Shown: positions 1-64,000 of the stretch, piece by piece
Numbering within the stretch: the stretch's first letter is position 1
Layout of the letters: each line of letters opens with the position of its first letter
Assembly (NCBI GenBank): GCA_963920635.1
Contig: OY987298.1
Span: 4,683,691-4,747,690, forward strand
DNA length: 64,000 nt
Reading direction: 5' to 3'
Source: Pseudeuparius sepicola
Lineage: Eukaryota; Arthropoda; Insecta; Coleoptera; Anthribidae
The notes under the pieces: generated by a model
What the model saw: only the letters and a program-made list of their open reading frames with translations
Database searches by the model: none
What the model was told of the DNA's origin: nothing
Program-made: the position numbers and the translations under genes

Positions 1-1048
1 CGGGCAAACGTCGCTGCCTCACGACGCCGTGGACATAGAAAAGAGAAAAACGCAAAAATATTAGTCACACGAAGTCAATCCCCGATATTAAGACACAAAA
101 CCACTCAAATAAATCACCGATGGCAAAAATTCAACTAGATAAAAGCCGAAAATGCCGAAAATTTGGCGGGAAAATGGGCAGATGCCTCTGCGCGACTCGA
201 CACACACGAAGACGGGAGCAAACTCCTCTCAGGTCGGACCCTACCGGCCGATCGCTGGCAGGACCTACGTCATGCGACCAATCAGGTTTTAGCAAGACAC
301 GCATTTAATCAACTAAACAGTATTTATGTTCACATTATGCATCAACAGAACCGAAAAATCGAGTAATTCATAATACAGATCTTTAACTACATACCTGCTG
401 AAATGTAAACACACACTTGAATTTTTGCATTTTGAATATGCCAGGGTTCGAGGCTAGTACACGGCCATTTCCGTATATAACGCGCGAAAATTTGAATTAT
501 TTGAAATTTTAAAATTTGAAAAAGTGGTAATAAAATTGAATACAATGTTATAAATGAATTGAAACTGTACGAAGAATAAATTAGTTATTTAGTATAAGAT
601 ATTATGAGATATGTTCAAAAATAATGACTTTATGTTAATAACAAAATATAAAAAAACGAGTAACGGATTTTGAAATGGTTATAACGCCTTATATAAAAGT
701 TAAATAAGGACATTTTCCGATGGGAGATCACATTTCGCCGAAAATCGCAAAAAAAACAATTTCAACCTCTAAACAGCACCCCCATTTTACCATTTCGGCT
801 GGTGTCGTATTTAATTCTCGCTTTTTCTCTTTATTACGACCTTAACTAAATTTTTCGGCTGGTTTTTGCCTGTTAATGAATTTATTCGTAGTTGAAAAAG
901 ACATGTGTAAGTCGAGTCCTGTTAAAAATCATAACAGCAATACGAAATACGCATACGCAATCCCTCTATACGTATTTGCAGCGCGTCATTCGTTACGTTT
1001 ATTATTACGGTTAATGTGTAGCTGGTAACGGCCTTTTCAGCCAGCCAC
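1..1048. other. AT-rich intergenic DNA, no gene recognised
   Basis: No coding pattern, RNA gene or clear repeat boundary could be supported. The short reading frames near 120-366 overlap each other in different frames and show no recognisable motif. The first ~300 bases are GC-richer than the rest, but nothing specific was identified. Confidence 0.6.
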
Positions 1049-1200
1049 CGGACTAGCTCAGCCGGTTGCGCGGGTCGTCTTCCGGATTCGCATCCTGGCA
1101 TTGTACACCGGGAGGGCATTGTTTGTCCAGACCTGTTTGGTATACCTAGACTTCCCCTATGGACTCTCCCGGCCATCACATAATACAGGTAGCGACAGAA
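1049..1200 (+). repeat. tRNA-derived SINE, 5' head and body
   Basis: TAGCTCAGCCGG at 1054-1065 matches the RNA polymerase III A box, and GGATTCGCATCC at 1084-1095 matches the B box. The A-to-B spacing (18 bases between boxes) is shorter than in a functional tRNA. The flanks do not form an acceptor stem, and an unrelated body follows, so this is a SINE head and not a tRNA gene. The body contains a GGGAG...CTCCC pair (about 1110-1165) and is followed by an A/T-rich tail with repeated AATGTA words. The 3' boundary is approximate. Confidence 0.6.
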
Positions 1201-1299
1201 ACTATTTATACAATGTAATAATGTAAAAAAGGAAGAGAATATATGACGCAGTTATTAATTAAAAATTTCGATGTACGAGGCTCGATTTGTGACGTTATA

Positions 1300-2823
1300 C
1301 AGGGTGAGTTGTTTTCGATGACCACTATGGGCGGAAACTAGCAGAGCTTGAAGAAAGGTTAAATGGGGAAAGAAGTGCGGTTTTAAATGCTAAATCTAAT
1401 GCCCCTTTTGGATCTTTAAAAAAGTTCATGGGTCACTAGATATTTTGAAAAGAGTGTTTTTTTGCTATTTCATCAGATCTCTGTAGCTCCGTTATTTCTG
1501 ATTATACAGAAAAACTGTAGAGACAAAAATTATACTTAGATAATTTTGGGCTTAATAAGATAATCCAATTTTTTATGATATTTGTGGTTTTGAGATATGA
1601 CATATATTTTTGTTTTTTTAAATGCAAATCATAGTTGGCTGTGGCCTGATCGAATTGGCCATTTTTTGAGCTTTCCAAAGATATAATACTCGGCACAGTT
1701 ATTATAAAAAATAAAATAACTATGGCTAATTTTCAGATTTTTTTTAATTTTCGCATAGTCGGCCATGGAAAATTTTCATAATTACGTTCTATTTTATAAT
1801 TAGACATACTTCAAACTTTCTAATATTTTGTTTTTAGCTGGTTACAAATTGTAACAAAATAAAACAAAATTTAAAAAACTCAAATTAAAATTATTATTTT
1901 AAAAGATCACCTTTTAAAATAAAAAAGGTGTTCAAACAATCCACCATTATTATTTATGCAAATATTGCATCTTTTTAAAACTGAACTTGTCACGTTTCTT
2001 AGAGAGCGCCTGTCAATACTGGCAATTGCTTCTAAAACAGCTGCTCTTAAGTCAACTATTGTCTGATACTTTATTTTGTACTGTTCCCCACAAAAAGAAA
2101 TCCAAAACAGACAAAACGGGAGATCGAGGCGGCCAGGAAATAGGTCCATTTCTTCCTATCCAACTATTTTCATAGGCCTGATCTAGATTTCTTACGGGCA
2201 AATAATAATTATGTGGTGGAGCTCCATCATGATAATATTTTTGTTTTATTTTGTTACATTTTGTTACCAGCTAAAAATAAAATAATTGAAAGTTTGAAGT
2301 ACCTATGCCTTATTATAAAATAGAGCGTAATTATGAAAATATTCCATGGCTGACTAATGTACCTATAAAATAAAAAAAATCATAAAATTAGCCATAGCTC
2401 ATTTATTTTTTGTAATAACTATGCCGACTATTATATCTTTGGAAAGCTCAAAAAATTGCCGATTTGATAAGGCCACAGCCAACTATGATTTACATTAAAA
2501 AAAAACAAGTTTATGTCATATCTCAAAAAGCACAAACAACATAAAAAATTGTATCAGATTATCTTATTAAGCCCAAAATTTTCTACAATTTTTGTCTCTG
2601 CAGTTTTTCTGTATAATCAGAAATAACGGAGCTACAGAGATCTGATAAAATAGCAAAAAATCACCCTTTTCAAAATATGTAGTGAGCCATGAGCTTCTTT
2701 AAAAATCTAAAAGGGGCATTAGATTGAGCATTCAAAACCGCAATTCTTTCTCCATTTAACCTTTGTTCTATCTCTGCTAGTTTCCGAGATCCTCATAGCG
2801 GTCCTCGAAAAAAACTCACCCTG
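1300..2823. mobile_element. Internally deleted mariner (DD41D-like) with ~570-bp TIRs
   Basis: The element starts CAGGGTGAG at 1300 and ends CTCACCCTG at 2823, with TA at 1298-1299 and 2824-2825 as the target duplication. The two arms (about 1300-1875 and 2235-2823) are inverted copies with modest divergence and small indels. The ~350-bp centre keeps only the C-terminal part of a transposase on the minus strand. This architecture is a non-autonomous deletion derivative of a Tc1/mariner element. A solo arm of the same family is at 20746. The unusually long arms should make a strong hairpin in transcripts. Confidence 0.85.
1907..2235 (-). pseudogene. Mariner transposase fragment (C-terminal catalytic part)
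   Basis: Read on the minus strand from about 2235, the sequence encodes HDGAPPH (second catalytic Asp), then WIGRNGPISWPPRSP, then VLDFFLWG carrying the putative third Asp. Exactly 41 residues separate the two aspartates, as in the DD41D (rosa-like) mariner group. A frameshift after FLWG moves the reading to another frame, which continues to the C-terminal helices and stops near 1907. The N-terminal DNA-binding domain and the first catalytic Asp are missing. It cannot encode a working enzyme. Confidence 0.8.
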
Positions 2824-2825
2824 TA

Positions 2826-3417
2826 TAGCTGGATAGGGGGTATAGCTGAAGGGGTAGTTCAGGTAATTGATAGGTATTTTTAACTCAAAAGCCTGTGGGC
2901 ACCATCTGCATAGACACAGAAGAAAAAAGAAAGTTACATTTTAAATGGTATCACACTTGAGTTTGCGCAGTTTTGTGTTCTAATTTGTAATAAGGTAAAA
3001 ATTCAAAATATAGAAAAATTAAAATCAAAGTTATTTTCGGAACTGAGATTCTAACCAAAATAAAAGATAGAATTTCTTTAACCCAATTAGATATAATATA
3101 TTATTCCCATACTTGTCATTTTATAAACAAAAGAAGTAAATATTTAGCGAGTAAATTTATAAATATTTACCTTCAAATTTTAACAAAAATAAGAGGTATA
3201 TTTAAGTCTGTTTCAACTCATTAAAAATAACATTTTAACCTTTAAATGTCAACAATTACTGAATTTATTTCTAAAACGAAATGTTTACAAAATAATCAAA
3301 TTATGTACAAAAATAGCAATAACAAGAACAAGGTAATATAAAGGCAACATTTACAGATAGCAATAACAAAGTCTCATAATAATATCATCATGAAATTTAT
3401 GAAATAACTTTAATGTA
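2826..3417. other. AT-rich spacer, nothing recognised
   Basis: Very AT-rich sequence with no sustained reading frame, no RNA signature and no clear inverted or tandem repeat. Confidence 0.6.
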
Positions 3418-3540
3418 CAGGGTGGCTCACTATAAATTGACACCCCCCTTAAATTGTTAGTTTTCAAGTTAGAAAAAAAGTTTTTTACAAAAGTTTTAGA
3501 TACTAATACAAAGTTTTTTGTGACGTTATTGGATCTTATA
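3418..3540. mobile_element. Solo MITE terminus (CAGGGTGGCTC type)
   Basis: TA followed by CAGGGTGGCTC at 3418 has the form of a Tc1/mariner-type terminus, and a run of CCCCCC follows shortly after. No partner inverted end was found downstream before the next element, so this is a decayed or truncated copy. Confidence 0.4.
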
Positions 3541-3599
3541 CAGTGTGTTCTAGAAAGCCGTGGCAGACATAACTTATGTTTTTTTATTGGAACACCTTG
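3541..3599. mobile_element. 59-bp mini-MITE
   Basis: CAGTGTGTTC at the left end and GAACACCTTG at the right end match as inverted repeats at 8 of 10 positions. The unit is flanked by TA at 3539-3540 and 3600-3601. It looks like a minimal non-autonomous relic of a TA-targeting family, too short to carry anything else. Confidence 0.45.
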
Positions 3600-3601
3600 T
3601 A

Positions 3602-5303
3602 TATTTTTCCATTATTGAATTCTACGCATTTTTCCGATTCCAACGAAGTATATAATATGTTATATGTTTGCTCCCACCGTTCCCGCCTTTTTTGTGAGGG
3701 ATTACTCCTTGGGTCATACGTTGCTATGGAAGACAAATGCCAAATTATAGTAAGAATTATTGGCAGTTTGCAAGTATATTCACGCTTTGGAAAACAAAAT
3801 GATCAATTTTAAGATTTCAGAGAAAAACGAAGAAGGGAAATTGAGAGAAATGAGAAATTTTAAATAGTAACATAGTTGATAAACTTCGTCAGATTTATTG
3901 TTTGAAATATACCTAGATGTATAAAAAAAACTTGGGGAAAATTTTCGTATTTGATATACGCCAAAATTAAATCGTTTGAATTTAGAAGTTAATATTTGAC
4001 CAAATTTTTGCTTGCTATAGCCTGTTGTAATGAAAATGACAAAATGTTCGTTACAGACGACTTTTGGACGCATCCATCTCTGCAGAAGCATACGAAGAGG
4101 ATTGTTTAATATATTTTTTTTTCACATGAGCTTCCTATTCATGATTTTCTCATTTTAACAAGCTAAGGACAAATTAGATATGGGAATGATTTGACTTAAA
4201 AGAACGAATGGAAATCAGAACGCTATAATGATTGAGGGCAAAAAGTGAGTACAAATGAACTAAGGCTACTAACTTGTATTGGATATATTTACAGTTATGA
4301 GGTTATGTTGTGACAAAAAATAACAATCTATGGGTGTAATATGTATCTATATATGCACAGATATTTCTATATATATTCTTCATACATTATTCAGTTACTA
4401 ATTTATACTGTAATCATTTTAAGTTTTTTCAACAAAAACTACGTGAAATAAAAACAAAGAAATTTGCAACTTAATATATACTGTATATAACAATTCTTGT
4501 TCCGAATTTAATGTATATCATTTGCGTATAGGATGAGGTTTGCGCTAAACCTCATAGTTTACTAGATATTCACGCAAAACTGTGAAAATAAGAATTTCCT
4601 GCCCTTTTCACCCCCTCCCCCGAAACCCGACGCTGGTGGTGGTGTAACTTTTTAGTACTAACTCTTAGGAGGGTATGGAACTATTTCGCGCCAGAAAGGA
4701 CTTTTTTATGTTTGGGTTTGGCATAATTTTGTGTTAGTTTTACTGTACTACTACTGTTGTTCGCATCTGTCACGGTCTCATAGCGAACTGTCACATCGTC
4801 TCGTCGCAACATTCGCACAACGGTATCAGTTAGCGAAGAAAACAGGCCGTAAAGCGACATGGAAATTAGAAAACGAAGCTTTTTATTGGTTTACTTGTGA
4901 AATAGTCCTCAAATTATGCCGTCCCTACCCACATACAAAGCGGATCAGCGCCTCCAGTCGCAGCATTGTTCGAGGTGCAGTTCCCCGTCCGGTTGTCTCT
5001 CAGATCGTCGCACAATAGCGCGGAGGTTGTTAAGGCCGTAGGGCCATTCTCTCAACGCGCGATTTATCGCTGTTTTCGACTAGTTTCTGCAGCTCGTTGA
5101 GTCCGCAGGCGGACGGCGTCAGTATTGCTGAAACGAGAGGAACTGGCGGCTGGGTGTTCTTTCCTTTCCTACTCTAAATTTGCTCGATAATTAAAAAAAA
5201 ATGCCAATGAGTAGAGGTCCTGTATATGGTGCGAAAACCAACTGTGCGAACAGATTTTTTTGCTTCACAGACAATAGATGTTATTTTATTTTACAATGAT
5301 AGG
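3602..5303. other. Intergenic DNA, no supported gene
   Basis: 3602-4560 is AT-rich with no usable coding signal. 4560-5200 is GC-richer and holds a 95-codon open frame (4731-5018, plus strand), but I see no domain, signal peptide or conserved motif, so it is not called. A pyrimidine-rich stretch with many C runs lies near 4600-4625. Confidence 0.5.
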
Positions 5304-5305
5304 TA

Positions 5306-5434
5306 CAGCGTGTCCCAAATAGTTTATCCTACCTCCTGGATCTCAGGATCCGTAAGAGATACGAAAAAAACTTGAATACAAAAGTTGTAAGGTTGGCAGT
5401 GGATGTAACCTCTCTTTTATTTTCACATATATAG
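5306..5434 (+). repeat. Left copy of ~125-bp inverted repeat
   Basis: This begins TA-CAGCGTGTCCC, a MITE-like terminus, and runs to TTTTCACATATATA. The same sequence with scattered substitutions occurs inverted at 7492-7613, about 2.1 kb away on the far side of the 5798-6289 gene. The two copies could be TIRs of one large element or two separate insertions in opposite orientation. Confidence 0.7.
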
Positions 5435-5463
5435 GAGTAGTATAGCAAAGGGGACTCCAGAGC

Positions 5464-5625
5464 GGAAGTGACGTCACAAGATGGCCGCCAAGGCGGGAAA
5501 TTTGAAAATGGCCTTGACCTGCGGGTTCAATGAACTTTAAGGGGTCACGTTCAGTTAACCTTGACCTGAAGGTTATCTTGACATAAACTTTAACTAAAAG
5601 CTAAAGACCTTTAAGGGGTCACCTT
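5464..5625. promoter_or_regulatory. CRE plus nuclear-receptor half-site cluster with perfect EcRE
   Basis: TGACGTCA (5469-5476) is a perfect CRE palindrome, followed by CAAGATGGCCGCC, a YY1-like word. GGTTCAATGAACT at 5524-5536 fits the ecdysone response element consensus RGKTCANTGAMCY at every position (an IR1 for EcR/USP). Further AGGTCA-type half-sites are TGACCT at 5515 and 5562 and GGGTCA at 5542 and 5616. The stretch CTTTAAGGGGTCAC occurs twice, 74 bp apart. The cluster lies about 160-280 bp upstream of the likely start site of the 5798 gene. Binding is inferred, and part of the block may be repeat-derived. Confidence 0.5.
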
Positions 5626-5751
5626 AGTCGGCATTTTAGAGGTTAGGTATCATTTGGTAATTTGCAATCTTGCAGATATTTTTGTTTGGACATACAAAAA
5701 TGATTGTGATCACATCAGCATTAAAAAAGTTGATTTAGGCATTTCTATCGA

Positions 5752-5792
5752 TATACATAAAGCTGTACGTTCGTGAACAAATTCATTCAGTT
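5752..5792 (+). promoter_or_regulatory. Core promoter: TATA box and arthropod initiator
   Basis: TATACATAAA at 5752-5761 is followed about 33 bp later by TCATTCAGTT, which contains two overlapping initiator-like words (A at 5785 or 5789). This spacing suits a TATA-dependent start. It would leave a 5' leader of only 9-13 bases before the ATG at 5798. An alternative reading is that TTCAG at 5791-5795 is a splice acceptor and the promoter lies further upstream. Confidence 0.45.
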
Positions 5793-5797
5793 CAGCT

Positions 5798-6289
5798 ATG
5801 AGTTATATCAATACCCGTTCAACAACAACAAACACCACCCCTATGGAGTGGGAGTGCACTGAAGACAAAATGGAAGTCAAAGTGGCAGAAGATTCAACCA
5901 ACATCTGGCAACCATCTCATGACTGCGATCGTCGCCATGGAAGAGCCTCCTGGGCAGACACTGTTACTACTGATCCCTACTGGAACTCATGGGACGCTAA
6001 GCAGAAAGATCAGTCCTCGGGCGAAGGCGCTGGTAGGACTGACCACTACTGGAAGTCATGGGGTGAAGACGCTAAAAATCAAGATCAATCCTGGGATGAG
6101 CAGCGTGTTCACGAAGATCACTACTGGGACTCCTGGAGCGAGGAGGGGTGCTACGAACCAAGAGCGGAGGAGAGAAACGTTCTCCGCCAAGTTCCTCCAG
6201 GTTTGAGCAGAGCTGCCCGACGAGAATTCCGCAACCAAGAACGGGCAAGGATGCAGAGTTTTGAGGAAAATCGATATGGTTATAAATAA
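5798..6289 (+). CDS. Unrecognised 163-aa protein with three YW-SW repeats
   Basis: I do not recognise this protein. It is an intact, single-exon, hydrophilic and acidic frame with no signal peptide or membrane segment. Residues ~64-116 hold three imperfect repeats with the core (D/H)xYWxSW at about 64-69 (DPYWNSW), 84-89 (DHYWKSW) and 108-113 (DHYWDSW), each followed by an acidic, Gln/Lys-rich linker. The C-terminal ~35 residues turn basic (PPGLSRAARREFRNQERARM), suggesting an RNA-, DNA- or protein-binding helix. The start is chosen because it follows a TATA/initiator and has no upstream in-frame ATG in the leader. Two AATAAA signals overlap and follow the stop. In a region where every transposon gene is broken, an uninterrupted repeat-bearing frame argues for recent origin or selection. 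It sits between inverted ~125-bp repeats (5306 and 7492), so it could be cargo of a mobile element. A chance frame is less likely but not excluded. Confidence 0.6.
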   Translation: MSYINTRSTTTNTTPMEWECTEDKMEVKVAEDSTNIWQPSHDCDRRHGRASWADTVTTDPYWNSWDAKQKDQSSGEGAGRTDHYWKSWGEDAKNQDQSWDEQRVHEDHYWDSWSEEGCYEPRAEERNVLRQVPPGLSRAARREFRNQERARMQSFEENRYGYK

Positions 6290-6299
6290 ACCAAATAAA
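6285..6299 (+). terminator. Two polyadenylation signals overlapping the stop
   Basis: AATAAA at 6285-6290 overlaps the TAA stop of the 163-aa frame, and a second AATAAA is at 6294-6299. A T-rich run follows around 6316-6325. The 3' UTR would be very short. Confidence 0.55.
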
Positions 6300-6415
6300 G
6301 ATTATTTACTGTATACTGTTTTTTTATGCATTATCACAACATTTATTAAATTTCATATCGAAACGAATCTGAAATTTACAAAAATGTCAAGGATTTATTC
6401 AATGAAATCTTTGTA

Positions 6416-6779
6416 CAAGGATCAAGTGTTTCCGTATATTTTGATCCACCCAGGCTTTTGTTTAGTTAGAAAAAAATTACAGTTGTAAGATTTTTCTGAA
6501 GCGCTAGAATCTGTTATCAGATGAAACAAATGAGCATAGTAAAGTTGCGAAAATAATATATAAACTTGGTTTTTTTTTTGGAACACTCAGTATATTTATA
6601 GATTTTTGAAATATACCGATTTTTTTCGATTAATACATTGTATGTTTGCTCTAAGCATGATATAAATAATTTGTTTCATCTAATCACAGATCCTAGCGCT
6701 TCAGAAAAATCTTACAACTGTATTTTTTTTTCTAAGTAAACAAAAGCCTGGGTGGATCAAAATATACGGGAACACCCTG
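6416..6779. mobile_element. 364-bp MITE with TA duplication
   Basis: The right end reads ...GATCAAAATATACGGGAACACCCTG followed by TA (6780-6781). The left end, after TA at 6414-6415, reads CAAGGATCAAGTGTTTCCG and then the inverted copy. The arms pair over ~100 bp, including a shared AGCGCTTCAGAAAAATCTT-type block (inverted at ~6490-6510 and ~6695-6715). The left tip carries a small insertion. No coding content. It lies just downstream of the 163-aa gene. Confidence 0.75.
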
Positions 6780-6852
6780 TACATGGTGGTTTCAATAGCT
6801 GTCAGTATAAAAACTGATTTCGGATCTTTTCTGTACACTAATCTGAAGAAAT

Positions 6853-6903
6853 GAAGTTTTTGGTCCATTTGTCCTCTTGGGATGTCTATCCGTGGACATA
6901 CCG
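6853..6903. mobile_element. Solo terminal fragment of the 22462-24447 mariner family
   Basis: This stretch matches the right end of the mariner at 24405-24447: the words TTTTTGGTCCATTTGTCCTC and ATCCGTGGACATAC are shared, and it also abuts TA (6904-6905). The remainder of the element is absent, so it is a truncated second copy. Confidence 0.65.
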
Positions 6904-6905
6904 TA

Positions 6906-7491
6906 TACGGGTATAGGAATTGTATTTCCCGTATTATCTAAAATGACAATTATTTCTGCCACTGTCTGGAAAAATAGTTATGGCTTGCTTGATAAAACCT
7001 TCTCACCTGAATGAAAAATTAAAAGAAATTTTTTTAAATACTAAATATCTCGAAAACGGGTAGTTTTTGGTATAGAATGTTATTTATATAAAATGTGGGG
7101 CTTGGACGCCGGCATCCAACAAACTAGAAACATGGGTCATTCCATTTGAAAAAAATAAGTTATTGCTGTTTCAAATTATCCGATTTTGAGAACACACTGT
7201 ATATGGAAAAACCAATTTGGACATACCATACCACACATAGTTGTGCTGTCATACTTCGGCTAAAATATATCTTTGATATCTATTAAAATAAAGATACAGC
7301 ATTCAGTTTCCATATCCTCCGCGAAGTCCCTAAATTCCAAGAAAAATTCGATATCTTGGCAACGCTGCATCCAAAATACAAAACAAAAAAATGGTTCTGT
7401 AGCAAATTTCATGGAGAATGCAAATATTCCAAAGGATTAATGCAATTGTCAAAATCTAAATATTTTATTTTTGTCCTGCAAATACGAATCG
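6906..7491. other. AT-rich DNA with decayed repeat ends
   Basis: No gene is supported. ACACACTGTATATGG near 7193 and CCCTGTATATG at 7492 resemble outer tips of TA-flanked MITEs, but no paired boundaries could be assigned. Confidence 0.5.
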
Positions 7492-7613
7492 CCCTGTATA
7501 TGTGAAAATAAAAGAGAGGTTACGTCCGCTGCCAACCTTACAACTTTTGTATTCAGGTTTTTCTCGTATCTCTTACGGTTCCTGAGATCCAGGGGGCAGG
7601 ACAAACTATTTTT
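7492..7613 (-). repeat. Right copy of ~125-bp inverted repeat
   Basis: This is an inverted copy of 5306-5434, running from CCCTGTATATGTGAAAATAAAAG to GGACAAACTATT. The outer tip has lost the CAGGGTGTCCC terminus expected by comparison with the left copy. It is the partner that brackets the 163-aa gene. Confidence 0.7.
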
Positions 7614-7682
7614 TGGTACCTACCTATTATTCAGAGGTATTTACCTCTTCGCTGTTTTTCGCTCTTGAAAAAAAAAATTCAG

Positions 7683-8235
7683 ATTGTTGGTTTTTACCGT
7701 GATACTAAATTTTATACAGGTTATTGCACAAAAACCGGGAAATTTTTTTTTTTTTTTTGAGGAAACAACGTATACAGTGTCCTCCAAAAAGCTTTTACCA
7801 GAGGTGGAAAATTTTAATTAATGATTTATTTTTAAATTCAACTTTCGGTTCACCTTGTGCTTTGAAAAAGATAAATGAAGATTATGCAATTACAAATTTT
7901 AAATTTTTTCAAAATTCGAAATTATTAAAAAATGACAAAAAAGAAAGACTCTTCGTTAATTAAAAAAAAATCATATTGTTTGTTTTTACCGTGATACCAA
8001 ATTTTATACAGGTTGTTGCAAAAAACCGTGAAGGTTTTTTTTTTTAGGAAACAACGTATACAGTGTTCTCCGAAAAGCCTTCGCCGTAGGTGGAAAATTT
8101 TAATTAATGATTCATTTTTAAATTCAACTTTCGGTTTACCTTTTGCTTTGAAAAAGATAAATGAAGATTATGCAATTACTAATTTTAATTTTTTTGAAAA
8201 TTCAAAATAAATTATTAAAAAATGGCAAAAAAATT
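7683..8235. repeat. Tandem duplication, ~292-bp unit x2
   Basis: The segment containing TTTTTACCGTGATAC at 7691 recurs at 7983, and similarity continues through the whole unit. Differences are mostly substitutions, length changes in T and A runs, and a 3' tail difference. The two short open frames here (7724 and 8013) are the same sequence in the two copies. Each copy contains TACAGGTTRTTGCA, similar to a MITE terminus. Confidence 0.8.
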
Positions 8236-8722
8236 ATTTTAATAGAGCAAATTTGATACACCTATGTAAAATTAAAAAAGAAATTTAATTTTTGACAAAT
8301 AGCAATAAGCAATAAGCAATTAGCATAGCAATAAGTAAAATTATAAAAATTTCCCTTCTATGGTGCCAACTTTTTGAAAGACACTGTATATGCAATGATC
8401 GGCAGAATGTACGGAACAAATGAAATTTTATCTTCTTTTAAATTTAAAAAAATATATTTATATTTTATTGGTTTTCAAATATTCCATTTTCAAGTGTCTG
8501 TGAAACATCTTCCCTTAGTGCAATCTAAAAATATACAGGGTCAGTTTTTTTCGATGAAGTCAATTATGACAGGTAAGAATAATACATTATCAACATTATC
8601 ATTATTATCAATATATTATCAACTGTCAATTGTTTTCTGATCGAGCCAAGGCTAATTTGATTCAGGATATGTACTTTGTATTACTCAAATATAATCTCCA
8701 ATTTTCGCAATAACAGTTGCCA
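8236..8722. other. AT-rich spacer with repeat ends
   Basis: Low-complexity sequence around 8290-8340 has repeated AGCAATAAGC words. ACACTGTATATG at 8382 and TA-CAGGGTCAG at 8535 are MITE-like tips. No gene is supported. Confidence 0.45.
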
Positions 8723-8990
8723 GTTCTCATGGAAAATGTGCCATTTCATTTAAGAAGAACCATGTGGTTCCAACACGACGGACCTCCACTACACAAAGCT
8801 AACGTTGTAAAAAAATTCTAAATAATGAGTTGATGAAAACAAATGGATTGGAATAAACGGAATCATAAAATGGCCAGAAAAGTCGCCAGACCTAACTCTA
8901 TTAGGTTTCTATATATGAAAATTTCTCAAAAACCATGTTTACAAAATTCCGAGCATCTGTCGGTTGTTTCTGTCAAAAATATACCTTCGT
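8723..8990 (+). pseudogene. Mariner/Tc1 transposase fragment
   Basis: The reading begins VLMENVPFHLRRTMWFQHDG, carrying the second catalytic Asp within QHDGPPLH, and stops at TAA 8819-8821. Two frame changes later it continues WIGINGIIKWPEKSPDLTLL and FLKNHVYKIPS. This order (HDG, WIG, W-P-KSPDL) is diagnostic of the C-terminal catalytic half of insect mariner-like transposases. Because SPDL is intact and the later Asp is replaced by Gly, it may belong to a different subgroup (DD37D-like) from the elements at 1.3 and 22.5 kb. Frameshifts and stops show it is dead. Confidence 0.75.
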
Positions 8991-9404
8991 GAGTCATGTC
9001 TAGCTAGATTTTCATTTAAAAAATACCATGTCATATTTTTCATATTTTAAACAGGTATGGTCCTAGGAAAAAATATTTCATGACGTCATAACCTATATTT
9101 CCCAAATTCCCAAAAACTATCTTTTTGGACAAAAGCAAGCTTAAGTATTCCTACAAGAATCACAAAAGTCAAATTTTTACTGGCTGTTTTTGTTTGCCTA
9201 TAATTACCCTGGGGCGTCGAGTTTGGGACACCCTGTACATTTGGTTCAGGTGATGATTTCTCACCTAGTCGTCTGTACCCGTACTCCTATTCATATTGTC
9301 ACACAGAGCTGGGAATGCCCTGTGTGTGCGACGAGAGAACCCTGTTGTCCCTCGCGACTTGCCGGGGATCACTGGGTGCGGGAGTCGCGAAGCGAAGATT
9401 GAAT

Positions 9405-9503
9405 AAGACAGTAGCAGAGAACAAGGACGGGGAGAATATAAACTCGACGGCGGCCCCTTTGATCTTTGGAAGCCGGTGGTCGCCATGTTGTCTGTTTAGA
9501 AAA
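9405..9503 (+). repeat. GC-rich ~100-bp inverted repeat, left copy
   Basis: This stretch shares AGAGAACAAGGAcGGGGAGA, ATaTAAACTC and CCATGTTGTCTGTTTAG-type words with the inverted stretch at 10845-10950. The two are 1.34 kb apart. They are either TIRs of a ~1.5-kb element or two insertions of one GC-rich repeat. Confidence 0.6.
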
Positions 9504-10844
9504 CAGGGCCGTATTTAGAATTTAGTGAAGGGATAGTGTAGGTCTGTACTGCGATATTTTAAATCATTCATTGATAAACACAAAACAAATCATACATACT
9601 GGAATGACGATTGGAACAGGCAAAAATGTTAATTGGATTTTGAAGGAATGTTTTTAATTTAAGGTAGTTAGATAACTGAAATATTTAGTAGGTATGGAAA
9701 GGCGATTTTTCTTAACTTATTCCAAAAATTTAATATTTTATTGATCTTAACATTTGATGACTGCCCGAGCAATATTTTTTTGAATACAAATGAAAAACAA
9801 AACATAGGTATTGTATGTATTAGACTATTGTCTTCATCGGATTAATTAAATATACCTACCCAGTTCTAAAACAGTTTCGTTTTTGTCTCCTTCATTAAAA
9901 TCAGTAGGTACCTACGACTATGTGAAAAAACTTGGACATTTGTATGCGAATAGATATACTTAGTAAAAAAATATATATTTTCCATAAAATAAACTTTATT
10001 GATGTTTCCATATAATAAGCTTATTTTTTTTGCACATTTTCAATTTCTGTCTATAATTTTTAATGCTATTACGTACTACGTACTATATTACAGGCGTGTT
10101 TGTCGTTATTGTGTACTTTAGAAGGGTGCCTAACTTCTGGATAAAAAAAAACTAAGCGCAATAATTAGTATTCATAGGTACATAGGTATGAACACAGGTA
10201 AACAGAGTAAACCCACACTGGTAACAATAACGTATGGCCTGTTTCCTGTTTATGCAGACAGGATTTATGATTTAATTTAACCCTTATTATGTATTCTATT
10301 TATCCACATTTGCTTCATGTAAAATTTAGCCCAAAAAATATTTTTTTGATTTGAAAGGTTTTTTTGTTGTTTTTGTGCCTTTTTGTCTTAAATTACATGC
10401 AAGTTCGATAATTTTATTTACGAATGACTTGAGATATTAACTTATTCTTAAGTGAAATCGCGTGAACTACACCATGCATTTTCAGTGTTTTAACTTACGA
10501 TTTTTAAATTAAATCCTTAAATTAAGTCTGCCTTTAGATGCTTAGGTGGAAGGTTATGATAATACAGTAAATTGCACCTGAACAGCAACTAATTCAAAGA
10601 GATTTCACAATTAATTATCTACCAATGCTCTTTTGGAAAGGAGAAAAAAAAACCCTGCAGTTGTAACTTTTGTTCACCCACGCAGCCTTTCGCTGTGCAC
10701 ATAACGCCCCCGCTTTTGTCTCACTCATGATCATAAGACAAAACACTGAACAAAACAACACACTCGCAATAAAGAAAACTTCAAATTAACGCCGCCACTG
10801 AAGATCTGTTCGCTCGAAACGCTAAACTGAAAGTGGCGCCTCTG
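9504..10844. other. AT-rich DNA between the GC-rich inverted repeats
   Basis: No reading frame of substance and no RNA signature. TACGTACTACGTACTA at 10072-10087 is a short near-palindromic direct repeat. The contrast with the GC-rich flanks is sharp. Confidence 0.5.
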
Positions 10845-10950
10845 TCTAAACAAAAAACATGGCTGATATAGGCTGCGCCGCCCAGATGCGCAGGCTAGCT
10901 CCGCCCCCTTGAGTTTAAATTCTCCCCTTCCTTGTTCTCCGACAGTAGGT
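10845..10950 (-). repeat. GC-rich ~100-bp inverted repeat, right copy
   Basis: Inverted, diverged partner of 9405-9503. It runs directly into a longer GC-rich block on its right side, which the left copy lacks or has lost to divergence. Confidence 0.6.
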
Positions 10951-11330
10951 ACAAAGTAGGGTGTTGATTCTTCCACTCAAAGATGCCTCCAACAGCAGTA
11001 TCTGGCCCATGGCAGGGGTAACGGCTGTCTGTGGACCGACGCGACCGATACAGTACGTGGAAGTGACCGGGGCGCGAGCTGCGCCCTTGACCCGATAGCG
11101 CGGTGCCGCTGCTGACCCACTGACGACTTCAACAGTGCCCAGGGGCGCTGTCGTCTGCCCCTCGGAGCCCGACCTGGACAAGGAGGCTAATAAGCGGGAT
11201 CCGTTGCCAGGCCCGACCACCGAGGGTGGTCAGTGATCGAGTAGCTGCTATTAAGCGGGATCTACTGATGCCCAGCTTGTGGCTGGCGCCGAATTTATAC
11301 TAGCCGATTTTGCCGAATCGGCGATTGGAC
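10951..11330. other. GC-rich block of unknown origin
   Basis: This block is far richer in C and G than its surroundings and carries a 101-codon open frame on the minus strand (10915-11220) without a recognisable domain. GACCACCGAGGGTGGTC at 11214-11230 is a perfect 7-bp-stem hairpin. AAGCGGGATC occurs at about 11192 and again at about 11253. The texture resembles the 5' region of a retroelement or a CpG-rich exon. I cannot assign it. Confidence 0.4.
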
Positions 11331-11855
11331 TTCGATCTATCTAGTGTTCATCTTATTGGACAATCCTTGTTTGTTTTATTATTGATTGACCCCTGTAGGG
11401 GAATGCGGGGCAATATGGGGTACCGGGGTATAACGGGGTACGAGTATTTTTACTAGATACAGCCTAACTGAAGCAGCCAAATTTCAAATATTACATGTCC
11501 CCCTTCCACCTCTTTTCGATGCAAGACCACGCCCCCGGTCAAGTCAATTCAGTGAGTACATAGCTATTGTTGGGAGTACAACAGCTCCCGTGTTTTAAAA
11601 CTTGTGTTTACGTTTTTCTAAGATAAATACAGTTTTTATACGATTTTAGATGTGAGTTTTATTGCTTAATTAAACCTATTATTAAGTATGATTAATCTAA
11701 ATCATTTTATCGAAAAATAATTGTCGTTGTAAATTTTATTTATATTTTATTGTAAAACGCGCGTCGGGGCATAATGGGGTATTATAGATGGGGCAAAATG
11801 GGGTACCCCGGGTACCAGGGTACCGTACCCGGATGTCCTATTGAAATACCTACAA

Positions 11856-11886
11856 GCGTTGAGTGAATTATTCCTTTACTCAACGC
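11856..11886. mobile_element. 31-bp hairpin micro-element with TACAA duplication
   Basis: GCGTTGAGT, a 13-base loop, and ACTCAACGC form a perfect 9-bp stem (10 bp including the flanking A/T). TACAA lies on each side (11851-11855 and 11887-11891). The same tip ends the 2.0-kb element at 18658-20690. It therefore looks like an extreme internal deletion of that family that still inserted, or a footprint. Confidence 0.55.
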
Positions 11887-11888
11887 TA

Positions 11889-13252
11889 CAAGGCAATTTA
11901 GTTTTATTCTTGGAAACTTCAACAGTTGATAGAAAATCATAAAATATTACAATTTTGTGAATAACTTTTATTACACAGCCGCCTCGTTTTCGAAATACAG
12001 GATGTTTAAATTGTCAAAAATTTTAACGTTTTATTTTTTATTTTTCCAACCGTTAAAGATAATTAAACGAAATTTTGTACACAACATGCATTGATCCAGT
12101 GTCACAAAATACGGCAATACCAAGTTCCCAATGTAGCCAGTGGCGGAGATATGGGTATACAATACCCTTGAATATTATTCATTATTCTAAGCAAAAACTG
12201 TCTCTTGACTTTTTTTGTATCTGCCGATGTTCTGTGGGAAAATTAATTTATCTTTTATTGCTTTTATGGAATGCAAAAAATAATTTATTTAATTTGAAAA
12301 AAATTTCATTTTAGATTTCTCTTCGGCGAGTACCTACTGCACAAAAATGTAAATTTAGGTACCGTGAAACTATGGCAGATACAAAAAATGCCAAGAGACG
12401 GTTTTTGCTTAGAAGAAAAAAAGCTCTACAGGGCCGTGTCAGTATTTTTCTTGACAAAACAAATGTAGTGTATCTCCACCACCGGCTATATTTTGGGAAC
12501 TTGGTACTATCACATTTTGTGACACTTGATAATAATAATAATATATGTTTATTTAGCTTAGCTTGTACACAGCAACTACAGACATAAATCGAAATTAAAT
12601 TTACTAATAAACATAGAAAAGCTCATAGAAGCAGTATATAACTGCTTGTAGGTGAGGATCAAGTTAATTTAAATTATACTAACATTACCTTAACTTAAAT
12701 ATACAATATGTAGTGAAGTATGAATTGTGAATTATGAAGAACATATAGAAAATGATAAGATTATTCATTATTGTTACTGGAAGGTGAAAAAATTTAAAAA
12801 TTTTAAAAAATTTCAACTTTTTATCAACCCAAACATAAGCATACGAGACGATGAAGCAGACAACAAATGAGCAGATAAATCCACAGAGGTGTATCCTGTA
12901 CGTGGATAGAATCTTAAAAATATTTATGTTGGGCTTCTGAATCTGGCAAGGACGCCAAAATACTATACAATGAATAATAAGACAATACTTTACACTAAGA
13001 ACATACCCTATAGTATAATTATTTCAAATTAACACCAACAAGCCTGTGAAAATATGTTCTATCAATGCATGTACCAAATTTCGTTTAAATACCTTTAACA
13101 GTTGGAAAAATAAAAATAAAATGTTAAAATTTTTGAGAATTCAAACATCCTGTATCTCAGCGGCTGTAGATAAAAAGTTGTGTCACAAAATAATATTTTT
13201 GATTTTACATCACTCCTGTTGAAGTGTTCCAGAATAAAACTGAATCAACCTG
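11889..13252. mobile_element. Foldback MITE, split by an insertion
   Basis: The left arm (CAAGGCAATTTAGTTTTATTC, then a run to AACTTGGTATTGCCG near 12110-12135) is repeated inverted on the right. Part is at 12475-12527 and the rest at 13061-13252, which ends GAATCAACCTG. The interruption between these right-arm parts is a later insertion. A related terminus is at 21342. The left tip coincides with the 31-bp micro-element, so the original first bases may begin at 11853. The right TA duplication has become AA. Confidence 0.7.
12528..13060. mobile_element. ~530-bp insertion inside the foldback MITE
   Basis: The right arm of the MITE breaks after TTTTGTGACACTT (12527) and resumes at ATCAATGCATG (13061). 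The insert begins with (AAT)n, typical of the tail of a SINE or LINE inserted in reverse. No A/B boxes or coding frame were recognised, and a target duplication is not obvious. Confidence 0.5.
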
Positions 13253-13849
13253 AATATTGTTTAATTTTTTTAGATGGCGAAACGATATAAACGAAAAACT
13301 AACATTTTCATGTTTTTACGTTTTTATTTATTTATTTTTTAATTTAAAGATTACTGTTTGCTTAATAAAACATTTTGGAGAAACGCCTTTTTAATTCACC
13401 AAAAACTCACTATTTTAAAGCATTATTGTACTACCCCATTTTACCCCTCTTGTTACCCCATTATACCAGGCATACGGGGCAAAGCGCAATTTTCATAAAA
13501 GTCCAAAAAGTTAAAACTCAGTTACTGATTCCGTTATACAAAATGTTGCTAATGTTACTAAACATATCTAACTACCTGTAAATATAAATATATAATTATT
13601 TCATTTATATATCCCAGAAATATGGGGCTATGAAATTAAGTACCCCATATTGCCCCGCATTCCCCTATTTATAAATTTCTATAATGTTATCTTTATTCTT
13701 GTTATGATTTAGTAGAAATGAATTTAAATGGTTTGGTCATCGGTCCACAGATGTCACTTTGTCGACAATATCTGCTCTTCTGGAGCATTGAAAAAGGTTC
13801 CGTTCATACACAAAATGGCATAATATCCGTGGCGTAATTACAGTTCTTT

Positions 13850-14110
13850 TCGCCGCCCACTCAGACGAGCAGTTTCCCTTCGAAATAAAACACCCAAAAA
13901 ACGAAATTGTAATTTGGCGGGCAAAGCGACCGCCCGGCGGAAATCGCGTGCCAGTCCCGCCGACGTCAGTCGCAGGCATTTTTTGTACCGGTCTCGCCCG
14001 TTTGTCGCATTCGCGGTATATACATCGCTGAACGCGCGCTTCTGACGAACGCGCACATCGGATTTCATTCTGTCCGCATCGCATTTTTCCCGGACCGGAT
14101 TTCCACATGT
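13850..14110. promoter_or_regulatory. CpG-rich block, possible promoter
   Basis: This stretch is dense in CG dinucleotides in an AT-rich setting and contains GGTATATAC at about 14014-14022. A 123-codon open frame on the minus strand spans it but shows no known motif, so I do not call it a gene. It could be a promoter, a GC-rich exon or a repeat fragment. Confidence 0.3.
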
Positions 14111-15683
14111 CGTTTTGTACGTAGCTCTTTCAACTACCGCAACTTAGCACAATAATACATATTATACACGTAGGCATTTTCATCAAGGAGAGAACATTGT
14201 CAAGCAACAGCCTTTTGTGTTCGCTATGTTACAAATAGATAGCTCCGTATGTGAAATAATTTTTTGCATATTTTTCCATAACTTTTATATAATTTTCCAC
14301 CGAATTTACATCTCCAGTATCTCATCCTATGGAGCCGTCATAGCAACTGAAACGATATAAAAATATATAGAAAAGTCACGCATCAGCAAGACTATGGCGA
14401 TACTCGCCCCACAAACTAGCTAGGAGGCCCGGGTGCTCTAAGAACGAAAACGATTATATAGGTAGGATCCGGACCATATATCTAGAGATTTACAATGTTA
14501 ATATAATTAGTTTAAATATTTTTCTGTTAATTTTTTACAAGCAGTGCGTGTACTCTGGCGCACTTATTGAGGAACTGTCCCTGGGAGGTCCAAGGCCGTT
14601 TTCTCTTTTCTAAATTAAAGTTTCAATACGCCTATATCCAACTTGAACGTCTTAGTGTTTCTTGCTTCGGATACCTTCTCCAATTTTCCCGATATTGATT
14701 TGCAAAGGAAGGGTGAGGGAAGAATGGATAATCTCATTTTAATTAATTAAACTTTTGTCCGATGTATTTCGCAAAAAACAGCTTGTTCTCTTCCTAAATC
14801 GTCTTCGGCCCTCAGAAACTCTAGCTGCATTTAACTAAAAGCTTTATCTTTTTGGTAAGCTAGTAGCCTTCATGTTGGATGTAGGTATTTTTTTTGTTCA
14901 TATTTCAGGTAAATTGTATAAGAGAAAGTAGATCCTTATTGTTATACATTTTAAAATTAGATAGTAAAGCGCAAAAAACGAAATGCAACATATAGAGGGT
15001 GTCTACTTATAAAAATTTTGCCGTGTTTACGTACGCTATTTTCGCCCATGTCCGACATTTGGCGCGCGCCGACGTACTCTCTCTTCTCTAATTTATTACT
15101 CTCTACTCTACTTTCGCCTATGGAAAAATATTATTATTACAATGAATGGGACATTTAAAGTCACCTCAATATATTTTTCGTATGGGAGACGTGTAAAATT
15201 TTGGCAATCTCCGTCTACTGTTCATATAATTCAGTCAAAACGTAGTCTGCTTAATAAAGGCGTTTTCACCCAATAACTTTATTTCTTCTTATATTTACGT
15301 TTATAACTTTTTTAATCAAAATGCACATGATAGCGCCATTTTGTAACTACTACTGTCAACACACTTTTGCAAATATTGTGAAACACCACATAACAGTTCT
15401 GCTATAGCAATATAAGCCTCCCCCACCGAACAGTTGAACTGTGGTTGCAGTTGACTGCTGTTTGAAACAGCATACATTATGAATGGTCAACCGTCGACGA
15501 TTTCGTCATTTACTTGTCTCTTTTCGGCTTCAGAGCGGGCGCGTATGCTGTTGTTTGTCTCTGTCTCACTTGCAATGCATTTATCCTTGAGGATTGCCAT
15601 ATATAATAACCCGTGAGGTCAATTTAAAATACGGCCAGGCGGCTGCGGATAGGAATGAATTATTATTATCTTGACTATACATT
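14111..15683. other. Intergenic DNA, nothing recognised
   Basis: No conserved frame, RNA gene or paired repeat ends found. A CpG-containing patch near 15055-15080 is too short to interpret. Confidence 0.5.
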
Positions 15684-16370
15684 ATAGTCCCCCTTACGGC
15701 AGAATGCGGGCAACGTAAGGGGGGAAGAACTCGCAAATATTATAGAATTAGTCACAGTTCAGGGGCGTAGCTCAATTTTGTGTAACTCACAATTTATTGT
15801 TAATATTATTCTTAACGGTGATGCCTTAGATTATGGAGGAAGGCAAATCCTTATAACAATGGCAATTATTTCTCGTGCTTGAGAATGCAACGTTCTTCCC
15901 TGTTTACTCATTTTGCACACGTTAACTCCCGAACATACGAAACGTCACTGAGCTCTCTGCGCCGCCGGCGGCCAAGCTTGCATTGTGAGCGCTGTGTGGT
16001 AGCCCAAATACGCAGTAACTTTACGTACTATAGAAACAGGCACAAAACGGGTTGGCTAACTGGTTTTGTCAGCCGACTCCTTCGCAGAAGTGCTGTGTTG
16101 TCGTATTTCAAAGGCGATGGTAGACGCGACGATGTTGAAAAAAAATATAATAGGTGTTTTATCACACCGCGGCATTAAAAATAAATGATAAACAAAAATT
16201 GGTAAGTGGTCCCGTGATGCGAGCTTTATTTTTTCGGTATAACAGAGTTCAGAAATTCGGCTTCAATGTGATAAAACTTGTATTCGCCAATAAATAACTA
16301 CTACTCGTATAGGAAATCTTGCAACGCTGCCCGCATTCTTTAGACACGTTTTCTTTCGTGCTTTGGACTA
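15684..16370 (+). mobile_element. ~0.69-kb element, copy 1 (inverted partner at 26037)
   Basis: The unit is bounded by TATAGTCC at the left and GGACTATA at the right, an 8-bp inverted terminal pair. The whole unit recurs inverted at 26037-26763 with scattered substitutions and indels. A 99-codon frame at 15879-16178 is broken in the other copy and has no recognisable motif, so the element is treated as non-coding and non-autonomous. The superfamily is not assigned. Confidence 0.75.
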
Positions 16371-16710
16371 TAGTAATATTTGGGGAGGTTTTTCATGAAC
16401 AAATTTGAAATAAATTAGGTGGGTCATTCACCAAATAACCTTATGGAGAAGCCGCGTCTGCTTAATAGAATTTTGACGTGAAAGCTACACACTTTTCTAA
16501 AAAAGTAGGAAAATGTACAGGATAATTCCTTTACTTTACTTGAATAACTTAATAATATTGCGACGCTTCTTTCAACATGGATCGTGAAACCATTTTAAAA
16601 AGCAATTGCCTAAAACCTTATGAGTCCTTGCATGCATTAAAAGTTGTATAAAACTGATGGAAAAGTTGTAAAAAAAGTTAAATTTAACCATTTCAAATAC
16701 CTTATTAATG
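16371..16710. other. Spacer between elements
   Basis: No gene seen. It contains TCTGCTTAATA at 16457, which also occurs near 15247, suggesting an old shared repeat fragment. Confidence 0.4.
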
Positions 16711-18165
16711 GTAGGGGAGCCCAAGAAGGGATTTTGGGATTTACTCAAGCGCGACAGATTAACATATGGGGGATACCTTTCACCCTGTTGAGTACCTCCA
16801 CCATATCTAAGCCCTCTATACAGGGCCGCGCGTGTAGGGCAGCCGATCAGAATAGTAAAAAAAATCGATAGGTGGATATACAAGAGCGCGTCAGATGGGC
16901 TAATTACATGCTGAAAAGTGTGTATTTCAATAATCTGACGATTTGAGCGTGACGTAAGGGGGTGGGAGGGTCACAAACTTGCAAAAAAAACCGTTACCTC
17001 GACTTTCTCGAGCGCGGTCGAATATTTTTTTTACTTTGAAGGAAATAATTCAAGGATGACGGGAAAAATATAATCTGCCGATTTTCACAACCCGAAGTAA
17101 CAAAAGTCGTCGTTAAAGTTTAGCGCGTGCAGCTAGCTGCAGTGAAGCATTTATTTCCCACTACGCGCCTCTCTCTCCCTTTCACTCTTTGATCACAGCA
17201 CTCGTGGTATTATATGCACAGGGTTATTCAAACCCGATGTCCCTGGCCTATTGTGGGCAAACGAAAAGAGAAAAATACACCTGCTTCCGGGGTCTTAAAT
17301 GGGACCAAACGATTACTAAGTTAAGACAAAATTGAGAATATTTGACAAACGACGCTCTGCGTCGAGGCGCCTTTAGAATTTTTTTGTAACGAACGTTCTT
17401 TTTTTATTTGATATTTGGATAGACCTGCTTTTTATCTATAAGTTTTATTTTAGACGTTTTGTCAAATTTTGTTTAGTTTAAGAAGTATAGGCAATACAAT
17501 ATTTAAAAAGTCCACGTTCAACACCCTGTAATAAAGAAAATAAATTATTAAGAGCATATGTTTATAAACAAAATTTCTTAATTTTTAACAGACAACATAT
17601 TTTTCTTAGAAAATGCAAATATTCTTAAAAAAATCATGAAAAATTTTTTTTTTTCAAACCGTCCGATTAAGAAAATCCCTCCAAATAATCGTCAGATTAT
17701 GAATCAGCACGACCAGGACATCAAGCTGAACCGTCTATATGAAAATCTGACGCGCTCGAGTATTTCAAAATGGCGTTTTTTTTGCATTTTCAAAAAGCCG
17801 TCACGAGCTGGCGTCACATCCGAATCGTCAGTCTATTGAATGGGAGCTTCTTTCGGGTTCACTTAACATCCCTTCTGAATATCTGACGCGCTCGAGTAAA
17901 TTTTTTTTCTTCCCATTTTTAACCCTTCCGTACGGCCGCCCCCATCATGCAAACCGGCAGATTAACATACCTACGTCATCGGAGACACGTGGGGCATATA
18001 CACTATCAATATCTGACGCGCTCGAGTATCTCCATGTGACTATTTTTTTGCATTTGTGAAAGCCTGTCGACGCTCCCCCCACCGGTGGAAGGGTATATAT
18101 CATATAGCCTTTTTTTCTTTCTACCATCTAATAGGTCCCCACGACGCTCGAGTGGGCTCCCCTAC
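16711..18165. mobile_element. 1.45-kb DNA transposon with iterated subterminal motif
   Basis: Perfect 12-bp TIRs GTAGGGGAGCCC and GGGCTCCCCTAC close the element. Inside the right end, ATCTGACGCGCTCGAGT is present exactly at 17745, 17881 and 18011, with a partial at 18141-18152. Inside the left end the inverse form appears degenerately at 16743-16759, 16880-16896 and about 17006-17023. The motif thus points outward symmetrically, as transposase-binding subterminal repeats do in hAT- and P-like elements. No transposase is present. AT-rich filler separates the ends. The target duplication is unclear, so the superfamily remains open. Confidence 0.75.
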
Positions 18166-18657
18166 TATAATATCTCTAAAAGTGCATTCATAATAATACC
18201 TACTTTATGTCTCGCAATTGCATGGTTCACTTTGTGTTATGTCGGAATCCCCATAAGGCCGTCATATTCCAGATTTAGCAATACAGACGGGCGCGACCAA
18301 TAATCGACTTTGTTGCGAATTACGCGGACCAGTTTGCAGATACTCGGCCGGCGACGCAGTAAATTCACGAGAGAATTTAAAGCAAAATGCCATACTATGG
18401 GAAATAACATGAATGCGGTACGTTGCGGCCGAAATCAAAACAGGAAGGATTCGTTTCTGGGCAACTATTTCCAATTATAACTTTGAGCCCGAACGGCGTG
18501 TGCGTCGTATGCGAAAATTGTTATTTTATTATTTAAGAAGATAATACCGAGGAAAGCACATTATAATTATTATAACAACAGTGCCAAACAGTTACTTTAA
18601 GCTTCAATTATAAATTTAATTGAAACGGGCCTTATTTGACGAACATTTTAACTGGTG
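18166..18657. other. Spacer, no supported gene
   Basis: Overlapping short frames on both strands at 18085-18474 show no motif. Nothing else recognised. Confidence 0.4.
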
Positions 18658-20690
18658 GCGTTGAGTGAACAATTCACATAAACAGGAACAACACTGCCCT
18701 GCTTATTAGAAACGCGGTATCTGCAAAAATATCTGAAATCGTCTTTTCTGTATCATTGGGTTCACATTGGACTTATCTCTTTCCATGCTACTTATAAAAG
18801 CGGTATCTGCAATATTAACAGTGAAATAATAAATGTTTTATATGCCGTATGTGCTAAATGCAAAGGTTTACTTAATGAAAATGCCGTATATTCATTTTGC
18901 TTAGCAAAAAAGCGGTACCTGCATATGAGACACTTGCAATTACCGCATTTTGTCTAAGCATACTGCACGTGCCGCTTTTTGTCTTAGCTTTGCCTGTTAA
19001 TTCCCGCCCTATATTGTACACTCATTAGTCGTAAATGATTCGTTGGGTGAGGTAGAAGAGGAGTTCAACTAAACGGTACGGGGAAGAGCGGGGTGGTGCG
19101 AGGGTATGTAGAGGAAGCTGTTGATTTGAGAAGCCGTACCACAGAGTAAAATTTGGCGCAACGTTGCCGCACTTACTCGAAATTCTTGATTTTTTTGCTC
19201 ATTTCTCATGCCTAGTTGACCGATTTGGGCCGCGCATGTACAGGGTGTCCAGATTTGGTTGTAAATGCGGGGTATCTCGGTTATTTGTAGAGATAGGGAG
19301 TTGCGGTTTTCGCGAATTGTTGCTACTTTTTTGTGAAACCAAAGATACCGTAAACAGATTTTTCATAGGCACCTTCGTTTTTAAGATACAGGGCGAAATT
19401 GAAAATTTGCGCTTTTGGGCATACCTCGTATCTTGGGAACGGTTAATGATATTGAAATGGAAAAAACTGTATCTTATAGACATTTTCATGTAGAATTCAG
19501 TGCCGTATTCAGTTTTTTACTAAAATTGATAGTGTTCGATATATGGACCAAACTTAGATTTTTTACATATAACACCCTGTATATTTTCTACTAGTTATAT
19601 TCAGATTGTCGAAAGCTTTACAAAAATAATAACACTATGTAGTTATTATCTATATTAGGTTCTAAAAATAACCGAGATACCCCGCATTTACAACCACACC
19701 CTGTACATATACAATGATATAAATGTATCCTACTAAGAACAATAGTAATTATCGAAAATGTAACGCATCTCGTTATGTTCAGCGATAGTAAAAAGAATGA
19801 GTACAGAACTTCTTTTCTCGAAGATAAAACAACAACATTGGATTTTCTTATGAAAAAGCAATGAAGAAAAGTGACCTACTTAAGAATGTTCCGTGCCTCG
19901 ATAGAAAGAATAAAATTGTGTGCTACCACAAAATCAGCAAATATTTTGGGAAAACCTGCCCTGTACTTTTGATGTATAAATAAAGATTGCAAAGAATACT
20001 TTGTTCCTATTATTTGCCTAGATGCCATTCTTGAAAAAATTGATTTAATATAAGATATATTATTGTTATAAATATAGAGGATAAATCACGCCTCTATTAC
20101 TTGTAATAATGGAAACGTTCGTGACAAGTAGGCCTAAGTATTACGTCATAGTAAATTCTTCTATGGTATTACCTACTCGTATTACACCTAGCTTGTGCCT
20201 GAAATGCCATGAACGTTTCCATTATTATATATTGTTATGAGTAGGTATGTAGATACTGCATTTTGCTTAAAAAAGGTCGCAACTCAATTGGTATGTTTAC
20301 GAAGTAAATCCGCGGTATCTGACTTTTTAGCAAAAAAATTAAATATACGTTTTTTACGACATCTACAGTATAATTCTGATATTAGTTAGTTCACACAAAC
20401 ACAGTTTTTGTTAGCGAAAAAGTATTAGTTTCCAAGATATTAACCAAAAACTTTAACGTCCGATTTCTCATTTTAGCGCGGTACGTAGATACTGCGTTTC
20501 TAACAAGCACGGCAGAACAGCTGTCAAATCCGACAGTTATTTTCTCGCGAAAAACGCATGTGTGATTCAAGAACAATAATTTTCAACAATATAAATGGCA
20601 TTGTTGACTAATGTTTTCTGACCACTGCTGCATTTTTCAAGAATTTATTTGACAGTCGTTGGTCCTCTGTCCAAATATTTCACTCAACGC
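18658..20690. mobile_element. 2.0-kb DNA transposon with 5-bp TSDs and internal motif
   Basis: Left tip GCGTTGAGTGAA and right tip TTTCACTCAACGC are inverted. The flanks TGGTG (18653-18657) and TGATG (20691-20695) match at 4 of 5 positions, as a slightly decayed 5-bp duplication. A second inverted block, CTTATTAGAAACGCGGTATCTGC near 18703-18725 and its inverse near 20480-20505, lies inside. The word GCGGTATCTGC or GCGGTACCTGC recurs at about 18715, 18801 and 18911, and related inverted words occur near 20250 and 20485. No transposase remains. A 463-bp MITE is nested inside. Confidence 0.7.
19241..19703. mobile_element. 463-bp MITE nested in the 2.0-kb element
   Basis: The left end CAGGGTGTCCAGATTTGGTTG and the right end CAACCACACCCTG flank inverted arms that share GTAAATGCGGGGTATCTCGG. 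TA is duplicated at 19239-19240 and 19704-19705. Overlapping open frames of ~100 codons on both strands are incidental. It inserted after the host element, since it interrupts it. Confidence 0.85.
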
Positions 20691-20745
20691 TGATGGTAAA
20701 TGTTATCAATCCCAGATGCACGCCTATGAAGCTATTTACCACATA

Positions 20746-21110
20746 CAGGGTGAGTTTTTTTTTTTGAGTACGGGGATCTCGGAAACTGGGTTAAATGAGG
20801 AAAGATTTATTGCAGTTTTGTTTTTCTAATCCATCTAGTTTCGTTGTTTCTGATTTTAGATAAAAAGTGTAAAGACCAGAGTTGGGGGGAATTGTATCCC
20901 CAATGCGGTTATCAGGTCCTACTTTCCGTGAGATTCGCCATTTTTGAGATCTGACAATAATTCTTGTTTTTTTTTAATGGAAACCACAGTTATTTCCGTT
21001 ATTTTTCTGAATAAGCATATCCAGTACCTATTATGTCGTTGAAAAGCTCTAAAAACGATTTTTTTTAAAATCTGATACCACAGCGTTAATCAAAACACCA
21101 AAAAATATAT
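20746..21110. mobile_element. Solo arm of the 1300-2823 mariner family
   Basis: TA then CAGGGTGAGTTTTTTT at 20746 is followed by GGATCTCGGAAACT, GGTTAAATG-GGAAAGA and a TTGTTTCTGATT...AAAGTGTAAAGACC block in the same order as the arms of the 1300-2823 element. It lacks about 110 bp present there. It ends in an (AT)n run near 21105-21120 without a matching right arm. Confidence 0.65.
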
Positions 21111-21341
21111 ATATATATAGGGAGTGCCAGTCTGCAGGTTGTCACAATTGAGCAAAATAAGAATTTTAAAAGCATTTGGCAAGTCAAGTGTGCCATGGAA
21201 TCCCCTCAAAACAGTTGAGTGGTCAACAGGACCACTCAAAGTGCAGGTGTGCAAGCAAAGATCCAGTACAAAATATACAGAGTATCTTTTTCTGTGCCAT
21301 CTCAAGTACTGAATTTTTGTGTGTGAAAAATCGAGTATGTA

Positions 21342-21640
21342 CAGGGTGATTAAGTTTTATTCTGGGACACTTCAACAGGTGACGGAAAACCAAAAAATAA
21401 CCGCATTTTCTTCTATAAACTATATCATTTTAAGGCCTTATAAAAAAGTTACAGGGTGTTAAGGTTGTAAGAAATATGTGGAATTTATTGAATATTTTCC
21501 AAACTAGTTGAGATATTTAAGTCATATTTGGTACATGTTGTGGCATGGGTTAGCATAAAACCTATTAATATCAAACACCTTAAACAACCAATGGCGTAGA
21601 AGTGGGTAATTAGTATAATTGTTTTTAGAAAAAAAAAGAA
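21342..21640. mobile_element. Solo arm of the foldback MITE family seen at 11.9-13.3 kb
   Basis: TA and CAGGGTGATTAAGTTTTATTC at 21342, followed by ACACTTCAACAGGTG, match the termini at 13205-13252 (inverted) and 11889-11922. TTTGGTACATG further in is also shared. No right arm was found, and the right boundary is approximate. Confidence 0.55.
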
Positions 21641-22459
21641 CATCCTTTTATAGCAATAAAATGTATTCAATTTCTTATGTAAATTTTAATTGTAAACAAA
21701 AACGTTCTCTTAGCATTTTTTCATATGTGTCATGGTTTCATAGCAAATTTGATTTTTTCGTATTATTTCGGGGTATTTCTGAAAAATTAACTTAAAACAA
21801 AGAATGGGAAAATTAGTAGGCCTAGACTTTCGAAATTTCGCAAACCTACTTGGTTTTTTTATTCTGAACAAGTTTCCTTAATAACATTTTGCCGTAAAGC
21901 CTACAAAAAGGGCACTTTACTGATGTGGAAAATTAGTTTCTTCATCATTTTCAAAGCATACGTGATTTTTCGAAAGTAAATTATGTCACAAATTAGTTTC
22001 AAACCAAGCAGGGCTGATCCCCGCAGAAGCTCAAATTTCAACTCGTTTATTTTTTTATATTTACACCTTAATGTGAACTCAATCCGTGGGCAAATTGTTT
22101 ATGAAATTATATACAAGCCTTAATTTTTTAAATATTGTCATTATAGCATTGTTCCAAAGTGTTCTCTCTCAAAGTACTTTCGCCATGAGCTTGTAGGATT
22201 ACTTAATTTATTAATTACTAGACTTAATTTATAGAGAGGAATATTGGATTCAACCATTAAACCGACGCAAATCTGATTTAAATCCTTAGTCTTCCCCTTT
22301 TTATTTCTCTGTTACTGAAAGCGACTGCACGCCTTATGCTTAACTGGGACATGTTATTTGAAGTTCTTCTTGCACAATACCTGCCCCTACAATATTTTCC
22401 TTCTCTTGCCAAGAATTGTAGTTGAAGTTTAAGTAGAAAAATTAAAATTTTAGGACATA
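21641..22459. other. Intergenic DNA, nothing recognised
   Basis: AT-rich, with no coding frame or repeat structure that I can support. Confidence 0.5.
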
Positions 22460-22461
22460 TA

Positions 22462-24447
22462 CAGTATGTCCACGGATGGGGTAAATGAGGACAAATGGAC
22501 CAAAAAGTGAAAGATACGAAAAAATGTTATTCTTTATAAAAGTTTTTGCTTGCTTTAAAAATAAGATCCACGATGCCACAAATTGTTTTTTTTGTACGGG
22601 GTATGCAAAAAATACAAAAACGTAAAATTTGATGAAGGGTAAGGGTGGCTTTTTATAAATTTTAATGCAAAACGTTAAATAAGAAACTTGTTAGAAATTT
22701 GAAAATAATTGTTATTCCAGATTTTCAAGGAAAAATTTGAAATTTCTAAATTACTCTTTTAAAACCGAAATTTTTCCCAGTCATATTCCTATAAATCCTT
22801 TATCTATGGTCATATTCTGACCATTTTATTTGATTACGCCATTGATAACTGTTACTGTGACATATTTGTCAAAATAAGAACAATGTTGTCTTTAGGGCAA
22901 AGAATATTTATAATCCAAAATTAAAGAAACGGCGAGAATAGTTATCGCTACGTTATTGAGAAGTTTCAAGAAAAGTTTCCAAATGTACAATTATGCATAA
23001 GTTCAGTACAAGTTAGTAATCAGATTTAAAAAAACTGGATCCGTTAATGATTTAAAGAAGACGAAGAAAAGATACGACGAAAATGATGCTTCTAGAGTAT
23101 TAATTTTGCAATCTGTTGATGAAAATCATATTAGAAAACGAGCCCAAAGTTTACAAATCTGTAAAAAAAGCCATATTCAAAATATGTTGAAGGAAAATAA
23201 AATTTATCCTTTTAAACCTATTTTTAACCATACTTTGGAAGATGGGGACAGTTACAAACGCTTGGTTTTTTGTTTCTGGGTCGGTGATGAAATTCTAAAT
23301 AACAACGTGAACTTTCATAAGCTGATAATGTTCTCAGATGAGTCAACCTTCAGTACAAACGGCACTGTAGCCTCTCAGCATGTGAGATACTGGAGTAGGA
23401 AAAACCCAGAGTTTAGAATTGCGAACCGCCGCCAGTATTCAAAAAAAGTAAATGTTTGGTGCGCCATTTCCTATTATGGGATTATAACATATTTTTTTGA
23501 TAATACGTGTAACAGACATTCTTATTTGCATTATGCTGGAGTCATTTCTGTCAGACAAGTTAGAAGAATTAATTGCCTCTTCAATATCGCCAAAATATGT
23601 ATTTTCAGCACGATGGGTGTCCTGCCCATTATGCTACAGAAGTCAGGGATTGGCTCAATCGCAAATTTGGAAATCGATGGATAGGCCGAAATGGTCCAAT
23701 TTTGTGGCCCCCTAGGAGTCCCGCCTTGACAATTTGTGATATGTTTCTATGGGGGCGCATTAAACAACTAACATAATATGAAAGACCCATTGAAAATAAC
23801 GAAGAAGTCTTAAAGCATAGAATTTTAATAGAATCAATTTCACTAGGAGAAATAAGAAGCAGCTTTAGCCATTTACGACGTCAGTTAGAAAAATGCGTAG
23901 AATATGGAGAAGTTTTTGAAAAATAAAAATAATGTGCCCCTATTGTTTTATAGTTTAATAAAATAAGAAATATTTCTAGAATATTACAATTATTATTTAA
24001 TATTCCATTAGTAATTTTATTTAACCTGTCTGTAATTTTGGATTATAAATATTCTTTGCTCTAAAACATCTTTCTTATTTTGACAAATAGGTACGCCACA
24101 GTTATCAAAGGTGTAATCAAATAAAAAGGTCAGAATATGACTTTTAAATGAGTAATTTAGAAATTTCAAATTTTTCCTTTAATTATCTGGAATAAGAATT
24201 CTTTTAAAATTTCAAACAAGTTTTTTATTTAACGTTTTGCATTAAAATTTATAAAAAGCCAATTTTTACCCTTCATCAAATTTTACGTCTTTGTATTTTT
24301 TGCATACCCTGTACAAAAAAACAAATTTTTGGCATCGTTGATCTTATTTTAAAGTAAGCAAAAACTTTTATAAAGAATAACATTTTTTCGTATCTTTCAC
24401 TTTTTGGTCCATTTGTCCTCTTATTTACCCCATCCGTGGACATACTG
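22462..24447 (+). mobile_element. Nearly full-length mariner (DD41D, rosa-like), inactive
   Basis: The 1,986-bp element begins CAGTATGTCCACGG and ends CCGTGGACATACTG, flanked by TA at 22460-22461 and 24448-24449. Its TIRs are very long: about 22462-22923 and 24031-24447. The length difference comes mainly from one ~50-bp segment near 22765-22810 that is absent on the right. The single transposase frame between the arms carries several stops and frameshifts. A truncated second copy of this family is at 6853-6903. Confidence 0.9.
22883..23926 (+). pseudogene. Mariner transposase pseudogene (DD41D type)
   Basis: The start MLSLGQRIFII (22883) hits a stop after 13 codons. The reading resumes frame-shifted with ENSYRYVIEKFQEKFPNV, the first helix-turn-helix, and RFKKTGSVND, the linker of the second. 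The catalytic core keeps MFSDESTF (first Asp) and NVWCAI, then after a frameshift FQHDGCPAHY (second Asp), WIGRNGPILWPPRSP and CDMFLWG (third Asp). Forty-one residues separate the last two. The usual SPD is SPA here, supporting the later Asp as catalytic. The C-terminus ends at TAA 23924-23926. At about 345 codons its length is normal for the family. At least three frame changes and several stops make it non-functional. Confidence 0.85.
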
Positions 24448-24449
24448 TA

Positions 24450-25102
24450 TAATAAGGTCAAATTAGGCATTATGAAACATTGTAGCAAACCCTCGTAAAA
24501 AAACTTTCTATTTTTACAACGCTTGAAAAAAAAAATCCTACGAGAAGCTGGCAATTTTCATGTGGGGATTAATAATGGAGGATCTATTCCTTTGAAAGCA
24601 AAACCAGCTACGGGAACTTACCACTGCTATGCCCCCCCAAGTAGCAAAGTAGCTGTATTAATTTTTTCTTACCGAACGGAAAAGTTTTATTAACGTTTTA
24701 TAAGTGCTTAAAAATAGTTAATTTGCTGTGTTATCGTCTCGAGTATTACTATTTTGCTGTGTGCAACTAATTTGTTCTGTAATATAGTTCTTAGAACGTT
24801 CTTTCCGCTAAATTATAGAACGTTTATAAAATAGTTTTTTAATTGTACTATAAACGTTTATAGTACTACGTATACGAATGCTACACGTCTGTTTAGTGGT
24901 TACAACTAAATGGTTCTGTTAGTTTTGCGTATATAACTGTTTTATAAGAACATAATTAAGCACTCTATAAATCAGCTTTGTAAGAGTTTGGCAAATCACA
25001 GTTCAGTTAATTAAAATATATTTTTACTTCCAAAGATGCTTTTAAAAAACTATTTTATAGAAGTACTTACCAAGTATTTAAATTAACAGCATTGAAGCAA
25101 GC
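24450..25102. other. Spacer upstream of candidate gene, with ACGT palindromes
   Basis: No gene frame of its own. It contains AGAACGTTCT (about 24796-24805) and a 22-bp perfect palindrome at 24845-24866, and lies directly upstream of the 25103 start. Confidence 0.5.
24845..24866. promoter_or_regulatory. 22-bp perfect palindrome
   Basis: The arms GTACTATAAAC and GTTTATAGTAC meet with no spacer and pair perfectly. It lies ~240 bp upstream of the candidate gene at 25103. It could be a dimeric factor site, a cruciform-prone site or a chance event in AT-rich sequence. Confidence 0.4.
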
Positions 25103-25501
25103 ATGAATACCAAAAAGCGCGCATTGCAATCATTACAGAACGGTTTAGGTGTGCTCTCAACACCTAACCTAAAAAACTTAGGTACATTAAAGCGTGTGTA
25201 TGATGTCGTTTTCAAGGGAAAATGGGTGCATTTCGTAGAAAATTAAAGAAGAATTATCATTTAATTCAGCAAAATATTTATTCGGATAATAAATACCTAT
25301 AATAGCATTGCCAGTAATGCTAATGATAAAATCACTTCCACCAAAGAAGATTTAAAATCAAATACCGACAACTCTTTCAGCTGTGTTGTATATGCTGCTG
25401 ATGATTGTAATTTTCACCAAAAGTCTTCAACGTTCAATGAAACAGAGAAAATAGAGTTACGTGAACATCTGAACTATCTTATACATCCTAAAATAAAATA
25501 A
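25103..25501 (+). CDS. Candidate two-exon gene, 96-aa unrecognised protein
   Basis: I do not recognise this protein. ATG at 25103 opens a frame starting MNTKKRALQSLQNGLGVLST that runs 47 codons unspliced. A GTATGA donor at 25198 and an AATAG acceptor ending 25305 would remove a 108-bp intron and join it in frame (phase 2) to a second open stretch, 25306-25501. That exon begins after an upstream in-frame stop and continues SNANDKITSTKEDLK, SFSCVVYAADDCNFHQ and NETEKIELREHLNYLIHPKIK. Total 291 nt. Composition is polar and lysine-rich, with two cysteines and no signal peptide. The stop overlaps AATAAA-type sequence. The weak polypyrimidine tract and lack of a recognised domain keep confidence low. 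Alternatives are a 47-aa unspliced peptide, or transposon cargo. Confidence 0.35.
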
Positions 25502-26036
25502 AAATATGTTGTCTATATAGCATAGATAAATTATAGGTACATACGTAGAAAATGAAATTTTATCAAGTAAAAGTTTTTTCATTGTGTGCAAGATTTAAAA
25601 AAAAACTTATTATCACGGTCAATGTTAAATTAAATGTTTAAAATACGTCTAGTTGCCTGTTTTATATAAGCATCGCAAGACCAACTGAAAGATCATATAA
25701 GTGCTGTGTGTGTGACTAAACTGTTTTATAAGAATTTACGCCATGTTTGGTGTGGTTAGCTTACGTTGGATCAGCGTCTCCTTTTCATAAAATGTAAAAA
25801 ATGCATTTTATAACAAAAAAATAATACTGTATTAGTTGACGATGTTTATTTTGTATTTAAAATTACATTCGAAGCAATAATAACAGATATTTTTATTTAA
25901 AAGAAAAACATTTATTTTAATTTGTAGTTATACCCAACATGTCCCGTATGCTTATTTAGTTTACCAAACCAATCGGTTTACAGAGTAACTACCTCTGTGT
26001 CTTGGGTCGTGCTTTTGTCTGGGACGCGTGGCCTCA
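25502..26036. other. AT-rich spacer
   Basis: No gene. CTGTTTTATAAGAA occurs at 25721-25734 and also near 24937-24950 upstream of the candidate gene, so a diverged repeat may flank it. Confidence 0.45.
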
Positions 26037-26763
26037 GCTAGAGTCCAAAGCACGAAAGAAAACGTTTCTAAAGAATGCGGGCAGCGTTGCGAGATTTCCG
26101 ATACGAGTAGTCGTTATTTATTGGCGAATACAAGTTTTATCATATTGAAGCCGAATTTCTGAACTCTGTTATACCGAAAAAATAAAGCTCTCATCACGGG
26201 ACCACTTACCCATTCTTGTGTATCATTTATTTTTAACGCTGTGTGATAAAACACCTAGGTATAATATTTTTTCAACATCGTCGCGTCTACCATCGCCTTT
26301 GAAATACAGCACTTCTGCGAAGGAGTAGGCTGACAAAACCAGTTAGCCAACGCGTTTTGTGCCTGTTTCTGTAGTACGTAAAGTTAACTTCGTATTTGGG
26401 CTACCATACAGACCTCATTTTTTAGGCCGCTGGCAAGTTTTTTCCGCCGGCTCAGAGAGCTCAGTGGCGTTTCGTATATGTTCGGGAGTTAACGTGTGCA
26501 AAATGTAAACAGGGAAGACCGTTGCATTCTCAAGCACGAGAAATAATTGCCAATGTTATAAGGGTTTGCTTTCCCCCATAGTCTAAGGCATCACCGTTAA
26601 GAATAATATTATTATTATTAAAAATTATATTATATTATATGAAAATTAAGTCGGTGAGTTACACAAAATTGATCTACGCCCCTGAACTGTGACTAATTCT
26701 ATAATATTTGCGAGTTTTCCCCCTTAAGTCGCACGCATTCTGCCATAAGGAGGACTATAGCTG
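26037..26763 (-). mobile_element. ~0.72-kb element, copy 2 (inverted partner of 15684)
   Basis: This is an inverted copy of 15684-16370 from CTAGAGTCCAAAGC to GGAGGACTATAG. Differences include a small run of extra bases near 26605-26640 and scattered substitutions. The shared ends define the element. It is about 10.3 kb from copy 1. Confidence 0.75.
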
Positions 26764-27143
26764 GACCGTTAAAGTTAAGTTAAAGTATACTTAAAAGACA
26801 CTCTGTATACCTAATTTTAATTTTCTCCCCCTGTCATTAATAATTTCGTCAAATAAATTACGCCGCAACCGCACTTAAATTCGAGAAACAAAACTTCGGT
26901 TTTAGCCCCAGTTAAGCGCGGCATTTCCCTTATTTACTTTGGCCGCATAGTCTTCATAAATTTGAATTGATCTCCACGCGTAATTGGCCAAAGTTCTGGA
27001 GCAGCTAATGCCTTTAATGCAGAATCGCCTCGTATATTAAGATTAAGCCCCGCAGACAGGAATTATTGGGATTATTTCGGCAAAATTTGCTGGGGGACAT
27101 TCTACGAAGAAAAATTCACCCAACGTGAATCACCTCGTATAAT
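26764..27143. other. Spacer before the giant element
   Basis: Moderately GC-rich for the window. No frame, repeat or RNA gene recognised. It ends in the ATAAT that may be the target duplication of the next element. Confidence 0.45.
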
Positions 27144-27195
27144 CCCAGTAAACCAGAGTTCGTTAAAATAACGTTAACAAGTAACTGACCATAAC

Positions 27196-28005
27196 GTTAA
27201 TTTTTGGTGGTAATGTCGCGGGATCTAACGTATATTTACCATTACATTTCAACGTTGACCAGCCTGAAAAAAAATACGTTTTTTTACGTTTAACTGAATT
27301 CCGAGTACACACGTTAGGTTTTAACTGTAAAATAACGTTATATATCAATTGCTTATCAACGCATGAATATAACGCATATTTACCATTTTATTTAAACGTT
27401 GACGAGCCAGAGAAAATCACGTATTTTTTACGTTTAAATGTACTTCCGAATAAACGTAAAACATTAAATTTAAAATAACGTTATATTTCAACGGCCTATT
27501 AACTCATGAAGATAACGTATATTTACCATTTTATTTAAACGTTTAATAACCAGAGAAAAAACACGTATTTTTGTACGTTTGAATGTACTTCCGAATATAC
27601 GTTAAGTACCAAACGTAAAAGAACGTTATATTTCAACGGCTTATTAACTCATGAAAATAACGTATATTTACCATTTTATTTAAACGTTTAAGAGCCAGAG
27701 AAAAAACGCGTATTTTTTACGTTTAAATGTACTTCCGAATATACGTTAAGTACCAAAGGTAAAAGAACGTTATATTTCAACGGCTTACTAACTCATGAAG
27801 ATAACGTATATTTACCATTTTATTTAAACGTTTAAAAGTCAGAGAAAAACGCGTATTTTTTACGTTTAAATGTACTTCCGAATATACGTTTAGTACCAAA
27901 CGTAAAAGAACGTTATATTTCAACGGCTTATTAACTCATGAAGATAACGTATATTTACCATTTTATTTAAAAGTTCACATACACGAAAATTACATACATT
28001 TTTTA
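27196..28005. repeat. ~144-bp tandem repeat, ~5.5 copies
   Basis: ATAACGTATATTTACC or close variants occur at 27369, 27512, 27657, 27801 and 27944, spaced 143-145 bp, with a diverged copy starting near 27221. Each unit carries TTAAACGTTTAA-like and GAACGTTATAT words. The central copies are most alike and the edge copies diverged, as expected from unequal exchange. Confidence 0.85.
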
Positions 28006-29642
28006 CATATAAATTGTAGGTTCATCATTTAATATACTTACTTCCGTTTGGCATCAACTGTGAAATAACGTTGTAATTTCAAAGATTTATTAACGTTCTA
28101 AAATAACGTTAATGAAATTACAGTTACAAAGTTTTAAAATACGTATTAGATTTTAGAAAATGGAATGATATTAAAAATGCTAAAACAACTATAATTAAAA
28201 ATTAATAACCGTAACGTTAATTTTTAGTTGAATGTCGCCGGATTTAACGGATGTTTACTATAACTACTTAACATCAATGTAACAAAAAAAAACACGTTTT
28301 ATTAAAATTCCAATACGGATCTTCAAAAGCATATTACACGCTAGTTGTAAATTGACCGACGACTTTTTAACTCCTAAAAACAACATCACAAAAATTCGAT
28401 TTGTTTGCAATAACTCGTTATTAATATTAGTTACAAAGAAACGTTTTTGTAGCAATAAGTTGATTAATCTTAAAAAATATATATATCTAAAAAGGACAAC
28501 GTTTATCAAACTAAGTAGAAAAACATTAGAATAACCTTAATGAAGAACGTTAATTTTTGTTAAAAAATGCTATTACTTACCTGTTCAATCAACAGAGCTG
28601 CTAGAGAAAAAATGGCTTCCAAACGATGTAAGGTACTTTTTAGTGTAATCATTATATTTTTTCGCTTAATACTTCGTTGAATCTTCAATGTTATTATTAA
28701 CGTTCAATTAAATACCATTTAAACGTTTAAAACGCGATGCATATTTGATTAAAAAATGTTTCATATAACGGTTATCGTAACCAATAGAATTTTTTTTCCT
28801 AAAAAAATACATTTTAAAAATTAGGGTTAGTTGCGATTTATACTGTTACGCGTTTCATGTACAAGTGCTGTGAACATTCTTTTACATTTTAAAGTTTTAT
28901 AACCAAAAATTTCATGAGAAGTTTAATAATGGTTAATGTTGATTTGTAGAAAAAGCAATTTATAATTATTATGCAAGCCTTTTTAATAAATTTAAAAAGT
29001 AATTATTACTTTTATCAAATTTCACTACTATGCCATACATTCATACTTACCTCACAAATCGCATTAAAAAGGGTTTTTAAATATCTAATGAATAGAATAA
29101 TAACACAGAAAGAGCAGTAATATGATATAATATAATGATTATTTACATCATGCAAAAATAACAAAAATAAGTAAAATATTCCACAATATAAAATTAAAAT
29201 ATCTTCTTTAAAGAACCACATTAAAAGCAGCCTTGCACGCATCTTTTGTCTGAAAAAAAAAGTACCTATTGAGAAATATACGTCATCGCTGCCAAAAATC
29301 CATTTACGATCGAATATCTTTTTCGTATTATTAATATTAGCCGGTAGACAAAGTTCGACTTGTTACGTGCATATCCAGATATTAATAACATATAATATAT
29401 GCTCAAGATTGATAATTTATTGGGAATAATGGGATTTATAAATTTTGGCAGCGATGACGTAGGTCTAAACATTCGTCAGATTGACTGTATCATCGTTGAA
29501 TCACATTTAATTGAAACCGATATAGGGCTTTGCCGACAGAATGATGCCAGCGTATTTTTACAGATAATGCGCTGCCCATCTTACCTATTATTTTTTACTC
29601 AACGGTATAAGGTAAGAGAATAATAGGATTTATTTCTCAAGC
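28006..29642. other. AT-rich interior of giant element, no gene proven
   Basis: A further diverged repeat unit appears near 28200-28270. ACAGGTAAGTAAT (minus strand, near 28580), GAGGTAAGTATG (minus strand, near 29050) and AAGGTAAGAG (plus strand, near 29610) resemble splice donors, but no exon with recognisable protein accompanies them. ACGTCATCGCTGCCAAAA at 29280 pairs with the inverse at 29443-29460, forming a ~180-bp imperfect hairpin. Confidence 0.4.
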
Positions 29643-30436
29643 ATGTTAAAATAAGCGTTTGGGCGATTTAGTTTTAGTTTTTGAATATAGGGGTATGATT
29701 GAGGGCGGCAAATTCTGATCTCTTGGGGGTGTGTAGAGGAGATTAGTAGGATCTGTTTTCTGAAAAAAAAAAACATGCAAGGTAAAATAATTAAGCGATT
29801 GGGCTATTTATTAATGTTTTTGAATATAGGGATGAAAGAGGGGTAATATGAGGAAAGCAAATTCTGAGCTCTTAAGGATTTGTAGAGGAGGTTAATAGGA
29901 TCTATTTTCTGAAAGAAATTTTTTTATGCAAGTTAAAATAAGGGATTGAACGATTTATTAATGTTTTTGAAATATTAGGGGTAGAAGAGGGGTAAGAATG
30001 TAGGCAGCAAATTCTGAGCACTTGAGGGTGCGTAGAGGAAACTAATAGGATCTATTTTCTCAAACGACTTTTTCATGCATGTTAAAATAAGCGATTTGAA
30101 GATTTATTAATGTTTTTGAATCTAGGGGTAGAAGAGGGGTAAGAATGTGGGCAGGAAATTCTGAGATCTTGAGGGTTGTATAGGAGATTAGTAGGATCTA
30201 TTTTCTGAAAGAAAATTTTTCGTGAAAGTTAAAATAATCAGTTGTGCGATATTTTGAAATTTGTGAATATAGGGGTGAAAGAAGGGTAAGTTGACGGCAG
30301 CAAATTCTGAGCTTTTGGGGGTTTGTAGAGGAGATTGGAAGGATCTATTTTCTGAAAAAAAAAATCATGCAAGTTAAAATAAGTAAGTGATTGGGCTATT
30401 TATTATTATTTTTTTTGAATATAGAGGTGAAAGAGG
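29643..30436. repeat. ~145-bp tandem repeat, ~5.5 copies
   Basis: GTTAAAATAA (or GGTAAAATAA) recurs near 29646, 29780, 29933, 30078, 30218 and 30367. Each is followed by TTTTTGAATATAGGGGT, GGCAGCAAATTCTGA and GATCTATTTTCTGAAA blocks. The unit is unrelated to the 144-bp family despite similar length, and lacks the AACGTT richness. Confidence 0.8.
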
Positions 30437-31300
30437 GGTCGTAAAAGGGTTGATGTACTCCGAGTTTATGACAAACTGTTTTAATTAGGTTATTTAAACG
30501 TTGAAATGGAAACCATAATGTGAATAAACTCGATAGTGCAAGAGTAGATGCGTTGAAAAACAGTTGTTTAAATAACTATTTCAAACAGGGTGTCTCAGCA
30601 ATATTAATATAACGTTGATAATAAAACCTAAATGTTACGAGTTTAAAAGTGCAGGAATAACAACGTCGTAAAAGGGTTGATGCATACCGAGTTGATTACA
30701 AACTCTTCTGTTAAGTTATTTAAACGCTAAAATGAAAACCATAATGTAAATAAATTTAAGAGTGCAACAGTAGAAACGTTGAAAAACAGTTGGTTAAATA
30801 ACTATCTTGACCGGGTGTTTTAGTAACATTATTATAACATTGATAATAATACCATAATGTTACGAGTTTAAAAGTACAGCAATAGCAACGTCGTAAAAGG
30901 ATTGATGTACTCAGAGTTGATTACAAACTCTGTTTTAATTAGGTTATTTATACGTTGAAATGGAAACCATAATGTGAATAAACTCGATGGTGCAAGAGTA
31001 GAAACGTTGAAAAACAGTTGGTTAAATAACTATTTCAAACAGGGTGTTTCAGAAACATTAGTATAACGTTGATAATAAAACCGAAATGTTACGAGTTTAA
31101 AAGTGCAGCAATAACAACGTCGTAAAAGGGTTGATGTATACCGAGTTGATTACAAACTGTTTTAATTAAGTTACTTAAACATTGATATGAAAACGGTAAT
31201 GTGAATAAATTTAACAGTGCAACAGTGAAAACGTTGAAAAACAATTGGTTAAATAACCATTTCATATAGGGAGTTTCAGTAACATTAGTAGGTATAACGT
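30437..31300. repeat. ~227-bp tandem repeat, block A, ~3.8 copies
   Basis: GTCGTAAAAGG starts units at about 30439, 30665, 30890 and 31119. Each unit holds TTATTTAAACGTTGAAATG, GTGCAACAGTAGAAACGTTG, AACAGGGTGTTTCAGTAACA and TATAACGTTGATAATAAAAC. It is the same family as 33762-36712. Confidence 0.85.
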
Positions 31301-31317
31301 ATAGTAGTATAACTAAG

Positions 31318-31375
31318 CGGGCTATTTATTAATGTTTTTGAATACTTATAGAGGTGAAAGAGGGGTAATATGAAT
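31318..31375. repeat. Isolated remnant of the 145-bp repeat
   Basis: GGGCTATTTATTAATGTTTTTG and GAGGTGAAAGAGGGGTAATATGA match the 145-bp family at 29.6-30.4 kb, but here they lie after the 227-bp block A. The two repeat families therefore alternate, which implies a larger duplication or rearrangement of a composite segment. Confidence 0.6.
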
Positions 31376-33028
31376 ACCTACTATATACGGACGGATCATT
31401 TAGATCACTCTGTAGTAAGTATTATTTTTATTACAATGGGGTAGGTGAACTTGGTGTTGAATTTTTACTGCTTAAACACTCATACCTAAACTGATATACC
31501 TAAGGCAAACACTATGATTAAAAATCGAATTGCAACCCTCCGTGCGTGACACTGCCCCGCTACTTTCACGCTCATGATTATTTTATGGTAGTAAGTAGGT
31601 AGCATAATAATAGAATAATCTAGTCGTAGTAGGTATATTATTCTATTGTACGGCAGACTGGACGACTGGACTCTCAAGTCTCAAGATGCCAAGATGGCGG
31701 ATGCACAAATACCTACGTACTACAAAATAGGATCGCCCGTTTTACGGATTGTAGTGACCTACAGACAGGCTACAAAAGTACAGGGTCGATTGGAATCTAT
31801 TTCATTTGCTGCCAGAAATAACCAGTCTGCCTACCCAGCACGTTTTACTTACCGGTCACCGGTCTCGAGAGCTTCGCACTGCTTCACTTCTTAACAGTTA
31901 AAATTGAAATCCGTAGTGTATCGTGCCGGCCTGTCGTTTGGCCGCGCCGGCGTAGTGCGGCGGCTCGGCAAGGACGTTATTAAGGAGGGCGCGCACCGAA
32001 CGACTCAATTCTGCTTGGCATTTGACATGCTATCGGCACGAAATTAAACACGGGCATTGCCTGAGGACCACAGCAATATCAACCAAGTTAAAAATATGTA
32101 GGTAAATAATAAGTGAAAAATGAGTAGTTTGAATCGGTTGCCATTTTCATGCAAACTACAAACCACTGAATAACCTACCTATAAAAGAGATAAAAACATT
32201 GTTTTTACCGAAGACCATTCGCAAAAGTACTTACCTTCTGAAGTATGCTGGCCGTTCCAAAGCAGTAGGTACAACCTACAAACCTAGTTCAGCTAATGTG
32301 TTCACTGCTGTCAAAAATCCAAGTTTATTATACCTGCTTTTTTATAGGAGCGGCAATTGAATGCTATTTATTGTTAAAACATTACTTTTGTCCCTTATTT
32401 TAAAAAGCTCAGATGTATCAACAACCATGGATTTTTTAAATATATAATAACTGTACAAATACATACCTACTTACTTTAGCGTTGCCGTTCCGAGCCGGAA
32501 TCGATTGGGTGCGCGACGTGGGCGCCCTCCTTTATTCGCCAGGTCAGCGCGTCGCCGCCGGCGCGCGCATCTAGTTTCCGATTGCTCAAAATAAAACTGT
32601 CAAAATTCTTATAGTAAAAATAATAAACTAAACATTTACGTTAAAAAACCGTTTCAATCAGAGAAATATTTCAGGCCGCCGAGCAAATGAAATAAACACT
32701 TTTTTTAGGTACTTGATTAGGTACATATACCTATTTTAGCGACTTGTAACAAATTAAATACCTATAAAATATAAGAATTGTAAAATATAAATAATTGTTG
32801 CTTCGGAAACCGGCGTGGAACATGATGCATGATGAAGTAGGTACATATTATCAAAGATCATGTGTTCCAAAACAATAATTCCCCTGAAAAACATAGGCAT
32901 ACCTTTATCGTGAGCCCAAAGAGTTAGTATGGTCACGTGAACGTGTATTTGAAAAACAATTTCCGTACTGGCTTCCAATGATAAGTATTTTATATGCAAG
33001 TTCTTGTTATAAAACAGCTGAAGAAAAA

Positions 33029-33220
33029 ATGGAATACCGTTTACGAATGCACAAGTATCTACAGTTTATATTGACTATTTCCCTCGTCTTAATTTCCACC
33101 AATCACAAATGCGCAACTTTGAATTACAAATGGTTTCTAGATGGAAAAACTGTGACAGAACCTGTCAGCAGTTTTTTTCGAGTATACCCGGGGCAAAACT
33201 TGACAGCTGTTGTAGAATAA
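33029..33220 (+). CDS. Possible small secreted peptide or first exon, 63 aa
   Basis: From ATG 33029 (or the internal ATG at 33047) the frame reads a short basic start, then a hydrophobic run (LQFILTISLVLIS) and a likely cleavage near CA/T, as in a signal peptide. The ~35-residue mature part contains NYKWFLDGKTV and one N-glycosylation sequon (NLT). Context (AAAAAATGG) is acceptable for initiation. No family recognised, and the YKWFLDG stretch only loosely recalls Ig-like domains. It could be a complete short peptide, a first exon or a chance frame. Confidence 0.3.
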   Translation: MEYRLRMHKYLQFILTISLVLISTNHKCATLNYKWFLDGKTVTEPVSSFFRVYPGQNLTAVVE

Positions 33221-33299
33221 TAGGTAGTATGTTTTGTAAGCTACGTGTATGCAGAATAATCTGTTACTCATGAAATAGTCTTGTCAAATACCATTCGGA

Positions 33300-33490
33300 A
33301 ATCTAATTTTTCCTGTGAAAAAATCGAAAAAAATCACAATGCTAAGTAATATTTTTTTAACAAAATGCCATCGTGCAGGTGCAAAAATCCTCGTCTTTGA
33401 CTCGGATTTTTGTTGCCACCAGCACTCATGCTTCTTGTTAAAATATTACTTAGCAACGTGTTTTTTCGATTTTTTTCGAAAAAATTAGAT
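33300..33490. repeat. 190-bp foldback hairpin
   Basis: ATCTAATTTTT...AATCGAAAAAAATCAC and GCTAAGTAATATTTT on the left pair with AAAATATTACTTAGC and TTTTTTCGATTTTTTTCG...AAAATTAGAT on the right. The stem is ~70 bp with a ~50-bp loop. It is either a foldback MITE or a precursor-like RNA hairpin. Confidence 0.65.
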
Positions 33491-33761
33491 GTCCTTATGA
33501 TATTACTTACGAATAAATAGAATAAATTATTTAATAACATTCAATGTAAACTGCACTTGGGCATGCGCGAACGGAATGCCAGCTCTTCATCAGCACCTTT
33601 ACAACAAGAACTTACATACTTATCATTGGTAAATACAAGTTTACGTAACAATAATAACACTTTGAGCCTACGCTAACGGTACTTATGCCTATGGTTTTCT
33701 GGGGATTTTCTATTTTAAACCAATCACATCCAAAAATCTGTAAATATCTCCTGATCTATAG

Positions 33762-36712
33762 AGAATAAATTTAACAGTGCAGCAGTAGAAACATTGATAA
33801 ACAATTGGTTAATTAACTATTTCAAACAGGGTGTTTCAGTAACATTAGTATAACATTAATAACAAAACAATAATGTTACGAGTTTACAAGTGCAGCAAGA
33901 GCAACGGCGTAAAAGGGTTGATGTACTCCGAGTTGATGACAAACTGTTTTAATTAGGTTATTTAAACGTTGAAATAAAAACCACAATGTGAATAAACTGA
34001 ACAGTGCAACAATAGAAACGTTCAAAAACAGTTGGTTAAATAACTAATTCAAACAGGGTGTTTCAATAATATTAGTATAACGTTGATAATAAAACCAAAA
34101 TGTGACGAGTTTAAAAGTGCAGCAATAGCAACGTCGCAAAAGGGTTGATATATATACCGAGTTAATTACAAACGGTTTTAATTAAGTTATTTAAACGTTG
34201 AAATGAAAACCATATTATGAATTAATTTAACACTGCAACAGTATAAATGTTGAAAAACAGTGGGTTAAATAATTATTTCAAACAGGGTGTGTCAGTAACA
34301 TTAGTCTAACGTTGATAATAAAACCATAATATTACGAGTTTAAAAATGCAGCAATATCAACGTCGTAAAAGGGTTGATGTACTTCGTGTTGAATACAAGC
34401 TGTTTTAATTAGGTTATTTAAACGTTGAAATGAAAGCCATAACGTGAATATACTGAACAGTGCAACAGTAGAAACATTGAAAAAAGTTGGTTAAATAACT
34501 ATTTCAAACAGGATGTTTCAGTAACATTAGTATAACGTTGATAATAAAACCATAATGTTACGAGTTTAAAAGTGCAGCAATAGCAACGTCGTAAAGGGGT
34601 TGATGTACTCTGTGTTGTTCACAATCTGTTTTAATGAAGTTATTTAAACGTTGAAATGAAAACTATAATGTGAACAAACTGAACAGTGCAACCGTGGAAA
34701 CGTTGAAAATCAGTTGGTTAAATAACTATTTCAAACAGGGTCTTTCAGTTACATTAGTATAACGTTGATAACAAAACCAAAATGTGACGTGGTTAAAAGT
34801 GCAGCAATATCAACTTCGTAAAAGGGTTTATGTATAAAGAGTTGATTACAAACTGTTTTAATTAAGTTATTTAAACGTTGAAATGAAAACCATATTGTGA
34901 ATTAATTTAACAGTGCACAGTAGAAACGTTAAAAAACAGTTGTTTAAATAACTAATTCAAACAGGGTGTTTCAATAACATTAGTATAACGTTGATAATAA
35001 AACCAAAATATTACGAGTTTAAAAGTGCAGCAATAGCAACGTCGTAAAGGGGTTGATGTACTCCGTGTTGTTCACAATCTGTTTTAATTAAGTTATTTAA
35101 ACGTTGAAATGAAAACCATAATGTGAACAAACTGAACAGTGCAAAAGTGGAAACGTTGAAAATCAGTTGGTTAAATAACTATTTCAAACAGGGTGCTTCA
35201 GTAACATTAGTATAACGTTGATAATAAAACCATAATGTTACGAGTTTAAAAGTGCAGCAATAGCAACGTCGTAAAAGGGTTGATGTACTCCGTGTTGTTC
35301 ACAATCTGTTTTAATTAAGTTATTTAAACGTTGAAATGAAAACCATAATGTGAATAAACTGAACAGTGCAACAGTGGAAACGTTGAAAAACAGTTGGTTA
35401 AATAACTATTTCAAACAGGGTGTTTCAGTAACATTAGTATAACGTTGATAACAAAACCAAAATGTGACGAGGTTAAAAGTGCAGGAATATCAACGTCGTA
35501 AAAGGGTTGGTGTATACCGAGTTGATTACAAACTGTTTTAATTAAGTTATTTAAACGTTGAAATGAAAACCATATTGTGAATTAATTTAACAGTGCAACA
35601 GTAGAAACGTTGAAAGACAGTTGGTTATATAACTATTTCAAACAGGGTGTTTCAGTAACATTAGTATAACGTTGATAACAAAACCAAAATGTGACGAGGT
35701 TAAAAGTGCAGAAATATCAACGTCGTAAAAGGGTTGATGTATACCGAGTTGATTACAAACTGTTTTAATTAAGTTATTTAAACGTTGAAATGAAAACCAT
35801 ATTGTGAATTAATTTAACAGTGCAACAGTAGAAACGTTAAAAATCAGTTGGTTAAATAACAAATTCAAACAGGGTGTTTCAATAGCATTAATATAACGTT
35901 GATAACAAAACCAAAATGTGACGAGGTTAAAAGTGCAGAAATATCAACGTCGTAAAAGGGTTGATGTATACCGAGTTGATTACAAACGGTTTTAATTAAG
36001 TTATTTAAACATTGAAATAAAAACCATATTATGAATTAATTTAACAGTGCAACAGTAGAAATGTTGAAAAACAGTGGGTTAAATAATTATTTCAATCAGG
36101 GTGTGTCAGTAACATTAGCATAACGTTGATAATAAAACCATAATGTTACGAGTTTAAAAATGCAGCAATATCCACGTCGTAAAAGGGTTGATGTACTTCG
36201 TGTTGAATACAAGTTGTTTTAGTTAGGTTATTTAAACGTTGAAATGTAAGCCATAACGTGAATATACTGAACAGTGCAACAGTAGAAACGTTGAAAAACA
36301 GTTGGTTAAATAACTATTTCAAACAGGGTGTTTCAGTAACATTAGTATAACGTTGATAACAAAACCAAAATGTGACGAGGTTAAAAGTGCAGCAATATCA
36401 ACCTCGTAAAAGGGTTGATGTATACCGAGTTGATTACAAACTGTTTTAATTAAGTTATTTAAACGTTGAAAGGAAAACCATATTGTGAATTAATTTAACA
36501 GTGCAACAGTAGAAACGTTAAAAAACAGTTGTTTAAATAACTAATTCAAACAGGGTGTTTCAATAACATTAGTATAACGTTGATAATAAAACCCAAATAT
36601 TACGAGTTTAAAAGTGCAGCAATAGCAACGTCGTAAAGGGGTTGATGTACTCCGTGTTGTTCACAATCTGTTTTAATTAAGTTATTTAAACGTTGAAATG
36701 AAAACCATAAAG
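33762..36712. repeat. ~227-bp tandem repeat, block B, ~13 copies
   Basis: Units start at GTCGTAAA-like words near 33906, 34133, 34362, 34588, 34814 and so on to 36631, spaced 226-229 bp. Variants alternate (for example GTTACGAGTTTAAAAGTGC versus GTGACGAGGTTAAAAGTGC, and TACTCCGTGTTG versus TATACCGAGTTG), suggesting multi-unit periodicity. The array stops abruptly at 36712 before a short AACGTT-rich tail and the right tip. Confidence 0.9.
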
Positions 36713-36943
36713 TCCTAAGTTTAAAAATATATAAAGAGGAACGGGCTATCAACTTTCTATGTGGAAGAATTTGATATGACGTTATTTTAATACAGTTTTA
36801 GCAAGGTATTTTTGAGGTTGATTTTGCAACCGTTGTTAATGTAACGCAAATGTGAACGTTTCAAAAACAACGTGTAACGTTATTTCTACGGCCATAACGT
36901 TAAATCAACCTAAATTCAACTGATCTGTGTTTACTGGGATAAT

Positions 36944-37311
36944 AATAATAATTAGGAATTAGGAGTACAGATATAGTCAAATTATATTAAGAAGTCCTTA
37001 CTGGGACTGTCAATTGGTAATTTCGACGTCCTAAGTTGGCATCAATGCAGCAAAAAATGCAACCGGGTCATAAGTTCAGGTCAGTAACGAGCCCAATAAC
37101 TACTAATAACACGGAAAGTACCAAGAACAAGAACAACACAGATAACGGTAAAACTCACGAAACGTAGAAATCCCGCGAATATTTTCACTGCCGAATGTTT
37201 GAACCAGTTTGAACGATCATGAGTGTGAAAGCAGCAACGAGTTTTCTAGCAACGACTTCCCCGGGCGGCCCTCGGGTACAGCTTGCACGGATGGTTTTAC
37301 TTCAAAGATAG
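36944..37311. other. Spacer between giant element and satellite
   Basis: Unique sequence. The last ~110 bases (GACTTCCCCGGGCGGCCCTC...) are GC-richer and run into the satellite at GGGAAAACCGCC. A short open frame crosses the boundary and is not supported as a gene. Confidence 0.5.
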
Positions 37312-40300
37312 CAATAGGGAAAACCGCCGTTTTCACTTGCATGACTTTTCTTTTAACGGAAATTAGTTTAAGGCCACCTATTCTAACTATCCACGAAGAA
37401 TCAGAATTTGCGAACCTCGTCTTCACCCCTTTCCACCCCCAAGACCGAAAAACGTAAAAAAATCGGGGAAACCGCCGTTTTCACTTGCATGACTTTTCTT
37501 TTCACGGAAATTAGTTTAAGGCCACCTATTCTAACTATCCACGAAGAATCAGAATTTGCGAACCTCGTCTTCACCCCTTTCCACCCTCAAGACCGAAAAA
37601 CGTAAAAAAATCGGGGAAACCGCCGTTTTCACTTGCATGACTTTTCTTTTCACGGAAATTAGTTTTAGGCCACCTATTCTAACTATCCACAAATAATCAG
37701 AATTTGCGAAACTCGTCTTCACCCCTTTCCACCCCCAAGACCGAAAAACGTAAAAAAATCGGGGAAACCGCCGTTTTCACTTGCATGACTTTTCTTTTCA
37801 CGGAAATTAGTTTAAGGCCACCTATTCTAACTATCCACGAAGAATCAGAATTTGCGAACCTCGTCTTCACCCCTTTCCACCCCCAAGACCGAAAAACGTA
37901 AAAAAATCGGGGAAACCGCCGTTTTCACTTGCATGACTTTTCTTTTCACGGAAATTAGTTTAAGGCCACCTATTCTAACTATCCACAAAGAATCAGAATT
38001 TGCGAACCTCGTCTTCACCCCTTTCCACCCCCAAGACCGAAAAACCTAACAAAATCGGGAAAACGGCCGTTTTCACTTGCATGACTTTTCTTTTCACGGA
38101 AATTAGTTTAAGGCCACCTATTCTAACTATCCACAAAGAATCAGAATTTGCGAACCTCGTCTTCACCCCTTTCCACCCCCAAGACCGAAAAACCTAAAAA
38201 AATCAGGAAAACGGCCGTTTTCACTTGCATGACTTTTATTTTCACGGAAATTAGTTTAAGGCCACCTATTCTAACTATCCACAAAGAATCAGAATTTGCG
38301 AACCTCGTCTTCACCCCTTTCCACCCCCAAGACCGAAAAATTTTAAAAAATCGGGAAAACCGCCGTTTTCACTTGCATGACTTTTCTTTTCACGGAAATT
38401 AGTTTAAGGGCACCTATTCTAACTATCCACGAAGAATCAGAATTTGCGAACCTCGTCTTCACCCCTTTCCGCCCCCAAGACCGAAAAACTTTAAAAAATC
38501 GGGAAAACCGCCGTTTTCACTTGCATGACTTTTCTTTTCAGGGAAATTAGTTTAAGGCCACCTATTCTAACTATCCACGAAGAATCAGAATTTGCGAACC
38601 TCGTCTTCACCCCTTTCCGCCCCCAAGACCGAAAAACTTTAAAAAATCGGGAAAACCGCCGTTTTCACTTGCATGACTTTTCTTTTCAGGGAAAATAGTT
38701 TAAGGCCACCTATTCTAACTATCCACGAAGAATCAGAATTTGCGAACCTCGTCTTCACCCCTTTCCACCCCCAAGACCGAAAAACGTAAAAAAATCGGGA
38801 AAACGGCCGTTTTCACTTGCATGACTTTTATTTTCACGGAAATTAGTTTAAGGCCACCTATTCTAACTATCCACAAATAATCAGAATTTGCGAACCTCGT
38901 CTTCACCCCTTTCCGCCCCCAAGACCGAAAAACTTTAAAAAATCGGGAAAACCGCCGTTTTCACTTGCATGACTTTTCTTTTCAGGGAAATTAGTTTAAG
39001 GCCACCTATTCTAACTATCCATGAAGAATCAGAATTTGCGAACCTCGTCTTCACCCCTTTCCACCCCCAAGACCGAAAAACGTAAAAAAATCGGGAAAAC
39101 GGCCGTTTTCACTTGCATGACTTTTATTTTCACGGAAATTAGTTTAAGGCCACCTATTCTAACTATCCACAAATAATCAGAATTTGCGAACCTCGTCTTC
39201 ACCCCTTTCCACCCCCAAGACCGAAAAACGTAAAAAAATCGGGGAAACCGCCGTTTTCACTTGCATGAATTTTCTTTTCACGGAAATTAGTTTAAGGCCA
39301 CCTATTCTAACTATCCACGAAGAATCAGAATTTGCGAACCTCGTCTTCACCCCTTTCCGCCCCCAAGACCGAAAAACTTTTAAAAATCGGGAAAACCGCC
39401 GTTTTCACTTGCATGACTTTTCTTTTCAGGGAAATTAGTTTAAGGCCACCTATTCTAACTATCCACAAATAATCAGAATTTGCGGACCTCGTCTTCACCC
39501 CTTTCCACCCCCAAGACCGAAAAACGTAAAAAAATCGGGGAAACCGCCGTTTTCACTTGCATGACTTTTCTTTTCACGGAAATTAGTTTAAGGCCACCTA
39601 TTCTAACTATCCACGAAGAATCAGAATTTGCGAACCTCGTCTTCACCCCTTTCCACCCCCAAGACCGAAAAACCTAAAAAAATCGGGAAAACGGCCGTTT
39701 TCACTTGCATGACTTTTATTTTCACGGAAATTAGTTTATGGCCACCTATTCTAACTATCCACAAAGAATCAGAATTTGCGAACCTCGTCTTCACCCCTTT
39801 CCGCCCCCAAGACCGAAAAACTTTAAAAAATCGGGAAAACCGCCGTTTTCACTTGCATGACTTTTCTTTTCACGGAAATTAGTTTAAGGCCACCTATTGT
39901 AACTATCCACGAAGAATCAGTATTTGCGAACCTCGTCTTCACCCCTTTCCACCCCCAAGACCGAAAAACGTAAAAAAAATCGGGAAAACGGCCGTTTTCA
40001 CTTGCATGACTTTTATTTTCACGGAAATTAGTTTAAGGCCACCTATTCTAACTATCCACAAATAATCAGAATTTGCGAACCTCGTCTTCACCCCTTTAAA
40101 CCCCCAAGACCGAAAAACGTAAAAAAATCGGGGAAACCGCCGTTTTCACTTGCATGACTTTTCTTTTCACGGAAATTAGTTTAAGGCCACCTATTCTAAC
40201 TATCCACGAAGAATCAGAATTTGCGAACCTCGTCTTCACCCCTTTCCACCCTCAAGACCGAAAAACTTTAAAAAATCGGGGAAACCTCCGTTTTCACTTG

Positions 40301-42749
40301 CATGACTTTTCTTTTCACGGAAATTAGTTTAAGGCCACCTATTCTAACTATCCACGAAGAATCAGTATTTGCGAACCTCGTCTTCACCCCTTTCCACCCC
40401 CAAGACCGAAAAACGTAAAAAAAATCGGGAAAACGGCCGTTTTCACTTGCATGACTTTTATTTTCACGGAAATTAGTTTAAGGCCACCTATTCTAACTAT
40501 CCACAAATAATCAGAATTTGCGAACCTCGTCTTCACCCCTTTCCACCCCCAAGACCGAAAAACGTAAAAAAATCGGGGAAACCGCCGTTTTCACTTGCAT
40601 GACTTTTCTTTTCACGGAAATTAGTTTAAGGCCACCTATTCTAACTATCCACAAAGAATCATAATTTGCGAACCTCGTCTTCACCCCTTTCCACCCCCAA
40701 GACCGAAAAACTTTAAAAAATCGGGAAAACCGCCGTTTTCACTTGCATGACTTTTCTTTTCAGGGAAATTAGTTTAAGGCCACCTATTCTAACTATCCAC
40801 GAAGAATCAGAATTTGCGAACCTCGTCTTCACCCCTTTCCACCCCCAAGACCGAAAAACGTAAAAAAATCGGGAAAACGGCCGTTTTCACTTGCATGACT
40901 TTTATTTTCACGGAAATTAGTTTAAGGCCACCTATTCTAACTATCCACAAATAATCAGAATTTGCGAACCTCGTCTTCAACCCTTTCCACCCCCAAGACC
41001 GAAAAACGTAAAAAAATCGGGGAAACCGCCGTTTTCACTTGCATGACTTTTCTTTTCACGGAAATTAGTTTAAGGCCACCTATTCTAACTATCCACGAAG
41101 AATCAGAATTTGCGAACCTCGTCTTCACCCCTTTCCACCCTCAAGACCGAAAAACGTAAAAAAATCGGGGAAACCGCCGTTTTCACTTGCATGACTTTTC
41201 TTTTCACGGAAATTACTTTAAGGCCACCTATTCTAACTATCCACAAAGAATCAGAATTTGCGAACCTCGTCTTCACCCCTTTCCACTCCCAAGACCGAAA
41301 AACTTTAAAAAATCGGGAAAACCGCCGTTTTCACTTGCATGACTTTTCTTTTCAGGGAAATTAGTTTAAGGCCACCTATTCTAACTATCCACGAAGAATC
41401 AGAATTTGGGAACCTCCTCTTCACCCCTTTCCACCCCCAAGACCGAAAAACGTAAAAAAATCGGGAAAACGGCCGTTTTCACTTGCATGACTTTTATTTT
41501 CACGGAAATTAGTTTAAGGCCACCTATTCTAACTATCCACAAAGAATCAGAATTTGCGAACCTCGTCTTCACCCCTTTCCACCCCCAAGACCGAAAAACC
41601 TAAAAAAATCGGGAAAACGGCCGTTTTCACTTGCATGACTTTTATTTTCACGGAAATTAGTTTAAGGCCACCTATTCTAACTATCCACAAAGAATCAGAA
41701 TTTGCGAACCTCGTCTTCACCCCTTTCCACCCCCAAGACCGAAAAACTTTAAAAAATCGGGAAAACCGCCGTTTTCACTTGCATGACTTTTCTTTTCAGG
41801 GAAATTAGTTTAAGGCCACCTATTCTAACTATCCACGAAGAATCAGAATTTGCGAACCTCGTCTTCACCCCTTTCCACCCCCAAGACCGAAAAACGTAAA
41901 AAAATCGGGAAAACGGACGTTTTCACTTGCATGACTTTTATTTTCACGGAAATTAGTTTAAGGCCACCTATTCTAACTATCCACAAATAATCAGAATTTG
42001 CGAACCTCGTCTTCACCCCTTTCCACCCCCAAGACCGAAAAACGTAAAAAAATCGGGGAAACCGCCGTTTTCACTTGCATGACTTTTCTTTTCACGGAAA
42101 TTAGTTTAAGGCCACCTATTCTAACTATCCACAAAGAATCAGAATTTGCGAACCTCGTCTTCACCCCTTTCCACCCCCAAGACCGATAAACTTAAAAAAA
42201 TCGGGAAAACCGCCGTTTTCACTTGCATGACTTTTCTTTTCACGGAAATTAGTTTAAGGCCACCTATTCTAACTATCCACAAAGAATCAGAATTTGCGAA
42301 CCTCGTCTTCACCCCTTTCCACCCCCAAGACCGAAAAATCGGGAAAACGGCCGTTTTCACTTGCATGACTTTTATTTTCACGGAAATTAGTTTAAGGCCA
42401 CCTATTCTAACTATCCACAAATAATCAGAATTTGCGAACCTCGTCTTCACCCCTTTCCGCCCCCAAGACCGAAAAACTTTAAAAAATCGGGAAAACCGCC
42501 GTTTTCACTTGCATGACTTTTATTTTCACGGAAATTAGTTTAAGGCCACCTATTCTAACTATCCACAAAGAATCAGAATTTGCGAACCTCGTCTTCACCC
42601 CTTTCCACCCCCAAGACCGAAAAACTTAAAAAAATCGGGAAAACCGCCGTTTTCACTTGCATGACTTTTCTTTTCACGGAAATTAGTTTAAGGCCACCTA
42701 TTCTAACTATCCACAAAGAATCAGAATTTGCGAACCTCGTCTTCACCCC
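37312..42749 (+). repeat. 148-bp satellite, left array, ~37 monomers
   Basis: Each 148-bp monomer contains, in order, CCGCCGTTTTCACTTGCATG, ACTTTTCTTTTCACGGAAAT, AGTTTAAGGCCACCTATTC, TAACTATCCACRAAGAATC, AGAATTTGCGAACCTCGTC and CTTTCCACCCCCAAGACCG. Monomers differ at few sites, mainly in the linker (CGTAAAAAAATC, CTTTAAAAAATC or CCTAAAAAAATC) and at CGCCG/GGCCG. A shortened monomer lies near 42338. Short frames recurring every 148 bp (65 or 84 codons) are by-products: 148 is not a multiple of 3, so no frame persists. Confidence 0.97.
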
Positions 42750-42758
42750 AAGACGAGG
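42735..42758. repeat. Head-to-head inversion junction of the satellite
   Basis: CCTCGTCTT (42735-42743), the spacer CACCCC, and AAGACGAGG (42750-42758) form the centre, and the arms continue outward for the whole array in mirror orientation. The switch is a clean point within one monomer, with no other DNA at the join. The monomers next to the centre differ at diagnostic sites (left linker CTTAAAAAAATCGGGAAAA, right CGTAAAAAAATCGGGGAAA). Confidence 0.95.
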
Positions 42759-45700
42759 TTGGCAAATTCTGATTCTTTGTGGATAGTTAGAATAGGTGGC
42801 CTTAAACTAATTTCCGTGAAAAGAAAAGTCATGCAAGTGAAAACGGCGGTTTCCCCGATTTTTTTACGTTTTTCGGTCTTGGGGGTGGAAAGGGGTGAAG
42901 ACGAGGTTCGCAAATTCTGATTATTTGTGGCTAGTTAGAATAGGTGGCCTTAAACTAATTTCCGTGAAAAGAAAAGTCATGCAAGTGAAAACGGCGGTTT
43001 CCCCGATTTTTTTACGTTTTTCGGTCTTGAGGGTGGAAAGGGGTGAAGACGAGGTTCGCAAATTCTGATTCTTCGTGGATAGTTAGAATAGGTGGCCTTA
43101 AACTAATTTCCGTGAAAAGAAAAGTCATGCAAGTGAAAACGGCGGTTTCCCCGATTTTTTTACATTTTTCGGTCTTGGGGGTGGAAAGGGGTGAAGACGA
43201 GGTTCGCAAATTCTGATTCTTCGTGGATAGTTAGAATAGGTGGCCTTAAACTAATTTCCGTGAAAAGAAAAGTCATGCAAGTGAAAACGGCGGTTTTCCC
43301 GATTTTTTTACGTTTTTCGGTCTTGAGGGTGGAAAGGGGTGAAGACGAGGTTCGCAAATTCTGATTCTTCGTGGATAGTTAGAATAGGTGGCCTTAAACT
43401 AATTTCCGTGAAAAGAAAAGTCATGCAAGTGAAAACGGCGGTTTCCCCGATTTTTTTACGTTTTTCGGTCTTGGGGGTGGAAAGGGGTGAAGACGAGGTT
43501 CGCAAATTCTGATTCTTTGTGGATAGTTAGAATAGGTGGCCTTAAACTAATTTCCGTGAAAAGAAAAGTCATGCAAGTGAAAACGGCGGTTTTCCCGATT
43601 TTTTTAAGTTTTTCGTTCTTGGGGGTGGAAAGGGGTGAAGACGAGGTTCGCAAATTCTGATTCTTCGTGGATAGTTAGAATAGGTGGCCTTAAACTAATT
43701 TCCGTGAAAAGAAAAGTCATGCAAGTGAAAACGGCGGTTTCCCCGATTTTTTTACGTTTTTCGGTCTTGGGGGTGGAAAGGGGTGAAGACGAGGTTCGCA
43801 AATTCTGATTATTTGTGGATAGTTAGAATAGGTGGCCTTAAACTAATTTCCGTGAAAAGAAAAGTCATGCAAGTGAAAACGGCGGTTTCCCCGATTTTTT
43901 TACGTTTTTCGGTCTTGAGGGTGGAAAGGGGTGAAGACGAGGTTCGCAAATTCTGATTCTTCGTGGATAGTTAGAATAGGTGGCCATAAACTAATTTCCG
44001 TGAAAAGAAAAGTCATGCAAGTGAAAACGGCGGTTTCCCCGATTTTTTTACATTTTTCGGTCTTGGGGGTGGAAAGGGGTGAAGACGAGGTTCGCAAATT
44101 CTGATTCTTCGTGGATAGTTAGAATAGGTGGCCTTAAACTAATTTCCGTGAAAAGAAAAGTCATGCAAGTGAAAACGGCGGTTTTCCCGATTTTTTTAAG
44201 TTTTTCGGTCTTGGGGGTGGAAAGGGGTGAAGACGAGGTTCGCAAATTCTGATTCTTTGTGGATAGTTAGAATAGGTGGCCTTAAACTAATTTCCGTGAA
44301 AAGAAAAGTCATGCAAGTGAAAACGGCGGTTTTCCCGATTTTTTAAAGTTTTTCGGTCTTGGGGGTGGAAAGGGGTGAAGACGAGGTTCGCAAATTCTGA
44401 TTCTTTGTGGATAGTTAGAATAGGTGGCCTTAAACTAATTTCCGTGAAAATAAAAGTCATGCAAGTGAAAACGGCCGTTTTCCCGATTTTTTTAGGTTTT
44501 TCGGTCTTGGGGGTGGAAAGGGGTGAAGACGAGGTTCGCAAATTCTGATTCTTTGTGGATAGTTAGAATAGGTGGCCTTAAACTAATTTCCGTGAAAAGA
44601 AAAGTCATGCAAGTGAAAACGGCGGTTTTCCCGATTTTTTTAAGTTTTTCGGTCTTGGGGGTGGAAAGGGGTGAAGACGAGGTTCGCAAATTCTGATTCT
44701 TTGTGGATAGTTAGAATAGGTGGCCTTAAACTAATTTCCGTGAAAAGAAAAGTCATGCAAGTGAAAACGGCGGTTTCCCCGATTTTTTTACGTTTTTCGG
44801 TCTTGGGGGTGGAAAGGGGTGAAGACGAGGTTCGCAAATTCTGATTCTTCGTGGATAGTTAGAATAGGTGGCCTTAAACTAATTTCCGTGAAAAGAAAAG
44901 TCATGCAAGTGAAAACGGCGGTTTCCCCGATTTTTTTACGTTTTTCGGTCTTGGGGGTGGAAAGGGGTGAAGACGAGGTTCGCAAATTCTGATTATTTGT
45001 GGATAGTTAGAATTAAACTAATTTCCGTGAAAAGAAAAGTCATGCAAGTGAAAACGGCGGTTTCCCCGATTTTTTTACGTTTTTCGGTCTTGAGGGTGGA
45101 AAGGGGTGAAGACGAGGTTCGCAAATTCTGATTCTTCGTGGATAGTTAGAATAGGTGGCCTTAAACTAATTTCCGTGAAAAGAAAAGTCATGCAAGTGAA
45201 AACGGCGGTTTCCCCGATTTTTTTACGTTTTTCGGTCTTGGGGGTGGAAAGGGGTGAAGACGAGGTTCGCAAATTCTGATTATTTGTGGATAGTTAGAAT
45301 AGGTGGCCTTAAACTAATTTCCGTGAAAATAAAAGTCATGCAAGTGAAAACGGCCGTTTTCCCGATTTTTTTACGTTTTTCGGTCTTGGGGGTGGAAAGT
45401 TGTGAAGACGAGGTTCGCAAATCCTGATTCTTCGTGGATAGTTAGAATAGGTGGCCTTAAACTAATTTCCCTGAAAAGAAAAGTCATGCAAGTGAAAACG
45501 GCGGTTTTCCCGATTTTTTAAAGTTTTTCGGTCTTGGGGGTGGAAAGGGGTGAAGACGAGGTTCGCAAATTCTGATTCTTTGTGGATAGTTAGAATAGGT
45601 GGCCTTAAACTAATTTCCGTGAAAATAAAAGTCATGCAAGTGAAAACGGCCGTTTTCCCGATTTTTTTAGGTTTTTCGGTCTTGGGGGTGGAAAGGGGTG

Positions 45701-48700
45701 AAGACGAGGTTCGCAAATTCTGATTCTTTGTGGATAGTTAGAATAGGTGGCCTTAAACTAATTTCCGTGAAAATAAAAGTCATGCAAGTGAAAACGGCCG
45801 TTTTCCCGATTTTTTTAGGTTTTTCGGTCTTGGGGGTGGAAAGGGGTGAAGACGAGGTTCGCAAATTCTGATTCTTTGTGGATAGTTAGAATAGGTGGCC
45901 TTAAACTATTTCCGTGAAAAGAAAAGTCATGCAAGTGAAAACGGCGGTTTTCCCGATTTTTTAAAGTTTTTCGGTCTTGGGGGTGGAAAGGGGTGAAGAC
46001 GAGATTCGCAAATTCTGATTCTTTGTGGATAGTTAGAATAGGTGGCCTTAAACTAATTTCCGTGAAAAGAAAAGTCATGCAAGTGAAAACGGCGGTTTCC
46101 CCGATTTTTTTACGTTTTTCGGTCTTGGGGGTGGAAAGGGGTGAAGACGAGGTTCGCAAATTCTGATTATTTGTGGATAGTTAGAATAGTTGGCCTTAAA
46201 CTAATTGCCGTGAAAAGAAAAGTCATGCAAGTGAAAACGGCGGTTTTCCCGATTTTTTAAAGTTTTTCGGTCTTGGGGTGGAAAGGGGTGAAGACGAGGT
46301 TCGCAAATTCTGATTCTTGGTGGATAGTTAGAATAGGTGGCCTTAAACTAATTTCCGTGAAAAGAAAAGTCACGCAAGTGAAAACGGCGGTTTCCCCGAT
46401 TTTTTTACGTTTTTCGGTCTTGGGGGTGGAAAGGGGTGAAGACGAGGTTCGCAAATTCTGATTATTTGTGGATAGTTAGAATAGGTGGCCTTAAACTAAT
46501 TTCCGTGAAAAGAAAAGTCATGCAAGTGAAAACGGCGGTTTTCCCGATTTTTTAAAGTTTTTCGGTCTTGGGGGTGGAAAGGGGTGAAGACGAGGTTCGC
46601 AAATTCTGATTCTTTGTGGATAGTTAGAATAGGTGGCCTTAAACTAATTTCCGTGAAAAGAAAAGTTATGCAAGTGAAAACGGCGGTTTCCCCGATTTTT
46701 TTACGTTTTTCGGTCTTGAGGGTGGAAAGGGGTGAAGACGAGGTTCGCAAATTCTGATTCTTCGTGGATAGTTAGAATAGGTGGCCTTAAACTAATTTCC
46801 GTGAAAAGAAAAGTCATGCAAGTGAAAACGGCGGTTTCCCCGACTTTTTTACATTTTTCGGTCTTGGGGGTGGAAAGGGGTGAAGACGAGGTTCGCAAAT
46901 TCTGATTATTTGTGGATAGTTAGAATAGGTGGCCTTAAACTAATTTCCGTGAAAATAAAAGTCATGCAAGTGAAAACGGCCGTTTTCCCGATTTTTTTAC
47001 GTTTTTCGGTCTTGGGGGTGGAAAGGGGTGAAGACGAGGTTCGCAAATTCTGATTCTTCGTGGATAGTTAGAATAGGTGGCCTTAAACTAATTTCCCTGA
47101 AAAGAAAAGTCATGCAAGTGAAAACGGCGGTTTTCCCGATTTTTTAAAGTTTTTCGGTCTTGGGGGTGGAAAGGGGTGAAGACGAGGTTCGCAAATTCTG
47201 ATTCTTTGTGGATAGTTAGAATAGGTGGCCTTAAACTAATTTCCGTGAAAATAAAAGTCATGCAAGTGAAAACGGCCGTTTTTCCGATTTTTTTAGGTTT
47301 TTCGGTCTTGGGGGTGGAAAGGGGTGAAGACGAGGTTCGCAAATTCTGATTCTTTGTGGATAGTTAGAATAGGTGGCCTTAAACTAATTTCCGTGAAAAG
47401 AATAGTCATGCAAGTGAAAACGGCGGTTTTCCCGATTTTTTTAAGTTTTTCGGTCTTGGGGGTGGAAAGGGGTGAAGACGAGGTTCGCAAATTCTGATTC
47501 TTTGTGGATAGTTTGAATAGGTGGCCTTAAACTAATTTCCGTGAAAATAAAAGTCATGCAAGTGAAAACGGCCGTTTTCCCGATTTTTTTAGGTTTTTCG
47601 GTCTTGGGGGTGGAAAGGGGTGAAGACGAGGTTCGCAAATTCTGATTCTTTGTGGATAGTTAGAATAGGTGGCCTTAAACTAATTTCCGTGAAAATAAAA
47701 GTCATGCAAGTGAAAACGGCCGTTTTCCCGATTTTTTTAAGTTTTTCGGTCTTGGGGGTGGAAAGGGGTGAAGACGAGGTTCGCAAATTCTGATTCTTTG
47801 TGGATAGTTAGAATAGGTGGCCTTAAACTAATTTCCGTGAAAAGAAAAGTCATGCAAGTGAAAACGGCGGTTTCCCCGATTTTTTTACGTTTTTCGGTCT
47901 TGGGGGTGGAAAGGGGTGAAGACGAGGCTCGCAAATTCTGATTATTTGTGGATAGTTAGAATAGGTGGCCTTAAACTAATTTCCGTGAAAATAAAAGTCA
48001 TGCAAGTGAAAACGGCCGTTTTCCCGATTTTTTTAGGTTTTTCGGTCTTGGGGGTGGAAAGGGGTGAAGACGAGGTTCGCAAATTCTGATTCTTTGTGGA
48101 TAGTTAGAATAGGTGGCCTTAAACTAATTTCCGTGAAAATAAAAGTCATGCAAGTGAAAACGGCCGTTTTCCCGATTTTTTTAGGTTTTTCGGTCTTGGG
48201 GGTGGAAAGGGGTGAAGACGAGGTTCGCAAATTCTGATTCTTCGTGGATAGTTAGAATAGGTGGCCTTAAACTAATTTCCCTGAAAAGAAAAGTCATGCA
48301 AGTGAAAACGGCGGTTTTCCCGATTTTTTAAAGTTTTTCGGTCTTGGGGGTGGAAGGGGGTGAAGACGAGGTTCGCAAATTCTGATTCTTTGTGGATAGT
48401 TAGAATAGGTGGCCTTAAACTAATTTCCGTGAAAATAAAAGTCATGCAAGTGAAAACGGCCGTTTTCCCGATTTTTTTAGGTTTTTCGGTCTTGGGGGTG
48501 GAAAGGGGTGAAGACGAGGTTCGCAAATTCTGATTCTTTGTGGATAGTTAGAATAGGTGGCCTTAAACTAATTTCCGTGAAAAGAAAATTCATGCAAGTG
48601 AAAACGGCGGTTTTCCCGATTTTTTAAAGTTTTTCGGTCTTGGGGGTGGAAAGGGGTGAAGACGAGGTTCGCAAATTCTGATTCTTTGTGGATAGTTAGA

Positions 48701-51700
48701 ATAGGTGGCCTTAAACTAATTTCCGTGAAAAGAAAAGTCATGCAAGTGAAAACGGCGGTTTTCCCGATTTTTTAAAGTTTTTCGGTCTTGGGGGTGGAAA
48801 GGGGTGAAGACGAGGTTCGCAAATTCTGATTCTTTGTGGATAGTTAGAATAGGTGGCCTTAAACTAATTTCCGTGAAAATAAAAGTCATGCAAGTGAAAA
48901 CGGCCGTTTTCCCGATTTTTTTAGGTTTTTCGGTCTTGGGGGTGGAAAGGGGTGAAGACGAGGTTCGCAAATTCTGATTCTTTGTGGATAGTTAGAATAG
49001 GTGGCCTTAAACTAATTTCCGTGAAAAGAAAAGTCATGCAAGTGAAAACGGCGGTTTTCCCGATTTTTTAAAGTTTTTCGGTCTTGGGGGTGGAAAGGAG
49101 TGAAGACGAGGTTCGCAAATTCTGATTCTTTGTGGATAGTTAGAATAGGTGGCCTTAAACTAATTTCCGTGAAAAGAAAAGTCATGCAAGTGAAAACGGC
49201 GGTTTCCCCGATTTTTTTACGTTTTTCGGTCTTGGGGGTGGAAAGGGGTGAAGACGAGGTTCGCAAATTCTGATTATTTGTGGATAGTTAGAATAGGTGG
49301 CCTTAAACTAATTTCCGTGAAAAGAAAAGTCATGCAAGTGAAAACGGCGGTTTTCCCGATTTTTTAAAGTTTTCCGGTCTTGGGGGTGGAAAGGGGTGAA
49401 GACGAGGTTCGCAAATTCTGATTCTTTGTGGATAGTTAGAATAGGTGGCCTTAAACTAATTTCCGTGAAAAGAAAAGTCATGCAAGTGAAAACGGCGGTT
49501 TCCCCGATTTTTTTACGTTTTTCGGTCTTGAGGGTGGAAAGGGGTGAAGACGAGGTTCGCAAATTCTGATTCTTCGTGGATAGTTAGAATAGGTGGCCTT
49601 AAACTAATTTCCGTGAAAAGAAAAGTCATGCAAGTGAAAACGGCGGTTTCCCCGATTTTTTTACGTTTTTCGGTCTTGGGGGTGGAAAGGGGTGAAGACG
49701 AGGTTCGCAAATTCTGATTCTTTGTGGATAGTTAGAATAGGTGGCCTTAAACTAATTTCCGTGAAAAGAAAAGTCATGCAAGTGAAAACGGCGGTTTCCC
49801 CGATTTTTTTACGTTTTTCGGTCTTGGGGGTGGAAAGGGGTGAAGACGAGGTTCGCAAATTCTGATTCTTCGTGGATAGTTAGAATAGGTGGCCTTAAAC
49901 TAATTTCCGTGAAAAGAAAAGTCATGCAAGTGAAAACGGCGGTTTCCCCGATTTTTTTACATTTTTCGGTCTTGGGGGTGGAAAGGGGTGAAAACGAGGT
50001 TCGCAAATTCTGATTATTTGTGGATAGTTAGAATAGGTGGCCTTAAACTAATTTTCGTGAAAATAAAAGTCATGCAAGTGAAAACGGCCGTTTTCCCGAT
50101 TTTTTTACGTTTTTCGGTCTTGGGGGTGGAAAGGGGTGAAGACGAGGTTCGCAAATTCTGATTCTTCGTGGATAGTTAGAATAGGTGGCCTTAAACTAAT
50201 TTCCCTGAAAAGAAAAGTCATGCAAGTGAAAACGGCGGTTTTCCCGATTTTTTAAAGTTTTTCGGTCTTGGGGGTGGAAAGGGGTGAAGACGAGGTTCGC
50301 AAATTCTGATTCTTTGTGGATAGTTAGAATAGGTGGCCTTAAACTAATTTCCGTGAAAAGAAAAGTCATGCAAGTGAAAACGGCGGTTTCCCCGATTTTT
50401 TTACGTTTTTCGGTCTTGGGGGTGGAAAGGGGTGAAGACGAGGTTCGCAAATTCTGATTATTTGTGGATAGTTAGAATAGGTGGCCTTAAACTAATTTCC
50501 GTGAAAATAAAAGTCATGCAAGTGAAAACGGCCGTTTTCCCGATTTTTTTACGTTTTTCGGTCTTGGGGGTGGAAAGGGGTGAAGACGAGGTTCGCAAAT
50601 TCTGATTCTTCGTGGATAGTTAGAATAGGTGGCCTTAAACTAATTTCCCTGAAAAGAAAAGTCATGCAAGTGAAAACGGCGGTTTTCCCGATTTTTTAAA
50701 GTTTTTCGGTCTTGGGGGTGAAAAGGGGTGAAGACGAGGTTCGCAAATTCTGATTCTTTGTGGATAGTTAGAATAGGTGGCCTTAAACTAATTTCCGTGA
50801 AAAGGAAAGTCATGCAAGTGAAAACGGCGGTTTCCCCGATTTTTTTACGTTTTTCGGTCTTGGGGGTGGAAAGGGGTGAAGACGAGGTTCGCAAATTCTG
50901 ATTATTTGTGGATAGTTAGAATAGGTGGCCTTAAACTAATTTCCCTGAAAAGAAAAGTCATGCAAGTGAAAACGGCGGTTTTCCCGATTTTTTAAAGTTT
51001 TTCGGTCTTGGGGGTGGAAAGGGGTGAAGACGAGGTTCGCAAATTCTGATTCTTTGTGGATAGTTAGAATAGGTGACCTTAAACTAATTTCCGTGAAAAT
51101 AAAAGTCATGCAAGTGAAAACGGCCGTTTTCCCGATTTTTTTAGGTTTTTCGGTCTTGGGGGTGGAAAGGGGTGAAGACGAGGTTCGCAAATTCTGATTC
51201 TTTGTGGATAGTTAGAATAGGTGGCCTTAAACTAATTTCCGTGAAAAGAATAGTCATGCAAGTGAAAACGGCGGTTTTCCCGATTTTTTAAGTTTTTCGG
51301 TCTTGGGGGTGGAAAGGGGTGAAGACGAGGTTCGCAAATTCTGATTCTTTGTGGATAGTTAGGATAGGTGGCCTTAAACTAATTTCCGTGAAAAGAAAAG
51401 TCATGCAAGTGAAAACGGCGGTTTTCCCGATTTTTTAAAGTTTTTCGGTCTTGGGGGTGGAAAGGGGTGAAGACGAGGTTCGCAAATTCTGATTCTTTGT
51501 GGATAGTTAGAATAGGTGGCCTTAAACTAATTTCCGTGAAAATAAAAGTCATGCAAGTGAAAACGGCCGTTTTCCCGATTTTTTTAAGTTTTTCGGTCTT
51601 GGGGGTGGAAAGGGGTGAAGACGAGGTTCGCAAATTCTGATTCTTTGTGGATAGTTAGAATAGGTGGCCTTAAACTAATTTCCGTGAAAAGAAAAGTCAT

Positions 51701-54700
51701 GCAAGTGAAAACGGCGGTTTTCCCGATTTTTTAAAGTTTTTCGGTCTTGGGGGTGGAAAGGGGTGAAGACGAGGTTCGCAAATTCTGATTATTTGTGGAT
51801 AGTTAGAATAGGTGGCCTTAAACTAATTTCCGTGAAAATAAAAGTCATGCAAGTGAAAACGGCCGTTTTCCCGATTTTTTTACGTTTTTCGGTCTTGGGT
51901 GTGGAAAGGGGTGAAGACGAGGTTCGCAAATTCTGATTCTTCGTGGATAGTTAGAATAGGTGGCCTTAAACTAATTTCCGTGAAAAGAAAAGTCATGCAA
52001 GTGAAAACGGCGGTTTTCCCGATTTTTTAAAGTTTTTCGGTCTTGGGGGTGGAAAGGGGTGAAGACGAGGTTCGCAAATTCTGATTCTTTGTGGATAGTT
52101 AGAATAGGTGGCCTTAAACTAATTTCCGTGAAAATAAAAGTCATGCAAGTGAAAACGGCCGTTTTCCCGATTTTTTTAAGTTTTTCGGTCTTGGGGGTGG
52201 AAAGGGGTGAAGACGAGGTTCGCAAATTCTGATTCTTTGTGGATAGTTAGAATAGGTGGCCTTAAACTAATTTCCGTGAAAAGAAAAGTCATGCAAGTGA
52301 AAACGGCGGTTTTCCCGATTTTTTAAAGTTTTTCGGTCTTGGGGGTGGAAAGGGGTGAAGACGAGGTTCGCAAATTCTGATTCTTTGTGGATAGTTAGAA
52401 TAGGTGGCCTTAAACTAATTTCCGTGAAAAGAAAAGTCATGCAAGTGAAAACGGCGGTTTCCCCGATTTTTTTACGTTTTTCGGTCTTGGGGGTGGAAAG
52501 GGGTGAAGACGAGGTTCGCAAATTCTGATTCTTCGTGGATAGTTAGAATAGGTGGCCTTAAACTAATTTCCGTGAAAAGAAAAGTCATGCAAGTGAAAAC
52601 GGCGGTTTCCCCGATTTTTTTACATTTTTCGGTCTTGGGGGTGGAAAGGGGTGAAAACGAGGTTCGCAAATTCTGATTATTTGTGGATAGTTAGAATAGG
52701 TGGCCTTAAACTAATTTTCGTGAAAATAAAAGTCATGCAAGTGAAAACGGCCGTTTTCCCGATTTTTTTACGTTTTTCGGTCTTGGGGGTGGAAAGGGGT
52801 GAAGACGAGGTTCGCAAATTCTGATTCTTCGTGGATAGTTAGAATAGGTGGCCTTAAACTAATTTCCGTGAAAAGAAAAGTCATGCAAGTGAAAACGGCG
52901 GTTTTCCCGATTTTTTAAAGTTTTTCGGTCTTGGGGGTGAAAAGGGGTGAAGACGAGGTTCGCAAATTCTGATTATTTGTGGATAGTTAGAATAGGTGGC
53001 CTTAAACTAATTTCCGTGAAAATAAAAGTCATGCAAGTGAAAACGGCCGTTTTCCCGATTTTTTTACGTTTTTCGGTCTTGGGGGTGGAAAGGGGTGAAG
53101 ACGAGGTTCGCAAATTCTGATTCTTCGTGGATAGTTAGAATAGGTGGCCTTAAACTAATTTCCCTGAAAAGAAAAGTCATGCAAGTGAAAACGGCGGTTT
53201 TCCCGATTTTTTAAAGTTTTTCGGTCTTGGGGGTGAAAAGGGGTGAAGACGAGGTTCGCAAATTCTGATTCTTTGTGGATAGTTAGAATAGGTGGCCTTA
53301 AACTAATTTCCGTGAAAAGGAAAGTCATGCAAGTGAAAACGGCGGTTTCCCCGATTTTTTTACGTTTTTCGGTCTTGGGGGTGGAAAGGGGTGAAGACGA
53401 GGTTCGCAAATTCTGATTATTTGTGGATAGTTAGAATAGGTGGCCTTAAACTAATTTCCCTGAAAAGAAAAGTCATGCAAGTGAAAACGGCGGTTTTCCC
53501 GATTTTTTAAAGTTTTTCGGTCTTGGGGGTGGAAAGGGGTGAAGACGAGGTTCGCAAATTCTGATTCTTTGTGGATAGTTAGAATAGGTGACCTTAAACT
53601 AATTTCCGTGAAAATAAAAGTCATGCAAGTGAAAACGGCCGTTTTCCCGATTTTTTTAGGTTTTTCGGTCTTGGGGGTGGAAAGGGGTGAAGACGAGGTT
53701 CGCAAATTCTGATTCTTTGTGGATAGTTAGAATAGGTGGCCTTAAACTAATTTCCGTGAAAAGAATAGTCATGCAAGTGAAAACGGCGGTTTTCCCGATT
53801 TTTTAAGTTTTTCGGTCTTGGGGGTGGAAAGGGGTGAAGACGAGGTTCGCAAATTCTGATTCTTTGTGGATAGTTAGGATAGGTGGCCTTAAACTAATTT
53901 CCGTGAAAAGAAAAGTCATGCAAGTGAAAACGGCGGTTTTCCCGATTTTTTAAAGTTTTTCGGTCTTGGGGGTGGAAAGGGGTGAAGACGAGGTTCGCAA
54001 ATTCTGATTCTTTGTGGATAGTTAGAATAGGTGGCCTTAAACTAATTTCCGTGAAAATAAAAGTCATGCAAGTGAAAACGGCCGTTTTCCCGATTTTTTT
54101 AAGTTTTTCGGTCTTGGGGGTGGAAAGGGGTGAAGACGAGGTTCGCAAATTCTGATTCTTTGTGGATAGTTAGAATAGGTGGCCTTAAACTAATTTCCGT
54201 GAAAAGAAAAGTCATGCAAGTGAAAACGGCGGTTTTCCCGATTTTTTAAAGTTTTTCGGTCTTGGGGGTGGAAAGGGGTGAAGACGAGGTTCGCAAATTC
54301 TGATTATTTGTGGATAGTTAGAATAGGTGGCCTTAAACTAATTTCCGTGAAAATAAAAGTCATGCAAGTGAAAACGGCCGTTTTCCCGATTTTTTTACGT
54401 TTTTCGGTCTTGGGTGTGGAAAGGGGTGAAGACGAGGTTCGCAAATTCTGATTCTTCGTGGATAGTTAGAATAGGTGGCCTTAAACTAATTTCCCTGAAA
54501 AGAAAAGTCATGCAAGTGAAAACGGCGGTTTTCCCGATTTTTTAAAGTTTTTCGGTCTTGGGGGTGGAAAGGGGTGAAGACGAGGTTCGCAAATTCTGAT
54601 TCTTTGTGGATAGTTAGAATAGGTGGCCTTAAACTAATTTCCGTGAAAATAAAAGTCATGCAAGTGAAAACGGCCGTTTTCCCGATTTTTTTAGGTTTTT

Positions 54701-57700
54701 CGGTCTTGGGGGTGGAAAGGGGTGAAGACGAGGTTCGCAAATTCTGATTCTTTGTGGATAGTTAGAATAGGTGGCCTTAAACTAATTTCCGTGAAAAGAA
54801 AAGTCATGCAAGTGAAAACGGCGGTTTTCCCGATTTTTTAAAGTTTTTCGGTCTTGGGGGTGGAAAGGGGTGAAGACGAGGTTCGCAAATTCTGATTCTT
54901 TGTGGATAGTTAGAATAGGTGGCCTTAAACTAATTTCCGTGAAAAGAAAAGTCATGCAAGTGAAAACGGCGGTTTTCCCGATTTTTTAAAGTTTTTCGGT
55001 CTTGGGGGTGGAAAGGGGTGAAGACGAGGTTCGCAAATTCTGATTCTTTGTGGATAGTTAGAATAGGTGGCCTTAAACTAATTTCCGTGAAAATAAAAGT
55101 CATGCAAGTGAAAACGGCCGTTTTCCCGATTTTTTTAGGTTTTTCGGTCTTGGGGGTGGAAAGGGGTGAAGACGAGGTTCGCAAATTCTGATTCTTTGTG
55201 GATAGTTAGAATAGGTGGCCTTAAACTAATTTCCGTGAAAAGAAAAGTCATGCAAGTGAAAACGGCGGTTTTCCCGATTTTTTAAAGTTTTTCGGTCTTG
55301 GGGGTGGAAAGGAGTGAAGACGAGGTTCGCAAATTCTGATTCTTTGTGGATAGTTAGAATAGGTGGCCTTAAACTAATTTCCGTGAAAAGAAAAGTCATG
55401 CAAGTGAAAACGGCGGTTTCCCCGATTTTTTTACGTTTTTCGGTCTTGGGGGTGGAAAGGGGTGAAGACGAGGTTCGCAAATTCTGATTATTTGTGGATA
55501 GTTAGAATAGGTGGCCTTAAACTAATTTCCGTGAAAAGAAAAGTCATGCAAGTGAAAACGGCGGGTTTCCCGATTTTTTAAAGTTTTCCGGTCTTGGGGG
55601 TGGAAAGGGGTGAAGACGAGGTTCGCAAATTCTGATTCTTTGTGGATAGTTAGAATAGGTGGCCTTAAACTAATTTCCGTGAAAAGAAAAGTCATGCAAG
55701 TGAAAACGGCGGTTTCCCCGATTTTTTTACGTTTTTCGGTCTTGAGGGTGGAAAGGGGTGAAGACGAGGTTCGCAAATTCTGATTCTTCGTGGATAGTTA
55801 GAATAGGTGGCCTTAAACTAATTTCCGTGAAAAGAAAAGTCATGCAAGTGAAAACGGCGGTTTCCCCGATTTTTTTACGTTTTTCGGTCTTGGGGGTGGA
55901 AAGGGGTGAAGACGAGGTTCGCAAATTCTGATTCTTTGTGGATAGTTAGAATAGGTGGCCTTAAACTAATTTCCGTGAAAAGAAAAGTCATGCAAGTGAA
56001 AACGGCGGTTTTCCCGATTTTTTTAAGTTTTTCGTTCTTGGGGGTGGAAAGGGGTGAAGACGAGGTTCGCAAATTCTGATTCTTCGTGGATAGTTAGAAT
56101 AGGTGGCCTTAAACTAATTTCCGTGAAAAGAAAAGTCATGCAAGTGAAAACGGCGGTTTCCCCGATTTTTTTACGTTTTTCGGTCTTGGGGGTGGAAAGG
56201 GGTGAAGACGAGGTTCGCAAATTCTGATTCTTCGTGGATAGTTAGAATAGGTGGCCTTAAACTAATTTCCGTGAAAAGAAAAGTCATGCAAGTGAAAACG
56301 GCGGTTTCCCCGATTTTTTTACATTTTTCGGTCTTGGGGGTGGAAAGGGGTGAAAACGAGGTTCGCAAATTCTGATTATTTGTGGATAGTTAGAATAGGT
56401 GGCCTTAAACTAATTTTCGTGAAAATAAAAGTCATGCAAGTGAAAACGGCCGTTTTCCCGATTTTTTTACGTTTTTCGGTCTTGGGGGTGGAAAGGGGTG
56501 AAGACGAGGTTCGCAAATTCTGATTCTTCGTGGATAGTTAGAATAGGTGGCCTTAAACTAATTTCCCTGAAAAGAAAAGTCATGCAAGTGAAAACGGCGG
56601 TTTTCCCGATTTTTTAAAGTTTTTCGGTCTTGGGGGTGGAAAGGGGTGAAGACGAGGTTCGCAAATTCTGATTCTTTGTGGATAGTTAGAATAGGTGGCC
56701 TTAAACTAATTTCCGTGAAAAGAAAAGTCATGCAAGTGAAAACGGCGGTTTCCCCGATTTTTTTACGTTTTTCGGTCTTGGGGGTGGAAAGGGGTGAAGA
56801 CGAGGTTCGCAAATTCTGATTATTTGTGGATAGTTAGAATAGGTGGCCTTAAACTAATTTCCGTGAAAATAAAAGTCATGCAAGTGAAAACGGCCGTTTT
56901 CCCGATTTTTTTACGTTTTTCGGTCTTGGGGGTGGAAAGGGGTGAAGACGAGGTTCGCAAATTCTGATTCTTCGTGGATAGTTAGAATAGGTGGCCTTAA
57001 ACTAATTTCCCTGAAAAGAAAAGTCATGCAAGTGAAAACGGCGGTTTTCCCGATTTTTTAAAGTTTTTCGGTCTTGGGGGTGAAAAGGGGTGAAGACGAG
57101 GTTCGCAAATTCTGATTCTTTGTGGATAGTTAGAATAGGTGGCCTTAAACTAATTTCCGTGAAAAGGAAAGTCATGCAAGTGAAAACGGCGGTTTCCCCG
57201 ATTTTTTTACGTTTTTCGGTCTTGGGGGTGGAAAGGGGTGAAGACGAGGTTCGCAAATTCTGATTATTTGTGGATAGTTAGAATAGGTGGCCTTAAACTA
57301 ATTTCCCTGAAAAGAAAAGTCATGCAAGTGAAAACGGCGGTTTTCCCGATTTTTTAAAGTTTTTCGGTCTTGGGGGTGGAAAGGGGTGAAGACGAGGTTC
57401 GCAAATTCTGATTCTTTGTGGATAGTTAGAATAGGTGACCTTAAACTAATTTCCGTGAAAATAAAAGTCATGCAAGTGAAAACGGCCGTTTTCCCGATTT
57501 TTTTAGGTTTTTCGGTCTTGGGGGTGGAAAGGGGTGAAGACGAGGTTCGCAAATTCTGATTCTTTGTGGATAGTTAGAATAGGTGGCCTTAAACTAATTT
57601 CCGTGAAAAGAATAGTCATGCAAGTGAAAACGGCGGTTTTCCCGATTTTTTAAGTTTTTCGGTCTTGGGGGTGGAAAGGGGTGAAGACGAGGTTCGCAAA

Positions 57701-60700
57701 TTCTGATTCTTTGTGGATAGTTAGGATAGGTGGCCTTAAACTAATTTCCGTGAAAAGAAAAGTCATGCAAGTGAAAACGGCGGTTTTCCCGATTTTTTAA
57801 AGTTTTTCGGTCTTGGGGGTGGAAAGGGGTGAAGACGAGGTTCGCAAATTCTGATTCTTTGTGGATAGTTAGAATAGGTGGCCTTAAACTAATTTCCGTG
57901 AAAATAAAAGTCATGCAAGTGAAAACGGCCGTTTTCCCGATTTTTTTAAGTTTTTCGGTCTTGGGGGTGGAAAGGGGTGAAGACGAGGTTCGCAAATTCT
58001 GATTCTTTGTGGATAGTTAGAATAGGTGGCCTTAAACTAATTTCCGTGAAAAGAAAAGTCATGCAAGTGAAAACGGCGGTTTTCCCGATTTTTTAAAGTT
58101 TTTCGGTCTTGGGGGTGGAAAGGGGTGAAGACGAGGTTCGCAAATTCTGATTCTTTGTGGATAGTTAGAATAGGTGGCCTTAAACTAATTTCCGTGAAAA
58201 GAAAAGTCATGCAAGTGAAAACGGCGGTTTCCCCGATTTTTTTACGTTTTTCGGTCTTGGGGGTGGAAAGGGGTGAAGACGAGGTTCGCAAATTCTGATT
58301 ATTTGTGGATAGTTAGAATAGGTGGCCTTAAACTAATTTCCGTGAAAATAAAAGTCATGCAAGTGAAAACGGCCGTTTTCCCGATTTTTTTACGTTTTTC
58401 GGTCTTGGGTGTGGAAAGGGGTGAAGACGAGGTTCGCAAATTCTGATTCTTCGTGGATAGTTAGAATAGGTGGCCTTAAACTAATTTCCCTGAAAAGAAA
58501 AGTCATGCAAGTGAAAACGGCGGTTTTCCCGATTTTTTAAAGTTTTTCGGTCTTGGGGGTGGAAAGGGGTGAAGACGAGGTTCGCAAATTCTGATTCTTT
58601 GTGGATAGTTAGAATAGGTGGCCTTAAACTAATTTCCGTGAAAATAAAAGTCATGCAAGTGAAAACGGCCGTTTTCCCGATTTTTTTAGGTTTTTCGGTC
58701 TTGGGGGTGGAAAGGGGTGAAGACGAGGTTCGCAAATTCTGATTCTTTGTGGATAGTTAGAATAGGTGGCCTTAAACTAATTTCCGTGAAAAGAAAAGTC
58801 ATGCAAGTGAAAACGGCGGTTTTCCCGATTTTTTAAAGTTTTTCGGTCTTGGGGGTGGAAAGGGGTGAAGACGAGGTTCGCAAATTCTGATTCTTTGTGG
58901 ATAGTTAGAATAGGTGGCCTTAAACTAATTTCCGTGAAAAGAAAAGTCATGCAAGTGAAAACGGCGGTTTTCCCGATTTTTTAAAGTTTTTCGGTCTTGG
59001 GGGTGGAAAGGGGTGAAGACGAGGTTCGCAAATTCTGATTCTTTGTGGATAGTTAGAATAGGTGGCCTTAAACTAATTTCCGTGAAAATAAAAGTCATGC
59101 AAGTGAAAACGGCCGTTTTCCCGATTTTTTTAGGTTTTTCGGTCTTGGGGGTGGAAAGGGGTGAAGACGAGGTTCGCAAATTCTGATTCTTTGTGGATAG
59201 TTAGAATAGGTGGCCTTAAACTAATTTCCGTGAAAAGAAAAGTCATGCAAGTGAAAACGGCGGTTTTCCCGATTTTTTAAAGTTTTTCGGTCTTGGGGGT
59301 GGAAAGGGGTGAAGACGAGGTTCGCAAATTCTGATTCTTTGTGGATAGTTAGAATAGGTGGCCTTAAACTAATTTCCGTGAAAAGAAAAGTCATGCAAGT
59401 GAAAACGGCGGTTTCCCCGATTTTTTTACGTTTTTCGGTCTTGGGGGTGGAAAGGGGTGAAGACGAGGTTCGCAAATTCTGATTATTTGTGGATAGTTAG
59501 AATAGGTGGCCTTAAACTAATTTCCGTGAAAAGAAAAGTCATGCAAGTGAAAACGGCGGTTTTCCCGATTTTTTAAAGTTTTCCGGTCTTGGGGGTGGAA
59601 AGGGGTGAAGACGAGGTTCGCAAATTCTGATTCTTTGTGGATAGTTAGAATAGGTGGCCTTAAACTAATTTCCGTGAAAAGAAAAGTCATGCAAGTGAAA
59701 ACGGCGGTTTCCCCGATTTTTTTACGTTTTTCGGTCTTGAGGGTGGAAAGGGGTGAAGACGAGGTTCGCAAATTCTGATTCTTCGTGGATAGTTAGAATA
59801 GGTGGCCTTAAACTAATTTCCGTGAAAAGAAAAGTCATGCAAGTGAAAACGGCGGTTTCCCCGATTTTTTACGTTTTTCGGTCTTGGGGGTGGAAAGGGG
59901 TGAAGACGAGGTTCGCAAATTCTGATTCTTTGTGGATAGTTAGAATAGGTGGCCTTAAACTAATTTCCGTGAAAAGAAAAGTCATGCAAGTGAAAACGGC
60001 GGTTTTCCCGATTTTTTTAAGTTTTTCGTTCTTGGGGGTGGAAAGGGGTGAAGACGAGGTTCGCAAATTCTGATTCTTCGTGGATAGTTAGAATAGGTGG
60101 CCTTAAACTAATTTCCGTGAAAAGAAAAGTCATGAAAGTGAAAACGGCGGTTTCCCCGATTTTTTTACGTTTTTCGGTCTTGGGGGTGGAAAGGGGTGAA
60201 GACGAGGTTCGCAAATTCTGATTATTTGTGGATAGTTAGAATAGGTGGCCTTAAACTAATTTCCGTGAAAAGAAAAGTCATGCAAGTGAAAACGGCGGTT
60301 TCCCCGATTTTTTTACGTTTTTCGGTCTTGAGGGTGGAAAGGGGTGAAGACGAGGTTCGCAAATTCTGATTCTTCGTGGATAGTTAGAATAGGTGGCCTT
60401 AAACTAATTTCCGTGAAAAGAAAAGTCATGCAAGTGAAAACGGAGGTTTCCCCGATTTTTTTACATTTTTCGGTCTTGGGGGTGGAAAGGGGTGAAGACG
60501 AGGTTCGCAAATTCTGATTATTTGTGGATAGTTAGAATAGGTGGCCTTAAACTAATTTTCGTGAAAATAAAAGTCATGCAAGTGAAAACGGCCGTTTTCC
60601 CGATTTTTTTACGTTTTTCGGTCTTGGGGGTGGAAAGGGGTGAAGACGAGGTTCGCAAATTCTGATTCTTCGTGGATAGTTAGAATAGGTGGCCTTACAC

Positions 60701-63700
60701 TAATTTCCGTGAAAAGAATAGTCATGCAAGTGAAAACTGCCGTTTTCCCGATTTTTTTAGGTTTTTCGGTCTTGGGGGTGGAAAGGGGTGAAGACGAGGT
60801 TCGAAAATTCTGATTCTTTGTGGATAGTTAGAATAGGTGGCCTAAAACTAATTTCCGTGAAAAGAAAAGTCATGCAAGTGAAAACGGCGGTTTCCCCGAT
60901 TTTTTTACGTTTTTCGGTCTTGGGGGTGGAAAGGGGTGAAGACGAGGTTCGCAAATTCTGATTATTTGTGGATAGTTAGAATAGGTGGCCTTAAACTAAT
61001 TTCCGTGAAAAGAAAAGTCATGCAAGTGAAAACGGCGGTTTTCCCGATTTTTTAAAGTTTTTCGGTCTTGGGGGTGGAAAGGGGTGAAGACGAGGTTCGC
61101 AAATTCTGATTCTTTGTGGATAGTTAGAATAGGTGGCCTTAAACTAATTTCCGTGAAAAGAAAAGTCATGCAAGTGAAAACGGCGGTTTCCCCGATTTTT
61201 TTACGTTTTTCGGTCTTGGGGGTGGAAAGGGGTGAAGACGAGGTTCGCAAATTCTGATTATTTGTGGATAGTTAGAATAGGTGGCCTTAAACTAATTTCC
61301 GTGAAAATAAAAGTCATGCAAGTGAAAACGGCCGTTTTCCCGATTTTTTTACGTTTTTCGGTCTTGGGGGTGGAAAGGGGTGAAGACGAGGTTCGCAAAT
61401 TCTGATTCTTCGTGGATAGTTAGAATAGGTGGCCTTAAACTAATTTCCCTGAAAAGAAAAGTCATGCAAGTGAAAACGGCGGTTTTCCCGATTTTTTAAA
61501 GTTTTTCGGTCTTGGGGGTGGAAAGGGGTGAAGACGAGGTTCGCAAATTCTGATTCTTTGTGGATAGTTAGAATAGGTGGCCTTAAACTAATTTCCGTGA
61601 AAATAAAAGTCATGCAAGTGAAAACGGCCGTTTTCCCGATTTTTTTAGGTTTTTCGGTCTTGGGGGTGGAAAGGGGTGAAGACGAGGTTCGCAAATTCTG
61701 ATTCTTTGTGGATAGTTAGAATAGGTGGCCTTAAACTAATTTCCGTGAAAATAAAAGTCATGCAAGTGAAAACGGCCGTTTTCCCGATTTTTTTAGGTTT
61801 TTCGGTCTTGGGGGTGGAAAGGGGTGAAGACGAGGTTCGCAAATTCTGATTCTTTGTGGATAGTTATAATAGGTGGCCTTAAACTAATTTCCGTGAAAAT
61901 AAAAGTCATGCAAGTGAAAACGGCCGTTTTCCCGATTTTTTTAGGTTTTTCGGTCTTGGGGGTGGAAAGGGGTGAAGACGAGGTTCGCAAATTCTGATTC
62001 TTTGTGGATAGTTACAATAGGTGGCCTTAAACTAATTTCCGTGAAAAGAAAAGTCATGCAAGTGAAAACGGCGGTTTTCCCGATTTTTTAAAGTTTTTCG
62101 GTCTTGGGGGTGGAAAGGGGTGAAGAAGAGGTTCGCAAATTCTGATTCTTTGTGGATAGTTAGAATAGGTGGCCTTAAACTAATTTCCGTGAAAATAAAA
62201 GTCATGCAAGTGAAAACGGCCGTTTTCCCGATTTTTTTAGGTTTTTCGGTCTTGGGGGTGGAAAGGGGTGAAGACGAGGTTCGCAAATTCTGATTCTTTG
62301 TGGATAGTTAGAATAGGTGGCCTTAAACTAATTTCCGTGAAAAGAAAAGTCATGCAAGTGAAAACGGCGGTTTTCCCGATTTTTTAAAGTTTTTCGGTCT
62401 TGGGGGTGGAAAGGGGTGAAGACGAGGTTCGCAAATTCTGATTCTTTGTGGATAGTTAGAATAGGTGGCCTTAAACTAATTTCCGTGAAAAGAAAAGTCA
62501 TGCAAGTGAAAACGGCGGTTTTCCCGATTTTTTAAAGTTTTTCGGTCTTGGGGGTGGAAAGGGGTGAAGACGAGGTTCGCAAATTCTGATTCTTTGTGGA
62601 TAGTTAGAATAGGTGGCCTTAAACTAATTTCCGTGAAAATAAAAGTCATGCAAGTGAAAACGGCCGTTTTCCCGATTTTTTTAGGTTTTTCGGTCTTGGG
62701 GGTGGAAAGGGGTGAAGACGAGGTTCGCAAATTCTGATTCTTTGTGGATAGTTAGAATAGGTGGCCTTAAACTAATTTCCGTGAAAAGAAAAGTCATGCA
62801 AGTGAAAACGGCGGTTTTCCCGATTTTTTAAAGTTTTTCGGTCTTGGGGGTGGAAAGGGGTGAAGACGAGGTTCGCAAATTCTGATTCTTTGTGGATAGT
62901 TAGAATAGGTGGCCTTAAACTAATTTCCGTGAAAAGAAAAGTCATGCAAGTGAAAACGGCGGTTTCCCCGATTTTTTTACGTTTTTCGGTCTTGGGGGTG
63001 GAAAGGGGTGAAGACGAGGTTCGCAAATTCTGATTATTTGTGGATAGTTAGAATAGGTGGCCTTAAACTAATTTCCGTGAAAAGAAAAGTCATGCAAGTG
63101 AAAACGGCGGTTTTCCCGATTTTTTAAAGTTTTCCGGTCTTGGGGGTGGAAAGGGGTGAAGACGAGGTTCGCAAATTCTGATTCTTTGTGGATAGTTAGA
63201 ATAGGTGGCCTTAAACTAATTTCCGTGAAAAGAAAAGTCATGCAAGTGAAAACGGCGGTTTCCCCGATTTTTTTACGTTTTTCGGTCTTGAGGGTGGAAA
63301 GGGGTGAAGACGAGGTTCGCAAATTCTGATTCTTCGTGGATAGTTAGAATAGGTGGCCTTAAACTAATTTCCGTGAAAAGAAAAGTCATGCAAGTGAAAA
63401 CGGCGGTTTCCCCGATTTTTTACGTTTTTCGGTCTTGGGGGTGGAAAGGGGTGAAGACGAGGTTCGCAAATTCTGATTCTTTGTGGATAGTTAGAATAGG
63501 TGGCCTTAAACTAATTTCCGTGAAAAGAAAAGTCATGCAAGTAAAAACGGCGGTTTTCCCGTTTTTTTTAAGTTTTTCGTTCTTGGGGGTGGAAAGGGGT
63601 GAAGACGAGGTTCGCAAATTCTGATTCTTCGTGGATAGTTAGAATAGGTGGCCTTAAACTAATTTCCGTGAAAAGAAAAGTCATGCAAGTGAAAACGGCG

Positions 63701-64000
63701 GTTTCCCCGATTTTTTTACGTTTTTCGGTCTTGAGGGTGGAAAGGGGTGAAGACGAGGTTCGCAAATTCTGATTCTTCGTGGATAGTTAGAATAGGTGGC
63801 CTTAAACTAATTTCCGTGAAAAGAAAAGTCATGCAAGTGAAAACGGCGGTTTCCCCGATTTTTTTACATTTTTCGGTCTTGGGGGTGGAAAGGGGTGAAG
63901 ACGAGGTTCGCAAATTCTGATTATTTGTGGATAGTTAGAATAGGTGGCCTTAAACTAATTTTCGTGAAAATAAAAGTCATGCAAGTGAAAACGGCCGTTT
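42750..64000 (-). repeat. 148-bp satellite, right array, ~144 monomers, runs off the window
   Basis: Same monomer as the left array in reverse orientation. Higher-order structure is visible from rare variants: GAAAACGAG at 49990, 52653 and 56352; AGGTGACCTT at 51071, 53586 and 57433; TCGTTCTTGG at about 56032, 60026 and 63577 (also ~43616). Occasional indels include a 9-bp deletion near 45013, a 1-bp deletion near 45908, and one 147-bp monomer per long unit (for example near 51286, 53803 and 57651). The array has not ended at 64000. Confidence 0.97.

Follow-up and report, generated by a model that had tools for sequence, protein, structure and literature searches.

Layout of the satellite array and the strand switch

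The locus raises the question of how a single satellite array comes to run in two opposite orientations, and whether one arm was turned round, copied back from the other or wrongly connected to it. The right 26.7 kb (37313-64000) of the window, i.e. the whole 64-kb stretch of DNA that was analyzed, were filled by one 148-bp satellite. Tandem Repeats Finder resolved this region into a left arm on the minus strand (37313-42749, approximately 5.4 kb, 36.8 copies of 148 bp with 95% matches) and a right arm on the plus strand (42750-64000, 143.7 copies of 148 bp with 96% matches). The right arm continues beyond the end of the window, so that its copy number and its size of 21.3 kb are lower bounds. 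The consensus units of both arms were complementary to each other. Thus, tandem copies of one unit abut in both orientations, which confirmed the proposal of a sequence-only reading that two opposed 148-bp arrays of more than 5.4 kb and more than 21 kb are present. A single orientation flip was seen in the array, near its left edge, and the GC skew changed sign at the junction from about -0.3 to +0.3. Chance is excluded as the source of the opposed arms, and at the level of the assembled sequence the 148-bp satellite does change its orientation within one array. The term head-to-head is used here as a convention, since no direction is known for the monomer.

The junction sequence is CGTCTT-CACCCC-AAGACG. 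The central CACCCC (42744-42749, minus strand) had been regarded as a 6-bp spacer. This has to be corrected, since the six bases are positions 143-148 of the left monomer and nothing is inserted. The arms therefore abut 6 bp out of phase with no foreign base between them; a phase match of the two breaks this close (6 bp or less of 148) has a probability of P = 0.088 for random phases. At the outer end of the left arm a truncated monomer (37313-37423, minus strand, unit positions 1-111) borders unlike flanking DNA.

Both monomers flanking the switch are near-canonical, with 1 and 2 differences of 148 from the consensus. Next to the axis, the left (L0) and right (R0) monomers carry different bases at type-marking sites (118A versus 104C) and are also separated by 12G, which was found in no other monomer of the table. 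Two different monomers therefore seem to have been joined.

A single-stranded stretch of 148 bases with the junction at its centre gave one long predicted DNA stem of -82 kcal/mol versus -12.0 kcal/mol for shuffled sequences, compared with -10.3 versus -13.1 kcal/mol for an ordinary monomer. The perfect stem at the axis comprises only 11 bp and is followed by one mismatch. The strong fold results from the inverted-repeat geometry; any inverted repeat would give it, and it is not evidence of extrusion in the cell. Cruciform extrusion, breakage, foldback replication and hairpin RNA, as suggested by the sequence-only reading, are thus no more than candidate effects.

Comparison of the two arms

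Both arms were cut into monomers by wraparound alignment, and 36 complete left monomers were compared with 143 complete right monomers. Incomplete monomers (2 left and 1 right, of 38 and 144 rows) were dropped, and inserted bases, present in 2 left monomers, were not counted as differences. The mean number of differences per 148 positions was 5.56 within the left arm, 4.50 within the right arm and 5.04 between the arms. A whole-arm MAFFT alignment (97.2% over 4919 columns with 1093 gap columns) was set aside because it shifts monomers.

In the true mirror register none of the 36 pairs was identical, and the mean was 5.44 differences per 148 (approximately 3.7% mismatch). Permuted pairing gave a mean of 5.16 (sd 0.28), and when the first 36 right monomers were permuted 5000 times, the true mirror register was equalled or beaten in 85% of cases. 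It ranked 106th of 129 registers (offsets -21 to +107), each of which had at least 15 pairs; offsets -30 to -22 had too few pairs to be counted. Even the best register, at offset -19 with 17 pairs, still had a mean of 3.82 differences per 148. No register of the 129 shows a foldback-copied arm within the window, and registers in reversed order gave no signal either (best mean 4.31). The lack of a near-zero register argues against a foldback copy, whether an artefact or natural and recent. The earlier statement that the flanking monomers are not mirror images was thus extended from the monomers at the axis to all 129 registers, and its use as an argument against a foldback artefact is borne out.

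Comparison of the variants indicated a common pool. For 16 of the 17 variants seen four or more times the frequency did not differ significantly between the arms (P of 0.06 or more), five of these 16 being found only in the right arm but too rare (4-5 copies) to tell. The remaining variant, 137C, was restricted to the left arm (6 of 36 left versus 0 of 143 right monomers, P = 4.6e-5, uncorrected). The longest run shared by both arms with at most one difference per monomer comprised five monomers and was in the palindromic sense (42161 and 61087), versus two monomers in the opposite sense. In a run-score test the best left-right run reached 5.5, compared with at most 5.0 in 200 single-monomer shuffles, a lenient null, and the other sense reached 3.0. 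Furthermore, left-arm stretches of 886 and 884 bp had reverse-oriented matches of at least 99% in the right core, whereas such matches inside the left arm reached only 351 bp. Judged by these runs, monomer order appears to be common to both arms when read in the sense of the monomer.

The left-arm monomers starting at 40533 and 40088 have the same extra T, and both are followed outward by a monomer with 19A. These pairs (40237-40533 and 39792-40088) may stem from a small duplication that is confined to the left arm.

Edge and core of the array

The right arm consists of two parts. Long recent duplications, taken as copies of at least 1 kb with at least 99% identity, covered a fraction of 0.92 of the amplified core (48215-64000, plus strand), versus 0.06 of the junction-side part (42750-48214, plus strand) and 0.00 of the left arm. 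The longest core copy was 2570 bp in size (99.5%). When at most one difference per monomer was allowed, 85 of the 106 complete monomers from 48215 onwards lay in duplicated runs of 9-14 monomers, compared with runs of at most five among the first 37 right monomers and at most two among left monomers within their own arm. The contrast in coverage was matched or beaten by 12 of 534 circular shifts; as the border at 48215 was read off the run profile, the contrast is no independent test. The switch sits in the unhomogenised edge of the array.

It could be speculated that unequal exchange is hindered by the strand switch, which would have spared approximately 5.4 kb on either side (the whole left arm and 42750-48214) from the amplification seen in most of the remaining right arm. 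In that case homogenised satellite cores would be bounded by such switches. However, a plain array edge lacking a switch would look alike, so we consider this idea very doubtful and treat it as a speculative case only.

Origin of the orientation switch

In our view, break repair or template switching that involved two different monomers probably reversed the edge of the array. The outer 5.4 kb or so would have been turned round, either by inversion of an edge segment or, alternatively, because a broken end was reconnected to a piece of this array in reverse orientation. A break or a stalled fork within the satellite is the likely starting point, and repair may have proceeded by end joining or by microhomology-mediated template switching at nearly equal phase. 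Later, the core from 48.2 kb onwards would have grown further by unequal exchange between copies of the same sense, whereas the edge, left and right of the switch, would not. Most likely the switch is a neutral by-product of satellite turnover and does nothing.

If the edge was inverted, the outermost left monomers should originally have been neighbours of the innermost right monomers. Consistent with this, the outermost left block was the best of all left blocks as a match to the innermost right block at sizes of 4, 5, 6 and 10 monomers (rank 1 of 33, 32, 31 and 27) and the second best at size 8 (2 of 29). The innermost left block ranked 21, 8, 8, 14 and 10 at sizes 4, 5, 6, 10 and 8, respectively. 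At size 12, contrary to the prediction, the outermost left block ranked only 9 of 25 and the innermost left block ranked 4. Viewed from the right arm, the innermost right block was never the best partner of the outermost left block, with ranks between 5 of 139 and 19 of 132 (11 of 140 among them); when paired with the innermost left block it ranked from 72 of 132 to 132 of 140. In controls within the right arm, true neighbours reached rank 3 or better in 11, 6, 6 and 8% of cases (sizes 4, 5, 6 and 8), compared with 1, 4, 6 and 6% for far blocks. Since neighbours and far blocks were little apart, the block comparison lends modest to weak backing to an inversion.

The junction itself hints in a somewhat different direction. 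The right arm starts with AAGAC, and the left monomer contains this motif again 11 bp further on (P = 0.032). Together with the phase match this has a probability of P = 0.003 among all phase pairs, a post hoc value for features chosen after the junction had been seen. The combination is a hint towards a hairpin or template switch over a plain inversion.

The same combination would fit an ODIRA-like duplication in which a short hairpin of the monomer gave rise to a foldback or template switch and the mirror order was later scrambled by conversion and unequal exchange. The monomer has a natural 5-bp inverted repeat, GTCTT-17-AAGAC, one of 11 inverted repeats in the monomer with a stem of 5 or more and a loop of 3-40, and the junction carries GTCTT-6-AAGAC. 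According to the available part of the published account, ODIRA relies on inverted repeats of approximately 5 nt, but these are spaced 40-80 nt apart (PMC10766186). Moreover, the loop at the junction is 6 instead of 17, so that an additional loss of 11 bp would be needed. Given that the mirror signal is absent at all 129 registers and that the monomers adjacent to the axis are of different types, we regard such a duplication as unlikely.

Near-identical repeats are easily misjoined during assembly, and two genuine arrays of one satellite in opposite orientation may have been wrongly connected. A point in favour is that the window has a single copy of the junction 16-mer. A misjoin through read overlap, however, should land on sequence common to both sides, and the arrays meet here with no overlap; the uniqueness of the 16-mer in the window means that a chimeric read would probably be needed. 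We therefore consider a misjoin quite improbable. Head-to-head copies with short loops are typical of artefacts from library amplification or a missed adapter, but such an artefact copies the same molecule and should leave some register near-identical, whereas the lowest mean of the 129 registers is 3.82 per 148 and none of the 36 true mirror pairs is identical, so that this explanation is extremely unlikely and, unless the copy came from beyond the end of the window, close to refuted.

Relatives of the satellite and other elements in the window

A decayed relative of the satellite with a unit of 147 bp is located at about 29633-30440 on the plus strand, where it is cut off by a 227-bp satellite. 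Aligned to the 148-bp unit, the 147-bp repeats scored z = 19.4 on the plus and -0.8 on the minus strand (200 shuffles each). From this alignment, the satellite family appears to be long established here. The 227-bp satellite is present in two blocks (33763-36713 and 30438-31290), one of which adjoins the decayed 147-bp array, and the longer matches between the blocks are 84-88% alike.

The CENP-B box has nine fixed bases. With the motif taken from general knowledge, the consensus contained at best six of the nine, and a CENP-B-box satellite was rejected. An exact 23-mer of the monomer gave 0 matches in each of genome_contigs and viral_contigs, from which records of the own genome were possibly left out. 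In the literature no 148-bp insect tandem-repeat satellite monomer was found, which is no evidence that it has never been published. Rfam returned 0 families over the window at gathering scores. The observed/expected ratio of CpG was 1.15 in the flank, 1.35 in the left array and 1.33 in the right array, so there is no sign of CpG loss across the window.

A remnant of a Tc1/mariner-like element was present at 22458-24451, with an ORF between inverted repeats (22458-22927 and 24029-24451, 82%). The ORF, at about 23001-23684, had 39 protein matches with a best identity of 72%, one of them named by its source as a Tc1-like transposase. PF13358, PF16087 or both were carried by 34 of the 39. Three of the 39 had a source name: two from Aromia moschata, a longhorn beetle, and one from a bacterial metagenome bin. 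As mobile elements are a poor guide to the taxon, an insect source of the DNA is a guess on these grounds. None of five ORFs of the window, the one at 23001 among them, matched Pfam at an E-value of 0.001, and none of 22 candidates for the ORF at 5798-6286 reached this E-value.

Additional repeats comprise a tandem array at 27226-27975 (unit 143 bp, 5.2 copies) and two dispersed inverted repeats, 1296-1869 / 2239-2827 (594 columns, 86.5%) and 15683-16373 / 26038-26759 (737 columns, 85.5%). Self-complementary stretches of about 220-440 bp with 64-77% identity (6426-6775, 12094-12530 and 33287-33504) are possibly foldback elements.

Comparison with known inverted satellite arrays

Inverted subarrays have been published for satellites of Tribolium and of primates, and judging from its arrangement the array belongs to the same general kind, a satellite with an orientation switch. 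In the accessible portion of the Tribolium report, arrays of TmSat1 and TmSat2 of T. madens contain inverted subarrays termed macro-dyad symmetries, which are reported in T. freemani and T. castaneum too (PMC13081366). The subarrays range from several kb to tens of kb, mostly with two per array, and a trend to similar subarray lengths is genome-wide. In T. madens there are thousands of switches with conserved, diverged units at the inversion sites (10.7-23.5% divergence for TmSat1), and the sites were verified on raw HiFi reads (PMC13081366).

As far as this portion allows a comparison, the monomers switch orientation here as in Tribolium, and subarrays of 5.4 kb and at least 21.3 kb fall within the published size range. 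In contrast to the thousands of switches there, one was seen here, and its monomers, 1 and 2 of 148 off the consensus, include no diverged unit. The arms of 5.4 versus at least 21.3 kb, the latter cut by the window end, are unequal; the tendency to symmetry in Tribolium is one of the genome as a whole. The unit of 148 bp differs from the 225 or 704 bp found there, as compared by length and not by sequence (PMC13081366). As the switch monomers are near-canonical and the junction was counted once, in the window, we place the array in the general kind rather than the Tribolium type.

Primate alpha-satellite arrays contain inversions as well. In the part of the report available, these are large, polymorphic and checked on reads, with one of 3.2 Mb in an orangutan centromere (PMC11062924). 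The orientation change inside a homogenised array is a shared feature; here, unlike in primates, the short side measures 5.4 kb and is known from the assembly alone (PMC11062924). With ODIRA, as far as described in the same partial account as above, the locus shares a palindromic junction near an inverted repeat of approximately 5 nt, but its arms are not mirrored, the loop size is different and one junction was seen (PMC10766186).

By itself, the switch demonstrates neither a hairpin nor a fragile site nor any function. If reads confirm it, the locus would be a small, variant-rich case for distinguishing an inversion from a foldback duplication by the order of monomer types, and for testing whether a strand switch is linked to homogenisation nearby.
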